NCBI GenBank assembly: GCA_905250025.1
Contig: CAJNOJ010000260.1
Location: forward strand, 78,188-142,187
DNA from: Adineta ricciae
Taxonomy: Eukaryota > Rotifera > Eurotatoria > Adinetida > Adinetidae
DNA length: 64,000 bases
Direction of reading: 5' to 3'
Part shown: piece by piece, positions 1-64,000 of the stretch
Layout: each line of letters starts with the position of its first letter
Numbering within the stretch: the first letter of the stretch is position 1
Position numbers and translations under genes: made by a program
Notes under the pieces: model-generated
What the model was told of the DNA's origin: nothing
Database searches by the model: none
Seen by the model: the letters and a program-made list of their open reading frames with translations, nothing else

Positions 1-157
1 TCCAACCTTTCTCGTCAATCTTGATCAAATGCTCATCAGCATAACGGATTATGCAGTGCAAACCATTTCGGAAACGTCTGTCTCACTTGTCCTTAGCGAA
101 ACACCTTACTATGTCGTTAACCGGCAAAGCCCGATTGCTAAACTAAATGAAATTATC
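1..157 (+). CDS. 3' fragment of large Cys-rich membrane protein (block A)
   Basis: This piece is open from position 2 and encodes an internal part of the same protein as the gene at 2087-4912, ending just before its last membrane segment. It runs straight into the N at 158. It is identical to 34762-34918 and differs from the block B gene at a few bases, for example acgtctgtc against acatctgtc. It is therefore the same haplotype as block C. The reading frame continues through the N into an unrelated receptor, and that fusion is not real. Confidence 0.85.
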
Positions 158-158
158 N
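158..158. other. Single-N contig join
   Basis: One undetermined base separates two unrelated coding sequences: a Cys-rich membrane protein on the left and a seven-helix receptor on the right. The sequence left of it matches block C exactly, and no sequence elsewhere in the window spans the junction. It is best read as a scaffolding join of unknown true length. Confidence 0.85.
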
Positions 159-898
159 CGGCAACATCAGCGTATTGCATATGGTGGGTATGGTATGATT
201 TTTCTTTGAATATCGTCAACTGCTTCTTTATGGCTTGGATATCGATAGAACGTTATCTACTAGTTTTTCACGATACTCTCCTTCGAAATCTTGCGCGTTG
301 GAAACGACAATTGTTACATATCGTTCCTTTGCTGTTTTGTTCACTATGGCCACCTTCATATTACGCTTTTACTATTATTTTTAGCCCAATGTGTGTAACG
401 ATAAGATATTACGATACACTTACATGCGGCTTGCCGTGTTATTTATTCACAGTTTGGGGTATAGTCGACCTTTTTCTAAATACAATGTTGCCAATCGCGG
501 CTATTTTAATTTTCAATCTTCTTCTTTTTGGTCGTGTGATTTATCGAAACATGACTGTCCGCGGTCGAATACAGAATACTTGGCATCGTCATCGAAAAAT
601 GGGATTACAGTTAGGCATGATCTCATTTTTATATCTTGCAATTTGGATTCCTGTTGTCGTCACTCAATTCGGCGAAAATTTCATCAATCCAGACTTCCTT
701 TTCGACGCGTCGCATACATTTTATTTTCTCATCTACATTATACCATTACTTCTACCAATGGTTTGTTTGATGTCAATGCCCGAAGTGCTGAAAACATTCA
801 AAGTTCTCATCTGTAAACAGCAAGCAGTAGCTGTTATGCCATCAAATAGTGTTACATTGAGACCGCTACCTAAAGCGAATCCTGTCTCAAAATGTTAA
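159..898 (+). CDS. Rhodopsin-family GPCR, N-terminus missing
   Basis: This is the C-terminal two thirds of a seven-transmembrane receptor at the plasma membrane. The visible part starts in TM3, which ends in an ERY motif (the DRY equivalent, from ISIERYLLVF). Four further hydrophobic spans follow: a TM4 rich in W and P, a TM5 after an extracellular loop with cysteines, a TM6 with FLYLAIWIP and a TM7 with YIIPLLLPMVCLMSMPEV. The tail is short and the stop is at 896-898. The first two helices lie beyond the N at 158. The ligand is unknown; rotifer genomes hold large families of such intron-poor, probably chemosensory or peptide receptors. There is no counterpart in block C because C starts further downstream. 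Confidence 0.8.
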
Positions 899-2086
899 CC
901 GAACAAGGAGTTCATTTGATTCGGTTCTTTGTTTTTTCTTGTCTTGTTCGCGTAGAAGAAATGTTGGAATATTCCACATTGAAACTTTTATTAATAGTTC
1001 TCGCTACTCCAGTCAAAATAAAGCAAAAGTCAATATCGATGGGAAATATTAATATGAAAATAACATCTACTTGTTCGCAAAACGTCGTTTCTGTAAATGT
1101 ATTGAACATGACCAAGCAGATGTCCATCACTGTAGTTCATGCAGAAATGTATCACGAATGTGGCAAATATCCTTGTCGGAGGCTCGACACAGCTACGATT
1201 TTCAACTGTGATTGTATTCTATTATAAGCAAATATTCAGTTTCAACACAGATTTCGGCTTATTTGCTAAGATTCAGATGATTCTTGACTGGATCCAAACA
1301 TACTTTCGCATTATTTAGTTACAGTCCATATGTTGAACTGTTTCCTACGGAAACTATACCGAACACATTGAATTCATGATGGCTAATGAGCATGACGTAT
1401 TCTTTCTGGTTGTGTCGGATGAACTGTGACACAAACCGTTATACCACGTATTCTCGATCTTTCGTAAAAATCGATCTAAAAAATCAATAATGGGCTAAGG
1501 TCTAGCCCAAATTCAAAGAATTTTTCTTGTGACGTTGATCTACTCAACTATTCCATAGTGTCTTAGTGAACAGTATTTCTCAGGGAGTAGCGATTGTTTG
1601 TGGCCGATATGACCCTAACATAATCCAAGGTGTTTTTCAAATTAGAGTTTACCCACACCCTCACCGTCACCCACACCCTTTCTATTTCAAATAAAAGTGA
1701 AGTTTGACTTTTTGACTGGGGCCATGATCCGTAATAGAATTTGTATTTGAAGAAAATGAAAGAGAAAACCATTCTGATGTTCACAATTGATTATAGCAAA
1801 AAAAACTCCTGATTGCCAATTAGATTGCTATTTGGTTCGACGAAGGCTACAGAGAATAATCGTGCTCGCTTTAATGACAACTCTACTTTTGATGTTGTCA
1901 ACTCATGATTATGTTGTATTATTTATCTAAATTCAAAGTTTTTCTTCGTACATACTGTAAATGATGTTTGCTCATTATATCAAAGGTGAGAAAACTACGG
2001 AAAAAGTACATTGGTATATCATGGTTATATCTATGTAATTTAGAGCAATTTGGCTAAAGAAAAATAAACAAAATATTACTAATGAT
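899..2086. other. Intergenic region
   Basis: About 1.2 kb between the receptor stop and the membrane-protein start. No convincing gene is seen. Short open frames here lack domain signatures and have no second copy for comparison. A telomere-like tract is listed separately. Confidence 0.6.
1651..1678 (-). repeat. Degenerate telomere-like tract
   Basis: Read on the minus strand this is GGGTGTGGGTGACGGTGAGG followed by GTGTGGGT. It contains two TGTGGG units and two variants. TGTGGG is, from memory, the bdelloid telomere repeat. Similar tracts occur at 11550-11728, about 27899-27917 and about 55486-55503. Confidence 0.5.
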
Positions 2087-4912
2087 ATGTCAATTCGACA
2101 GGCGCTAATAAATACAGTTGCACACCATCGACATTATTTACAAATCGCCAAGATGTTGTGTCACACATACGAGTTGCTGCTGTTTCTCGTTCAAACTATA
2201 CGGCTGTATGAAGCGAACGTAGGTGGAACTGGTCCTGGATCATCTAATATATTTTCACCCGATCTAACTGATTTCGATGCGTATGGTAACAAAGCAGCTG
2301 CTAATGACCATATGACGGTCTTAGTACAACCAGAATCACAAACCGTAATTGTTCAATTTGCTCCATACAATTATTCAGTACCAGCGATTACGTGCACTTT
2401 TGGCACACCGAGTTTCTATATCTATTCGGTAGCTGTTGGTCGGAACCAAGTAACACATCAGTTTGTGTTCAACGGAGAAAATTCAACTGGGAATGCTTTT
2501 ATAGGGGTTGCTGTGTCCAACTCCTCATCGTCATGTAGTTTCACTTGGTATACGCGACAGATATCCAATACACATCAAGAATTCAGTGTTATCAACGTTG
2601 ATCCAACAGGTTCAGTAGCTTACGGCGCCATTTCAAAAGTCTTCTTCATATATCCACTAACTTCTCCATATTCCTACATAAGCAACTACTCTCTCCCCGA
2701 CGTTGGTTTCATGCCTCATGCAATAGATGTACAAAACTCATCAGTAGTACTGGCTGGCTACACCAATGCATCTCTTACTGCTCCAGAACTCTTTAAACCC
2801 GTTGTCTACCTCATGGATACATCGGGAAGCATCAAAGACACTTGGTATTACGCCGCTTCGAATGGTAGTTGGCAGGAGGGATTGACCAATCTCGGTGCAG
2901 ATTCGTACGCAGCACGTTTCGATATGTCCATTGATATTAGTGATACCGGTGGTCTTGTACTTGTCGGTATTCAAAGTATCAATACTGCTTTCGCCTTTTC
3001 TATCAATAATGTCAACAGTCCAACGAATCTTATCTTAGTCAACAGCATCAGTAATGGAAAAACTGCTGTCGGATTTGGCAAAGCTGTGGCCTTCTTGGAT
3101 AGTGCTGGCACGACTGCCGCCATTCTCAACAATATCTACACCGTTCTTGACTATGAATGGATCTCATCACAAGTACAAATTTATTCAAACATATCAACAA
3201 GTCCACAGTTGATTTCTGGTTGGCCCAACAGCCAGCAAACACTGGGCGCAACGACTTTCAATCCATCATTTCTTAATATTATCTCAACGCCTACGTCGCT
3301 TGGCGTATTAGATATTCTGGGTAACTTTTATATTATTCTACCGTCAGCATCAGGTCTATACTCGCAAACAAATGTTGGCGGTGGTCGTAATCCTTCGTTT
3401 TCTACCCCAACAGGATGCCTGGGTGGTATGTACAAAAATACTACAAGTATTTTACCATGCAGCCTCTGTCCGGCTGGTACAAAAAATCCAGGAGGATATG
3501 GCATATCGTGTGAAGCATGTAACACCACGTCGTTCTGCCCATTGGCATCCGTTGGAGATGTACCGCAAACAGAATTGGATATCATTAGTCAGGCTGTTTC
3601 ATATCCTCTGTCACCAGAATCGACTATTTTCGATGAAATTCTCGTCCAAAATATGTTTTCTATTGGTTCAACAACTCATTGTCTTATGGTTTCACCATCG
3701 TTTTGGGCTCTAGTTGCCGTTGGACTGGCTGTATTGATACTCATCATTATGTTAATTCTAAACTACTTTCCTCGTACAAGTAAACTATTTCATTTTGCAA
3801 AAATGGCTTCTAAACATGCCGATCTTGTAAGAGAAGGAGAAATGTGGACTGGTGGTTTGGCATCTATGGCTGTTGTTATACTTATTGCATTTGCTATTCA
3901 CTTCAGTGTTTTGTTTTATCATCAGTATCCGATCGAAACATCAGATGATTCATGGTTTGCATGTGATGTGAGTATTCGTAATGCACAATTCAGCACTACG
4001 GTCCAACTTCTTGGAACACCACCAAACTCCGAAGAAGAGCCAATATTTGAAATGCTGAATAATCAAACATTCATACTCAACATACGCTTTGTCAATACCT
4101 TACTTACTTGTGCTTCTGTGACCATTTATAACATGCGCCTGACTATTCCAGCAACAATTGTACCAGCAAGTTGTACGTCTCCAACCAGCAACAGCACAAT
4201 CCTGTCGATTTCGATTGCTCTAACGTCACTAAATGACAATCTTAAGATAGTATTAAGCGGTGTTCTTCCCATCGGCGCGATAACAATTAGTATGACGGCA
4301 CCATCAAGTGAAGAGGATGCATATCACTTACGGGAACTCAATTTTACTCAGTCTTACTACGGGAATGGACGGATGATAGCACCTGATTCGACTATTACTA
4401 TGCAATTGACCAAAGTTATCAACATTACCGAACCAATCGATGACGCACATGAAAGTGAATATTCTGGACTGTTTATTCCAACCTTTCTCGTCAATCTTGA
4501 TCAAATGCTCATCAGCATAACGGATTATGCAGTGCAAACCATTTCGGAAACATCTGTCTCACTTGTCCTTAGCGAAACACCTTACTATGTCGTTAACCGG
4601 CAAAGTCCGATTGCTAAACTAAATGAAATTATCTTTCACAATATTGTGTTTCTCATTGTTTGTCTGGAAATGTTTGGTCTCTTATTCTTGGTCATGAAAC
4701 TATTTATTCTGCCGATCATTATTGTGATACTTAAAAAGCTGAAATGCAACATCGTTGATAAATACGATTCAGAATCGAAGGAAACAGAAAACGAACAGGA
4801 AAAACCTAAAGAACGGAAAACAACGAAAGAACGCCAAATACCCCGTAATATAAGACGACATCCGAATACCTTAGATACGTCAAACCAATTCCACTGGACT
4901 CCACACCATTGA
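2087..4912 (+). CDS. Large Cys-rich multi-pass membrane protein (941 aa)
   Basis: An uninterrupted 941-residue frame. The annotated ATG is the first, but a second ATG at 2153 (residue 23) starts a better signal peptide (MLCHTYELLLFLVQTIRLYEA), so translation may begin there. Residues to about 440 form a Ser/Thr/Asn-rich extracellular region with many N-glycosylation sequons and may include a beta-propeller. A short ephrin-receptor-like Cys cluster (CSLCPAGT then CEACNTTSFCP) follows at about 455-485. Membrane spans lie near 539-561, 590-612 and 847-880, and the highly charged cytosolic tail is rich in K and E. No enzyme motif is seen; a receptor or adhesion role is inferred. The family is not named. 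In the other haplotype only the last about 160 codons are present in block C, because that contig starts inside the gene. Confidence 0.8.
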   Translation: MSIRQALINTVAHHRHYLQIAKMLCHTYELLLFLVQTIRLYEANVGGTGPGSSNIFSPDLTDFDAYGNKAAANDHMTVLVQPESQTVIVQFAPYNYSVPAITCTFGTPSFYIYSVAVGRNQVTHQFVFNGENSTGNAFIGVAVSNSSSSCSFTWYTRQISNTHQEFSVINVDPTGSVAYGAISKVFFIYPLTSPYSYISNYSLPDVGFMPHAIDVQNSSVVLAGYTNASLTAPELFKPVVYLMDTSGSIKDTWYYAASNGSWQEGLTNLGADSYAARFDMSIDISDTGGLVLVGIQSINTAFAFSINNVNSPTNLILVNSISNGKTAVGFGKAVAFLDSAGTTAAILNNIYTVLDYEWISSQVQIYSNISTSPQLISGWPNSQQTLGATTFNPSFLNIISTPTSLGVLDILGNFYIILPSASGLYSQTNVGGGRNPSFSTPTGCLGGMYKNTTSILPCSLCPAGTKNPGGYGISCEACNTTSFCPLASVGDVPQTELDIISQAVSYPLSPESTIFDEILVQNMFSIGSTTHCLMVSPSFWALVAVGLAVLILIIMLILNYFPRTSKLFHFAKMASKHADLVREGEMWTGGLASMAVVILIAFAIHFSVLFYHQYPIETSDDSWFACDVSIRNAQFSTTVQLLGTPPNSEEEPIFEMLNNQTFILNIRFVNTLLTCASVTIYNMRLTIPATIVPASCTSPTSNSTILSISIALTSLNDNLKIVLSGVLPIGAITISMTAPSSEEDAYHLRELNFTQSYYGNGRMIAPDSTITMQLTKVINITEPIDDAHESEYSGLFIPTFLVNLDQMLISITDYAVQTISETSVSLVLSETPYYVVNRQSPIAKLNEIIFHNIVFLIVCLEMFGLLFLVMKLFILPIIIVILKKLKCNIVDKYDSESKETENEQEKPKERKTTKERQIPRNIRRHPNTLDTSNQFHWTPHH

Positions 4913-5065
4913 CTATCAAATAATATAGAGTAAAAAACACTACAGACCGATATGTTTTCGTAGTTCTTTTGCTTTTGTATGTGTTCTCGATATTTCTCCG
5001 CTATGTATATTCACAATAATTTCCTTTCTACAAAATATAATACTCTGCTTAGTATAAATTGATGT

Positions 5066-5139
5066 GCTCCTGTGGCGTAAGTGGTAAACGCAGCCGATTG
5101 TTAGTCGGAGCACAGGTGGTTCAAATCCACTCGGGAGCG
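5066..5139 (+). tRNA. tRNA-Asn (GTT)
   Basis: The 74-nt cloverleaf has a 7-bp acceptor stem (GCTCCTG with CGGGAGC), a 4-bp D stem (GCGT with ACGC), an anticodon loop TTGTTAG reading GTT, a 5-nt variable loop, a T arm GGTGG-TTCAAAT-CCACT and discriminator G. There is no intron and CCA is not encoded. The internal B box GGTTCAAATCC is perfect, and a run of five T at about 5145 can serve as pol III terminator. The outermost anticodon-stem pair is a G-A mismatch. It is repeated at 35351-35424. Confidence 0.85.
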
Positions 5140-5553
5140 ATACAGTTTTTGCGTAATTTTGGTCAAAAAACAAGCATGATGCAATGTCTAGTAACACTGA
5201 CATCCTTGATCGAAGAAAAGTGAAGTATGTGATTACATAATCAGTGTTGTGATTTGATTATTTGTAAATGCGAATGCAGTGAAGGGTAAGGAGGACTCTT
5301 CGAAATAAACTAACGGTTGTGAATAAGTATTCCGAATATCGATTATCGAACGATTTTCACTATTATTTTTCCCATCATTTTCTGCGAAAATGTCGTTATA
5401 CTAGTGAGATTTGCAATACCAGTGTTGAATTGTTTCTTCAAAGTACAAGTTTATGGGATTTTACTTTCTTTAGTACATTCGTGAATAGTACTCTGAATTA
5501 GGTCAAAATAAGCGGCAAATGTTTTTCTTAATGCACACGTAAATTTATCTTTT
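5140..5553. other. Intergenic region between tRNA and ART-TPR relic
   Basis: Contains the pol III terminator and the 3' flank of the ART-TPR relic. The sequence is nearly collinear with 35425-35838. No gene is seen. Confidence 0.6.
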
Positions 5554-7327
5554 TCATGAGGGAATAGAAAGATGAGTTGTAGCTTGCATATCTTAAAAGA
5601 GTTTCTTGTAATGTTGAAGGGTAGGATGCTCTGGTGGTAGCGCTTGCTCTGCCACTTGGAGGACGTATTAACAGCAGGAAAGGGCATTCGAATACTGACC
5701 CATTTTGAAACAAATTATACCGATGATGCCGTAGGATGTGGCGATGTCAGGATGATTAGCAGGAAGCGATTGTTGTTGGATTGCAAGAGCTTGTTCACAT
5801 GATGAAAGTGCTTCCGAATAATTACCCGTGGCACAATGTACACCACCGATATTGCTGTAGGACGTAATTACGTCAGGGTGATTCGGAGGACGTAACTGCT
5901 GCCGAATTTTGAGAGCTTGTTCATAGAATGAAAGTGCATTTGTATAATCATTCATGCTCAGATACAGCGCACCGATGTTGCTCCAGGATGAAGCTACATA
6001 AGGATAACTTGAAGGAAGTGATCGAGGGCAAAATATAAGAGATTTCTTAAAAAGTATCATAGCCTCTTCATATTGTCCTTGCTGTGATTTAATCACGCCC
6101 AGCTGATTATAGATATTTTCTGTGAGAACTTCACATGTGCTTTCAGTGATTCGAGCTTTACAGATTCGCTCAGCAATATCTGTTTGTGCCATCTTGGATA
6201 GTAGAAGACTTAATCGAAAGCATCCTTCTATATTTGGAAAACTTTCTTCTCGGATTTGCTTATTAAGCACGCTCAACTCTTGATCCGTGTCACTAGTCAA
6301 CGACAAATTCACTTCGTACAACTGTTCATTTCCCTCCACTGACTTGATATCAGTGATGCGAAAGATGCTGCGCATGGAAAACAGAACTTCTTTTTCTACT
6401 GGGAACTGACTGATGCGGCCAACTGAAGCAAAAGGTGTTGTCGATTGTTTTGGATCAACTGTCATTACAAAACGAACACTTACTACATCATGGTTCTGTA
6501 CACCAGTTGGAAGGAACATTGAGGATACATCAAGCTTTAAACTGGTAGATAAGAAGTTATTGAACGACATCAATCCATCCTTAGCCGCCACGACTTTGTT
6601 GAAATCTTTCCTTGTCAGACCTTGACCACGATACACTGTGAAGCTATTGGCAGACGAGACATCTCTATATTGTTTTTTGTGCAGCTGATCAATTTGTCGG
6701 TGTAAACCAGCGACAAAAAATCCCATCTATGTGATCACTTCACCATCCATCACTCGCAATGCACGGTTCAATGTGCTAAAGAGGAATCTCTCTGTTGTGT
6801 ACCACCAAATAGGTGTTTTCTCGTCATATCTATCTTCCAATTGCTTCACTTTCATTTGATAAGTTTCATGGTCAACAAATCTATCACAATAATAATTCAC
6901 GAATTCTTTTCTGTGTTTGTCTTCAAACTTGATGGATCAGTATTTCTTTGATGATTTGTGTGTATATAAATGATGGATCGAGTTGATCCAATCTTTTACC
7001 AGATAGTACAAAACTCATCGGAATGGTATTGAATTCATATTGATGAATGATTTTTCCTAACTATTGACTAATAATTTCAATGTCTGTAAAAACACCCTTC
7101 ACCTTGGGTCACTTTTTAGTACAGTGTTCTCCTTGATTCGGATCGTCAGAGAAAATGAAAATGAAGTCGATACTTGCGATGTGTTGGAGTTGCGTCATCG
7201 CATTCTGGTAGTATGAAATAACGGTATGAGTATCTAGCCAGACCACGATTATATCTTGCATTTGTTCAGTGTTTATGTGCTTGTATTCATTTGGCTCGTT
7301 CGAAATCGTTGTTGTTCTGTTTTCTAT
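5554..7327 (-). pseudogene. Broken ART-TPR gene (block B allele)
   Basis: This is the counterpart of the intact gene at 35839-38376. Direct comparison shows at least five lesions. The start codon ATG became ATA near 7325. A 2-bp deletion shifts the frame near 6935. A 132-bp in-frame deletion sits between direct copies of GCGATGT near 7184. A Leu codon became TAG at 6727-6729. A Lys codon became TAA at 5668-5670, removing the C-terminus. Five 42-residue TPR units (630 bp) are also absent. The frame from 6726 to 5668 still encodes the ART core (YRGQ, STS and EKE motifs survive) and a few TPRs, so a truncated 352-residue product is formally possible. The TATA-like sequence at 7433-7446 persists. 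I call it a pseudogene. Confidence 0.85.
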
Positions 7328-8389
7328 TTACCATCAAGTTGAGATTTCGCTATGTTTGTAACGTAAGTATCAAATGATGCTTAACAAAATTGCTTGTCAG
7401 AGCAGTGTCGAAATAGGCTCTAGCTTGAAACTTTATATATAAAAGGACAAAATTTTCTTCCTATATAGACACTTCTTTTTTTTTGCATATGAATCCATAG
7501 AAATGCCAAATGAAAGAGAAATACAGGAATACTCTGATTAGTAAATCGAAAAACACATTTGATGTATATGTTTTCGGGGGGTTCATAGTCGAACAACAAT
7601 CATAAGCTGCCAAAAAAAGCCACTGGTTTAGTTATTGCATTTTTCTTTTGATTATAAAGAAAACATACAACTGAATCATCAACTTCTCGAATTCTAAGAA
7701 CGGAATTGTCCAGTGGTATATTTCACATCATAACTGAACTTTTTCAAGGATCAGTTCGGCCAGGTGAAGACTTCGGATATGTCCATTCAATTGACTATTT
7801 GGCATTTTGTCTTCTTGTTTACGACCATGTGCTTGGATGCAACAAAAATACATAGATGCTCACGCTTTAATCGCGCATGGAGCTCTTTTCAGGTATTCCT
7901 TAGTTGAGCATCTCACACTGGTGTATGATAACTTTTTAATTTGAGTGTGACTAAGATAAAACATCGTTTAGAAAAAGAATTTAGGGAAATTTTAAAGACT
8001 AGTGGAGAACGTTGATGAATGATGCAAATGTTCGTCTGTTTGAGTAATAGCGATCGAAAATAGAAGTGGCAGAAAGGAAAGTTCTCGGAGAATATGCGCT
8101 TGAGTTTGTGTTTGCATTAAGCCACTCAAAACCTGACAAAAGAAGAAGGAAACGGTGAGGAAGAAAAAACCGAATGACTTGATTTTTTCACCCTCAATCT
8201 TTTTGACTTGAGCAAAATTGTCGATTATAGTTGGATGAACCATTCGCAACATTTCTTAACTAAACGGTCTGATAACTACATTGATCCTGAGTACATTTAT
8301 TACGACAAACGTTCACATATTTCGCACCACTCCGAACACAGAACTATTCATCTAAACACATATTTCTAGTCTACACTGTTTTATTTAAA
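7328..8389. other. Upstream flank of ART-TPR relic
   Basis: Collinear with 38377-39204 up to about 8155, after which block B diverges into an insertion of about 3.5 kb. A minus-strand TATA-like stretch is at 7433-7446. No gene is seen; the longest frames are not preserved in the other haplotype. Confidence 0.6.
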
Positions 8390-8929
8390 TTATTCCCTAT
8401 TCGCTTCGTCCCAGAAGTAATTTGCTAACGCGCGACAAACTCGTTTGTAGTTTAAATGTAATTGCTGATATTCTGGTGAACCACGTGGAAAATCCGGATA
8501 GAGCCTTTTTAAATGATCCACACCAAATACCATCAAAGCATAGTTGAGTTCATCATACGAGATTATGTCAAATTCAACATTCTTCCATTGCTTCTTGTAT
8601 CGTTTTATCCACGAATTAACATAGCCTTGCTCAAGTAGACCACAAAATATTTTGATTACTTTCAGATTTCCTGATATACTTTCGACACCGCTTAACCACC
8701 TTTGCATGTTCTCATTCCAAGCAAACAGTGTAATTATTTTCCTGGGGTTATTTTCAACATGATCCCGGCACTCTGCAATTTGAGTAAAAGGGTTAATGAA
8801 CGACATGATATTAGCATTTGGCAAAGCTATTGCTAAAGCTACACCGCTCGTTTCGTACAGTAAGGATGCCAAATAAGTTCCACTTCGATATAAATTATCA
8901 TCATATACAATATGATTGATCGTTTGCAT
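8390..8929 (-). CDS. Third alpha/beta domain unit, probable 3' exon of the 9060-10214 gene
   Basis: A 179-residue frame preceded by a good 3' splice site (pyrimidine stretch then TTGTAG at 8930-8935), so it probably is an exon rather than a complete gene, though its first codon is ATG. The middle carries a third copy of the domain described for 9060-10214: a Cys with an ENNP turn, a strand KIITLFAWN, a strand VIKIFCG and a last strand near FDIISYDELNYAL. This aligns with residues 36-115 of the TPR protein at 23072-27100. The C-terminus (to about 179) is helical and unassigned. I could not find a strong matching 5' splice site in the preceding exon, so the join is unproven. The locus is absent from block C. 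Confidence 0.5.
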   Translation of the reverse strand: MQTINHIVYDDNLYRSGTYLASLLYETSGVALAIALPNANIMSFINPFTQIAECRDHVENNPRKIITLFAWNENMQRWLSGVESISGNLKVIKIFCGLLEQGYVNSWIKRYKKQWKNVEFDIISYDELNYALMVFGVDHLKRLYPDFPRGSPEYQQLHLNYKRVCRALANYFWDEANRE

Positions 8930-9059
8930 CTACAATAAGAAAAACTTCAAAATATGATGATAAGATTTTGGTCATTCGGATTAAAAGGTGAAAATATTTA
9001 TTGGTTTTTTCTTAGTAAGAAAAAGATACTGTTTTTGTAGTACATGAACGAAGAGTACA

Positions 9060-10214
9060 TCATGCAAAACCATCTGCATCGTCGAATTTGTATGTAATTG
9101 CTTGATGATCGCAGACTGACGTGTATGCTCGTTTCACATTGCTATGAACTTGATTTGCTTGTTGTTTCTTGATTTCTGCTGTCAAGCTATTACCAGAGTT
9201 CAGATATTGATCTGCTTCTTTTATGTAGCATCGGTATATCTCATCAGCTAGTTGGAAAATGAGATCTTCACTGTTTTCGAAACGTGTCCGATGATCGACT
9301 CGGTCTTCATCTCCTGTTAAAATATAGACCCCTTCGAATTGTTTTGCTTTTTTATCCATTGTACCAGCGAATGCGTTGCTAACAAAAAGAAACGTAGGTT
9401 GGTCAGGTAATTGCTGAAAATTTATGTTTAATCCATCATCAAAAACACGAATTGCTGCGGGTGTCATCGATATCAAAGCATTCAACATAGCACGCGCATG
9501 CTCATTCAGGTTTTTTGTCACATCAATGAGTATAAATTGAAAGTTAGTAATGCCTGCTTATAGAAAAGAACACGACAAGACTAATGTGACTATCAGTTCA
9601 AAATAAATTTTCATTCGTAGCCCTAAAGATAGAGTATAATACATACTTCTCACCCCTTCTTTGTCGTCTTTCGTAGGTTTCTTCTCATAATCTCGACTCA
9701 CAATGCTTCTGGTTAAGTGTTGATGCACACACTCTATCTTCATATTCTCACGTTGTTGAACATCTTTCAAATCCATGGATATCGCTTCTACTAACTGTTT
9801 TATGTTAGGAGCCATTTTTCGAACTTTCGGATAGTTTTTAGCCCAACGATCGTCACCTGTGCGGTTTGGGCCATATGTGTACACACGAGTAATAGCCGAT
9901 AATGAATGAATATGAGGCAAGACTTTCATCAATAAAGCGTTAGATACAATCAGAAAAATATTCTCATCACCGCTGTATTTCTTTAACCATTGTTTACATC
10001 GTTGAGAATCATCCGTTACGATGGCACGTGTAAAAGATAACTCCAATTGTTTTATACTGGTTTGGATTCGTTGATTTTCGTTGACGTTTTTATCAACCCA
10101 AACAAATAAAGTGTCTTTTTTCATCGATTCATCACTTGGTTTGACCGAATACTTGCTGTCAAGCCTCTTTGTTCTTTTGCTTGCACCGATCGATACTGCT
10201 GTGCGTTTCGACAT
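9060..10214 (-). CDS. Tandem alpha/beta-domain protein, block B only
   Basis: Two exons, 9654-10214 and 9060-9554, with a 99-bp intron (5' GTGAGA, 3' TAAGCAG, phase 0) giving 351 residues. The first unit has hydrophobic strands TLFVWVD (35-41), IFLIVSNALL (86-95) and ITRVYTYGPN (108-117), and ends with KVRKMAPNIKQL. The second repeats the pattern with FILIDVT, TFLFVSNAFAG and GVYILTGDED. The same layout forms the N-termini of the ART-TPR, TPR and TRAF-like proteins in this window. No catalytic residues are recognised. It may continue into 8390-8929. It lies inside a 3.5-kb segment missing from the other haplotype. Function is unknown; a sensor or adaptor role is inferred only from the partner domains of its relatives. 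Confidence 0.55.
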
Positions 10215-10320
10215 TGATAAAGAAAGCTTTTATTCAGTTTGAAGGTGGTTTTTTAAAAATCTATATGATAGAAGATTTGAAATGAAACTATGAATTAATA
10301 TGAAGTTAGCGCAATGCATC

Positions 10321-10454
10321 TAAATGAGTTCAAACTCGTGAACAATGCACTACCGAAGGCTAGGGTCTGCAAGATGATATAAATAACAGCTATGAAAACA
10401 TGTTCATGCAATCCTTACCTTTGGTAATCCGGCTCAATAGTTTGAACTCATTTA
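10321..10454. mobile_element. Short inverted-repeat element (MITE-like), 134 bp
   Basis: The ends are perfect 16-bp inverted repeats, TAAATGAGTTCAAACT at 10321-10336 and its complement at 10439-10454. Weaker inverted similarity continues inward (TACCGAAGGCTAGG against TACCAAAGGTAAGG). No coding capacity. It is a non-autonomous DNA transposon or fold-back sequence. No clear target duplication is seen. Confidence 0.55.
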
Positions 10455-10916
10455 AACCGGTTTTCAGGGCTTTAAATCGCAATCAGAACTCTTCGTTTGA
10501 AAATGGACACGCAAGAAAACTGTTTTTATGTTTATAAGAGAAAATAAAGTAGCGGGAAAAGTCCGACAAACACATAAGAGTAAATATTCAAACGCTACTT
10601 ACGACTTTTCCGGAGACAAATATTCATGTTGATTTTTTCCGATCATCTTCCGATTATGCTGAACAAATATCGTCGTCAACCTTTTTTATTTGACTTAAGT
10701 AAGTAGGAAAACTGGAAAAAATTTGTTTAAAAAAAGTAACGAATAGAAAGCACTGGAAGTTTCTAATGCTGAGATCATTATTGATGAAGAAAGCATTTAC
10801 TACTATGCGCATTTGAGAAGCTGTACGATCACAACTGATATATTTCATTGAATAGAAGAATACATAAATGGACTTGGATCACGGCAAAAGTCGAAAGTTC
10901 TAGCGATAAATAGGAA

Positions 10917-11183
10917 CCCAGTCAGACAAAAATTTGGACAAACGCATTTAAACACACAAAAGAGAACCACGATTGTGAGCTATTAATGTTCAGTTAAAAC
11001 ACGTTCGAACACGCGTTTCCTGGGGTTTTTTTCAACTTTCTCAGCGTGTAAATATCGGAATTTTCCTTTTTCCAACGTAGAAGCGGTCTTTTAATATAGT
11101 ATTTTAAAATAAGGCGTTTTCACGCTAGAGAAAGGAAAATTCTGATGTTTAAACGCGTTTTTCCAAATTTTTGTCTGGCTGGG
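10917..11183. mobile_element. MITE-like element with 36-bp terminal inverted repeats, 267 bp
   Basis: The left end starts CCCAGTCAGACAAAAATTTG. The right end, read in reverse complement, starts CCCAGCCAGACAAAAATTTG, and similarity extends through the TTTAAAC at about position 36, with three mismatches counted by eye. The interior is non-coding. No convincing target-site duplication was found, so the superfamily is undetermined. Absent from block C. Confidence 0.6.
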
Positions 11184-11549
11184 AAGAGAACAGTGTCTGA
11201 TATAATCGACAATGACTATGTAAGGACTTAAGCCTGTATCATTGTTCACAGCTCTGTTTGCATAGTCGGTGAAAGAAATATAACTCAAAAGAGATGCTAA
11301 GAGAACTCCAACGCTATGTTGCCGTATATGTTATGACAAACTTCGACGGAAGACGTATATGCGTTGATGGAACTACCCTTTATTTATCTATTTCTCTTGA
11401 ATAGCATAATTCCTGTGTTATATACTCGTCCACAGAAGGAAACGATAGAAAACATTGCTTCATAGTACATCATTATACGGTGAAATGATAAGATTTGTGG
11501 GGATAATTCATTAGAAAAGAAAAGCCAAAAGGGCAGCTAGCAACCGTAT

Positions 11550-11728
11550 GGTGAGGGTGAGGGTGAGGGACGTAGGATACCTTCAGGTAGGATTCGACAT
11601 TTTCTTGAGCGGATTCGTTTCAGCGTAGGTTCTAATCAAACCAACACTGGTTCCAAGTACAACTTGATGAGGTCTATCGGTTCCAATTATAAAATATTTT
11701 CATCCAACCCACACCCACACTCACCCTC
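11550..11728. repeat. Segment flanked by inverted telomere-like arms
   Basis: The left arm is GGTGAGGGTGAGGGTGAGGG (11550-11569). The right arm (11706-11728) is CCC-rich and reads GAGGGTGAGTGTGGGTGTGG on the minus strand. The 136 bp between them match 39205-39350 of block C in the opposite orientation. The arms are absent or eroded in C. This looks like a flipped or transposed segment whose breakpoints coincide with telomere-like repeats. Confidence 0.6.
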
Positions 11729-11739
11729 AAGATTGTGGG

Positions 11740-12005
11740 GGTCGACCAGTGACGATAAGTACTTTGGAGATTATCGGTTCGGCAAACGAGAAGGACGTAG
11801 GACGTACGTCTGGTCTAACGGAAACAAATATGTCGAAGCTTGGCTAAATAATGAACGTATAGAGATGGGTTTGCTCTATTTTGTTGATGGCGATCGCTAT
11901 GAAGGGAGATTTCTGAAAGATGAACGATATGAAAACAGCACTTAATATTATAACGGTAAAATCAGGCGAACAGGTGTATGGCAGTACGGAAACCTTGTCG
12001 CTTAA
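11740..12005 (+). pseudogene. MORN-repeat gene relic
   Basis: The frame encodes MORN-type motifs: YFGDYRFGKREGRRTY, then MGLLYFVDGDRYEGRF. A TAA at 11943-11945 interrupts it, after which the same frame resumes with YYNGKIRRTGVWQYGN to a second stop at 12003-12005. MORN repeats usually bind membranes or act as scaffolds. The 5' part is cut off by the telomere-flanked segment. The block C copy has the same internal TAA, so the loss predates the split of the two versions. Confidence 0.6.
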
Positions 12006-12276
12006 GAAAAGTTTCATTTTGATAATGCTCACACTTTATAAATGTGCTAACGTATTCGTTATTAAGATAAAAGAAATAGAATGATTTCTCTCGTGTATGC
12101 ATGTCTAATGACGCGCTTAGTCATTTTTCTCAGCTGAAATAGTATTCTTTATGTGATCTTGAACATTTCGACAATAGATAGAAATTGATCGATATCAAAT
12201 ATGCTATCGTACACAAAAAAGTTCGTATTGTAAACAAGTTAATTCTGACAAAGATAAGATCAGAATCAAAAGTATA

Positions 12277-14428
12277 CTATTCGTTTAGGCTTTTAATGAT
12301 AATTTCGGCATTTGGTTCCAGCTCTTTCAGCAATTTCCATGCGCCATTTTTTGGCATACCCATATCATTCCAATCGTCCAAAAACGCATCCACTGCTTGT
12401 TTATGAGGATCAAGTGGCTGCAGTACTGCAAACTCGGCACGAATAATCAGTTTCCCATAGTATAGAGTTTTCTTTCGCATGTCCTTACGATTACCAGCGT
12501 TGCTGACATACATGGTTTTATACCGATCACGTAGCATTTTATACAAATGCACGGATAACCAATGAAACTGATGTAGTTGATACGGTGGTTTACTAGCATC
12601 AACTAACCATCGTTCAGCCTGCATTATCCACAGTGAGCATGACTGAGGTGTGCTGAAGCCAAGCATCGATTGAAGGTTAGCCACTAGTTGATCATAACGT
12701 CGACGTAGAGGAGCAATTTTTTCATTTGATAGTGGCAGTAAACTGATATCTGCAGTTAATGGAACGTCTCGTTCAAAGGTCGACTCGGGTGAGCAGCGTT
12801 CACAACGACAGGTAAATCCACGCGCCGACAAAATTCGCTGACGTTCGTCTCGAGGCAGATATCCATCGGATAGATATGATATGCATATCTCGTCTCCTGA
12901 TAAACGAAAAAGAGTAGGATAATGAGTAGTACTAAAAATTACTCTTTCAAATCACCTTCAGTGACATCTCGTACAGTCTCAACTTTTTGCTTAGTTGTGC
13001 CGGAAATTTTGCTGATAGTTGCGCTGGGACAACAACTATGATTGAACAAGGATGTTCTTACACCAAGTTTTAGTAAGTATTTTCGATTCAGCATGGTTGA
13101 ATCTACTGCTTCTCCTCGAAACACATTCGTCGCCACCTTTTCGTGAGCTAGTTGCCACATTTCATGTGAATAAAGAGAAGGATAAGGTGATGTTTCTCGG
13201 GCAAACCGCCCTGAGGGTTGTTGTGGTGACAATAAATCAAAATATTCTTTATTTTCAAGCACTTGTAATACCAGTGGCTCAGCAGCGTGAAGTAAATATC
13301 CTTCGTTATGCGCTCTAAAACCAGTGACCGGAGAGGAAGAAGTCACAAGTGGTGTATCGTGCATGATACATGTCATCGCTGGTATATTGCAGCGTGCTCG
13401 ATATCCTCTTCCTTTATTTTCAATTGATACAACTTCCAGATAATTTTGCCACGCTGGTGTTTCGTCTGAAATTATGATACGAACATAGAAAGATAGTACA
13501 TGTTACTTTCTTGAGTACCTGTTTGTGTTTGCGTTGAAGGTTTCAAAATATCTGCTTTCGCTACCATTACCGTTGTCCTACAAAGGTAAAGCTCATCCTC
13601 GTCAAAACCTTTTCCACCAGGACGAAAAGATAACGCTTACGGCTCGGTATTTTCGATTGTTATTCCTTGTATTTGTCGATAGAAGATGTTATTTTCTTCT
13701 CTGGATTCGTTCGTAGCGTGCTGACGGTACTTAGGATCCGATGAGTAATAACCTGTTTCTGGTTCGTCCGAATCATTCAGATCGTTGAGTTCATTAAAGT
13801 AACAATAGTGTAGTTCTTCAGGAAAATATCTCTTCAATAATTTACGAAATATTTTGATAACAAATTCTGAGCACATTGGATGCCAAACTTGTGCCCAAGC
13901 CTTTTTGAAATGATGGGCATAGAGCGGCAAAGTAATATTTTCGATCGCAATCGCAATAGGTGGTTCAATGGAAGCAGCCTCTGAATGCGATACGTCGCTC
14001 ATTCCAATTAATCTTTGTAGTTCATCTTCTGATAAAGAATAATTCATCTGCTCTGCCAATCCTCGCACTTTTTTCAAGCTCTTGTCGTAGACAATCGATT
14101 TTTCTTCTTCAGTCAAAACATAACACGCCTTCCCGTAAAGTTTCTTCGCTAAATTTGTACGCCAAGTAGCAGAAAACGAATCATCCGTATCGCCTTTGAT
14201 GAAATTGAACTGATCGGTTAAATGAATTAATTTCATATCGGTAACAACTGGATGATGTTCTGTAACTATTGGCAGAAATTCACCAGTAGTATCGTTCCTA
14301 TTCACCACCATACGCATGCTGTCCGTTTGATGCTCCAAAAAATACGCATAAACCGCTTGCAAAAATAATTTCCATTTGTTCTCGTCTGTTATTCGATTAA
14401 ATACGAATATACCAGTATCGTAGGTCAT
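12277..14428 (-). CDS. SET-domain (SMYD-like) protein methyltransferase
   Basis: Four exons: 13641-14428, 13519-13577, 12956-13465 and 12277-12896. The introns of 63, 53 and 59 bp have GTAAGC/TAG, GTACTC/CAG and GTGATT/CAG borders, and all phases fit, giving 658 residues. The SET core starts with GRGYRARCNIPA (about 302-313). NHSC lies at 424-427, the strand ICISY at 456-460 and the post-SET cysteines (CRCERC) at 482, 484 and 487. A C-terminal helical part follows, as in SMYD proteins. The usual MYND zinc finger is not seen; instead a 262-residue N-terminal region of unknown fold precedes the SET domain. It probably transfers methyl from SAM to protein lysines. ATG 14428 is chosen because it is the first start shared by both versions that fits the conserved frame. 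The last two exons are the most secure part. Confidence 0.75.
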
Positions 14429-14803
14429 AATCGATTTGTGTTGGAAGTTGGATGGATAATGTAGTGATTTGCAAAATGCTGCAGAAAAAGAAATTTGCTG
14501 GCCATGATATAGGACACTACTGGGGATTTTTCGAGAGAGCATAGAGAACGAGAATGACAAGTTGTGCACACTTTGACGCAAGATAAAGAAAAGAAACACA
14601 AAACTCATTGATTTTTTTTTCCAGCCAGGTAATGTTGAAAGCGAATAACACCTACGATGTCTTTTGTCCAAATAGAAACCATCTGTGAAAATTTAGAAAA
14701 AGGTCGATAAAAGAACCAACATCGCCATATATTTTTTATTATTACAGAAGACAACAAACTACATGTATATTTACACAAAAATTTACAACGAATTGAGATA
14801 TGT

Positions 14804-17104
14804 CTAAGTGTATTTAACATTGAAGCGCTTAGTTAATGCTAAGCAGCTGCAGATCATCAAATAACGTCCCTCCATAATTGCTAATTCTCCCCATAGATAT
14901 TGCTTATTCATTGATTCTTGATTTTTATGTAAATTATTCAATTTTTCACGTAATCTTTCGATATCGAAAAGACCTTTCAATTGATTCACATCGTTTGAAT
15001 TGAATGTATCCTGAATGTATTGATAAATTTTCGATTTTGGATTGAGTAAAGATGGTGGTGAAGCAAACGGATGTTTCTCTCTTCGATAAACTTGTTCCGT
15101 AATATATGGCCGCGCCACTTCTTTCAAAATATATTTTTCAACAATCGAACCATTTTGCAGTTTCAATTTCATTTTCGTTGGTAAACGGTTCACGTAATCA
15201 ACCAAGTAGTGATCAAGGAACGCTAAACGTCCTTCAACTGAATGAGCCATTTCTGCCGTGTCACCATAAGCTTTCAGAAGAATATTTAACAGAATTGTTT
15301 TCATCATCATGTATTGACTTGAATGTACACGTGAAATTTCATATTTCATCATTTGTTGTCTGATATGATAATCATAAAGTGTAGAGTCATTGAGATAAAA
15401 ACTATTCAAATGAAAATGCTCGTATTTCTCTTTGAGATTGTCAGCAAAAATGCCATGCCATGCAAACATTAATGAACGTTCTTGAGCTGGAAAATAGCCC
15501 ATTGTCTGAATGCAGTCTGCTTCTCGATCTCGACAATCGAGACTATCCATTGCGCTTAGAATATTTCGCGATAACGATTCGACAATTTTTTCACGTTGCT
15601 CATCAGTCGTCGAGTGAAAGACGGATGGATCATTCGGAAGATCGTATGATAGATAATCTTGACGAAATGGAACATAGCTAAAAGATGGGAAGTACCGCGA
15701 TCAGTCAATAGAAGAGACTTTGTAGAACATACCCAGAAAAGATTTCGTCACTTCCTTCACCAGTTAGAACCACTTTTCCATGGTTCTCTTGAACTATTTT
15801 GGATAAAATATATTTTCCCACTGGACTCGTTGCCATTAGCGGATATTCATATTGACAAACAAAATCATCGAAATGTTCAGCTAATTGATCATGCGTTATT
15901 TCCACGATGTGCTGCGTGGTTTTGTTCGAGCCAAAATGTTTGTTCGTTTCAATACACAAACTTTGCTCATTGAAATCAACATGTTCTTTGAATGCAATGG
16001 AATATGTGTCGATCGGTTGATCTGTCAGCGTCGTTGCAATACCTAAGACAGCCGAAGAGTCTAGGCCACCCGAGAGGAACACACCGACTTTGACATCAGC
16101 TCGCATACGAAGACGAACTGCATTCAAAAGGTGTTCATGTACACCATCGATCATTTCCCTTTCAGTACGTTCATCATTCTTTTCCTCTTCACGAGTGATG
16201 TATGACATTTCATAGTATCTCGACAGATGCACTGTACCATTTTCTGTTGCGATTAACAGATGAGCAGGCGGAACTTGTTGGATATTTTTGAAAACAGTTT
16301 GCAAACTACGCATTTGCCCAACGTTATAAATAACCTCTTCATTCCAAACAGCTGGTACTCTAAACGGAAACAGAGAATGTAGATTGACTATTTCATCGTG
16401 TGCATGACAGAATAGATAGATATTACCCAAATGCAAACAAAGCTTTGATTTCTGAAGCAAATAGTAGTTTATTATCGTAATACGTGTAATACAATGGTTT
16501 GATGCCAAAACGATCTCGAACAGCGATGAATATCTGTATTCAAAGACAACAAATCATATCAAGTGTGGCAAGAAAATCCACGTACTTTTCTTTCGTCGTC
16601 ATACATTGTTATTGCGAACTCCCCACGAAGATATTTTGGAAATTCGAGACCGTACTTTCGATATAAATATAGGGCTATTTCACTATCACTTTCACTGAGA
16701 AATTGGTATTCATCTTGTTCAATGCCTTGCCGACGAATTCGATCATGATCGTACAATTCGCCATTCATGGAGAGATGTAGCTTCTGGTCGAAAGAGTGCA
16801 GTGGTTGTCGACCACGGTCGCTTAAATCAATGATTGATAAACGAGTATGACCGAGACCGACCGTTTTCTCTTCATTTTGCCATAACGATGGCGCTCCATC
16901 CGGACCACGATGTTTCAAGGTATTTAGACCGTTCAGCAACGATCGATAGTCGTCATTTGAACGAATACTTGGAGTTGGTGAATTATAGAAGTAGGAAAGA
17001 ACGCCACAATTTAATCGAGCCGTTTGATGGAATTGACGGTGAATAGTGAGATCGAACCATCGCTGTTGTGGTCGGTTTATTCGAGCGAATGTACGCAAAA
17101 TCAT
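14804..17104 (-). CDS. Asparagine synthetase (glutamine-hydrolysing), probably mitochondrial
   Basis: Four exons: 16586-17104, 16427-16533, 15733-16359 and 14804-15677. Introns are 52, 67 and 55 bp; all phases agree, giving 708 residues. It makes asparagine from aspartate, ATP and glutamine. The N-terminal class II amidotransferase domain has CGVLSYF (Cys33), LKHRGPDG and NGELYDH, then [11 protein letters not shown]. The synthetase domain has the PP-loop [10 protein letters not shown] (305-310), [13 protein letters not shown] and [12 protein letters not shown]. The nucleophile Cys must be residue 1 of the mature protein, yet 32 residues precede it; these are Arg-rich with one acidic residue, like a mitochondrial presequence with Arg at -3 (TARLN then C). 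An upstream ATG at 17170 is possible but would add acidic residues. The domain style resembles bacterial AsnB; transfer is possible but untested. Confidence 0.88.
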
Positions 17105-17509
17105 TACAGTCGACTTATTACGTCTGAACAGAGAATGACAAAATATATACGTGTCCAATTCATTAGTCACGCGTTCCTATTGGTGCCGATAATATGATGT
17201 AGGAGTGTGTCCAGAAGAAAAAGAATAAACCGGCATAAAAGTGCATTTGAATAACCTTTTGAACTATTTGATCATTGTCTAGCTTAAAATAAGGATATAG
17301 GGCAGACAGCCAAAAGAAAGATATCCAATTACCATGGCGTATTCTCATGCTTTTGACCACTGCTCTATTTAGTTTTGTGTTCATATCTTGAACATTCTTT
17401 CGAAAGCCTCATCACTGTAAGATATGAAAGCATGTCAGTTTATTTCGAGATTAGTTGAAAATAAAGTATAGTTTCTAGATTAGATAGTTTTCAAAAATAA
17501 AACAAAGAG
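17105..17509. other. Intergenic region
   Basis: The 5' flank of the asparagine synthetase gene and 3' flank of the Cys-rich gene. A 73-residue minus-strand frame here is disrupted in block C and is not counted as a gene. Confidence 0.6.
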
Positions 17510-18274
17510 TTAACTTCTTGTGCAACTGTAAATAGGAACATATTGCCCCTCTGTGCAATTCATCACTTTCGCTTGTACACACGAATTACAATCGTAGAGT
17601 CGTGTTACATTTGAACATACTCCACTGTTGCAACTACTGCATGAAGTATAACGTAAGTCAGGTGCATAGGTTCCTGCTGGACATGGCTTAGGGCATAATT
17701 TTGGATCCTGACACATGTATCCTGGAGGACAAGGGTAACAACGAGTGGAATTTAAATACGTTGTATAATAACCAGTTGAGCAAGTTGAACAAACCGTTTG
17801 ACCATCGCTAGAGTAAGTTCCGATTGGACATGGGATCGGTACTTGATTCACTTGAGGGCATTGGTAGCCTGCAGGGCATAGTAAACATGCCGATCCGCCG
17901 CGAACAGATGAATAGTATCCAAGTGAACATTTACTACATGCTGTAGCACCTTCACCTGACACTTCTCCACGATTACATCGAATAGGTTCTTGGTCTCGTC
18001 GCGGACAGAAATACCCTTTAGGGCACTTTTTACATTCTTCCGATCCACCATAGGATGAATAATATCCTTGAGAACAAACGGAACATACTGTCGATTTCCA
18101 GTCGGATGCAATTTCGCCAGCGGGACAGATATATTGGTTAACACCATTCGGACAGTAGTAACCAGGTGAACAAGGATAGCATTTGCCTTGGTATTGATAA
18201 TAACCGCTGCTACAACTTTGTGCTGATACGAATCCACAAACTAAGGGGAATACGGCAAAAATGAAAGAATTCAT
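17510..18274 (-). CDS. Secreted Cys-rich protein with ephrin-receptor-like repeats (254 aa)
   Basis: The single-exon frame starts at ATG 18274, which is the start shared with block C (the longer frame upstream is not conserved). A signal peptide, MNSFIFAVFPLVCGFVSA, precedes the mature QSCSSGYYQ. At least five modules of about 40 residues follow, each with C-x2-C-x2-GYY/GYF and CPAG or CP-GTY signatures, typical of ephrin-receptor-like/GCC2-GCC3 repeats. There is no membrane anchor, so an extracellular structural or recognition role is inferred. Both versions are intact. The same module type appears once in the membrane protein at 2087-4912. Confidence 0.8.
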   Translation of the reverse strand: MNSFIFAVFPLVCGFVSAQSCSSGYYQYQGKCYPCSPGYYCPNGVNQYICPAGEIASDWKSTVCSVCSQGYYSSYGGSEECKKCPKGYFCPRRDQEPIRCNRGEVSGEGATACSKCSLGYYSSVRGGSACLLCPAGYQCPQVNQVPIPCPIGTYSSDGQTVCSTCSTGYYTTYLNSTRCYPCPPGYMCQDPKLCPKPCPAGTYAPDLRYTSCSSCNSGVCSNVTRLYDCNSCVQAKVMNCTEGQYVPIYSCTRS

Positions 18275-19260
18275 TTGGAAATCCTGTTTGAAAAGTAAGG
18301 TAATGTATGAGCTGACAAACATATTTATAGGAAGAGTATCATCATAGAAACAGCTTTGTGTATTCGAGGAAGAAACTCCGCGTTGGAAAAGGTCTTTTTC
18401 CGTCTTGAGTTTCAAGACGTTGATATTCATTCATGGTGGAGAACGAAGATTTTTTTTGCCAATTAATATAAAAGGAAACGCATATGTGAAATTGTTTTTA
18501 TGAACACCATGCGAGCGCACGATTGTGCGTCATAGGCATCAGTTGGAACTTTCTCAAAATGTTATTTCCATATGCAATTCTGAATTATTAGTAGAATAAG
18601 ATTTCAAATACTACATAACCTCATGTCATATTCTCTTCTTCATCAATAAAATTTCTTCACGAGAAAACTTAGCTCAATGAGGTAAACTACGCAACTTCTG
18701 AAACTATGTATTGATCAAATGTTTGCCATATCTGTAACACTATCTCTAGATAATTTAAATAACTGTTCTACGCGACAAGAATATGGTCTATAATAGTATT
18801 GTAGGAGATAGGATATGAAATTAAGTAACGCCTAACATTCTTCTTCAAACTCACACTATATTGACGATGAAGATTCAAATAAATAGCAACCGACATTCAC
18901 TTACTTGAAGTTTTTCTCGATATATAAGATAACCGAGCAAATGCTTAGCTTTATTAAGTTTACATTTACGTGTCTATGAAAAAAAAATTGTGTTATTGGA
19001 CTATGAAATTAATCTCTCCGGTTACGTTCGCTTTTCGTTAAAGATTAGTGTGCGCCGACCTGAGTAAAGCACATGATATATACAGGTATTCGCTCCTGTC
19101 TAAGCCAGCTATGTCATCAGTCGAAATTTGACTATATTCAGAGCTTCATAGAGTACTAATCATATAGCATTGATAAAACTAATGCTGACTCAATCGAGTA
19201 GTTGGATTCAAACGGAACATGAGCATTAGAGCGTTTCGATAATCTACAAGAGAAAAATCG
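18275..19260. other. Divergent intergenic region
   Basis: Lies between the divergently transcribed Cys-rich gene (minus) and transporter gene (plus), and presumably holds both promoters. It aligns only in patches with 46244-47330, with several indels. No gene is seen. Confidence 0.6.
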
Positions 19261-19261
19261 A

Positions 19262-19301
19262 TTATATATATATACGATTTGCTTTTCGCCGGTGAGGCGA
19301 A
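19262..19301 (+). promoter_or_regulatory. TATA-like stretch and 5' leader hairpin of the transporter gene
   Basis: An alternating TA run (TTATATATATATA, about 19262-19274) lies 53 bp before the ATG at 19327. It is followed by a perfect 6-bp stem, TTCGCC-GGTGA-GGCGAA (19285-19301). Both are kept at 47331-47370 with a changed loop (GGCGA). The positions fit a TATA box and a very short leader; the hairpin role is unknown. Confidence 0.45.
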
Positions 19302-19326
19302 GGCCGACATTATTGTTTGAGTTTGA

Positions 19327-20709
19327 ATGTCGATATTATATAATTCACAAAAATATACTACAAGTGTTGAAGAAAAGAAACTTCAAAGTATTTATGAAAC
19401 ATATGATCAATTCCAGAAGCTTCTCATTCTGTTCAATATTTGTGCACTTGCTATTTTCTCTGTCTTTGATGAGCTTGTTTATCTTCCGGCGTTACCGGAA
19501 ACCATCAAAGATTTCAATACAACAGAAACAATGGGATTGCTAACGATCAGTATGTATTTGTTTGGATTAGCACTTTCCAGTCTGCTCTGGGGAGCATTAT
19601 CAGACTACTACGGACGAAAACCAATAATGATATTTGCACTTGTTTGTCTCATTTTTTCTGGCCTTGGGTGTTATTTATCACCAAATATCTACGTGTTTAT
19701 AATTTTTCGTGCGTTACAGGGATGTCTAGTATCTGCATCAGTAGTTGTAGCACAAGGAACCATAGCTGATGTATATGACCAAAATCATCGTGGTGAAATT
19801 TATGGAATATTCTATGGATGCAGTTCTTTGTCAGGACTGACTGGGCCCGTGTTTGGTGGTGAAATATCTCAAAGATATGGTTGGAGATCTACGTTTATAT
19901 TTACTACAATATTGGTGACAGTTCTGCTTATAATTTACGTGTTATCAGTACCAGAAACACACCAATACATGGTGACACGTAAATATCTTGATGAAAAAGG
20001 TGTAAAATTACTCGAGTGTGATCAATCACAGGAACCAAAATTAATCAATCCATGTTTGCCATTATGTTATTTGAATCATTGTTCAATTTTACCCTATCTT
20101 CTACCGCTTGTTGCTGGAATGTTAGCATTTAAGTGCTGTAGTGTAATGCTAACAACCACGATGTCTTTACCGCCATATTCGCTGTCTGAAAGCGCAGTTG
20201 GCATGCTATACATTCCTCTGGGAATAGCCTATCTATTAGGTAGTGTAGTTGGAGGAGACTTGGCAGATTATGTAGCACGAAGATCGTTTCGAATCTCGAA
20301 GATTCTTGAAGGACGAATGATACCAGGACTCTTGCTTTCTCTGACAACTATTATTGGTCTACTGCTTTTTGGGTGGACTATAGGAAAAGTTCCACATGCA
20401 ATTATACCCTTAACTGGACAAGTTCTTGCTGTCTTCGGTGGATCAACAACTCGACCGGGGATTCTTTCGTATCTTACAAGCAAATATCAAGAAAATTCAG
20501 GCAGTGTTAGTTCATTAGCGTATTCTTTTCAATATTTGGTTGCGTCAATCGTTGTTTCGTTCATTGCTCCAACTATCGAAATAATACACAGTGGTCCGTT
20601 TTTCACGATCTTAGCTATTGTCAGTTTATCAACAACGATTATTGCATTTGTATCCATCTATGAAAAGTTTCGTTCAGATCAAAATTCTGAAATGCAATCG
20701 CTCTTATAA
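19327..20709 (+). CDS. MFS drug:H+ antiporter-type transporter (460 aa)
   Basis: An intronless 460-residue integral membrane protein with about 12 hydrophobic spans. The loop between helices 2 and 3 has the MFS signature GALSDYYGRKP. Helix 4 (FRALQGCLVSASVVVAQG) and helix 5 (SSLSGLTGPVFGG) carry the RALQG and GP-GG elements of the DHA1 (12-spanner multidrug/polyamine) group. It is expected to export or import small molecules by proton exchange at the plasma membrane; the substrate is not predictable. ATG 19327 is the start conserved in both versions. DHA1 proteins of this look are commonest in fungi and bacteria, and the lack of introns among intron-bearing neighbours makes horizontal acquisition possible. 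Both copies are intact. Confidence 0.82.
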   Translation: MSILYNSQKYTTSVEEKKLQSIYETYDQFQKLLILFNICALAIFSVFDELVYLPALPETIKDFNTTETMGLLTISMYLFGLALSSLLWGALSDYYGRKPIMIFALVCLIFSGLGCYLSPNIYVFIIFRALQGCLVSASVVVAQGTIADVYDQNHRGEIYGIFYGCSSLSGLTGPVFGGEISQRYGWRSTFIFTTILVTVLLIIYVLSVPETHQYMVTRKYLDEKGVKLLECDQSQEPKLINPCLPLCYLNHCSILPYLLPLVAGMLAFKCCSVMLTTTMSLPPYSLSESAVGMLYIPLGIAYLLGSVVGGDLADYVARRSFRISKILEGRMIPGLLLSLTTIIGLLLFGWTIGKVPHAIIPLTGQVLAVFGGSTTRPGILSYLTSKYQENSGSVSSLAYSFQYLVASIVVSFIAPTIEIIHSGPFFTILAIVSLSTTIIAFVSIYEKFRSDQNSEMQSLL

Positions 20710-21443
20710 TGTTATTTACCTAGTATATTTTTTGTTCGTTAATAGTATCATATATATGAAATAAACGACATCATTGTGTGCTCATTCATGACGCACGTGT
20801 ACAAAGTAGACATGTATGCAAGGATATCGAGTGAAGCAATAAGGAGAAAGGTTTCATGACTTAAGTTCGAATCAATGCACATTTTTATCTTTATAAAAGT
20901 CCGACGAACAACAGCTAGAAGCAGATTTCGGCAAAGGAAGACTTTTATGCCATGACAACTTTCATAAACTAAACGTATAAAGGCAATGCAAGTGTTTGCA
21001 TCGATGTGGAAATATTGTGACATGTTCTCAAGTACAATGCTTTAACACGTTCTGAGGATTATCAATTATTCGAAACGAATTGCAAGGTTCACAATCGGCA
21101 CATATGCGATTGTGAAGTTGACAATTAGACATTGTACTATTCCTGAGGTTGTTTATAGTCGAGATGTTAACAGTTCGCAATCATTAGAAAACACGAATGA
21201 CATTATTTTATTGCTACTGTTTCAAGAAATGAAAAAAATAATATTCTATCATGTACGGTAACAAATAATGTCATGTTGTGGTCAGCATCCATCATCATGA
21301 TGAAAATAGCAGGATTTTGATAGTAGAATAGAATGATGCGAGTCATCTGCGTATTGGACTTGCGAACAAATGCATACATGGCTAGAAACAGAGTTTTGGA
21401 TAGAGAAAAAAAAACATTTGACTAAGCGTACCGAAAATAAAAA
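20710..21443. other. Intergenic region between convergent genes
   Basis: The 3' flanks of the transporter (plus) and ceramide synthase (minus). Collinear with 48779-49511 with small indels. No gene is seen. Confidence 0.6.
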
Positions 21444-22731
21444 TCAGGATTTGTTTTCAGTCTTGGTTTCGTGTTCACGAGTATCTTGCAAACCTGACAA
21501 AGCACCAGTGCTAATTTTGTAGAGAAATTGTAGAAGAAACTGAAAGACACAAAAAGCAGTCGTCAGGATCGTTTCTTTTACATATACAGAAATGCATACC
21601 AGGACCCAATAGACATTTAGAACAAGTAATATCCACAATTGTACATTAAAAAAACCATATAAATTGCAGCCTTTATCATGAGTTCGATAAGGAAAAACAA
21701 CTCCGGTTGAATACAAAACTTTCAACGGATACAAATAAAGACGAAACACAAACCTATGTAGAACATCAAGAAAATAAACCTGAGTGAAATCGTAATAATC
21801 ATTATACCAGCTTAGCGTGAATATAATAAAACTACCGTTGGCAGCATTTTCATATTGAGGATATTTTTCGCCACCTTGTCGGACACTCATATAGTGTAAG
21901 AGTTTTGTAAGTTCGAGCAAAACATCGCTGATGTCGTGTACAAAGAGAACAATTAAGCCAACTTTATGATATCTGTTCGATTAAACAAAAAAAGAAGTTT
22001 GAATGAAAAACAAAAACAACGCAAATTCGTGCTTTGTTCTTACCGAATGGCGTACGATACGAGAATGAGTGTCATGGTCAATATGTGATGAATGAATATG
22101 GCATAGAAGTCTTTACGTTTAGTTTCTTTATAGAATATGGCATAAAGAGAATGGAGGGCGTAGGCACATCGACCGAAATACATTAGTTTGATATCAAATG
22201 GAACTTTCATACCCGAAGACCAGTCTAAAATTTGAAAAGTGAGTTAGGAAAATCAGGAAAGAAATGTACATTTACCATCCCAGATGAGATAAGGTTCTTG
22301 GTAGTAATTGTAACGATAATAGAGTAGATAAGTACAGTAAAACCATGCACATGCGCTCATAAGAAACTTCCATGCTGTTTCGGGGAACTTTTGGTTGTTT
22401 TCGGTAGTTAAATTCAAATAGTTCGCCAAAGGCTAAAGGTCAAAAAGTTCTTGCGCTGCATTTTAGGTGTAATAAAATAGCAACAAACTTTGAGCGTAGT
22501 TCGTTCGAATACGGAACGAATGAATGTGAGAAAGATTGCAGCATAAACTATATAAGTGATATCTTGTAGGGGAAAGTAATAGTGTTGAGTGAATTCGTCA
22601 ATAAACGAATCTGGAAAGACGTAACCACGCCATGCATCTGGACCATAGTACCATTTCATTGTGTGCCACATATCTGTTGCAAGGTCAGCGTAGGACGGTG
22701 ACATTGAATAGTTATTCCGTGTATAAGTCAT
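21444..22731 (-). CDS. Ceramide synthase (TLC/Lag1 domain)
   Basis: Six exons: 22489-22731, 22276-22432, 22044-22224, 21808-21972, 21600-21753 and 21444-21539. Introns are 51-71 bp with GT/AG borders and all phases agree, giving 331 residues. It N-acylates sphingoid bases in the ER membrane. The diagnostic Lag1p motif is complete across the exon 3/4 join: HHILTMTLILVSYAIRYHKV, then HDISDVLLELTK, with His179-His180 and His206-Asp207. Upstream is WDWSSGMK, a variant of the family WF-SS--G segment. Several hydrophobic spans surround it. There is no homeobox-like domain, and the length is near the family minimum. The acidic/polar tail ends EHETKTENKS. Block C is intact with identical exon lengths. 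Confidence 0.9.
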
Positions 22732-23071
22732 GATTGATAAGTAGAAATTTTACCTCGTATGTTAAAGTCTTCAATACGAAATGGTGTCGAAACTGAAAGT
22801 GCACACAACAATAGAATGGAGATACTTTTATCAAAGATCGAACAGAGTCCATACACCCACAGTATGATATGATAACGTGCAAGTTAAAGAGATTAGAATG
22901 AAAGAATATTCGTATTCTCTCAACATTCTTTTTATTGTTGCTGTAATGAATCTTGTCGTTTCTTATAAATATTGCATTTAACACAAATCATCAAACAAAT
23001 AAAATAAAAGCACTCAAAAGCTACACGCGATATATTGATTTTCACCTGCGTTCTCAACGTTTCAAAACAAG
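22732..23071. other. Short intergenic region
   Basis: The 340 bp between ceramide synthase and the TPR gene. Nothing beyond presumed regulatory DNA is seen. Confidence 0.55.
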
Positions 23072-26000
23072 CTATTTTCTTGCACGTTTCACATGTTCTC
23101 TGTAAGCGAAAAGATCAGGATGATGCTCGGGTAAGACTCGTTGAGCAATATCTAGGGCATATTTATAAAATTTCGCTGCCTTTGAACGATTATTCATCGC
23201 CATGTACACTGAACCAAGATTATTAAATGATTGAGCTAGATCGGAATGCTTTGGATGAAGAATTTTCTGCCGAATATCCAGTGCTTGCTGATAATATTGA
23301 AGTGCCTGAGGGTAATTTTTCATTGCCAGATAAATTCCACCGAGATTGTTATAGGACACAGTTAGATCCGGATGATTCGGCGGAAGGCTTTCTTTGGAAA
23401 TTTCTAAATCTTTTTTGTAGTACGAAAGTGCTTTAGCATGTTCACCCATATTTTTATAAGTAACACCAAGATTATTGTATGTACACGCCAGATAAGGATG
23501 ATTGGCTGGCACAATCGATTGCAAAATTTTCAGTGCTTTCTCATGATACAGAATTGCCTCTTTATATTGACGCATATTCGTTAGCACAGCGCCAAAACTT
23601 GTATAAGAATTCGCTAAATCCACATGTGACGGCGAAAGACTACTCTCTCTTATTTCCATCGCTTGTTGATAATTCGAATATGCTTCGGAATATTTGCCCA
23701 GTTTACTGTTCAACAAACCCATATTAGCATAAAGAGTTGCCAAACACGGATGATTCATCGGGAGAATTTTCTTGTAAATATCCGATGCTTTTTGGTAATT
23801 CAACCGTGCTTGAGGATATTTCCCGATTGCCACATGCACATTCGCAATATTAATATAAGAAGTAGCCAATTCAGTATGGTCGAAACCGAGATGGTTTTTA
23901 GTGATTGTAATCACGTCTTTATAAAATGAGAGCGCTTTTGTATAATCTCCCATTTGATAATAAAGTCCAGCGATATCAGTATAGCAACTGGTTAGTTGTA
24001 AAGGCTTTTCAGTATAAAGCTTTCGGTGGAGTTCCACGTTTTTCTCTTCATATGTCAAAGCTTTTGAGTAATATCCGACTTTGGTTAACGCAGTGACGAT
24101 TTTCTGATAACGTTCCATTAAAGTTACATTGTTTACAGATGTGCGTTCGGCGAGGTCAACACTTTTCTCATACGATGGAATCGATAGCAAAGGTCTATCG
24201 GTACTATCATAAATTCGCGCTATGTTATCATAAGCGATGATCAGCATGAAGTTATCTACCGGAACAATCTTCAGTTGTGTATCCAATGCTTCGTGGTAGC
24301 ATTGCAATGCTTGAGAAAAATCTTCGAGATTTTCGTAAAATCTACCTAGTTGAAAGAAAAGCGTGACGATATAGGAGAGATTAGGACGAGGGTCATTCTG
24401 TAGACTGTCTAATACTTTTTGATAATAACCGAACGTTTTCGTATAATTGCGTTCTTTTTCGAAATGTGCAGCAACTTTCAGATACAGGTTCGGCAAATCG
24501 CATTGAGCTAATGAGGGGTTTCGTTCATAATTTTCTATCAGTTGTTCGCGAATTAATTTAGCCTTTTCGTTTTTATTTAACTTTTCATACAGATATGCAA
24601 GACTCTCGTATGAATTGATTAGACTGTGATCATCCGGTGAGCAAGTTTTCAGCAAATATTGATGAATTTTTTCTTGATAAAGCAGTACATTTCTATCATC
24701 GTTGATTGCTGTGTAAATTTTGACGACATTATCGAGCATAGTCTTCAGATCATCTCGATCGCCTGATTGTGTTACTTCAAGAATTTCTATTGCTTTTTGG
24801 TAATACTCCAATGATCTGTCGTACTCTTTTACATCCATCAAAACTTTTGCCACACATTGATAGGAAGATACAAGATCTGGATGATTGTCAGGAAATTTTT
24901 TATTTTGTAATTCGAGCGATTTTTCACAGTAAAACAGAGATTTCGACAGTTGGTTTGTGACAGTATACATAAAACTTAACCTGCAATATGTAAGATCTAA
25001 ATCGGGGTGTGTTTCTGGAAGAATTTGTTCTTGAATAGGAACTAGTTTTTCGAAAAATGTGATCGCGTTTGCATAATCGCCCGTTTCTTGATAAAGAGAA
25101 CCAATGCAGTTGAAGACGTGACTTAAATCGGTTTCATCTGAAAGATTTACTTGTTCGTACAACCTCGTTGCGACATGTAGATTCACGAGCGCTTTTTGAT
25201 ATTCTTTCGCCTGGTATAGGACCCTTCCGATGGATGCGTAGTCACTGGCTATGTCGAGTTTATTCGACGGACGGGCCGTTCTGTCTAAATGGAGTATTTT
25301 TTCGTAATAAGGAAGTGCATTTGTAGGTTGATTGAGTTTTTCGAATGTACGAGCAATGTTTTTGTACGCACGCAGGTAATCGATACGATTCACCGGTCGT
25401 ATTTCTTCTAAATGCTCTCGTGCTTTTTCGTAATACGAAAGTGCCTTTGTTAGATTGTTATTTTTCTCAAAGATTTTACTAATAGCATTGCAGACCGTCA
25501 CCTTATTCGTTCGTTCTTCGAACAAAATGCCTTGGTTTTGTTCGTAGGAAGTTTCGTAATAGAATAATGCTTCCGATTCGTTGCTTAGACGCGTATACAA
25601 TCGTCCGAGCTGAAACAAACATCTGGTGCAAACCGGATGAGGAGATGAATCGTGTTGCTGGGCAAGATTCAGTAGTTTTAGTTGAAATTCAATAGCTTCA
25701 GAATAGCTCTCCAGCATTTCAGCATTGTAACTGATGCATTCGTAACAGATAAAAATACTTTCATAATTAAGAGGAGCGAGTTGCTGTAAAATGTTGAGTT
25801 CATTCATATGAAAAGAGATCGCTTCAAGGTACGCACGAATATCTCGGTAGATTAAACCGATTTTGTGATACACATCTGCGAGATTAGTATCTAGAGGGTT
25901 TTTTGATAGAATGCCAATTGCCTTTCGATAAAATTCAATGGCTTCGGTATAATTTTGCTCATCATTTCGAATCGATCCTAATTGCTGGTAAAGAGTCGCT

Positions 26001-27100
26001 TTCTCGTCGTCATTATCAATGTGTTCTAACATAGCCTCAAAGGCTTCCTGTCCTCTGTCTGTTTGAATCAGTTCTGCGATTAATCGACTTCGGCTCTTTT
26101 CCTCGGAAAGCTTCACATCTGGTGTTTCACCCGGAACCAAATTGACTTGCCATAGTCGAACATTGTTTGCAAATCGTTTGTATTTTTCGATGCGGAATGG
26201 CGAAAACAAAGAAAATAGAATTCCAACATGACTCTCGTTTTGGTTATGTTGCTGAACGGTGTCAAGTGATGTCGGGCGATCTGCACTTGTTAAAAGGAAA
26301 GTTTGAAATACTATCCAACCGTTTTTTGTTGCTTTCAATTGTTCGAACTTTTCCTGCGATAAAATATGTCTGAAATACGCCGTCAAGGCTGATGAATGTT
26401 GATGATCTTGGTTACATTGTTTTGAATAAATATGGGAAATGTTGATGTCTAAATCGTGGATGAAACAGGCAAGTTTTATAAGCATATCGATGTCCATCGA
26501 ATATAGAGCTTTGCGGAGGAATGAAGTGTGAAGCTGATTAGAGATAAACCACGAAATCGGTGATTGGGAAATATATTTTTCATTGTTCATTTGAGATTCG
26601 TACTGATTCAGATATTCTTCCATCTGCTTTCGATCATCATCAATTAGTAACAACATATTTTTGAATAATTGGTAGAATCTTCTGAATTCGTCGTCACCAT
26701 TTGCGGTGAAAAAATGCACTGATACTAGATTTGCGACCCATTCTTTGTTATTTGTACTCAGCGTCTCATAAAGTGACGAAGTATCGGTGCAAAGAATCTT
26801 GACTTTCGAATATTGTTCTCGCACATCGCTGTAGTTTCCTTTTTCCTTTGATAATATATAAACTTCGTGCACTTCTTCAAAGTCACGAGTCTCTGGAAGG
26901 ATTTTTTCGGCCATTGTGTCTGACGGACTGAGTACAAGTCGATCCATTGGATTTTTCTGAATGAATTCAATACAAGAACCGATATCTGTGAAGGTTTTGA
27001 CAGTTTGAGCTGTGTTTCGCAATTTGTCACGTGCATTTTCGTCGACAATTTCATCAAGTCCAATGAGAACAAAGCCACGTTCCATCGCGCTAACCTTCAA
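23072..27100 (-). CDS. Giant TPR protein with alpha/beta domain and degenerate ART (1342 aa)
   Basis: One uninterrupted exon. Residues 9-115 form the alpha/beta domain shared with neighbours: GFVLIGLDE, TFTDIGSCIEFI, DRLVLSPSD, EVYILSKEKG and KVKILCTD. Residues about 183-320 match the ART region of the 845-aa protein at 35839-38376, but the catalytic triad has decayed. The Arg segment is AYFRHILS (R244), STS became LTS (270-272), and the ExE before ILFS became HVG (291-293). It is therefore probably a pseudo-ART unable to transfer ADP-ribose. From about 366 to the end lie roughly 23 TPRs of 42 residues of kinesin-light-chain type (NNLGxxYxxMGxYxxAxxYYxxAL then NHPD), forming a superhelical protein-binding scaffold. 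Cytosolic. The copy at 51139-55167 has identical length. Confidence 0.85.
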   Translation of the reverse strand: MKVSAMERGFVLIGLDEIVDENARDKLRNTAQTVKTFTDIGSCIEFIQKNPMDRLVLSPSDTMAEKILPETRDFEEVHEVYILSKEKGNYSDVREQYSKVKILCTDTSSLYETLSTNNKEWVANLVSVHFFTANGDDEFRRFYQLFKNMLLLIDDDRKQMEEYLNQYESQMNNEKYISQSPISWFISNQLHTSFLRKALYSMDIDMLIKLACFIHDLDINISHIYSKQCNQDHQHSSALTAYFRHILSQEKFEQLKATKNGWIVFQTFLLTSADRPTSLDTVQQHNQNESHVGILFSLFSPFRIEKYKRFANNVRLWQVNLVPGETPDVKLSEEKSRSRLIAELIQTDRGQEAFEAMLEHIDNDDEKATLYQQLGSIRNDEQNYTEAIEFYRKAIGILSKNPLDTNLADVYHKIGLIYRDIRAYLEAISFHMNELNILQQLAPLNYESIFICYECISYNAEMLESYSEAIEFQLKLLNLAQQHDSSPHPVCTRCLFQLGRLYTRLSNESEALFYYETSYEQNQGILFEERTNKVTVCNAISKIFEKNNNLTKALSYYEKAREHLEEIRPVNRIDYLRAYKNIARTFEKLNQPTNALPYYEKILHLDRTARPSNKLDIASDYASIGRVLYQAKEYQKALVNLHVATRLYEQVNLSDETDLSHVFNCIGSLYQETGDYANAITFFEKLVPIQEQILPETHPDLDLTYCRLSFMYTVTNQLSKSLFYCEKSLELQNKKFPDNHPDLVSSYQCVAKVLMDVKEYDRSLEYYQKAIEILEVTQSGDRDDLKTMLDNVVKIYTAINDDRNVLLYQEKIHQYLLKTCSPDDHSLINSYESLAYLYEKLNKNEKAKLIREQLIENYERNPSLAQCDLPNLYLKVAAHFEKERNYTKTFGYYQKVLDSLQNDPRPNLSYIVTLFFQLGRFYENLEDFSQALQCYHEALDTQLKIVPVDNFMLIIAYDNIARIYDSTDRPLLSIPSYEKSVDLAERTSVNNVTLMERYQKIVTALTKVGYYSKALTYEEKNVELHRKLYTEKPLQLTSCYTDIAGLYYQMGDYTKALSFYKDVITITKNHLGFDHTELATSYINIANVHVAIGKYPQARLNYQKASDIYKKILPMNHPCLATLYANMGLLNSKLGKYSEAYSNYQQAMEIRESSLSPSHVDLANSYTSFGAVLTNMRQYKEAILYHEKALKILQSIVPANHPYLACTYNNLGVTYKNMGEHAKALSYYKKDLEISKESLPPNHPDLTVSYNNLGGIYLAMKNYPQALQYYQQALDIRQKILHPKHSDLAQSFNNLGSVYMAMNNRSKAAKFYKYALDIAQRVLPEHHPDLFAYREHVKRARK

Positions 27101-27750
27101 TAGAATGAATATTTCTGCATTTGCTTATATTTAGTTACACTTCGTTAATTCTCCCTCTTTTATATTCATCCACGTGCTCACTTTCAATATCATCGATACA
27201 GACGAAACAATAAACATGCATCTTAATGTCTTCGGACTACATTTCATCAGAGAAAAGTATCAATTGTATTGGTGAAAACACGTGTGCGTGCTGTGATTCC
27301 TACATAATATTAGAAATTGACATAGATCGAGATGAATGCTTATCGGTTTTCCGTAGACAGGGACAAACACATTATTGAACGTCCTTGCCGGTAGTTGATC
27401 TAGTAATCTTAGTCATCTACTCGCACCCGCATCCTCTTAGTTCAGCAGAATTATATGATCCGACGACAGGCAATTGGACGTTTGCAATTAATAAGAATAA
27501 TCTCCCTGCCTTTTTGTAATTCAAAATATACTCCCGTTGTATAGCGACATTCTTCGGTGTTTTAGCACTTTATTTTCTTCCATATGTATACATCGTAGAG
27601 GTATAAAAAATTTCTATTGGTAATTCGACGACGTACACACGGATCATCAGTAAACAGAATGATATTGCATCGCACTCTGCCTTCACAATTCAGAATCGAA
27701 ATCTACTTTGACACAGTATGGTTGACGCAAATATAAATAGATCTTTCAAA
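27101..27750. other. Intergenic region with haplotype-specific pieces
   Basis: The shared 5' flank between divergent TPR (minus) and F-box (plus) genes. Between about 27420 and 27510 the sequence differs completely from block C, starting at a degenerate telomere-like run (CGCACCCGCATCC). The Kelch fragment lies here. Confidence 0.55.
27442..27486 (+). pseudogene. Orphan Kelch-repeat fragment
   Basis: A 15-codon stretch reads SAELYDPTTGNWTFA, the exact signature of a Kelch beta-propeller blade, with no further Kelch blades around it. It is present only in block B and replaced by unrelated DNA in block C (about 55503-55640). Interpreted as a captured gene fragment. Confidence 0.5.
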
Positions 27751-28989
27751 ATGTGTCAAGCAAAGCGACGCCGAATTGAAAAAGATTCAAAAGAGGTCCG
27801 AAGTAAGTCGTACTATTCTATTCTTTGCATAGACGTCATAATACCGTTACACCGGGTATCGATACGAGCCCGTTCTATCCGCGGGTAAACACTTGAGGAT
27901 GAGGGTGTGGGTGGTGGCTGGATACACCAAATCCACTCACATCCATTAGCTTTCCAGGATACTCTTCTATTTGGGTATCGTGTTGGATACACCGACTCAG
28001 CTGCATATGGTGACATAGCGAATTGTCTACTTTTGGATGAATACCGGGTGTAACGGGATTATGACATCACTCATTCTTTGTAAGTCTAGCGATTTTCTTA
28101 ATTAACAGTAGTACCAACACGGTTCGATGATTTTTCAAATGAAATCATCTGCGAAGTATTTGAGTACCTCGATGCTTACAATGTTTACACATCTTTTCTT
28201 AATCTCAATACTCGCTTTCAAAATCTTGTTTTGTATTCTACTTTTCCCCTCCGAATCGACATTTTTCTGGTATCAAATCGATCATTCCATCGATATTATA
28301 CGCAATTTCTTCTCCAACATCTCCACCGAATTCATTCACTTTGCCTATTAAATTCTTTTCCTATGGCTCTTACAATTCTCTTATTACAAAATACTTCGAA
28401 ATTCACTCGACTACGCTACCTTCTCCTCGATCAAATGGAGCTGGTCTACCTTGAAAATCTTCTCCTTGCATTAACAACAATTCCTTCTCTCTATTCATTG
28501 AATACCATCTACAATGGTCCCGACTCCGGTAAATCTAATATATACGATTTAATATTCCGCTTACCTACTTTAAAATATTGCAAAATGACATTCAAAACTG
28601 GTTTCGACGCGGATCTACCACCTGCAGCCAACAACTCATTTAGTCCAATAAAATACCTTTATTTGAAAGGAGAATGTAAACTCAACATCCTTTCATCTAT
28701 TTTATCATATACTTCTCAACTCCGTTATTTATCTGTGGACACGTTGGATGCAGATGCTCGCGGTCCATCTGAAATTCTCTCTGTTGCATCGAATAACTAT
28801 CTATTACGCGCATCGATTTCACTAGGAAAAATTCAACCTGAGCAGCTTCTATCCTTCATGTCACGACATTTTACACATCTAAACATGTTACATTTATCGA
28901 AAAGTGCAAATAACTTGGATGTTTACCAATGGAAGGCGTTGATTTTATCTCATACTTCACATTTACGTATAGTTATTTCATGCAATTAA
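27751..28989 (+). CDS. F-box protein (310 aa)
   Basis: Two exons, 27751-27802 and 28109-28989, joined by a 5' GTAAGT and a 3' TTAACAG, phase 1. Exon 1 gives a short basic leader (MCQAKRRRIEKDSKEVR). The F-box follows directly, FDDFSNEIICEVFEYLDAYN then LNLNTRFQNLV, matching the bdelloid form of this SKP1-binding motif. The remaining about 250 residues contain loosely repeated leucine-rich segments (LYLKGECKLNILSSIL, LRYLSVDTLD, LNMLHLSK). It is probably the substrate-recognition part of an SCF ubiquitin ligase. The 306-bp intron contains a 245-bp transposable element (27828-28072); in block C the intron is 53 bp. Confidence 0.8.
27828..28072. mobile_element. hAT- or P-like MITE inside the F-box intron, 245 bp
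   Basis: Terminal inverted repeats of about 32 bp: the left begins CATAGACGTCATAATACCGT, and the right end in reverse complement begins GAGTGATGTCATAATCCCGT. The element is flanked by an exact 8-bp duplication ATTCTTTG (27820-27827 and 28073-28080), and block C holds the empty site with one copy. An 8-bp duplication suits hAT or P superfamilies. It is non-coding, so non-autonomous. It carries a telomere-like run (GGGTGTGGGTGGTGG, about 27903-27917). Confidence 0.85.
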
Positions 28990-29275
28990 ACTAATTTCTA
29001 CCAGTATATGTTACCATATCATACTAAATTTATAAGTAAATTTCAATTTTTTAATGACTAGCCTGTCTGAAATGTCTCCTTTCATTATATGGTCGTCGGT
29101 TGTAGATGAATCATACATCTGCACCCTCGTCCATCTTGTCCGAAAACAAGTGATTATCGAGTATTCAACTAACACAGGCCATTTATTGGAATTTTTAATT
29201 CAACATCCATCACGCTGAACATACAAACAATATTTGTACGATTCAATGAAATACACTTTGCCCTCGCTCCACAAT
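28990..29275. other. Intergenic region
   Basis: Convergent 3' flanks of the F-box gene and the small Cys-rich peptide relic; nothing else is seen. Confidence 0.5.
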
Positions 29276-29400
29276 TTATAAGCATTGACTTGAGCACGGA
29301 TAGCCACGAGGTAAGTAGTCAGCACAGTAATTCCGACACCGCGTATTACAGCTACATTCCATGCGTTTCCCAATCTCATGTCCCATTGAATCTGAATGAA
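29276..29400 (-). pseudogene. Truncated small Cys-rich peptide gene
   Basis: Encodes the Cys-rich tail MGHEIGKRMECSCNTRCRNY ending in PCSSQCL, homologous to the intact gene at 57148-57387. About 120 bp that in block C encode the start codon and signal peptide are deleted here, so the product could no longer be secreted. An overlapping alternative frame is also open in both copies, so the coding frame itself is not fully certain. Confidence 0.5.
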
Positions 29401-29855
29401 CTAATGCATTCCACTCTTATGGTGAATGTGATGTGCAAGTGAATATAGTAGATGCATTGTCTGATGTCTGATATTGGATGCAGAGCAAACGTAGTGACTT
29501 ATATGTACAATCGGTTGAACAGCGAGAGAGAGAGTAGACAATTCACGATGAAAGGTGAACAGTTCGCAGCTGTGTGGGGAATAAGTGGGAAAAGAGCTGA
29601 ACATGTTTTTCCCTTTTCTTTTCTTTATTCCATTTTTGTTGATTGGCTGATCCATCGAAAATGTCAAACGAAATGAAGATAAATTTAGCGCGAGGACAGC
29701 GAAAAGAAAGAAAGGCGTTTGTTAGCATATAAAGTAGGTGGACTTGAAAAAACTTCGTCGCAACAGACAGGAAAATGTTTGAATAATATTCTTTGCTGTG
29801 CAAAATTTCATTAGAAAATTGTTTTTCTCAAGTACGGCGGTAATTAAATGTTTTA
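29401..29855. other. Intergenic region with short GA repeat
   Basis: Contains (GA)6 at 29523-29534, which is expanded to about 20 units in block C. No gene is seen. Confidence 0.5.
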
Positions 29856-30855
29856 TTAGCAATAGAACCGAAGCGCAATATTATCAACGTCGCCGTCATT
29901 AGTACTGCCCGCCGCGCGAGTTACTGTGACTAAAAGTTTGAAAAGACGGGCACCAATAGGTACTTGTCCACTACTTTGTCGATAGACTAATGATGTTACG
30001 TTGTTACGACCTGCAGGTGAAACTGGCCCAAGAGTAGTAGTATTGCCTACAGTTTGGTTAGCTTGAGTTAAAAATGTTAATGATATTCCAGTAGCGTCTT
30101 CGTCTCTGGCATAACCTCCAAGCCATGCAGAAAGATTGAATCGAACGATTTGATTGTTAATACGAGCTGGATCGATTAACGTTGTCATGTCAACTATTTG
30201 CCACATTGTAGTCGCAGACGTTGAATTAAATCCATAAAAATGACATTTTCCACGGTCACTAAACAATAAAAGGTGAACGGCATTAGCTTGATTTTCTTTT
30301 TACCTCGGCCCTGGGGTCATCATGTTTTGATTTGCGTTGCTAACACCATATTGTACTTGTGTGATTGGTCCGTCATAATTCCAACCTGTAGGATGTACAA
30401 GGTCATAATTTGTCGCACATGGGCCAGTCTCTCCATCACCATTGTAAATCCAGTTTGGTATCCAAACTAGAAAAATAGTAGACAGTCAGAAACTAGATAC
30501 TGTTCTTACTTGATGGAACCCGTGTATCATCAGAGACGACCAACGTAATACTGTTCATATCTGGTACCATACTGGCACTGGACCATGTGAAATAAGAAAA
30601 CATTTGACATTGGTGAGTTATCCGATGAAAATGAGCTGCTTGGCATTGAATATTTGCTAAACAGTTTGTTTGACAATACAGAATTTTGGAGACTATGATT
30701 GTACTATATGGTAAACATGTTGTGTTGATACAACTGAATTGACCATTAGGAATGGTAGAGATACGAAGGGATCGTATATCTTGTTGAATTGCTAGCGGAA
30801 TCAAAGTATAGAAGAGTAATAATGGGAACTTTCCTGCAATTATTTTTAGCATCAT
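29856..30855 (-). CDS. Secreted PAN-like / beta-sandwich protein (303 aa), intact allele
   Basis: Three exons: 30510-30855, 30304-30466 and 29856-30258. The introns are only 43 and 45 bp (GTAAGA/CTAG and GTAAAA/TTAG); phases agree. A signal peptide near the start (MMLKIIAGKFPLLLFYTLIP) precedes a PAN/Apple-like Cys module with YCQTNCLANIQCQAAHFH and CQMFSYF. After the linker the C-terminal about 135 residues form a beta-rich domain with FNLSAWLGGYARDEDA, LGPVSPAGR and NDGDVDNIAL. That pattern recurs in secreted lectin-like proteins, but I cannot name the family. An upstream ATG at 31020 is possible. A TATA-like element (TATTTATA, minus strand) at about 30985-30992 favours the nearer start. 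It probably binds extracellular ligands. The block C allele is broken. Confidence 0.7.
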
Positions 30856-32722
30856 ATAAGTATTCAAATGAAAACAAGAAATGCGTAGATGGAAAATGTT
30901 ACTTTTCTCCAAATTGGTTGACTTGATGTAAGCCATGCATACTACTTTCAAATTTTCTGTAAAAGCTTCAAGTACTGCACTCTGTATAAATACAGATATC
31001 AGAACGAACAGGCAGTGCATAGAAAGATGGAGATGATTTTTCCAATATTCGATTGATCGTGGATTGTTATCTCAATCTGTATATTTATAATGAAAAACTG
31101 CTCGTAGAAAAGAACTTGCGTTATGTATTCGTCTTTCCGTATATTATGATGTGAAAGCGGTACGCACTTTCTTCCAATATAGTATGAGTGCTCAACAATA
31201 ATATCGTAATTATAATAAAAGAAATTAACATTTGTCTTCAGAAAGAAGGTTCTTGGAGTCCAAAAACGAATGCAACCAAAACTATACTGTCTTCAATAGA
31301 GCAAAATATGATTGCTGCATACAATGGTCATTCTTGATATAAACTTGAGGAAAATAGGACCGTAGGCTGTATGCTAGGTATACCATAATCATCAAATGAG
31401 GTTTTTCCAAACCAGTGACACAGTCTGTCTCATAGCTTAAAAAGTGTTTTAATTTGATTTTTAATAACTTTTTCTAAGGCTGCTCAGAATCGATCTTACT
31501 TTTCAAGAAGGTAAATTTGAATGATAATCAGTACATTAACGGAACAGTTTTATATCTATGTGCGCTGATCTACAATTTGCAACTTGTGCAATTCATTACT
31601 CATTAACGAGTTCCTAATAAATATCAGACAGTTACAGGTCGAGAGAATTGTAGAATAACATGTTTATAAAGAATGTTTTTACCGAATAGAGCTAATGAAA
31701 AGTCCTTCTTGTTGAATGTGCGATGAGAGTGAAAAGTTCCTGTATAATTACACTTTGCACCGTCAAATAGTTCATAAATTAATCGACAGATACATATTCT
31801 CAGAGTTCAATTCTGGTTCCGATTATACTTTTTGCATTTATTTCGAAACACAAATCCATGACTTATTGTCATGTTAATGTTTAGTTTCACATGTTTTAAC
31901 CAAAGATTATTGATGAAACGATCTAGCGTTTTAATTAACAGTTACTCTATCTTAATACCGGGGAGTAGACGAGCAACATTCGTCGGACATATGTTAGTAG
32001 AAAATGTAATTTAATATATGCTTACTTTTAGACTTTATTGCTGGCTCCTTACGTATTCATAGTCTTCGCCTGTCAACACTCGAGTGTTTTTATCGACCAG
32101 CACACCGGAAGAAATTAACTTTATTAACTAAAACTTCGTATGGTCTATCACTATTGAATCAATCGATTCCAAGTCGTTTCATACCAATCTCATCCACAAC
32201 GATTGACACTTCAATCGATGAGCTGTTCATGCAATCACTCTCCTCATAGATAGCAAGAAATCAAAGATTCAATTACACTCTTCAAAGTTATTATTTTCGT
32301 GGTTAGCATCATGGATTTTATTGAAGTGAATACAAATCAACAACACGTCGATCAAAGCAAGTCGTTTAGTTCGAATAATTTTTTCTTTATTTGTTAGAAA
32401 AACGAAACATTTTTCACAGATTCTCATTACTGACACTTACATAAAAGATTTGCAGTTTGCTACAAAAAGTTATTTAAAGTCGCCAACAAATAGAACGTAT
32501 GATTAAAGAAAGTTATAGCTGATGTATCGGTTAAATTAGAGTTGCTTTTGCTTTACTCAACTGAGAAATGATATCTAGTGAATTGTCATAGATCATCTCA
32601 GATGAAAATCTCGACGTAGACAATTGAAACTATGAAAGAATTATTCAAACTAACAAATCTCGTTTGATAGAAGGAAAAATAGACTTGAATCCCACCACTT
32701 CGTTGACCTTTCATGTTGTGTT
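30856..32722. other. Long intergenic region
   Basis: About 1.9 kb of AT-rich DNA, collinear with 58860-60628. A 57-codon plus-strand frame ending at about 32249 is open in both copies but carries no recognisable domain. No gene is called. Confidence 0.5.
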
Positions 32723-34372
32723 CTACGTTCCGACGCATAACAGATCGTTCAGCAATTTCGATACTGTTTTGTCAATTACCTTTTCTTCATCATCGTAGGA
32801 TTCGTTTACACCGGGCATTAACGGTGAAACTGAAATGTGAAAACAAACAAAAATCATTAGCGATGTATCTGTCACTCACGTAGCATTTCTGCAGAGAAAT
32901 TCACTTGAAGTTTTATATAAATTGTGTCACTCTCCACATAATGATGTTGATATTTGTCTAATGAATCTAGCGAAAAGCAGTTGATAACGCCATGCGGTGT
33001 GTTCATGGTGTTTAATGGACGTTGGCATGAACTCGATGTTTTGTCAGGTAAAAAAGACGTTGACACATTATACTTAGCTGAGACATGATCGAGCAAAGTA
33101 AATGTCACTTGATATTGAAATGGCCACCGAAGATGTTCATCGTAGCCACCTGACATGAGAACAAGAAATGCCGATGTGTGTGTGTGTCGTGCATGGCCAT
33201 TGCCTTTTAAATACAGTTTCAAACATGCTTTGTATCCACCAGGAAAAAGGTAGAATGGACTGGAATATATCGCTTTCTCTGGATTTTCTAATAATTATAT
33301 GAAGTTATACACGAATTAAAAACTAGATTTGATCCGTTTCACTAGACGTACTTTTCAGAGCATCGACATCAGAAATTCTCCAAATGCCTGTACCATCCAA
33401 CAATGTTGTTGTTGAGTACTCTGAATTCAATACCCAAGCATGGTTACTGCAGTCAGAATTTCGAACAGAACATGTCCATAGATGCTGGTGTTTAACTTTG
33501 AAATGTTCCTAAACATATATGAAGTGAATCACTTCGTGGAAAAACATCGATGTATACTTGATAATAAACTCCCAGCGACCCTGACCAATCACAGTCTGAA
33601 CAAACTGCCCGTTCATCTTTCATAGTCGTTTGCCGATTGTTGTCATCAACAGAAATTCTATTTGGCGTGATAGTTATCGAACAAATGGCACATCTATAAT
33701 TGATGAAAGGTCAACAATAAGAAAATAATTCACAAGGACTTACTTCGTTCGAACTTTCACACATATAGAACACATTCGATGTCCGCATTCAAGTGGATAC
33801 AGCTTTTCAAACACTAGCTGACAAGAAGAACATTTGAAGTCTGAGTGAACTTCAGCAATATTCTTCACAGGAAATCCTCTAACATCAGCTAGAGGAAATT
33901 GTTTCGATGTCTTACATTGGCGAAGTAACATTGAGGCACTTTTAGCAGCAATACGGTTTTCGATAGATGAAGACAAAGCATAAACGATTTCTCTGCATAA
34001 TGAATCAGATATTGCTGCTACAGCATTGTCGCAGATGATTTTACACACGCGTTGAGGTAGATCTTGTATAGAATGAAATTTGATTCGATGATCATGTTGA
34101 ACGAGAAGACAGAATTGCTTCACAAATGGATCATCCAAATCATCGAAATAAACATCAATATACTGTATTTGGGGGAAGTGATAGACTGGATCTTCGATTA
34201 ATTTTTGCAAAGAATCTAACGGAATTATTAGATGAAATAAATCTGTTGCTATTATACTGTTTGTAATACAGTCAATCAATTCAGACAGTTTCACAGATAC
34301 ATTGGTGAATAGCTCTGCTACTACATCTGATATTGGGCTTGTCCACACCAAGAGAATTTTCGAGGATTCCAT
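32723..34372 (-). CDS. TRAF-like RING/MATH protein with N-terminal alpha/beta domain (478 aa)
   Basis: Five exons: 33744-34372, 33558-33693, 33352-33508, 32880-33287 and 32723-32829. Introns are 49-64 bp and all phases agree. Residues 6-110 form the alpha/beta domain shared with the ART-TPR and TPR genes: ILLVW, LFHLIIPLDSL, YIDVYFDD and KFHSIQDL. A C3HC4 RING follows at Cys181, 184, 196, His198, Cys201, 204, 211 and 214, then a TRAF-type zinc region (VCSDCDW, HLWTCSV, CSNHAW). The MATH/TRAF-C domain starts near 305 with YSSPFYLFPGGYKACLKLYL and continues with FLVLMSGGYDEHLRWPFQY. It is predicted to be an E3 ubiquitin ligase/adaptor like TRAFs, with the coiled coil reduced. The alpha/beta head is unusual for a TRAF. 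Both copies are intact. Confidence 0.82.
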
Positions 34373-34530
34373 GTATATTAGAGGTATTTGATATTATATT
34401 AATCTACAAATAGAAAAAGAGATATTTATTCGTAGAAATATTCACCACGATAAAAATAACACTTTAAAAATATGCTTTCATTAAATTAATAGCTATCATC
34501 TAGTCTACAGGCTTACAGCCACTATTTCAT

Positions 34531-34714
34531 CTATAAACTTTTCGCGAGTGCACATAAACTAAGTGCACGATCGTAGTTCCTTCGAATATAAACTTCATCA
34601 TTATCATTTTCAGCATGATCATCCCCAATTGCTTCAGAAAACAAAGCAAGATCAATGACTAATTTGATCAACAAGCGTGTGTCATCACTAAATATACCAT
34701 CAACCTTCGTATTC
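34531..34714 (-). CDS. 3' part of small alpha/beta-domain protein (block B end)
   Basis: The terminal about 60 codons of the gene found complete at 62449-63107, cut off by the N at 34715. The tail reads IFSDDTRLLIKLVIDLALFS and ends CALAKSL with the stop at 34531-34533. Confidence 0.75.
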
Positions 34715-34715
34715 N
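34715..34715. other. Single-N contig join
   Basis: Left of it the sequence matches 62632 and should continue as 62633 onward. Right of it the sequence matches the inside of the gene at 2087-4912. The two halves of the window are thus joined inside two different genes on opposite strands, which argues for an assembly join. Confidence 0.88.
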
Positions 34716-34717
34716 AA

Positions 34718-35197
34718 CCAATCGATGACGCACATGAAAGTGAATATTCTGGACTGTTTATTCCAACCTTTCTCGTCAATCTTGATCAAATGCTCATCAG
34801 CATAACGGATTATGCAGTGCAAACCATTTCGGAAACGTCTGTCTCACTTGTCCTTAGCGAAACACCTTACTATGTCGTTAACCGGCAAAGCCCGATTGCT
34901 AAACTAAATGAAATTATCTTCCACAATATTGTGTTTCTCATTGTTTGTCTGGAAATGTTTGGTCTCTTATTCTTGGTCATGAAACTATTTATTCTGCCAA
35001 TCATTCTCGTGATACTTAAAAAGCTGAAATGCAACATCGTTGATAAATACGATTCAGAATCGAAGGAGACAGAAAACGAACAGGAAAAACCTAAAGAACA
35101 CAAAACAACGAAAGAACACAAAATACCCCGTAATATAAGACGACATCCGACTACCTTAGATATGTCAAACGAATTCCACTGGACTCCATACCATTGA
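34718..35197 (+). CDS. C-terminal part of large Cys-rich membrane protein (block C)
   Basis: The last about 160 codons of the protein at 2087-4912, starting PIDDAHESEY. The last membrane span and charged tail are conserved, with a few changes in the tail (KEHKTTKEHK against KERKTTKERQ). The 5' part should be in the contig that ends at position 157. Confidence 0.85.
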   Translation, partial: PIDDAHESEYSGLFIPTFLVNLDQMLISITDYAVQTISETSVSLVLSETPYYVVNRQSPIAKLNEIIFHNIVFLIVCLEMFGLLFLVMKLFILPIILVILKKLKCNIVDKYDSESKETENEQEKPKEHKTTKEHKIPRNIRRHPTTLDMSNEFHWTPYH

Positions 35198-35350
35198 CTA
35201 CCAAATAAAATAGAGTAAAAAACACTACAGACTGATATGTCTTCGTAGTTCTTTTGCTTTTGTACATGCTCTCGAGATTTCTCCGCTATGTAAATTCACA
35301 ATAATGTCCTTTTTACAAAATATAATACTCTTCTTAATATAAATTGATGT

Positions 35351-35424
35351 GCTCCTGTGGCGTAAGTGGTAAACGCAGCCGATTGTTAGTCGGAGGACAG
35401 GTGGTTCAAATCCACTCGGGAGCG
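35351..35424 (+). tRNA. tRNA-Asn (GTT), second copy
   Basis: Same cloverleaf as 5066-5139. The only difference inside the gene is in the variable loop (GGACA against GCACA), which does not disturb any stem. An imperfect T run (GTTTTTG) follows at about 35431. Confidence 0.85.
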
Positions 35425-35838
35425 ATAAAGTTTTTGTGCAATTTTGGTCAAAAACAATGCATGATGCAATGTCTAGTAACACTGACATCCTTGATCGAAG
35501 AAAAGTGAAGTATGTGATTACATCATCAGTGTTGTGATTTGATTATTTGTAAATGCGAATGCAGTAAAGGGTAAGGAGGACTCTTCGAAATAAACTAACG
35601 GTTGCAGATAAGTATTCCGAATGTTGATTATCGAACGATTTTCACTATTATTTTTCCCATCGTTTTCTGAAAAAATGTCGTTATACTACTGAGATTTGCA
35701 ATACCAGTGTTGGATTGTTTCTTCAAAGTACAAGTTTATGGGATTTTACTTTATTTAGTACATCCGTGATTAGTACTCTGAATTAGGTCAAAATAAGAGG
35801 CAAATGTTTTTCTTAATGCACACGTAAATTTATCTTTT
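35425..35838. other. Intergenic region
   Basis: Collinear with 5140-5553. No gene is seen. Confidence 0.55.
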
Positions 35839-38376
35839 TCATGAGGGAATAGAACGATGAGTTGTAGCTTGCATATCTTCAAAGAGTTTCTTGTAATGTT
35901 GAAGGTTAGGATGTTCTGGTGGTAGCGCTTGCTCTGCCACTTGGAGGGCGTATTTGCAGCAGGAAATGGCATTCGAATATTGATCCATTTTGAAATAAAT
36001 TATACCGATGATGCTGTAGGATGTGGCGATGTCAGGATGATTAGCGGGAAGCGATTGTTGTTGGATTGTAAGAGCTTGTTCACATAATGAAAGCGCTTTA
36101 GGATAGTCACCCATACTGTCATACACTGCGCCAATGTTGCTATAGGATGTAGCCACATCAGGATGATTGGAAGGAAGCGACTTCAGTTGAATTTCGAGCG
36201 CTTGTTGATAAGATGAAAGTGCTTCCGGATAATTACTCGTGTCACAATGTACACCGCCGATATTGCTGTACGATGTAATTACATCACGGTGATTCGGAGG
36301 ACGTAACTGCTGCCGAATTTTGAGAGCATCTTGATGGGATAAAAGTGCATCCAAATAATTACCCATGTTCGAATATACCAAACCGATGTTATTGTGACAT
36401 GAAGCCACATCAGAATGATTGGAACCAAGAGATTGCTGCCAAATGTTGAGAGCTTGGCCAAAGGAGGCGAGTGCCTTTTCATAATCACCCGCTTTGACGT
36501 ATGCATTGCCAATATTGTTGTGCGATGAAGCGACATCAGGATGATTCGCAGGAAGTGACTGTTGTTGAATTTTAAGAGCTTGCTTAAAGAATGAAAGTGC
36601 ATTTGTATAATTATCCACTTTGAGATTCACAATGCCGATGTTGTTGTAGGATCCAGCCATTTCGGGATGATTCGCGGGAAATGATTCCCGTTGAATTTTC
36701 AGAGCTTGCTCATAGAATGGGAGTGCTTTGGAATAATCACCCATACTGGCATACACTGCGCCAATGTTGTTATAGGATGTAGCCACATCAGGATGATTGG
36801 AAGGAAGCGACTTCAGTTGAATTTTGAGAGCTTGCTCAAAGAATGAAAGTGCATTTGTATAATCATTCATGCTCAGATACAGCGCACCGATGTTGCTGCA
36901 GGATGAAGCTACATAAGGATGACTTGAAGGAAGTGATCGAAGGCAAAACATAAGAGATATCTTAAAGAGTACCATAGCCTCTTCATATTGTCCTTGCTGT
37001 GATTTAATCACACCCAGTTGATTATAGATATTTTCTGTGGGATCTTCACATGTGCTTTCATTGATTCGAGCTTTACAGATTCGCTCAGCAATATCTGTTT
37101 GTGCCATCTTGGACAGTATAAGACTTAATCGAAACCATCCTTCTATATTTGGAAAACTTTCTTCCCGGATTTGCTTAGTAAGCACGCTCAATTCTTCATC
37201 CGTGTCACTAGTCAACGACAAATTCACTTCGTACAACTGTTCATTTCCCTCCATTAACTTGACATCATTGATGCGAAAGATGCTGTGCATCGAAAACAGA
37301 ATTTCTTTTTCTAGTGGAAACTGACTGATGCGACCAACCGAAGCAAAAGGTGTTGTCGATTGTTTTGGATCAACTGTCATTACAAAACGAACACTTACTA
37401 CATCATGGTTCTCTACACCAGTTGGAAGGAACATTGAGGATACATCACGCTTTAAACTGGTAGATAAGAAGTTATTGAACGACATCAATCCACCCTTAGC
37501 CGCCACGATTTTGTTGAAATCTTTCCTTGTCAGACCTTGACCACGATACACTGTAAAGCTATTGGCAGACAAGACATCTCTATATTGTTCTTTGTGTAGT
37601 TGATCAATTTGTCGGTGTAGATCAGCGACAAAAAATCCCATCAATGTGATCACTTCACCATCCATCACTCGCAATGCACGGTTCAATGTGCCAAAGACGA
37701 ATCTCTCTGTTGTGTACCACCAAATAGGCGTTTTCTTATCATATCTATCTTCCAATTGTTTCACTTTCATTCGATAGGTTTCATTGTCAACGAATCTATC
37801 ACAATAATAATTCACGAATTCTTTTCTGTGCTTGTCTTCAAACTTGATGGTTAACAGTACTTCTTTGATGATTTGTGTGTACATAAATGATGGATCGAGT
37901 TGATCCAATCTTTTACCAGATGGTACAAAACTCATCGGAATGGCATTGAAGTCATATTGACGAATAATTCTTCCTAACTGTTGACTAATAATTTCAATGT
38001 CTGTAAAAACACCCTTCACCTTGGACCACTTTTTAGTGCAGTGTTCTCCTAGATCCGGATCGTCAGAGAATATGAAAATGAAGTCGATATTTGCGATGTC
38101 ATGTATGCATGGCACAACATGTTGTTCGACCGCTGCTGAAATGATGAGACACACTTTTGAGTCAATGCTGTCGATGATGAACTCGACGCACTGATCATTA
38201 TCAGTGAACGTATGAATGTCATTGGCGATGTGTTGGAGTTGCGTCATCGCATTCTGATAGTATGGAATAACTGTATGAGTATCTAGCCAGACCACGATTA
38301 CATCTTGCATTTGTTCAGTGTTTATGCGCTTGTATTCATTTGGCTCGTTTGAAATCGTTGTTGTTTTGTTGTCCAT
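35839..38376 (-). CDS. ADP-ribosyltransferase with alpha/beta domain and TPR array (845 aa), intact allele
   Basis: A single exon. Residues 26-140 form the shared alpha/beta domain: VIVVWLD, TFTDNDQCVEFI, KVCLIIS, DFIFIFSDD and KVKGVFTD. A helical linker (about 165-265) leads to an Arg-Ser-Glu class mono-ADP-ribosyltransferase domain. It has the Arg in VYRGQG (R278), the STS motif in FLSTSLK (305-307) and the ExE loop in LEKEILFS (E356, E358), all catalytic positions present. Such enzymes move ADP-ribose from NAD to protein side chains, arginine when the loop is ExE. From about 450 nine 42-residue kinesin-light-chain-type TPRs (NNIGxVYxxMGDY, NHPDVA) follow as substrate- or partner-binding scaffold. 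There is no signal peptide, so it is cytosolic. Substrate is unknown. The block B allele (5554-7327) is a pseudogene lacking five TPRs. Confidence 0.88.
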   Translation of the reverse strand: MDNKTTTISNEPNEYKRINTEQMQDVIVVWLDTHTVIPYYQNAMTQLQHIANDIHTFTDNDQCVEFIIDSIDSKVCLIISAAVEQHVVPCIHDIANIDFIFIFSDDPDLGEHCTKKWSKVKGVFTDIEIISQQLGRIIRQYDFNAIPMSFVPSGKRLDQLDPSFMYTQIIKEVLLTIKFEDKHRKEFVNYYCDRFVDNETYRMKVKQLEDRYDKKTPIWWYTTERFVFGTLNRALRVMDGEVITLMGFFVADLHRQIDQLHKEQYRDVLSANSFTVYRGQGLTRKDFNKIVAAKGGLMSFNNFLSTSLKRDVSSMFLPTGVENHDVVSVRFVMTVDPKQSTTPFASVGRISQFPLEKEILFSMHSIFRINDVKLMEGNEQLYEVNLSLTSDTDEELSVLTKQIREESFPNIEGWFRLSLILSKMAQTDIAERICKARINESTCEDPTENIYNQLGVIKSQQGQYEEAMVLFKISLMFCLRSLPSSHPYVASSCSNIGALYLSMNDYTNALSFFEQALKIQLKSLPSNHPDVATSYNNIGAVYASMGDYSKALPFYEQALKIQRESFPANHPEMAGSYNNIGIVNLKVDNYTNALSFFKQALKIQQQSLPANHPDVASSHNNIGNAYVKAGDYEKALASFGQALNIWQQSLGSNHSDVASCHNNIGLVYSNMGNYLDALLSHQDALKIRQQLRPPNHRDVITSYSNIGGVHCDTSNYPEALSSYQQALEIQLKSLPSNHPDVATSYSNIGAVYDSMGDYPKALSLCEQALTIQQQSLPANHPDIATSYSIIGIIYFKMDQYSNAISCCKYALQVAEQALPPEHPNLQHYKKLFEDMQATTHRSIPS

Positions 38377-38480
38377 TTACCATCAAGTTGAGATTTCGCT
38401 ATGTTTGTAACGTAAGTATCAAGTGATGCTTAACAAAATTGCTTGTCAGAGCAGTGTCGAAATAGGCTCTAGGTTGAAAC

Positions 38481-38494
38481 TTTATATATAAAAG
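38481..38494 (-). promoter_or_regulatory. TATA-box candidate of the ART-TPR gene
   Basis: On the minus strand it reads TTTTATATATAAAG, about 105 bp before the ATG. It is conserved in the block B relic (7433-7446). The spacing would give a leader of about 75 nt. Confidence 0.45.
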
Positions 38495-39204
38495 GGCAAA
38501 ATTTTCTTCCTATATAGACACTTCTTTTCTGCATCTGAATCCATAGAAATACCAAATGAAAGAGAAATACAGGGATACTCTGATTAATAAATCGAAAAAC
38601 ACATTTGATGTATATGTTTCCGGGGGGATCATAGTCGAACAACAATCATAAGCTACCGAAAAAGCCACTGGTTTAGTTATTGAATTTTTCTTTTGATTAT
38701 AAAGAAAACTTACAATTGAATCATCAACTTCTCGAATTTTAAGAACGGAATTCTCCAGTGGTATATTTCACACCAATACTCAACTTTTTCAAGGATCAGG
38801 TCGGCCAGGTGAAGACTTCGGATATGTCCATTCAATTGACTATTTGGCGTTTTGTCTTCTTGTTTGCGAACATGTGCTTGATTGCAACAAAAATACATAG
38901 ATGCTCACGCTTTAATCGCGCATGGAGCTCTTTTCAGGTATTCCTTAGTTGAGCATCTTACACTGGTGTATGATAACTTTTTAATTTGAGTGTGACTAAG
39001 ATAAAACATCGTTTAGAAAAAGAATTTAGGGAAATTTTAGAGACTAGTGGAGAACGTTGATGAATGATGCAAATGTTCGTCTGTTTGAGTAATAGCGATC
39101 GAAAATAGAAGTGGTAGGAAGGAATGTTTTCGGAGAATATGCGCTCGAGGTTGTGTTTGCATTAATCCACTCAAAACCTGACAAAAGAAGAAGGAAACGA
39201 GTGA
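38495..39204. other. Upstream flank
   Basis: Collinear with about 7446-8155. No gene is seen. Alignment with block B stops at about 39200. Confidence 0.55.
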
Positions 39205-39350
39205 GGATGAAAATTTTTTATGATTGGAACCAATAGAACTCATCAAGTTGTACTTCGAACCAATGTTGGTTTGATTGAAATCTACGCTGAAACGAATCCG
39301 CACAAGAAAATGTCGAATTCTGCCCGAAGGTATCCTCCGTGTTACCTATC
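39205..39350. repeat. Segment inverted relative to block B
   Basis: Matches 11570-11705 in reverse complement (for example GGAACC, CATCAAGTTGTACTT and TACGCTGAAACGAATCCGC in both). Here it lies directly after the ART-TPR flank, without the telomere-like arms. Sequence 39351-39635 beyond it has no counterpart that I can see in block B. Confidence 0.6.
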
Positions 39351-39639
39351 GATTTTGCTCTCAAGTATTTTCACGCATGTTATAAAATCCCAACCGCAGA
39401 ATGAACTTCCGAACATATTCTCGGCGTATTTCGTCAAAAAACAGTTATTATATTTATTTTCATACGATGGAGAATTTCCAAGAAAGAAAAAAAAACAGAT
39501 TAAAAAGACCATTCAACATTATTTACTTCTGATTCGGTTGTATAAAAAGGTTGACTACTAGCTCAAAAACAGAAGTAGTGAAATTTTGTGCTGAGAAGAA
39601 AATTCACCGAGAAATCTAAGACAATGATGGCAGCTAGAT

Positions 39640-39991
39640 TGGTCAGTGGATGAATGGTCCGCGCACAGACGACGGCATTTTTAAATAAGCAAATGTTGAC
39701 GAGAAAGGTGACACATTTGCCAATGGCAAAATGCACGGAAATAGATCGTGGGAGTAGACCAGTGACGATAAATACTTTGGAGACTATCGGTTCGGCAAAC
39801 GAGAAGGACGTGGGACGTACGTCTGGTCTAACGGAAAAAACAAATATGTCGAAGCTCGGCTAAATAATGAACGTATAGGGATGGGTGTGCTCTATTTTGT
39901 TGATGGCGATCGCTATGAAAACGGCACTTAATATTATAACGGTAAAATCAAACGAACAGGTGTATGGCAATACGGAAACTTTGTCGCTTAA
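39640..39991 (+). pseudogene. MORN-repeat gene relic, second copy
   Basis: Retains more of the 5' part than block B (a FANGKMHG-type MORN turn near 39720) and then TYVWSNG and MGVLYFVDGDRYENGT. It lacks the short block-B stretch between RYEGRF and RYENST. The TAA after NGT is shared with block B. Frame breaks upstream make it non-functional. Confidence 0.55.
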
Positions 39992-40262
39992 GAAAAGTTT
40001 CATTTTGATAATGCTCACACTTTATAAATGTATTAACGTAGTCATTATTAAGATAAAAGAAATAGAATGATTTCTCTCGTGTATGCATGTCTAATGACGC
40101 GCTTAGTCATTAATCTCAGCTGAAATAGTATTCTTTGTGTGATCTTGAATATTTCGACAATAGATAGAAATTTATCGATATCACATATGCTAACGTACAC
40201 AAAAATGTTCGTATTGTAACCAAGTTAATTCTGACAAGGATAAGATCAGAATCAAAAGTATA

Positions 40263-42414
40263 CTATTCGTTTAGGCTTTTAATGATAATTTCGGCACTTG
40301 GTTCAAGCTCTTTCAGCAATTTCCATGCGCCATTTTTTGGCATGCCCATATCATTCCAATCGTCCAAAAACGCATCCACTGCCTGTTTATGAGGATCAAG
40401 TGGCTGCAGTACTGCAAACTCAGCACGAATGATCAGTTTTCCATAGTATAGAGTTTTCTTTCGCATGTCCTTACGATTACCAGCGTTGCTGACATACATG
40501 GTTTTATACCGATCGCGTAGCATTTTATACAAATGCACGGATAACCAATGAAACTGATGTAGTTGATAAGGTGGTTTACTAGCATCAACTAACCATCGTT
40601 CAGCCCGCATTATCCACAGTGAACATGACTGAGGTGTGCTGAAGCCAAGCATCGATTGAAGGTCAGCCACTAGTTGATCATAACGTCGACGTAGAGGAGC
40701 AATTTTTTCATTTGATAATGGCAGTAAACTGATATCTGCAGTTAATGGAACGTCTCGATCAAAGGTCGACTCGGGTGAACAACGTTCACAACGACAGGTA
40801 AATCCACGCGCCGACAAAATTCGCTGACGTTCGTCTCGAGGCAGATATCCATCGGATAGATATGATATGCATATCTCGTCTCCTGATAAATGAAAAAGAG
40901 TAGGATAATGAGTAGTACTAAAAATTATTCTTTCAAATCACCTTCAGTGACATCTCGTACAGTCTCAACTTTTTGCTTAGTTGTGCCGGAAATTTTGCTG
41001 ATAGTTGCGCTGGGACAACAACTATGATTGAACAAGGATGTTCTAACACCAAGTTTCAGTAAGTATTTTCGATTCAGCATGGTTGAATCTACTGCTTCTC
41101 CTCGAAACACATTCGTCGCCACCTTTTCGTGAGCTAGTTGCCACATTTCATGTGAATAAAGAGAAGGATAAGGTGACGTTTCTCGGGCAAACCGTCCTGA
41201 GGGTTGTTGTGGTGACAATAAATCAAAATATTCTTTATTTTCAAGCACTTGTAATACCAGTGGCTCAGCAGCGTGAAGTGAATACCCTTCGTTATGCGCT
41301 CTAAAACCAGTGAACGGAGACGAAGAAGTCACAAGTGGTGTATCATGCATGATACATGTCATCGCTGGTATATTGCAGCGTGCTCGATATCCTCTTCCTT
41401 TGTTTTCAATTGATACAACTTCCAGATACTTTTGCCACGCTGGTGTTTCGTCTGAAATTATGATAAGAACATAGAAAGATAGTATATGTTACTTGCTTGC
41501 GTACCTGTTTGTGTTTGCGTTGAAGGTTTCAAAATATCTGCTTCCGCTACCATTACCGTTGTCCTACAAAGGTAAAGTTCATCCTCGTCAAAACCTTTTC
41601 CACCACTACGAAAAAATAACGCTTACGGCTCGGTATTTTCGATTGTTATGCCTTGTATTTGTCGATAGAAGATGTTATTTTCTTCTCTGGATTCGTTCGT
41701 AGTGTGCTGACGGTACTTTGAATCCGATGAGTAATAACCTGTTTCTGGTTCGTCCGGATCATTCAGATAGTTGAGTTCATTAAAGTAACAATAGTGTAGT
41801 TCTTCAGGAAAATATCTCTTCAATAATTTACGAAATATTTTGATAACAAATTCTGAGCACATTGGATGCCAAACTTGTGCCCAAGCCTTTTTGAAATGAT
41901 GGGCATAGAGTGGCAAAGTAATATCTTCGATCGCAATCGCAATAGGTGGTTCAATGGAAGCAGCCTCTGAATGCGATACGTCGCTCATTCCAATTAATCT
42001 TTGTAGTTCATCTTCTGATAAAGAATAGTTCATCTGCTCTGCCAATCCTCGCACTTTTTTCAAGCTCTTGTCGTAGACAATCGATTTTTCTTCTTCAGTC
42101 AAAGCATAACACGCTTTCCCGTAAAGTTTCTTCGCTAAATTTGTACGCCAAGTAGCAGAAAACGAATCATCCGTATCGCCTTTGATAAAATTGAACTGGT
42201 CGGTTAAATGAATTAATTTCATATCGGTAACAAGTGGATGATATTTTGTAACTATTGGCAGAAATTCACCAGTAGTATCGTTCCTATTCACCACCATACG
42301 CATGCTGTCCGTTTGATGCTCCAAAAAATACGCATAAACCGCTTGCAAAAATAATTTCCATTTGTTCTCGTCTGTTATTCGATTAAATACGAATATACCA
42401 GTATCGTAGGTCAT
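40263..42414 (-). CDS. SET-domain (SMYD-like) methyltransferase, second copy
   Basis: Exons 41627-42414, 41505-41563, 40942-41451 and 40263-40882 have exactly the same lengths and phases as in block B, giving 658 residues. The GRGYRARCNIPA, NHSC, ICISY and CRCERC elements are unchanged. Differences are scattered, mostly conservative substitutions (for example N to S in LEPNAEI, V to A in ACYVLTEEE). The conservation of all splice sites, including the 63-bp first intron, supports the four-exon model that joins the unknown N-terminal region to the SET domain. Confidence 0.75.
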
Positions 42415-42790
42415 AATCGATTTGTGTTGGAAGTTGGATGGGTAATGTAGTGATTTGCAAAATGCTGTAGACAAAGAAATTTATTGGCTAGATATAGGGC
42501 ACTACTGGGGATTTTTCGAGAGAGCATAGAGAACGAGAATGACAAGTTGTGCACACTTTGACGTAAGATAAAGAAAAGAAACACAAAACTCGTTGATTTT
42601 TTTTCCAGTCAGGTAATGTTGAAAGCGAATAACACGTACGACGTCTTTTGTCCAAATAGAAACCATCTGTGAAAATTTAGAAAAAGGTCGATAAAAGAAC
42701 CAACATCGCCATATATTTCTTATTATTACACAAGACAACAAACTACATCCATATTTACACAAAAATTTACAACGAATTGAGATATTATGT

Positions 42791-45090
42791 CTAAGTGTAT
42801 TTAACATTAAAGCGTTTAGCTAATGCTAAGCAACTGCAAATCATCAAATAACGTCCCTCCATAATTGCTAATTCTCCCCATAGATATTGTTTATTCATTG
42901 ATTCTTGATTTTTATGTAAATTATTCAATTTTTCACGTAATCTTTCGATGTCGAAAAGACCTTTCAATTGATTCACATCTTTTGAATTGAATGTATCCTG
43001 AATGTATTGATAAATTTTCGACTTTGGATTGAGTAAAGATGGTGGTGAAGCAAACGGATGTTTCTCTCTTCGATAAACTTGTTCCGTAATATATGGCCGC
43101 GCCACTTCTTTCAAAATATATTTTTCAACAATCGAACCATTTTCCAGCTTCAATTTCATTTTCGTTGGTAAACGGTTCGCGTAATCAACCAAGTAGTGAT
43201 CAAGGAACGCTAAACGTCCTTCAACTGAATGAGCCATTTTTGCCGTGTCACCATAGGCTTTCAGAAGAGTATTTAACAAAATTGTTTTCATCATCATATA
43301 TTGACTGGAATGTACACGTGAAATTTCATAATTCATCATTTGTTGTCTGATATGATAATCATAAAGTGTAGATTCATTGAGATAAAAGCTATTCAAATGA
43401 AAATGTTCATATTTCTCTTTGAGATTGTGAGCAAAAATGCCATGCCATGCAAACATTAATGAACGTTCTTGAGCTGGAAAATAGCCCATCGTCTGAATAC
43501 AATCTGCTTCTCGATCTCGATAATCGAGACTATCCATTGCGCTTAGAATATTTCGCGATAAAGATTCAACAATTTTTTCACGTTGCTCATCGGTCGTCGA
43601 GTGGAAGACGGATGGATCATTTGGAAGATCGTACGATAGATAATCTTGACGAAACGGAACATAGCTAAAAGATGGGAAGTATCGCGATCAGTCAATAGAA
43701 GCTTTGTAGAACGTACCCAGAAAAGATTTCGTCACTTCCTTCGCCAGTTAGAACCACTTTTCCATGGTTTTCTTGAACTACTTTGGATAAAATATATTTT
43801 CCCACCGGACTCGTTGCCATTAGCGGATATTCATATTGACAAACAAAATCATCGAAATGTTCAGCTAATTGGTCATGCGTTATTTCCACGATGTGCTGCG
43901 TGGTTTTGTTCGAACCAAAATGTTTGTTCGTTTCAATACACAAACTTTGCTCATTGAAGTCAACATGTTCTTTGAATGCAATGGAATATGTATCGATCGG
44001 TTGATCTGTCAGCGTCGTTGCAATACCTAACACAGCCGAAGAGTCCAGGCCACCCGAGAGGAATACACCAACTTTGACATCAGCTCGCATACGAAGACGA
44101 ACTGCATTCAAAAGATGTTCATGTACACCATCGATCATTTCCTTTTCAGTACGTTCATCATTCTTTTCCTCATCACGAGTGATGTATGACATTTCATAGT
44201 ATCTCGACAGGTGAATTGTACCGTTTTCTGTTGCGATTAACAGATGAGCAGGCGGGACTTGTTGTATATTTTTGAAAACAGTTTGCAAACTACGCATCTG
44301 TCCAACGTTATAAATAACCTCTTCATTCCAAACAGCTGGTACTCTAAACGGAAACAGAGAATGTAGATTGACTATTTCATCGTGTGTATGAAAGCACTGC
44401 AGATAGATATTACCCAAATGCCAACAAAGCTTTGATTTCTGAAGCAAATAGAAGTTTATTATCGTGATATGTGTAATACAATGGTTTGATGCCAAAACGA
44501 TCTCGAACAGCGATGAATATCTATATTAAAAGAAACAAATCACATCAAGTGTGGCAAGAAAATCCACCTACTTTTCTTTCATCGTCATACATTGTTATTG
44601 CGAACTCCCCACGAAGATATTTTGGAAATTCGAAACCGTACTTTCGATATAAATATAAGGCTATTTCACTATCACTTTCGCTGAGAAATTGGTATTCATC
44701 TTGTTCAATGCCTTGCCGACGAATTCGATCGTGATCGTATAATTCGCCATTCATAGAGAGATGTAGCTTCTGGTCGAAAGAGTGCAGTGGTTGTCGACCA
44801 CGGTCACTTAAATCAATGATTGATAAACGAGTATGACCAAGACCGACGGTTTTGTTTTCATTTTGCCATAACGATGGCGCTCCATCCGGACCACGATGTT
44901 TCAAGGTATTTAGACCGTTCAACAACGATCGATAATCGTCATTTGAACAAATAGTTGGAGTTGGTGAATTATAGAAGTAGGAAAGAACGCCACAATTCAA
45001 TCGGGCTGTTCGATGAAATTGACGATGAGTAATGAGATCGAACCAACGCTGTTGTTGTCGGTTTATTCGAATGAACTTACGCAAAATCAT
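42791..45090 (-). CDS. Asparagine synthetase, second copy
   Basis: Exons 44572-45090, 44414-44520, 43717-44343 and 42791-43664; lengths match block B exon for exon. All amidotransferase and synthetase motifs are kept ([33 protein letters not shown]). The presequence differs ([20 protein letters not shown]) but stays Arg-rich with a single acidic residue, as expected if only its targeting character is selected. Near the C-terminus [10 protein letters not shown] is [10 protein letters not shown] here. Confidence 0.88.
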
Positions 45091-45478
45091 TACATTCGAC
45101 TGATCACGTCTGAACAGAGAATGACGAAATATATAGCTGTCCAATTCATTAGTCACGCATTCCTATTAGCACCGATAATATGTAGGAGTGTGCCTAGAAG
45201 AAAAAGAATAAACCGGCATAAAAGTGCGTTTGAATAACCTTTTGAACTATCTAGTCATTGTCTAGCATAAAATGAGGATATGGGTCAGACAGCCAATTAC
45301 CATGACGTATTCTCATGCTTTTGACGACTGCTCTGTTTAGTTTCGTGTTCATACCTTGAACATTCTTTCGAAAGCCTCATCACTCTGAGATATAAAAACA
45401 TGTCAATTTATTTCGAGATTAGTTGAAAATAATGTATAGTTTCCAGATTAGATAGTTTTCAAGAATAAAAAAAATGAG
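45091..45478. other. Intergenic region
   Basis: Equivalent of 17105-17509 with small deletions. No gene is seen. Confidence 0.55.
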
Positions 45479-46243
45479 TTAACTTCTTGTGCAACTGTAA
45501 ATAGGAACATATTGTCCCTCTGTGCAGTTCATCACTTTCGCTTGTACACACGAATTACAGTCGTAGAGTCGTGTTACATTTGAACATGCTCCACCGTTAC
45601 AACTACTGCATGAAGTATAACGTAAGTCAGGTGCATAGGTTCCTGCTGGACACGGCTTAGGACATAATTTTGGATCTTGGCACATGTATCCCGGAGGACA
45701 AGGGTAACAGCGAGTGGAATTCAAATACGTTGTATAATAACCAGTTGAGCAAGTTGAACAAACAGTTTGACCAACGTTAGAGTAAGTTCCGATTGGACAT
45801 GGAATCGGTACTTGGTCCACTTGAGGGCATTGATATCCTGCAGGGCATAGTAAACATGCCGATCCGCCGCGAACAGATGAATAGTATCCAAGTGAGCATT
45901 TACTACATACTGTAGCACCTCCATCTGACACTTCTCCACGATTACATCGAATAGGTTCTTGATCTCGTCGCGGACAGAAATATCCTTTAGGGCACTTTTT
46001 ACATTCTTCCGATCCACCATAAGATGAATAATATCCTTGAGAACAAACGGAACATACTGTCGATTTCCAATCGGATGCAATTTCGCCAGCAGGACAGATG
46101 TATTGATTAACACCATTCGGGCAGTAGTAACCAGGTGAACAAGGATAGCATTTGCCTTGATATTGATAATAACCACTGCTACAACTTTGCGCTGATACCA
46201 ATCCACAAACTAAGGGGAATACGGTAATAATGAAAGAATTCAT
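45479..46243 (-). CDS. Secreted Cys-rich ephrin-receptor-like protein, second copy
   Basis: 254 residues starting MNSFIITVFPLVCGLVSA, a signal peptide, then the same series of Cys modules. All cysteines line up with block B; changes are few and mostly at variable loop positions (for example GEVSDGGATVCSKC against GEVSGEGATACSKC). Confidence 0.82.
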   Translation of the reverse strand: MNSFIITVFPLVCGLVSAQSCSSGYYQYQGKCYPCSPGYYCPNGVNQYICPAGEIASDWKSTVCSVCSQGYYSSYGGSEECKKCPKGYFCPRRDQEPIRCNRGEVSDGGATVCSKCSLGYYSSVRGGSACLLCPAGYQCPQVDQVPIPCPIGTYSNVGQTVCSTCSTGYYTTYLNSTRCYPCPPGYMCQDPKLCPKPCPAGTYAPDLRYTSCSSCNGGACSNVTRLYDCNSCVQAKVMNCTEGQYVPIYSCTRS

Positions 46244-47330
46244 TTGGAAATCCTATTTGAAAAGTAAGGTAATGTATGAGCTGACAAACATATTTATACG
46301 AAGAATATCGTCATAGAAACAGTTTTGTGTATTCAAGGAAGAAATTCCGCGTTGGAAAAAGTCTTTTTCCGTCTTCAGTTTCAACACATTGGTATTCACG
46401 CCGTTGGTATTCAATTCATGGTTGGAAACGATGCATTTTTTTGCCAATTAATATGAAAGGAAACATACGTGAAATTATTTTTATGAACACCATGCAAGTG
46501 TATAGTTGTGTGTCATAGGCATCAGTTGGGATTTTCCCTAAATGTCATTTCCATATGCAATTCGTATTTTTCATATTATTTTCTTGACTAATCATAGAGG
46601 AAACTAATTTCTCACAAGAAGCCATAGGTGGTACCTTTTGAATTATTAGTAGAATAAGATCTCAAATATTACATAACCTCATGTCATATGCTCTTCTTCA
46701 TCAATAAAATTTCTCCACGAGAAAACTTAGCTCAATGAGGTAAACTACGCAACTTCTGAAACTATATATTGATCAAATGTTTGCTATCTGTAACACTATG
46801 TTTAGATAATTTAAATAAGTGTTCTATGTTACAAGAATATGGTCAATAATAGTGTTGTAGGCGATAGGATATGAAATTAAGTAACGCCTAACATTCTTCT
46901 TCACACTCACACTCTTGAAGATGAAGATTCAAATAAATAACAAGAATGAATGCCTTGCTTTATTAAGTTTACATTTCCGTGTCTATAAAAACAAAAAATT
47001 GTGTTATTGGACTATGATATTAATCTCCCGGATTACGACTGTTCTTAGTTCTTTCTAGTACGAGAAGAAGGACAATAAAGGTAAATGGCTTTACTTTTTC
47101 ACATATAAAAAACCTAATGAGTGTCGACTTGAGCAAAGCACATGGTATATACAGGTATTCGCTCGTGTCTAAACCAGCTACGTCATCCGTCAAACTTTGA
47201 CTATATTCAGAGCTTCATAGAAGACTAATCATACAACATTGATAAAACTAATGCTGACTCAATCGAGTGGGTGGATTCGAACGAAACATGAGCATTAGAC
47301 TATATCAATAATCTAGAAGAGAAAAATCGA
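46244..47330. other. Divergent intergenic region
   Basis: Equivalent of 18275-19260, but with several insertions and deletions. No gene is seen. Confidence 0.55.
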
Positions 47331-47370
47331 TTATATATATATATGATTTGCTTTTCGCCGGCGAGGCGAA
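47331..47370 (+). promoter_or_regulatory. TATA-like stretch and leader hairpin, second copy
   Basis: A TA run at 47331-47344 and stem TTCGCC-GGCGA-GGCGAA at 47354-47370. The stem is unchanged from block B while the loop differs by one base. Confidence 0.45.
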
Positions 47371-47395
47371 GGCCGACATTATTGTTTGTGTTTGA

Positions 47396-48778
47396 ATGTC
47401 GATATTATATAATTCACAAAAATATACTACAAGTGTTGAAGAAAAGAAACTTCAAAGTATTTATGAAACATATGGTCAATTTCAGAAGCTTATCATACTG
47501 TTAAATATTTGTGCGCTTGCTGTTTTCTCGGTCTTTGATGAGCTTGTTTATCTTCCGGCATTACCGGAAATCATCAAAGATTTCAGTACAACAGAAACAA
47601 TGGGATTGCTAACGATCAGTATGTATTTGTTTGGATTAGCACTCTCCAGTCTGCTCTGGGGAACATTATCAGACTACTACGGACGAAAACCAATAATGAC
47701 GTTTGCATTTGTTTGTCTTATTTTTTCTGGCCTTGGATGTTATTTATCACCAAATATCTATGTGTTTATAATTTTTCGTGCGTTACAAGGATGTTTAGTA
47801 TCTGCATCAGTAGTTGTAGCACAAGGAACCATAGCTGATGTATATGATCAAAATCATCGTGGTGAAATTTATGGAATATTCTATGGATGTAGTTCTTTGT
47901 CCGGACTGACTGGGCCCGTGTTTGGTGGTGAAATATCTCAAAGATATGGTTGGAAATCTACGTTTATATTTATTACCATAGTAGTGACAGTTCTGCTTAT
48001 AATTTACGTATTATCAGTACCAGAAACACACCAATACATGGTAACACGTAAATATCTTGACGAAAAAGCCATAAAATTACTCGAGTACGATCAATCACAG
48101 GAACCAAAATTAATCAATCCATGTTTGCCATTATGTTATTTGGATCATTGTTCAATTTTGCCTTACCTTCTACCGCTTGTTGCTGGAATGTTAGCATTTA
48201 AGTGCTGTGGTGTAATACTAACAACCGCAATGTCTTTACCGCCATATTCGTTGTCTGAAAGCACAGTTGGTATGTTATACATTCCTCTGGGAATATCCTA
48301 TCTATTAGGTAGTGTAGTTGGAGGAGAATTGACAGACTATGTAGCACGAAGACCGTTTCGAATCTCGAAGATTGTTGAAGGACGAATGATACCAGGGCTC
48401 TTGCTTTCTCTGATAACTATTGTTGGTCTACTGCTTTTTGGGTGGACCATTGCAAAAGTTCCACATGCAATTGTACCTTTAACTGGACAAGTTCTTGCTG
48501 TCTTTGGTGGATCGACAACTCGACCGGGAATTCTTTCGTATCTTACAAGCAAATATCAGGAAAATTCAGGCAGTATTAGTTCATTAGCGTATTCTTTTCA
48601 ATATTTGGTTGCGTCAATCGTTGTTTCATTCATTGTTCCAATGATCGAAATAATACACAGTGGTCCGTTTTTCACGATCTTAGCTATTGTCAGTTTATCA
48701 ACAACGATTGTTGCATTTGTATCCATCTATCAAAAGTTTCGTTCAGATCAAAATTCTGAAATGCAATCGCTCTTATAA
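47396..48778 (+). CDS. MFS drug:H+ antiporter-type transporter, second copy
   Basis: 460 residues, intronless, same start and stop as block B. The MFS signature is GTLSDYYGRKP here. Substitutions are conservative and concentrated in hydrophobic helices and in the central loop (KAIKLLEYDQ against KGVKLLECDQ). Both versions appear functional. Confidence 0.82.
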   Translation: MSILYNSQKYTTSVEEKKLQSIYETYGQFQKLIILLNICALAVFSVFDELVYLPALPEIIKDFSTTETMGLLTISMYLFGLALSSLLWGTLSDYYGRKPIMTFAFVCLIFSGLGCYLSPNIYVFIIFRALQGCLVSASVVVAQGTIADVYDQNHRGEIYGIFYGCSSLSGLTGPVFGGEISQRYGWKSTFIFITIVVTVLLIIYVLSVPETHQYMVTRKYLDEKAIKLLEYDQSQEPKLINPCLPLCYLDHCSILPYLLPLVAGMLAFKCCGVILTTAMSLPPYSLSESTVGMLYIPLGISYLLGSVVGGELTDYVARRPFRISKIVEGRMIPGLLLSLITIVGLLLFGWTIAKVPHAIVPLTGQVLAVFGGSTTRPGILSYLTSKYQENSGSISSLAYSFQYLVASIVVSFIVPMIEIIHSGPFFTILAIVSLSTTIVAFVSIYQKFRSDQNSEMQSLL

Positions 48779-49511
48779 TGCTGTTTATCCAGTATCTTTT
48801 TTGTTCGTTAATAATAGCATACATATGAAATAAACAAAATAATTGTATGCGCATTCACGACGCACGTGTAAAAGGAGAGAAAGTGTGCAAGGACATCGAG
48901 TGAAGCAACAAGGAGAAAAGTTTCATGACTTAAGTTCGGATCAACGTACAATTTTGTCTCTATAAAAGTTCAACGAACGACAGCTAGATGCAGATTTCGG
49001 CAAAGAAAGACTTTTATGCCATCGCAACTTTTATAAACCATAAACGTATAGGAACAAGGCAAGTGTTTGTATCGATGTAGAAATAATGTGACATGTTCTC
49101 AAGGACAATGCTTAAACACGTTTTGAGGATTATTAGTCATTCGAAATGAATTACGAGGTTCACAATCGGCACATGTGTGATTTTCAAGTTGATAATTAGA
49201 CATTGTACTATTCGTGAGGTTGTTTATAGTTGAGAAGTTAACAGTTCGCAATCATTGGAAAACATCAATGACATTATTTTATTGCTACTCTTTCAAGAAA
49301 TTAAAAAAATAACATTCTATCATGTACAGTAACAAATAATGTCATCTTGAAGTCAGCATTCACCATCATGATGAAAATAGGAGGATTTGGATAATAGAAT
49401 AGAAATGAGAGTCATCTGCGTATTGGACTTGCGAACAAATGCATACGTGGCTAGAAACAGAGTTTTATATAGAAAAAAAAACCTTTGACTTAACGTACCG
49501 AAAATAAAAAA
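48779..49511. other. Intergenic region between convergent genes
   Basis: Equivalent of 20710-21443. No gene is seen. Confidence 0.55.
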
Positions 49512-50797
49512 TCAGGATTTGTTTTCGATCTTGGTTTCGTGTTCACGAGTATCTTGCAAACCTGACAAAGCGCCAGTGCTAATTTTGTAGAGAAATTGTA
49601 GAAGAAACTGAAAAACATAAAAAGCAGTCGTAAGGGTCAGTTTCTTTTACTTATACAGAAATGCATACCAGGACCCAATAGACATTTAGAACAAGTAATA
49701 TCCACAACTGTACGTTAAAAAAACCGTATAAATTACAGTCTTTATCGTGAGTTCGATAAGGAAAAACAACTCCGGTTGAATACAAAACTTTCAACGGATA
49801 CAAATAAAGACGAAACACAAACCTATATAGAACATCAAGAAAATAAACCTGAATGAACTCCTAATAATCATTATACCAGCTTAGCGTGAATATAACAAAA
49901 CTACTATTGGCAGCATTTTCATATCGAGGATATTTTTGACCACCTTGTCGAACACTCATATAATGTAAAAGTTTTGTAAGTTCGAGCAAAACATCGCTGA
50001 TGTCGTGTACAAAGAGAACAATTAGGCCAACTTTATGATATCTGTTCGATTGAAAAAAAAAGGAAGTTTGAATGAAAAAAGAAACGCAAATTCGTGCTTT
50101 GTTCTTACCGAATGGCATACGATACGAGAATGAGTGTCATGGTCAATATATGATGAACGAATATGGCATAGAAGTCTTTACGTTTAGCTTCTTTATAGAA
50201 TATGGCATAAAGAGAATGTAAAGCGTAGGCACATCGACCGAAATACATTAGTTTGATATCAAAGGGAACTTTCATACCCGAAGACCAGTCTAAAATTTGA
50301 AAAAATGAGTCGAGAAAATCAAGAAAGAAATGTTCATTTACCATCCCAGATGAGATAAGGTTCTTGGTAGTAATTATAACGATAATAGAGTAAATAGGTA
50401 CAGTAGAACCATGCACATGCACTCATAAGAAATTTCCACGCTGTTTCAGGGAACTTTTGGTTGTTTTCGGTAGTTAAATTCAAATAGTTCGCCAAAGGCT
50501 AAAGGTCAAAAAGTTCCTGCTTGGCATTTTAGGTGTACTCTAGTAGCAACAAACTTTGAGTGTAGTTCGTTCAAATACGGAACGAATGAGTGTAAGAAAG
50601 ATTGCAGTATAAACTATATAAGTGATATCTTGAAGAGGAAAGTAATAGTGTTGAGTGAATTCGTCAATAAACGAATCTGGAAAGACGTAACCACGCCATG
50701 CGTCTGGACCGTAGTACCATTTCATTGTGTGCCACATATCTGTTGCAAGATCAGTGTAGGACGGTGACATTGAATAGTTATTCCGTGTAGAAGTCAT
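49512..50797 (-). CDS. Ceramide synthase, second copy
   Basis: Exons 50555-50797, 50342-50498, 50109-50289, 49877-50041, 49669-49822 and 49512-49607, each the same length as in block B (331 residues). The Lag1p motif HHILTMTLILVSYAIRYHKV then HDISDVLLELTK is identical. Several frames in this stretch look broken only because of the short introns; the spliced product is continuous. Confidence 0.88.
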
Positions 50798-51138
50798 AAT
50801 TGATAATTAGGAATTGTACCTCGTATGTTAAAGTCTTCAATACGAAATGATATCGAAACTGAAAGTGCATGCAACAATAGAATGAAGATACTTTTATCAA
50901 AGATCGAACAGAGTCCACACACCCACAGTATGGTATGATAACGTGCAAGTTAAAGAGATTAGAATGAAAGAATATATATACAAACTAAATGACTTTATCT
51001 GTTTCTCTCAACATTGCTTTTGTCGTTTCTTATAAATATTGTATCTACCACAGATCATCAAACAAATAAAAGAAAAGTATTCAAAAACTACACACGATAT
51101 ACTGATCTTTGCCTGCGCGCTCAACATTTCAAAACAAG
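50798..51138. other. Short intergenic region
   Basis: Equivalent of 22732-23071; nothing else is seen. Confidence 0.5.
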
Positions 51139-54100
51139 TTATTTTCTTGCATGTTTTACATGTTCTCTGTAAGCAAAAAGATCAGGATGATGCTCGGGTA
51201 AGACTCGTTGAGCAATATCTAAGGCATGTTTATAGAATTTGGCTGCTTTTGAACGATTATTCATCGCCATGTACACTGAACCAAGATTATTAAATGATTG
51301 AGCTAGATCGGAATGTTTTGGATGAAGAATTTTCTGCCGAATATCCAATGCTTGCTGATAATATTGAAGTGCCTGAGGGTAATTTTTCATTGCCAGATAA
51401 ATCCCACCGAGATTGTTATAGGACACAGTTAGATCCGGATGATTCGGCGGAAGGCTTTCTTTGGAAATTTCTAAATCTTTTTCGTAGTACGAAAGCGCTT
51501 TAGCATGTTCACCCATATTTTTATAAGTAACACCAAGATTATTGTATGTACTCGCCAGATAAGGATGATTGGCTGGCACAATCGATTGCAAGATTTTCAG
51601 TGCTTTCTCATGATACAGAATTGCCGCTTTATATTGACGCATATTCGTTAGCGCAGTACCAAAACTTGTATATGAATTCGCTAAATCAACATGTGACAGC
51701 GGAAAACTAATCTCTCTTATTTTCATCGCTTGTTGATAATTCGAATATGCTTCGGAATATTTGCCCAGTTTACTATTCAACAAACCCATATTAGCATAAA
51801 GAGTTGCCAAATACGGATGATCCATCGGGAGAATTTTCTTGTAAATATCCGATGCTTTTTGGTAATTCAACCGTGCTTGAGGATATTTCCCAATTGCCAC
51901 ATGCACATTCGCAATATTAATATAAGAAGTGGCCAATTCAGCATGGTTGGAATCGAGATGGTTTTTAATAATTGTAATCACGTCTTTATAAAATGAGAGT
52001 GCTTTTGTATAATCTCCCATTTGATAATAAAGTCCAGCGATATCAGTATAGCAACTGGTCAGTTGTAAAGGCTTTTCCGAATAAAGCTTTCGGTGGAGTT
52101 CCACGTTTTTTTCTCCATATGTTAAAGCTTTTGAGTAATATCCGACTGTGGTCAACGCAGTGACGATTTTCTGATAATATTCCATTAAAGTTACGTTGTC
52201 TAGAGGTATGCGTTCGGCGAGGTCAATACTTTTCTCATACATGGGGATCAATAGCAGAGGTCTATCAGTACTATCATAAATTCGCGCTATGTTATCATAA
52301 GCGATGATCAGTATGAGATTGTCTACCGGAACAATCGTCATTTGTGTATCCAATGCTTCGTGGTAGCATTGCAATGCTTGAGAAAAATCTTTGAGATTTT
52401 CGTAAAATCTACCTAGTTGAAAGAAAAGCGTCACGATATGGGAGAGATTAGGACGAGGATCATTCTGTAGACTATCTAATGCTTTTTGATAATAACCGAA
52501 TGTTTTTGTATAATTGCGTTCTTTTTCGAAATGTGCAGCAACTTTCAGATACAGGTTCGGCAAATCGCATTGAGCTAATGAGGGGTTTCGTTCATAATTT
52601 TCGATCAGTTGTTCGCGAATTAACTCGGCCTTTTCGTATTCATTTAACTTTTCATATAGATATGCAAGAGTCTCGTATGAATTGATTAGGTTGTGATCAT
52701 CCGGTGAACAAGTTTTCAGCAGATATCGATGAATTTTCTCTTGATAAAGAAGTACATTTCTATCATCGTTGATCACTGAATAAATTTTGATGACAATATC
52801 GAGCATAGCCTTAAGATCATCTGGATCACCGGATTGTGTTACTTCAAGAATTTCTATTGCTTTTTGGTAATACTTCAGTGATCTATCGTACTCTTTTACA
52901 TCCATCAAGACTTTTGCCACACACTGGTAGGAAGATACAAGATCTGGATGATTGTCAGGAAGTTTTCTCTTTTGTAATTCGAGCGACTTCTCACAGTACA
53001 ACAGAGATTTCGACAGTTGGTTTGTGACAGTATATATAAAACCTAATCTACAATATGTAAGATCTAAATCGGGATGCGTTTGTGAAAGAATTTGTTCTTG
53101 AATAGGAACTAGTTTCTCGAAAAATGTGATCGCGTTTGCATAATCGCCTGTTTCTTGGTAAAGAGAACCAATGCAGTTGTAGACGTGACTTAAATCGGTT
53201 TCATCTGAAGGATTTACTTGTTCGTACAACCTCGTTGCGATATGCAAATTCACGAGCGCTTTTTTATATTCTTTCGTCTGGTATAGAATCCTTCCCACTG
53301 ATGCGTAATCACTGGCTATGTCGAGTTTATTTGACGGATGGGCCGTTCTGTCTAAATGGAGTATTTTTTCGTAATAAGGAAGTGCATTTGTAGGTTGATT
53401 GAGTTTATCGAATGTTCGAGCAATGTTTTTGTACGCACACACGTAATCAATACGATTTACCGGTCGTATTTCTTCTAGATGTTCTCGCGTTTTTTCGTAA
53501 TACACAAGTGCCTGTGTTAAATTGTTATTTTTCTCAAAAATTTTACTAATAGCATTGCAGGCAGTCACCTTATTCGTTCGTTCTTCGAACGAAATGCCTT
53601 GGTTTTGTTCGTAGGATGTTTCATAATAGAATAATGCTTCCGATTCATTGTTTAGACGCATATATAATCGTCCGAGCTGAAACAAACATTTGTTACAAAC
53701 CGAATGAGGAGATGAATCGTATTGCTGGGCAAGATGCAGTAGTCTTAGTTGGAATGCAATAGCTTCGGAATAGTTCTCCAACATTTCAGCATTGTAACTG
53801 ATGCATTCGTAACAGATAAAAATACTTTCATGATTAAGGGAAGTGAGTTGCTGTAAAATGTTGAGTTCATTCATATGAGAAGAAAACGCTTCGATGTACG
53901 CATGAATATCTCGGTAGATTAAACCGATTTTGTGATACACATCTGCGAGATTAGTATCGATAGAGCTTTTTGATAGAATACTAATTGCCTTTCGATAAAA
54001 TTCAATGGCTTCGGTATAATTTTGCTCATCATTTCGAATCGATCCTAACTGTTGGTAAAGAGTCGCTTTCTCGTCGTCATTATTAATGTGTTCTAACATA

Positions 54101-55167
54101 GCCTCAAAGGCTTCCTGTCCTCTGTCTGTTTGAATAAGTTCTGCGATTAACCGACTTCGGTTCTTTTCCTCAGAAAGCTTCGCATCTAGTGCTTCGACCG
54201 AATCCAAATTGACTTGCCATAGTCGAGCACTGTTTTCAAATCGTTTGTATTTTTCTATGCGGAGTGACGGGAACAAAGAAAATAGAATTCCAACATAACT
54301 CTTGTTTTGGTTATGTTGCTGACCGAAGTCAAGTGATGTCGGGCAATCTGGATTTGTTAAAAGGAAAGTTTGAAATACTATCCAACCGTTTTTTGCTGCT
54401 TTCAATTGTTCGAACTTTTTCTGCGATAAAATGTGTCTGAAACAGGCCGTCGAGGCTGATGAATGTTGATGATCTTGGTTACATTGTTTTGAATAAATAT
54501 GGGAAATGTTGCTGTCCAGATCGTGAATGAAACAGGCAAGTTTTATAAGCATATCGATGTCCATCGAGTATAGAGCTTTGCGGAGGAATGAAGTATGAAG
54601 CTGATGAGAGATAAAGCGCGAAATCGGCGATTGGGAAAGATATTTTTCATTGTTCATTTGAGCTTCGTATTGATTCAGATATTCTTCCATCTGTTTTCGA
54701 TCATCATCAATTAATAACAACATATTTTTGAATAATTGGTAGAATTTTCTGAATTCATCGTCACTATTTGCGGTGAAAAAATGCACTGATACTAGATTTG
54801 CGACCCATTCTTTGTCATTTGTACTCAGCGTCTCATAAAGTGACGAAGTATCGGTGCAAATAATCTTGACTCTCGAATATTGTTCTCGCACATCGCTGTA
54901 GTTTCCTTTTTCCTTCGATAATATATAAACTTCGTGTACCTGTTGAAGGTCACGAGTCTCAGGAAGGATTGTTTCAGCCATTGTGTCTGACGGGCTGGGT
55001 ACAATTCGATCCATTGGATTTTTCTGAATGAATTCAATATAAGAACCGACATCTGTGAAGGTTTTGGCAGTTTGAACTGTGTTTCGAAATTTGTCACGTG
55101 CATTTTCGTCGACAATTTCATCAAGTCCAACGAGAACAAAACCACGTTCCATCGCGCTCACCTTCAA
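51139..55167 (-). CDS. Giant TPR protein with alpha/beta domain and degenerate ART, second copy
   Basis: 1342 residues, same length as 23072-27100. The alpha/beta head is kept (GFVLVGLDE, DVGSYIEFI, KVKIICTD). The ART remnant is further degraded: the Arg segment is ACFRHILS, STS is LTN and the ExE position reads YVG before ILFS. Substitutions are dense in the head and ART remnant, whereas the last eight or so TPRs are almost identical to block B. This suggests the TPR end is under the strongest constraint, or that gene conversion acts there. Confidence 0.85.
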   Translation of the reverse strand: MKVSAMERGFVLVGLDEIVDENARDKFRNTVQTAKTFTDVGSYIEFIQKNPMDRIVPSPSDTMAETILPETRDLQQVHEVYILSKEKGNYSDVREQYSRVKIICTDTSSLYETLSTNDKEWVANLVSVHFFTANSDDEFRKFYQLFKNMLLLIDDDRKQMEEYLNQYEAQMNNEKYLSQSPISRFISHQLHTSFLRKALYSMDIDMLIKLACFIHDLDSNISHIYSKQCNQDHQHSSASTACFRHILSQKKFEQLKAAKNGWIVFQTFLLTNPDCPTSLDFGQQHNQNKSYVGILFSLFPSLRIEKYKRFENSARLWQVNLDSVEALDAKLSEEKNRSRLIAELIQTDRGQEAFEAMLEHINNDDEKATLYQQLGSIRNDEQNYTEAIEFYRKAISILSKSSIDTNLADVYHKIGLIYRDIHAYIEAFSSHMNELNILQQLTSLNHESIFICYECISYNAEMLENYSEAIAFQLRLLHLAQQYDSSPHSVCNKCLFQLGRLYMRLNNESEALFYYETSYEQNQGISFEERTNKVTACNAISKIFEKNNNLTQALVYYEKTREHLEEIRPVNRIDYVCAYKNIARTFDKLNQPTNALPYYEKILHLDRTAHPSNKLDIASDYASVGRILYQTKEYKKALVNLHIATRLYEQVNPSDETDLSHVYNCIGSLYQETGDYANAITFFEKLVPIQEQILSQTHPDLDLTYCRLGFIYTVTNQLSKSLLYCEKSLELQKRKLPDNHPDLVSSYQCVAKVLMDVKEYDRSLKYYQKAIEILEVTQSGDPDDLKAMLDIVIKIYSVINDDRNVLLYQEKIHRYLLKTCSPDDHNLINSYETLAYLYEKLNEYEKAELIREQLIENYERNPSLAQCDLPNLYLKVAAHFEKERNYTKTFGYYQKALDSLQNDPRPNLSHIVTLFFQLGRFYENLKDFSQALQCYHEALDTQMTIVPVDNLILIIAYDNIARIYDSTDRPLLLIPMYEKSIDLAERIPLDNVTLMEYYQKIVTALTTVGYYSKALTYGEKNVELHRKLYSEKPLQLTSCYTDIAGLYYQMGDYTKALSFYKDVITIIKNHLDSNHAELATSYINIANVHVAIGKYPQARLNYQKASDIYKKILPMDHPYLATLYANMGLLNSKLGKYSEAYSNYQQAMKIREISFPLSHVDLANSYTSFGTALTNMRQYKAAILYHEKALKILQSIVPANHPYLASTYNNLGVTYKNMGEHAKALSYYEKDLEISKESLPPNHPDLTVSYNNLGGIYLAMKNYPQALQYYQQALDIRQKILHPKHSDLAQSFNNLGSVYMAMNNRSKAAKFYKHALDIAQRVLPEHHPDLFAYREHVKHARK

Positions 55168-55875
55168 TAGTATGAATGTTTCTGCATTTGTTTATATCTA
55201 GTTACACTTCGTTAATTCTCCCTCTTTTATATTCATCCACGTGCTCACTTTCAATATCATCAATAGAAACGAAATAATAAACACGCATCTTAATGTTTTC
55301 GGACTACATTTCATCAGAGAAAAGTATCTATTGTATTGGTGAAAACACTTGTACGTGCCGTGATTCCTACATAATATTAGGAATCGACATAGATCGAGGT
55401 GAGTGCTTATTGGCATGCTGTAGACAGTGACAGACACATTATCAAATGTCCTTGCCGATAATTGATCTGGTAATCTTAGACATCTACTCACACCCACACC
55501 CATCATAGATTGAATAAAAGAGAACCAAGCAATTCTACATCCGTATAATGAGAAGGCAACATTCTTAAGCAATGTCAAGACTACACAACGGAAAAGACGT
55601 ATATAATGGATGAAGATATATGAAAGTTTTCCAACATAATCTCCCTACTTTTTTGTTATTCAAAATATACTCTCGTTGTATAGCGACATTCTTCGGTGTT
55701 TTAACACTTTGTTTTCTTCCATATATATATATTATAGAGGTATAAAAAATTCCTATTGGTAGATCGACGACGTACACACGGATCATTAGCGAACAGAATA
55801 ATATTGCATCGCGCTCTGCCTTCACAATTCAGAATTGAAATCTACTTTGACGCAAATATAAATAGATCTTTCAAA
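55168..55875. other. Intergenic region with telomere-like tract
   Basis: A run ACTCACACCCACACCCATCA at 55484-55503 (minus strand TGGGTGTGGGTGTGAG) marks the point where the sequence departs from block B. About 140 bp of unrelated DNA follow before collinearity resumes near 55645. Confidence 0.55.
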
Positions 55876-56858
55876 ATGCAGCAAGCAAAGCGGCGCCGAA
55901 TTGAAAATAATTCAAAAGAGATCCGAAGTAAGTCGTACTGTTCTATTCTTTGTAAGTCTAGCAATTTTCTTAATTAATAGCAGTACCAACACGTTTCGAT
56001 GATCTTTCAAATGAAATCATCTGCGAAGTATTTGAGTATCTCGATGCTTACGATGTTTACACATCTTTTCTTAATCTCAACATTCGATTTCAAAATCTTG
56101 TTTTGCATTCCAATTTTCCTCTCCGAATCGACATGTTTCTGGTATCAAATCGATCATTCCATCGTTATTATACGCGATTTCTTCTCCGACGCCTCCACCG
56201 AATTCATTCACTTTGTCTATTAAATTCTTTCCCTATGGCTCTTATAATTCTCCTATTACAGAATACTTCAAAATTCACTCGATTACGCTACCTTCTCCTC
56301 GATCAAATCGAACTGGTCTACCTTGAAAATCTTCTCCTTGCATTAACAACAATTTCTTCTCTCTCTTCATTGAATATTATCTACAATGGTTCCGAGTCTG
56401 GTAAATCTAATATATACGATTTAATATTCCGCTTACCTATGTTAAAATATTGCAAAATGACATTCAAAACTGGTTTCGACGCGAACCTTCCACCTGCAGA
56501 CAACAACTCATTCAGTCCAATAAAATACCTTTATTTGAAAGGAGAATGTAAACTCAACATCCTTTCATCTATTTTATCATATACTTCTCAACTCCGTTAT
56601 TTATCTGTGGACACGTTGGATGCAGATGCTAGCGATCCATCTGAAATTCTCTCGGTTGCATCGAACTATCTATTACGCGCATCGATTTCTCTCGGAAAAA
56701 TTCAACCTGAGCAACTTCTGTCCTTCATGTCACGACATTTTACACATCTAAACATGTTACAGTTATCGAAAAGTGCGAATAACTTGGATGTTTACCAATG
56801 GAAGGCGTTGATTTTCTCTCATACTCCACATTTACGTATAGTTATTTCACACCATTAA
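55876..56858 (+). CDS. F-box protein, second copy (309 aa)
   Basis: Exons 55876-55927 and 55981-56858 with a 53-bp intron lacking the transposable element found in block B. The F-box reads FDDLSNEIICEVFEYLDAYD. One Asn codon of block B (SNNYLL) is absent. Otherwise the protein is collinear to the stop (IVISHH against IVISCN). Confidence 0.8.
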
Positions 56859-57147
56859 ACTAATTTCTACCAGTATCTGTTACCATATCATACTAAATTT
56901 ATAAGTAAATTTCAATTTTTTAATGACCAGCCTATCTGAAACGTCTTCTTTCATTATATGGTCGTCGTTGTAGATGAATCATACACCTACGCCCTCATCC
57001 ATCTTGTCCGAAAACAAGTGATTATCGAGTATTCAACTAACAAAGACTATTTAATGGAATTTTTAATTCAGGATCCATCACGCTGAACAAACAAACAAAC
57101 AATATTTATACAATTCAATAAAATACGCTTCGCCCTCGCTCCACAAT
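56859..57147. other. Intergenic region
   Basis: Convergent 3' flanks; nothing else is seen. Confidence 0.5.
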
Positions 57148-57387
57148 TTATAAGCATTGCGTTGAGCACGGATAGTCAAGAGGCAAGTCAGCACAGTAAT
57201 TCCGACACCGCGTATTACAGCTACATTCCATGCGTTTCCCAATCTCTTGTCCCATTGAATCTGGATGAACTGTTGTATTCCACTCTTCGTGACCAATGAC
57301 ACCATGAGTACTAACTGGTCCTCCATGAATTAAGAAAACACCTTGCATGACCAAGACTAAGGCAACGATGAGTATAATACGATGCAT
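57148..57387 (-). CDS. Small secreted Cys-rich peptide (79 aa)
   Basis: ATG 57387 starts a strong signal peptide (MHRIILIVALVLVMQGVFLI), then a short linker and a compact Cys-rich end: CSCNTRCRNYC followed by PCSTQC, six or so cysteines in the spacing of small disulfide-bonded peptides. It could be a defence or signalling peptide; no family is recognised. A second frame (57078-57326) through the same DNA is also open and hydrophobic, so the choice rests on the signal peptide plus Cys pattern. The block B copy has lost the signal peptide by a deletion of about 120 bp. Confidence 0.5.
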   Translation of the reverse strand: MHRIILIVALVLVMQGVFLIHGGPVSTHGVIGHEEWNTTVHPDSMGQEIGKRMECSCNTRCRNYCADLPLDYPCSTQCL

Positions 57388-57500
57388 TGTTAACAATTTG
57401 ATGGTGAATGCGATGTGCAAGTGAATATAGTAGACGAATTGTCTGATGTTTGATATTGAATGCAGAGCAAACGTATTGACTTATATATACAACCGGTTGA

Positions 57501-57548
<48 letters not shown>

Positions 57549-57885
57549 AAGGCAATTCGCGGTGAAAGGTGAACAGTTCGCAGCTGTGTGAGGAATAAGT
57601 GAGAAGAGTTGAACATATTTTTTTCCCTTTTCTTTACTTTATTTTTGTTGATTGATCGATCCGTCGAAAATGTCAGACAATATCGATCCTTTATGTTAAA
57701 CGAAATGAAGATACGTTTAGCGTGAGGAAAGCGACAAGAAAGAAAAGCGTGCGTTAGCACATAAAACAGGTAGATTTGAAAAAGCTTCGTGGTAACAGAC
57801 AGGAAAGTGTTTGAATAATATTCTTTGTTATGAAAAATTTCATTAGAAAATTGTTTTTCGTCAAGTACGGCAGCAATTAAATGTT
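57388..57885. other. Intergenic region
   Basis: Holds the (AG)n microsatellite. A 197-codon frame crossing it depends on the repeat and is not a gene. Confidence 0.5.
57503..57542. repeat. (AG)n microsatellite, about 20 units
   Basis: A pure dinucleotide run. The corresponding site in block B (29523-29534) has six units. Confidence 0.9.
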
Positions 57886-58859
57886 TTATAAACGATAGAA
57901 CCAAAGCGCAATATTATCAACGTCGCCGTCATTAATAGAGCCCGACACGCGAGTGATTGTGACTAAAAGTTTAAAACGACGGGCACCAATAGGTACTTGT
58001 CCATTTATTTGTCGATAAACTAATGTTGCGCTGTTACGGTCTGCAGGTGAAACTGGTCCAAGAGTAGTAGTATTGCCTACAGTTTGGTTAGCTTGAGTTA
58101 AAAATGTGAATAATATTCCAGCAGCGTCTTCGTCTCTGGCATAATCACCAAGCCATGCAGAAAGATTGAATCGAACGATTTGATTGTCAATAGGAGCTGG
58201 ATTGATTGATGTTGTCATATCAACTATTTGCCACATTGTAGTCGCATACGTTGAATTTAGGCCATAAAAATGACATTTTCCACGGTCACTAAACAACAAA
58301 AGGAGGACGGCTTTAGCTTGATCTTATTTTTACCTCGGCCTTGGAGTAGTCATGTTTTGATTTGCGTCGCTAACACCATATTGCATTTGTGTGATTGATC
58401 CGTCATAATTCTAACCTGCAGGATGTACAACATTATTATTTGTCGCACATGGGCCAGTCTCTCCATCACCATTGTAAATCCAGTTTTGTATCCAAACTAG
58501 ATACTGTTCTTACTTGATGGAACCCGTGTATCATCAGAGACGACCAACGTAACACTGTTCATAGCTGGTACCATACTGGCACTAAACCATGTGAAATAGG
58601 AAAACATATGACATTGGTGAGTTATTCGATGAAAACGAGCTGCTTGGCACTGAAGATTTCCTAAACAAGTTGTTTGACAATACAAAATTTTGGAGACTGT
58701 GGTTGTACTATATGGTAAATATGTTGTGTTGATACAACTGAATTGACCATTAGGAATGGTAGAGATACGAAGGGATCGTATATCTTGTTGAATTGCTGGC
58801 GGAAGCAAAGTATACAAGAGTAATAATGGGAACTTTCCTGCAATCATTTTTAGCATCAT
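57886..58859 (-). pseudogene. Broken PAN-like / beta-sandwich secreted protein gene (block C allele)
   Basis: Counterpart of 29856-30855. Exon 1 is intact with its signal peptide. The first intron has shrunk from 43 to 17 bp (58497-58513) by deletion between two CTAG copies; 17 bp is too short to be spliced and shifts the frame if retained. In exon 2 the Trp codon after HPAG became TAG (58411-58413). The last exon remains open and ends IALWFYRL instead of IALRFYC. Called a pseudogene; a secreted truncated PAN module might still be made. Confidence 0.75.
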
Positions 58860-60628
58860 ATAAGTATTCAAATGAAAATAAGAAATACGTAGATGGAAAA
58901 TGTTACTTTTCTCTAAATTGATTGACTTGATGGCAGCCATGCATACTACTTTCAAATTTTCTGTAAAAACTTCAGGTACTGCACTCTGTATAAATACAGA
59001 TATCAGAACGAACAGGCATTGCATAGAAAGATGGAGATAATTTTTCCAATATTCGATTGATCGTTGACTGATATTTCAAACTCTATATTTATAATGAAAA
59101 ACTGCTCGTAGAGAAGAACTTGCTTTATTTGTTTGTCTTTCCGTATATCATAATTTGAAAGCGGTACGCGCTTTCTTCCAATATAGTAGTTATAATAAAA
59201 GAAATTAACATTTGTCGTCAGACAGAAAGTTCTTGGAGTCCAGAAACGAATGCAACCAAAACTATACCGTCTTCAAGAGAACAAAATATGATTATACTGC
59301 ATGTAATGGTCATTCGTGCTATGAACTTGAGGGAAATAGGATCGTAGGCTGTATGCTAGGTATACCGTAATCATCAAATGAGGTTTTTCCAAACTAGTGA
59401 TACAGTCTCGTACCTTAGAAAGTGTCCTGATTTGATTTTTAATAACTTCTTCTAAGATTGCTCAGAATCGATCCTACTTTTCAAGGAGGCAAATTTGAAT
59501 GATAATCAGCACATTAACGGAACAGTTTTATATCTATGTGTGCTGATCTACAATTTGCAACTTGTAAAATTCATTACTCATTCACGAGTTTCCAACAAAT
59601 ATCAGACAATTACAGGTCAAGAGAATTGTAGAATAACATGGTTATACAGAATGTTTTTACCGAATAGAGCTAGTGAAAAGTTCCTATATAGTTACACTAA
59701 CTGACAGATGCATCTAGCCTCAGGGTTCAATTCTGGTTTCGGTTACTTTTTGCATCTATTTTGAAACACAAATCTACGACTTATTGTCATGTTAATGTTT
59801 ATTTTCACATGTTTTAACCAAAGATAATTGATAAAACGATCTAGTGTTTCAATTAAAAGTTATTCTATCTTAATGCCCAGGAATAGACGAGCAACATTCG
59901 TCGGACATATGTTGGTAGAAAATGTAATTTAATATATGCTTGCTTTCAGACTTTATTGCTGCTTGCCTACGTATTCATAGTCTTTGCCTATCAGCACTCG
60001 AGTGTTTCTATAGACCAGCGTACTTGAAGAAATTAGCCTTATTTACTAAAAATTCGTATGGTTTATCACCATTGAATCAATCGATTCCAAGTCGTCTCAC
60101 ACTAATCTCATCAACAACGATTGGCATTTTAATTGATGAGCTGTTCATGCAATCACTCTCCTCATAGATAACAAGAAATGAAGAATTGATTTACACTCTT
60201 CAGAGTTATTATTTTCGTGGTAAGCACCATGGATTTTTATTGAAGTGAGTACAAATCAACAACACGTCGATTAAAACAAGTCGTGCTAGTTCGAATAATT
60301 TTTTCTTTATTTGTTAACGAAACAAAACATTTTTCACATATTCTCATCACTGGCACTTAAAAGATTTGCAGTTTGCTACAAAAAGTTATTTAAAGTCACC
60401 AACAAATAGAACGTATGATCAAAGAAAGTTATAGCTGATGTATCGGTTAAATTAGAGTTGCTTTGTTTTTACTGAACTGAGAAATTCTATCGAGTGAATT
60501 GTCATAGATGATCTCAGATGAAAATCTCGGCGTAGATAATTGAAATTATGAAAGAATTATTCAAACTAACAAATCTCATTTGATAGAAGAAAACAATAGG
60601 CTTGAACCCCACCTCTTCGTTTGACCCG
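58860..60628. other. Long intergenic region
   Basis: Equivalent of 30856-32722. A 75-codon plus-strand frame at 59940-60167 is partly open in block B too but has no recognisable domain. Confidence 0.5.
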
Positions 60629-62290
60629 TTATGTTGTGTTCTTCATTGTGGCGCATAACAGATCGTCCAGCAATTTCGATACTGTTTTCTCAATTTCATT
60701 TTCTTCGTCATCGCAGGATTCATTTACACCGAGCATTAACGATGCGACTAAAATGTGAAAACAAACGAAAATCATTAGCGATGTATCTGTCACTCACATG
60801 GCATTTCAGCACAGAAATTCACTTGAAGTTTTATATAAATTGTGTCATCCTGCACATGATGATGTCGATATTTGCCTAATGTATCTAGCGAAAAGCAACT
60901 GACAACGCCGTGCGGTATGTTCATGGTATTCAATGGACGTTGGCATGAACTCGATGTTTTGTCAGGTAAAAAAGACGTTGACACATTATATTTATCTGAG
61001 ATATGACCAAGCAAAGTAAATGTGACTTGATATTGAAATGGCCACCGAAGATGTTCATCATAGTCACCTGGAATGAGAACAAGAAATGCCGATGTATGTG
61101 TGTGTCGTGCTTGGCCATTGCCATTTAGATACAGCTTCAAACATGCTCTGTATCCGCCAGGAAAAAGGTAGAATGGACTGGAATATATCGCTTTCTTTGG
61201 ATTTTCTAATAATTATATGAAGTTATATACGAATTAAAAACTAGATTGGATCCGTTTCACTAGACGTACTTTTCAGAGTATCGACATCAGAAATTCTCCA
61301 AATACCTGTACCATCCAACAGTGTTGTCGTTGAGTACTTTGAATTGAATTCCCAAGCATGATTACTGCAGTCCGAAGTCTGAACAAAACATGTCCATAGA
61401 TCCTGATGTTTAACTTTGAAATGTTCCTAAACATATATAAAGTGAATCACTTCGTGGAAAAACATCGATTCATACTTGATAATAAACTCCCAGCGACCCT
61501 GACCAATCACAGTTTGAACAAACTGCCTGTTCATCTTTCATAGTCGTTTGCCGACTGTTGTCACCAACAGAAATTCGATTTGGCGTGATAGTTATCGAAC
61601 AAACGGCACATCTATAATTGATGAAAGGTCAACAATAAGAAAATAATTCACAAGGACTTACTTCGTTCGAACTTTCACGCATATAGAACACTTTCGATGT
61701 CCACATTCAAGTCGATACAGCTGTTCAAACACTAATTGACAAGAAGTACATTTGAAGTCTGAGTGAACTTCATCAATATTCTTCACAGGAAATCCTCTAA
61801 GATCAGCTAGAGGAAATTGTTTCGATGTCTTACAATGGCGAAGTAACATTGAGGCACTTTTAGCACCAATACGGTCTTCGATGGATGAAGACAAAGCATA
61901 AACGATTTCTCTGCATAATGAATCAGATATTGCTACTACAGCATTATCGCAGATGATTTTACATAAGCGTTGAGGTAGATCTCGTATAGAATGAAATTTG
62001 ATTCGATGATCATGTAGAACAGTAAGATAGAGTTGCTTTCCAAATGGATCATCCAAATCGTCGAAATAAACATCAATATACTGTATTTGGGGGAAGTGAT
62101 AGACTGGATCTTCGATTAATTTTTGCAAAGAATCTAACGGAATTATTAGATGAAATAAATCTGTTGCCATTATATTGTTTGTAATACATTCAATCAATTC
62201 AGACAGTTTCACAGATACATTGTTGAATAGCTGTGCTACTGCATCTGATATTGGGCTTGTCCACACCAAGAGAATTTTCGAGGATTCCAT
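60629..62290 (-). CDS. TRAF-like RING/MATH protein with N-terminal alpha/beta domain, second copy (482 aa)
   Basis: Exons 61662-62290, 61476-61611, 61270-61426, 60798-61205 and 60629-60747. The first four match block B in length; the last is 12 bp longer because the stop moved (LLCATMKNTT against LLCVGT). All RING ligands are kept (FKCTSCQLVFEQLYRLECGH, RKCSICV) and the MATH core reads YSSPFYLFPGGYRACLKLYL. Most changes fall in the alpha/beta head and in the polar tail. Confidence 0.82.
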
Positions 62291-62448
62291 GTATATTAGA
62301 GGTATTAGATATTATATTAATCTACAAATAAAAAAAGAGATATTTATTCGTAGAAATATTGACAACGATCAAAATAACACTTTAAAAATATGCTTCGATT
62401 AAATCGATAGTTATTATCTAGTCTACAGGCTCACAGTCACTATTTCAT
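62291..62448. other. Short intergenic spacer
   Basis: 158 bp between two minus-strand genes that both encode the alpha/beta domain. No terminator or other feature can be identified. Confidence 0.45.
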
Positions 62449-63107
62449 CTACAGTCTTTTCGCGAGTGCACATAAACTAAGTGCACGATCATAGTTCCTT
62501 CGAATATTAACTTCATCATTATCATTTTCAGCATGATCATCCCCAATTTCTTCAGAAAACAGAGCAACATCAATGACTAGTTTGATCAACAAACGTGTGT
62601 CATCACTAAATATACCATCAATCTTCGTATTCGATCTCAATGTTCGTTGTAAACGAGTTAGTTCATGTGAACAACAACGAATCAACATCGATCGAATTGA
62701 AGGAATCGTTCTACAACGACATGCCACTTCTTCAGATGTTGTTGTACTTGTCTCAATGATTAAACAAGCAACTGTTAATAATGAATATGTATTCAACCAA
62801 CACCATAGTTGTTCTTCGATAGATAAAAGAACTAAAGTAATATCACGAGGAACTAAATATTCGATAAGTGCATTTTTTAACGAAGATTCTTTTCTCCCCA
62901 ACCAAATCACAATCACATCTCCTCTACGAACTAATACAAACATGTTTATGACATACTTTGTTGTATATTGGAAACAGTCTACTTACCGTTGCCATAGACA
63001 CGAGGCGATAATTGTTGAATCTGTTCATGATGAACATCGGTTTGGGGCGATGTTTTCACATCTTTAGACAAGTGAACAGTCGACAAAGCTTCGACTAAAG
63101 ATGCCAT
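62449..63107 (-). CDS. Small protein made mostly of the alpha/beta domain (200 aa)
   Basis: Two exons, 62987-63107 and 62449-62930, with a 56-bp intron (GTAAGT/TTAG, phase 1). Exon 1 encodes a polar leader (MASLVEALSTVHLSKDVKTS). Exon 2 starts VRRGDVIVIWLG, followed by LVLLSIEEQLWCWL, VACLIIETST and KIDGIFSDDTRLL. This is the same order of strands as in the heads of the ART-TPR, TPR and TRAF-like proteins; the IFSDD and VFTD/CTD turns correspond. No enzyme or zinc motif is attached. It could act as a free interaction partner of the TRAF-like protein next door (158 bp away, same strand), but that is inference. The block B copy is cut at 34714. Confidence 0.65.
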
Positions 63108-63756
63108 CGTCGTCCCAGTTACACTTACAACATCTGAATGAAGAAATAATATGGCCACCTACTTTTTATATACAGACAAAAAAAAAGAATTTTTTCCCCA
63201 GAGAACGAAGGCAATTCTACCTTGGAAAAAACCCAAAGCAAAAAAAAACAGAACCCGTAGCGCGTTTTATTTTCGGACTGTTATACTCGAGAATATATAA
63301 AATTTCATGCAACTTGGTAATTTATCAATGAATATTAAAACTTAGAATGAATTTCATCATTAGAGAATTATTTTTTTTTGCGAAAATTTATTTTCATGAA
63401 AGTCGATTTCTCTTTCGTTTATAGAACGTGCATTTACTCTGGTTGGAAAAAACCAACTTGACAAAAAAATTTTGTCGTTCTTATAGGAAGAGAACGAAGG
63501 AGAAACAGATGTCACCTGGTCCGGATCGGATATAAATTTATCTATAGTACTGGTATTGTAGAATACAAATTTCACATGTTGACATCTTCAAACCAAAAAA
63601 ACAGAATTTATTCAAGTTTTCTGTCATTTAAATAAGCTTAAGAAAACGAAAATCTTTTGCATATTGAAGAACGATGCTGTTTTCTTTTTCCGACGTCTGC
63701 AACTTTTCTAAGTGAAACAAATAAATATTCTACTGCGCGGATAACAATACTTAAAC
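63108..63756. other. AT-rich intergenic region
   Basis: Many homopolymer runs. No gene is recognised and no block B counterpart is available. Confidence 0.5.
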
Positions 63757-63872
63757 CTATATTTTAATTGTTCTGCTTCACGTTTCAGATATTGATTCTC
63801 TTCTTGTAGCTTAATGATCACCGGTTTAACTTCACTCCCACGAAAAAATTTTTCGATCAAAACCGCGGTAGA
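63757..63872 (-). CDS. Possible coiled-coil exon
   Basis: An open minus-strand stretch reads VIIKLQEENQYLKREAEQLK with leucine-zipper-like heptads, and ends at a possible 5' splice site (TATAG then GTTTAAG, at 63756/63757). Its upstream end runs into the ACCGCGG repeat and no acceptor is evident. It may be an exon of a coiled-coil or bZIP-type protein, or chance. Confidence 0.3.
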
Positions 63873-64000
63873 TCACGGTGCGAGAGGGCGTTGGTGTCAG
63901 CGGTTTAATTGAACCGCGAAAGTCAGACCTTTTATTAGGTTTTCTCACACCGGCCGAAACCGCGGTTTGAGAATACCGCGGTTATTAATGGTTTTTCGAA
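63858..64000. repeat. Cluster of AACCGCGGT motifs, cut by window end
   Basis: AACCGCGGT or its complement occurs at about 63860, 63950 and 63977, with partial copies (GAACCGCG) between. Both borders also contain TTCGA beside AACCGCGGTA in opposite orientation. This could be the end of an inverted-repeat transposon. Confidence 0.4.

What the first reader, a model, noticed from the sequence alone, without database searches (positions are those of the whole stretch)
5554..63107. One unnamed alpha/beta domain heads five different proteins in this interval
Seen: the order of hydrophobic strands and turns is shared by the ART-TPR protein (VIVVWLD, KVCLIIS, FIFIFSDD, KVKGVFTD) and the giant TPR protein (VLIGLDE, RLVLSPSD, VYILSKEKG, KVKILCTD). 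It is also shared by the TRAF-like protein (ILLVW, LFHLIIPLDSL, YIDVYFDD, KFHSIQDL), the 200-aa protein (VIVIWLG, VACLIIETST, IDGIFSDD) and the B-only gene (TLFVWVD, IFLIVSNALL, VYTYGPN). Length is about 110-130 residues with a Cys-x-x-hydrophobic turn before strand 2. Inference: a Rossmann-like fold near receiver or TIR domains, acting as a sensor or homotypic adaptor module that has been shuffled onto NAD-using, scaffold and ubiquitin-ligase outputs. The domain-by-output pattern resembles innate-immune adaptor systems. I know no named domain that covers it.
Basis: partly seen in the sequence, partly recalled or inferred. Interest (0 to 1): 0.8.

Follow-up and report, generated by a model that had tools for sequence, protein, structure and literature searches.

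The report
One receiver-like domain heads five proteins
A small, unnamed protein module at the front of five gene types in this stretch is one real domain family: mostly the first part of a very large family of repeat proteins that look able to attach ADP-ribose to other proteins, and sometimes found without that enzyme, which suggests a shared signalling part, though its job is untested.

Summary
A profile built only from 32 non-window copies ranks the ART-TPR, B-only and both giant-TPR heads far above every other window frame of 80 aa or more (138, 104, 73, 65 bits; reversed frames at most 3.3). The 200-aa head joins clearly after one relative is added (28.3 bits, shuffles at most 7.2). The TRAF-like head joins only through one intermediate, L095. 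The own genome has 150 or more matches (scoring cap). No Pfam or NCBIfam family shown covers the head. The predicted fold (pLDDT 79) is a five-stranded receiver/flavodoxin-like sandwich mostly lacking the receiver's phosphorylation residues.
'Shuffled onto five outputs' is too strong. An intact, partial or decayed ADP-ribosyltransferase (ART) follows the head in 77 of 80 sampled loci. The giant TPR protein and a B-only paralogue keep ARTs that lost catalytic residues. Only the RING-MATH and 200-aa genes form a separate branch.
Best model: a conserved regulatory or self-association module of ART-TPR proteins, with less constrained TPRs as the likely recognition part. The immune role is inferred.

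The parts
37939..38325 (-). Head domain of the ART-TPR protein (A), residues 18-146
   Evidence: 142 bits to a profile of 32 non-window heads; AlphaFold2 model pLDDT 79.3
37165..37920 (-). ADP-ribosyltransferase of A (PF03496 type) with R-S-E-x-E residues
   Evidence: Pfam PF03496 29.8 bits, cut-off 23.4; residues
35842..37086 (-). TPR array of A
   Evidence: PF13424/PF13374 repeats
5554..7330 (-). Pseudogene copy of the ART-TPR gene: about 125 bases (some 42 residues) of the head missing, stops in the head, ART split over three frames; described only
26723..27097 (-). Head of giant TPR protein, copy 1 (B1)
   Evidence: 77 bits; 150 genome matches incl. the A head at 5.6e-5
26087..26704 (-).
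   Evidence: 141.5 bits to a local ART profile; none of the four catalytic residues in place
54790..55164 (-). Head of giant TPR protein, copy 2 (B2)
   Evidence: 69 bits
54151..54774 (-). Decayed ADP-ribosyltransferase region of B2
   Evidence: 134.4 bits; none of the four catalytic residues in place
9744..10136 (-). Head of the B-only gene (E), exon 1
   Evidence: 104 bits; 150 genome matches
9060..9557 (-). Exon 2 of the E gene (E2): possible second head-like domain, sequence link not significant; that it is an exon of E is inferred
   Evidence: order head-E2-E3 recurs at C435, C499, C251; 4-7 bits only
8390..8929 (-). Exon 3 of the E gene (E3): divergent head-like domain; that it is an exon of E is inferred
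   Evidence: 20.6 bits, shuffles at most 6.4
62545..62934 (-). Head of the 200-aa protein (D)
   Evidence: 10.0 bits directly, 28.3 bits after adding its relative L091; D-family profile to A head 21.2 bits
34531..34714 (-). Truncated copy of D, cut at a single N (34715)
   Evidence: 78.7 bits to D-family profile; junction
61919..62290 (-). Head of the TRAF-like protein, copy 2 (C2)
   Evidence: linked through L095: 42% over 57 aa
34001..34372 (-). Head of the TRAF-like protein, copy 1 (C1)
   Evidence: linked through L095: 37% over 99 aa
32872..33294 (-). MATH domain exon of the TRAF-like gene, copy 1
   Evidence: PF21355 110.9 bits
60790..61212 (-). MATH domain exon of the TRAF-like gene, copy 2
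   Evidence: PF21355 105.1 bits

Best explanation
The head is one homologous (beta-alpha)5 domain of about 115 residues with a receiver/flavodoxin-like fold but, in most copies, without the receiver phosphorylation site. Its main home is the N-terminus of a hugely expanded family: head, ADP-ribosyltransferase with R-S-E-x-E residues, TPR array. Shown: homology, fold prediction, architecture, ART residues, and constraint on head and ART. Inferred: the TPR array binds a changing partner, the ART modifies a target protein, and the head is the constant regulatory or self-association module that holds the enzyme off or brings copies together. The ART-less carriers (200-aa protein, head-RING-MATH protein, E gene) would then be partners that plug into the same contacts.
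For: Homology. Fold: pLDDT 79.3, pTM 0.75, strand-helix order five times; PDB matches at TMq about 0.49-0.59 to receivers, B12-binding domains and a KaiA pseudo-receiver. Architecture: an ART or part of one follows the head in the same frame in 72 of 80 loci and in the next frame in 5 more. Catalytic residues R-S-E-E in 57 of 64 near-complete ARTs, Arg in 64 of 64. Head and ART distances correlate, r 0.95, 0 of 2000 permutations as high. dN/dS of the head is 0.08-0.43 in 10 of 10 close paralogue pairs that I picked by hand from the 80 loci; the part after the ART is less constrained than the head in 7 of 8. Conserved residues lie at strand ends and in helices 2-4: W-L-D, F-T-D, S, C, P..H, W, K.
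Against: No binding, enzyme or expression data. In B1/B2 the order of constraint is reversed (head 0.59, TPR 0.26), and C1/C2 heads (0.81) and D against L089 (1.19, from 5 changes) show little constraint. TPR arrays align poorly, which inflates their dN/dS. I found no gene neighbourhood or paper that ties this family to immunity. Homotypic contact is inferred only from ART-less carriers.
Confidence: 0.5

Rival explanations
1. The head is a small-molecule (nucleotide-like) sensor: the pocket at the carboxyl ends of the strands binds a ligand and switches the ART on.
For: Conserved polar residues at strand ends (D after strand 1, D after strand 2, S-G-x-x-G after strand 3, C/S after strand 4); B12-binding domains and AMP-binding enzymes among structural neighbours.
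Against: The Gly-rich loop is lost in window heads A, B and E (sequences); no PDB match at E 1e-3 or better.
Confidence: 0.25
2. The head is only a structural cap needed for folding or stability of the ART, with no signalling role; ART-less carriers are relics.
For: Co-inheritance with the ART; weak constraint on window B and C heads (0.59, 0.81); decay of the ART in B and in the C251 gene.
Against: The 200-aa and RING-MATH carriers persist with open frames; the D head diverged from L091 at dN/dS 0.19, though dS there is saturated (2.6).
Confidence: 0.2
3. The five heads only share a generic alpha/beta pattern and are not homologous.
For: C, and D before relatives are added, score near shuffles directly; the C model is unconfident (pLDDT 50.6).
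Against: A, B, E far above shuffles and reversed frames; D and C linked through relatives.
Confidence: 0.05

Closest known systems
Response-regulator receiver (CheY-like) and pseudo-receiver domains
   Same: Five-stranded alternating fold, about 115 residues, acidic residue after strand 1 (Asp in 29 of 36), N-terminal position; structural neighbours include NarL, DesR, TadZ and KaiA
   Different: Place of the phospho-Asp is Gly in 22 and Asp in 6 of 36, no closing Lys after strand 5, no receiver among the Pfam rows shown; joined to ART-TPR in what looks like an animal genome (inference)
R-S-E-x-E ADP-ribosyltransferases (PF03496 / PF01129)
   Same: The enzyme domain behind most sampled heads: in A it matches PF03496; R, S, E, E in 57 of 64
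   Different: Most PF01129 matches of this genome seem to belong to other ARTs: 8 of 8 loci looked at have no head in the fetched flanks; but at C237 a head and a PF01129 match share one 527-aa frame
TRAF-type RING-MATH ubiquitin ligases
   Same: C gene has a sub-threshold half-RING match and a clear MATH exon
   Different: An N-terminal head of this family; not part of TRAFs as I recall them
Expanded TPR gene families of bdelloid rotifers
   Same: PMC3846280 (passages seen) names TPR proteins among expanded bdelloid families and suggests host defence among the roles of such families
   Different: The passages seen name neither ART nor this head

Membership tests
Receiver (CheY-like, PF00072) | (beta-alpha)5 fold | tested here: met
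   AlphaFold2 model of A head
Receiver (CheY-like, PF00072) | Phospho-acceptor Asp after strand 3 | tested here: not met
   The column after the conserved Ser is G 22, D 6, E 3, A 2 of 36; B1/B2 are among the few with Asp; register against CheY recalled, by eye
Receiver (CheY-like, PF00072) | Lys after strand 5 | tested here: not met
   Typical heads read K-V-K-G-V-F-T-D, Thr-Asp at the strand end (by eye); receiver motif recalled
Receiver (CheY-like, PF00072) | Pfam profile match | tested here: not met
   Not among the 25 of 30 families shown for 20 heads at E up to 1; the five not shown rank below the last shown (E 0.12)
TIR | TIR profile or structural match | tested here: inconclusive
   No TIR among Pfam rows shown or the 50 PDB matches shown of 1399; no TIR was compared directly
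PF03496 ADP-ribosyltransferase (domain after the head) | Profile match | tested here: met
   29.8 bits for A against a cut-off of 23.4; other loci tested only with a local profile built from A and its relatives
PF03496 ADP-ribosyltransferase (domain after the head) | R-S-E-x-E residues | tested here: met
   57 of 64 near-complete ARTs; not met in B1, B2 and C251
PF03496 ADP-ribosyltransferase (domain after the head) | Transferase activity | not testable with these tools
   needs an enzyme assay
TRAF-type ligase (C gene) | MATH domain | tested here: met
   110.9 and 105.1 bits
TRAF-type ligase (C gene) | RING domain | tested here: inconclusive
   16.2 bits, under the cut-off of 21, in a frame that holds only its first part; the next frame gave no match
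Homotypic immune adaptor module | Head-head binding | not testable with these tools
   no interaction data

The most novel reading that the evidence does not exclude
A lineage has built its own family of 150 or more intracellular receptors from an unusual set of parts: a receiver-like homotypic module, an ADP-ribosyltransferase effector and a variable TPR sensor. The same module links them to a RING-MATH ubiquitin ligase and to head-only adaptors, an NLR-like network with ADP-ribosylation as its output.
Probability: 0.25. Interest if true: 0.85.

Novelty: new variant of a known kind. Interest (0 to 1): 0.52.

Why it matters
At least 150 places in one 130 Mb genome (at the scoring cap; some are fragments) encode a domain that no Pfam or NCBIfam row shown names, and 57 of the 80 loci sampled carry behind it a near-complete ADP-ribosyltransferase with all four catalytic residues. 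If the module controls or assembles these enzymes, it would explain how one genome keeps so many of them safely and would give an entry point to a possible defence or stress system. It also corrects the reading of the giant TPR protein, which is a decayed ART-TPR protein and not a new scaffold.

Tried and rejected
Rejected: five independent fusions (A, B, E trace to one architecture); a phospho-receiver (residues absent in most); a chance hydrophobic pattern; the head as partner of every ART (PF01129 loci L001-L008 carry none in their fetched flanks; one PF01129 match, at C237, does share a frame with a head). Led nowhere: PDB sequence search (best E 0.061, a designed protein); PADLOC (best E 0.004, each family in 1 of 20 members); phages (no match); bacterial/archaeal contigs (65 pattern matches, no relative) and viral contigs (no pattern match), each with one single query, so distant relatives could be missed; viral structures (0 at E 0.001 or better); profile-profile comparison of small alignments (probabilities 0-19%), too shallow to use; the C head model (pLDDT 50.6) is inconclusive and was not used for a fold search. 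Paper searches listed no title or abstract start about this domain or a rotifer ART-TPR family; the library holds open-licence papers only, and I read passages of four papers (PMC12220480, PMC10809525, PMC3846280, PMC2861651). The first two report ADP-ribosylation terms in Adineta vaga expression data and connect them with PARPs, so I do not claim those signals for this family.
Full report
Setting. The window is the last 64 kb of contig C260 in a 130.46 Mb, 1033-contig genome. The window holds a direct tandem duplication, copy 1 at 4431-34714 and copy 2 at 34716-62632, 88-95% identical over the aligned pieces, meeting at a single N at 34715.

The observation. I named the heads A (ART-TPR), B1/B2 (giant TPR, two copies), C1/C2 (TRAF-like, two copies), D (200 aa) and E (B-only). 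Single-sequence searches of the own genome count 151 matches for A and 150 each for E and B, all at the scoring cap and including fragments; B's list includes the A head at 5.6e-5. C has 3 matches (itself, its copy, C4) and D has 9, fragments included. A profile from 32 non-redundant heads without any window head gives A 142, E 104, B1 77, B2 69, L095 (a C relative) 30.5, L093/L094 (D relatives) 24, the third E exon 20.6, L091 (a closer D relative) 19.6, D 10.0 bits; C was not listed. Shuffles reach at most 13.2 bits over all sequences. Ranking window frames of 80 aa or more puts A, E, B1, B2, E exon 3 and D first, in that order; 109 reversed frames reach 3.3 bits at most.

The weak links. D becomes clear once L091 joins the profile (28.3 bits, shuffles at most 7.2), and a D-family profile finds the A head at 21.2 bits. 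C stays near its shuffles in the extended profiles (C2 12.8 and C1 11.6 against 9.9 and 11.5). It is tied in only because C1 matches L095 over 99 residues at 37% and L095 matches the head profile over nearly the same stretch. The E gene's second exon is not significant; I include it only because its place between head and exon 3 recurs at C435, C499 and C251. That the three E stretches are exons of one gene is inferred from that order.

Fold. A model of the A head, with three other window heads as alignment rows, has mean pLDDT 79.3, pTM 0.75 and five strand-helix pairs; the other four models of that run scored 72.3, 69.8, 53.5 and 52.4. Foldseek against the PDB gives no match at E 0.001 or better; among the 50 shown are a designed protein, B12-binding domains, type II dehydroquinases, receivers and a KaiA pseudo-receiver, TMq about 0.49-0.59. 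A C model from its two window copies is unconfident (pLDDT 50.6).

Receiver test. Among 36 heads, W-L-D follows strand 1 (W 33, D 29), F-T-D strand 2, Ser strand 3 (35), with Gly 22 and Asp 6 in the next place; C/S follows strand 4; Lys is 35 of 36 at the start of strand 5. The phospho-acceptor and closing lysine of receivers (recalled) are absent in most. No Pfam, NCBIfam or PADLOC row shown covers the heads above a cut-off; the lowest Pfam E-value was 0.001 for one of 20 members (OKR_DC_1_N, which I recall as CheY-like).

What the head is attached to. Of 80 sampled head loci (79 distinct places, since L054 and L078 are one gene), 72 show an ADP-ribosyltransferase or part of one in the same frame and 5 more in the next frame (L055, L056, L058, L059, L080). 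The three without are L013, the window E gene and its C435 paralogue. The sample is the best matches of three queries, so rare fusions are under-represented. The ART of A matches PF03496. The residues R-S-E-E are complete in 57 of 64 loci with a near-complete ART; 16 of 80 loci, B1, B2 and the duplicate L078 among them, were left out of that count. The giant TPR protein carries an ART region at 141 and 134 bits that covers only part of the profile and keeps none of the four residues; an E paralogue at C251 carries one at 87.6 bits after its head and keeps only the Arg. A midpoint-rooted tree of 46 sequences places B with ART-bearing L088 (support 0.89), E in a clade with ART-bearing copies (0.95), and C plus D together (0.83; C with L095 0.96). 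So there are two branches: ART-TPR and its decayed offshoots, and a small C/D branch with RING-MATH (MATH 110.9 bits; RING sub-threshold) or no other domain found. That C/D is the outer branch depends on the rooting.

Constraint. Head and ART distances correlate at r 0.95 over 2016 pairs, 0 of 2000 permutations as high. In 10 close paralogue pairs picked by hand, head dN/dS is 0.08-0.43; ART is 0.08-0.51 in 9; the part after the ART is 0.41-0.75 in 8 and exceeds the head in 7 of 8. Against this, in B1/B2 the head is 0.59 and the TPR part 0.26, in C1/C2 the head is 0.81, and D against L089 gives 1.19 from five changes; these rest on few changes. TPR arrays align poorly, so their values are upper estimates.

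Reading. A conserved head and enzyme with a faster-changing repeat array is the pattern of a receptor with a constant signalling half and a variable recognition half; NLR proteins are the analogy I recall. I therefore take the head as the constant regulatory or self-association module (0.5), a ligand sensor as the main rival (0.25) and a structural cap next (0.2). Immunity is an inference; PMC3846280 (passages) suggests host defence among the roles of expanded bdelloid families, naming TPR proteins among them, with no mention of this domain in the passages seen.

Novelty. New domain family on a known fold in an unusual architecture. The paper searches named in Tried and rejected listed none on it. 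Relatives outside this genome were sought only in bacterial, archaeal, viral and phage collections, one query each, none found; other animals could not be searched.

Noticed in passing
4431-34714 and 34716-62632: Direct tandem duplication of about 28-30 kb, 88-95% identical over aligned pieces, joined at a single N (34715). A second N (158) follows sequence that by eye resembles the same gene end, so further copies upstream are likely.
   Followed up: partly
8168-11921: Stretch with the E gene present in copy 1 and without counterpart in copy 2.
   Followed up: partly
5554-7330: Copy-1 ART-TPR gene is a pseudogene: about 42 residues of the head missing, stops, ART in three frames.
   Followed up: partly
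whole genome: 150 scored PF01129 ART matches, many in 250-350 aa frames; no head in the fetched flanks of the 8 loci checked, but at C237:82350-83381 a head and a PF01129 match share one frame.
   Followed up: partly
G000:C4:156838-159195: Relatives of C and D lie about 1.8 kb apart in the same order and strand as in the window.
   Followed up: no
13637-17176 and 41623-45162: Frames that, from memory, resemble asparagine synthetase, spread over several frames in both copies; not searched.
   Followed up: no
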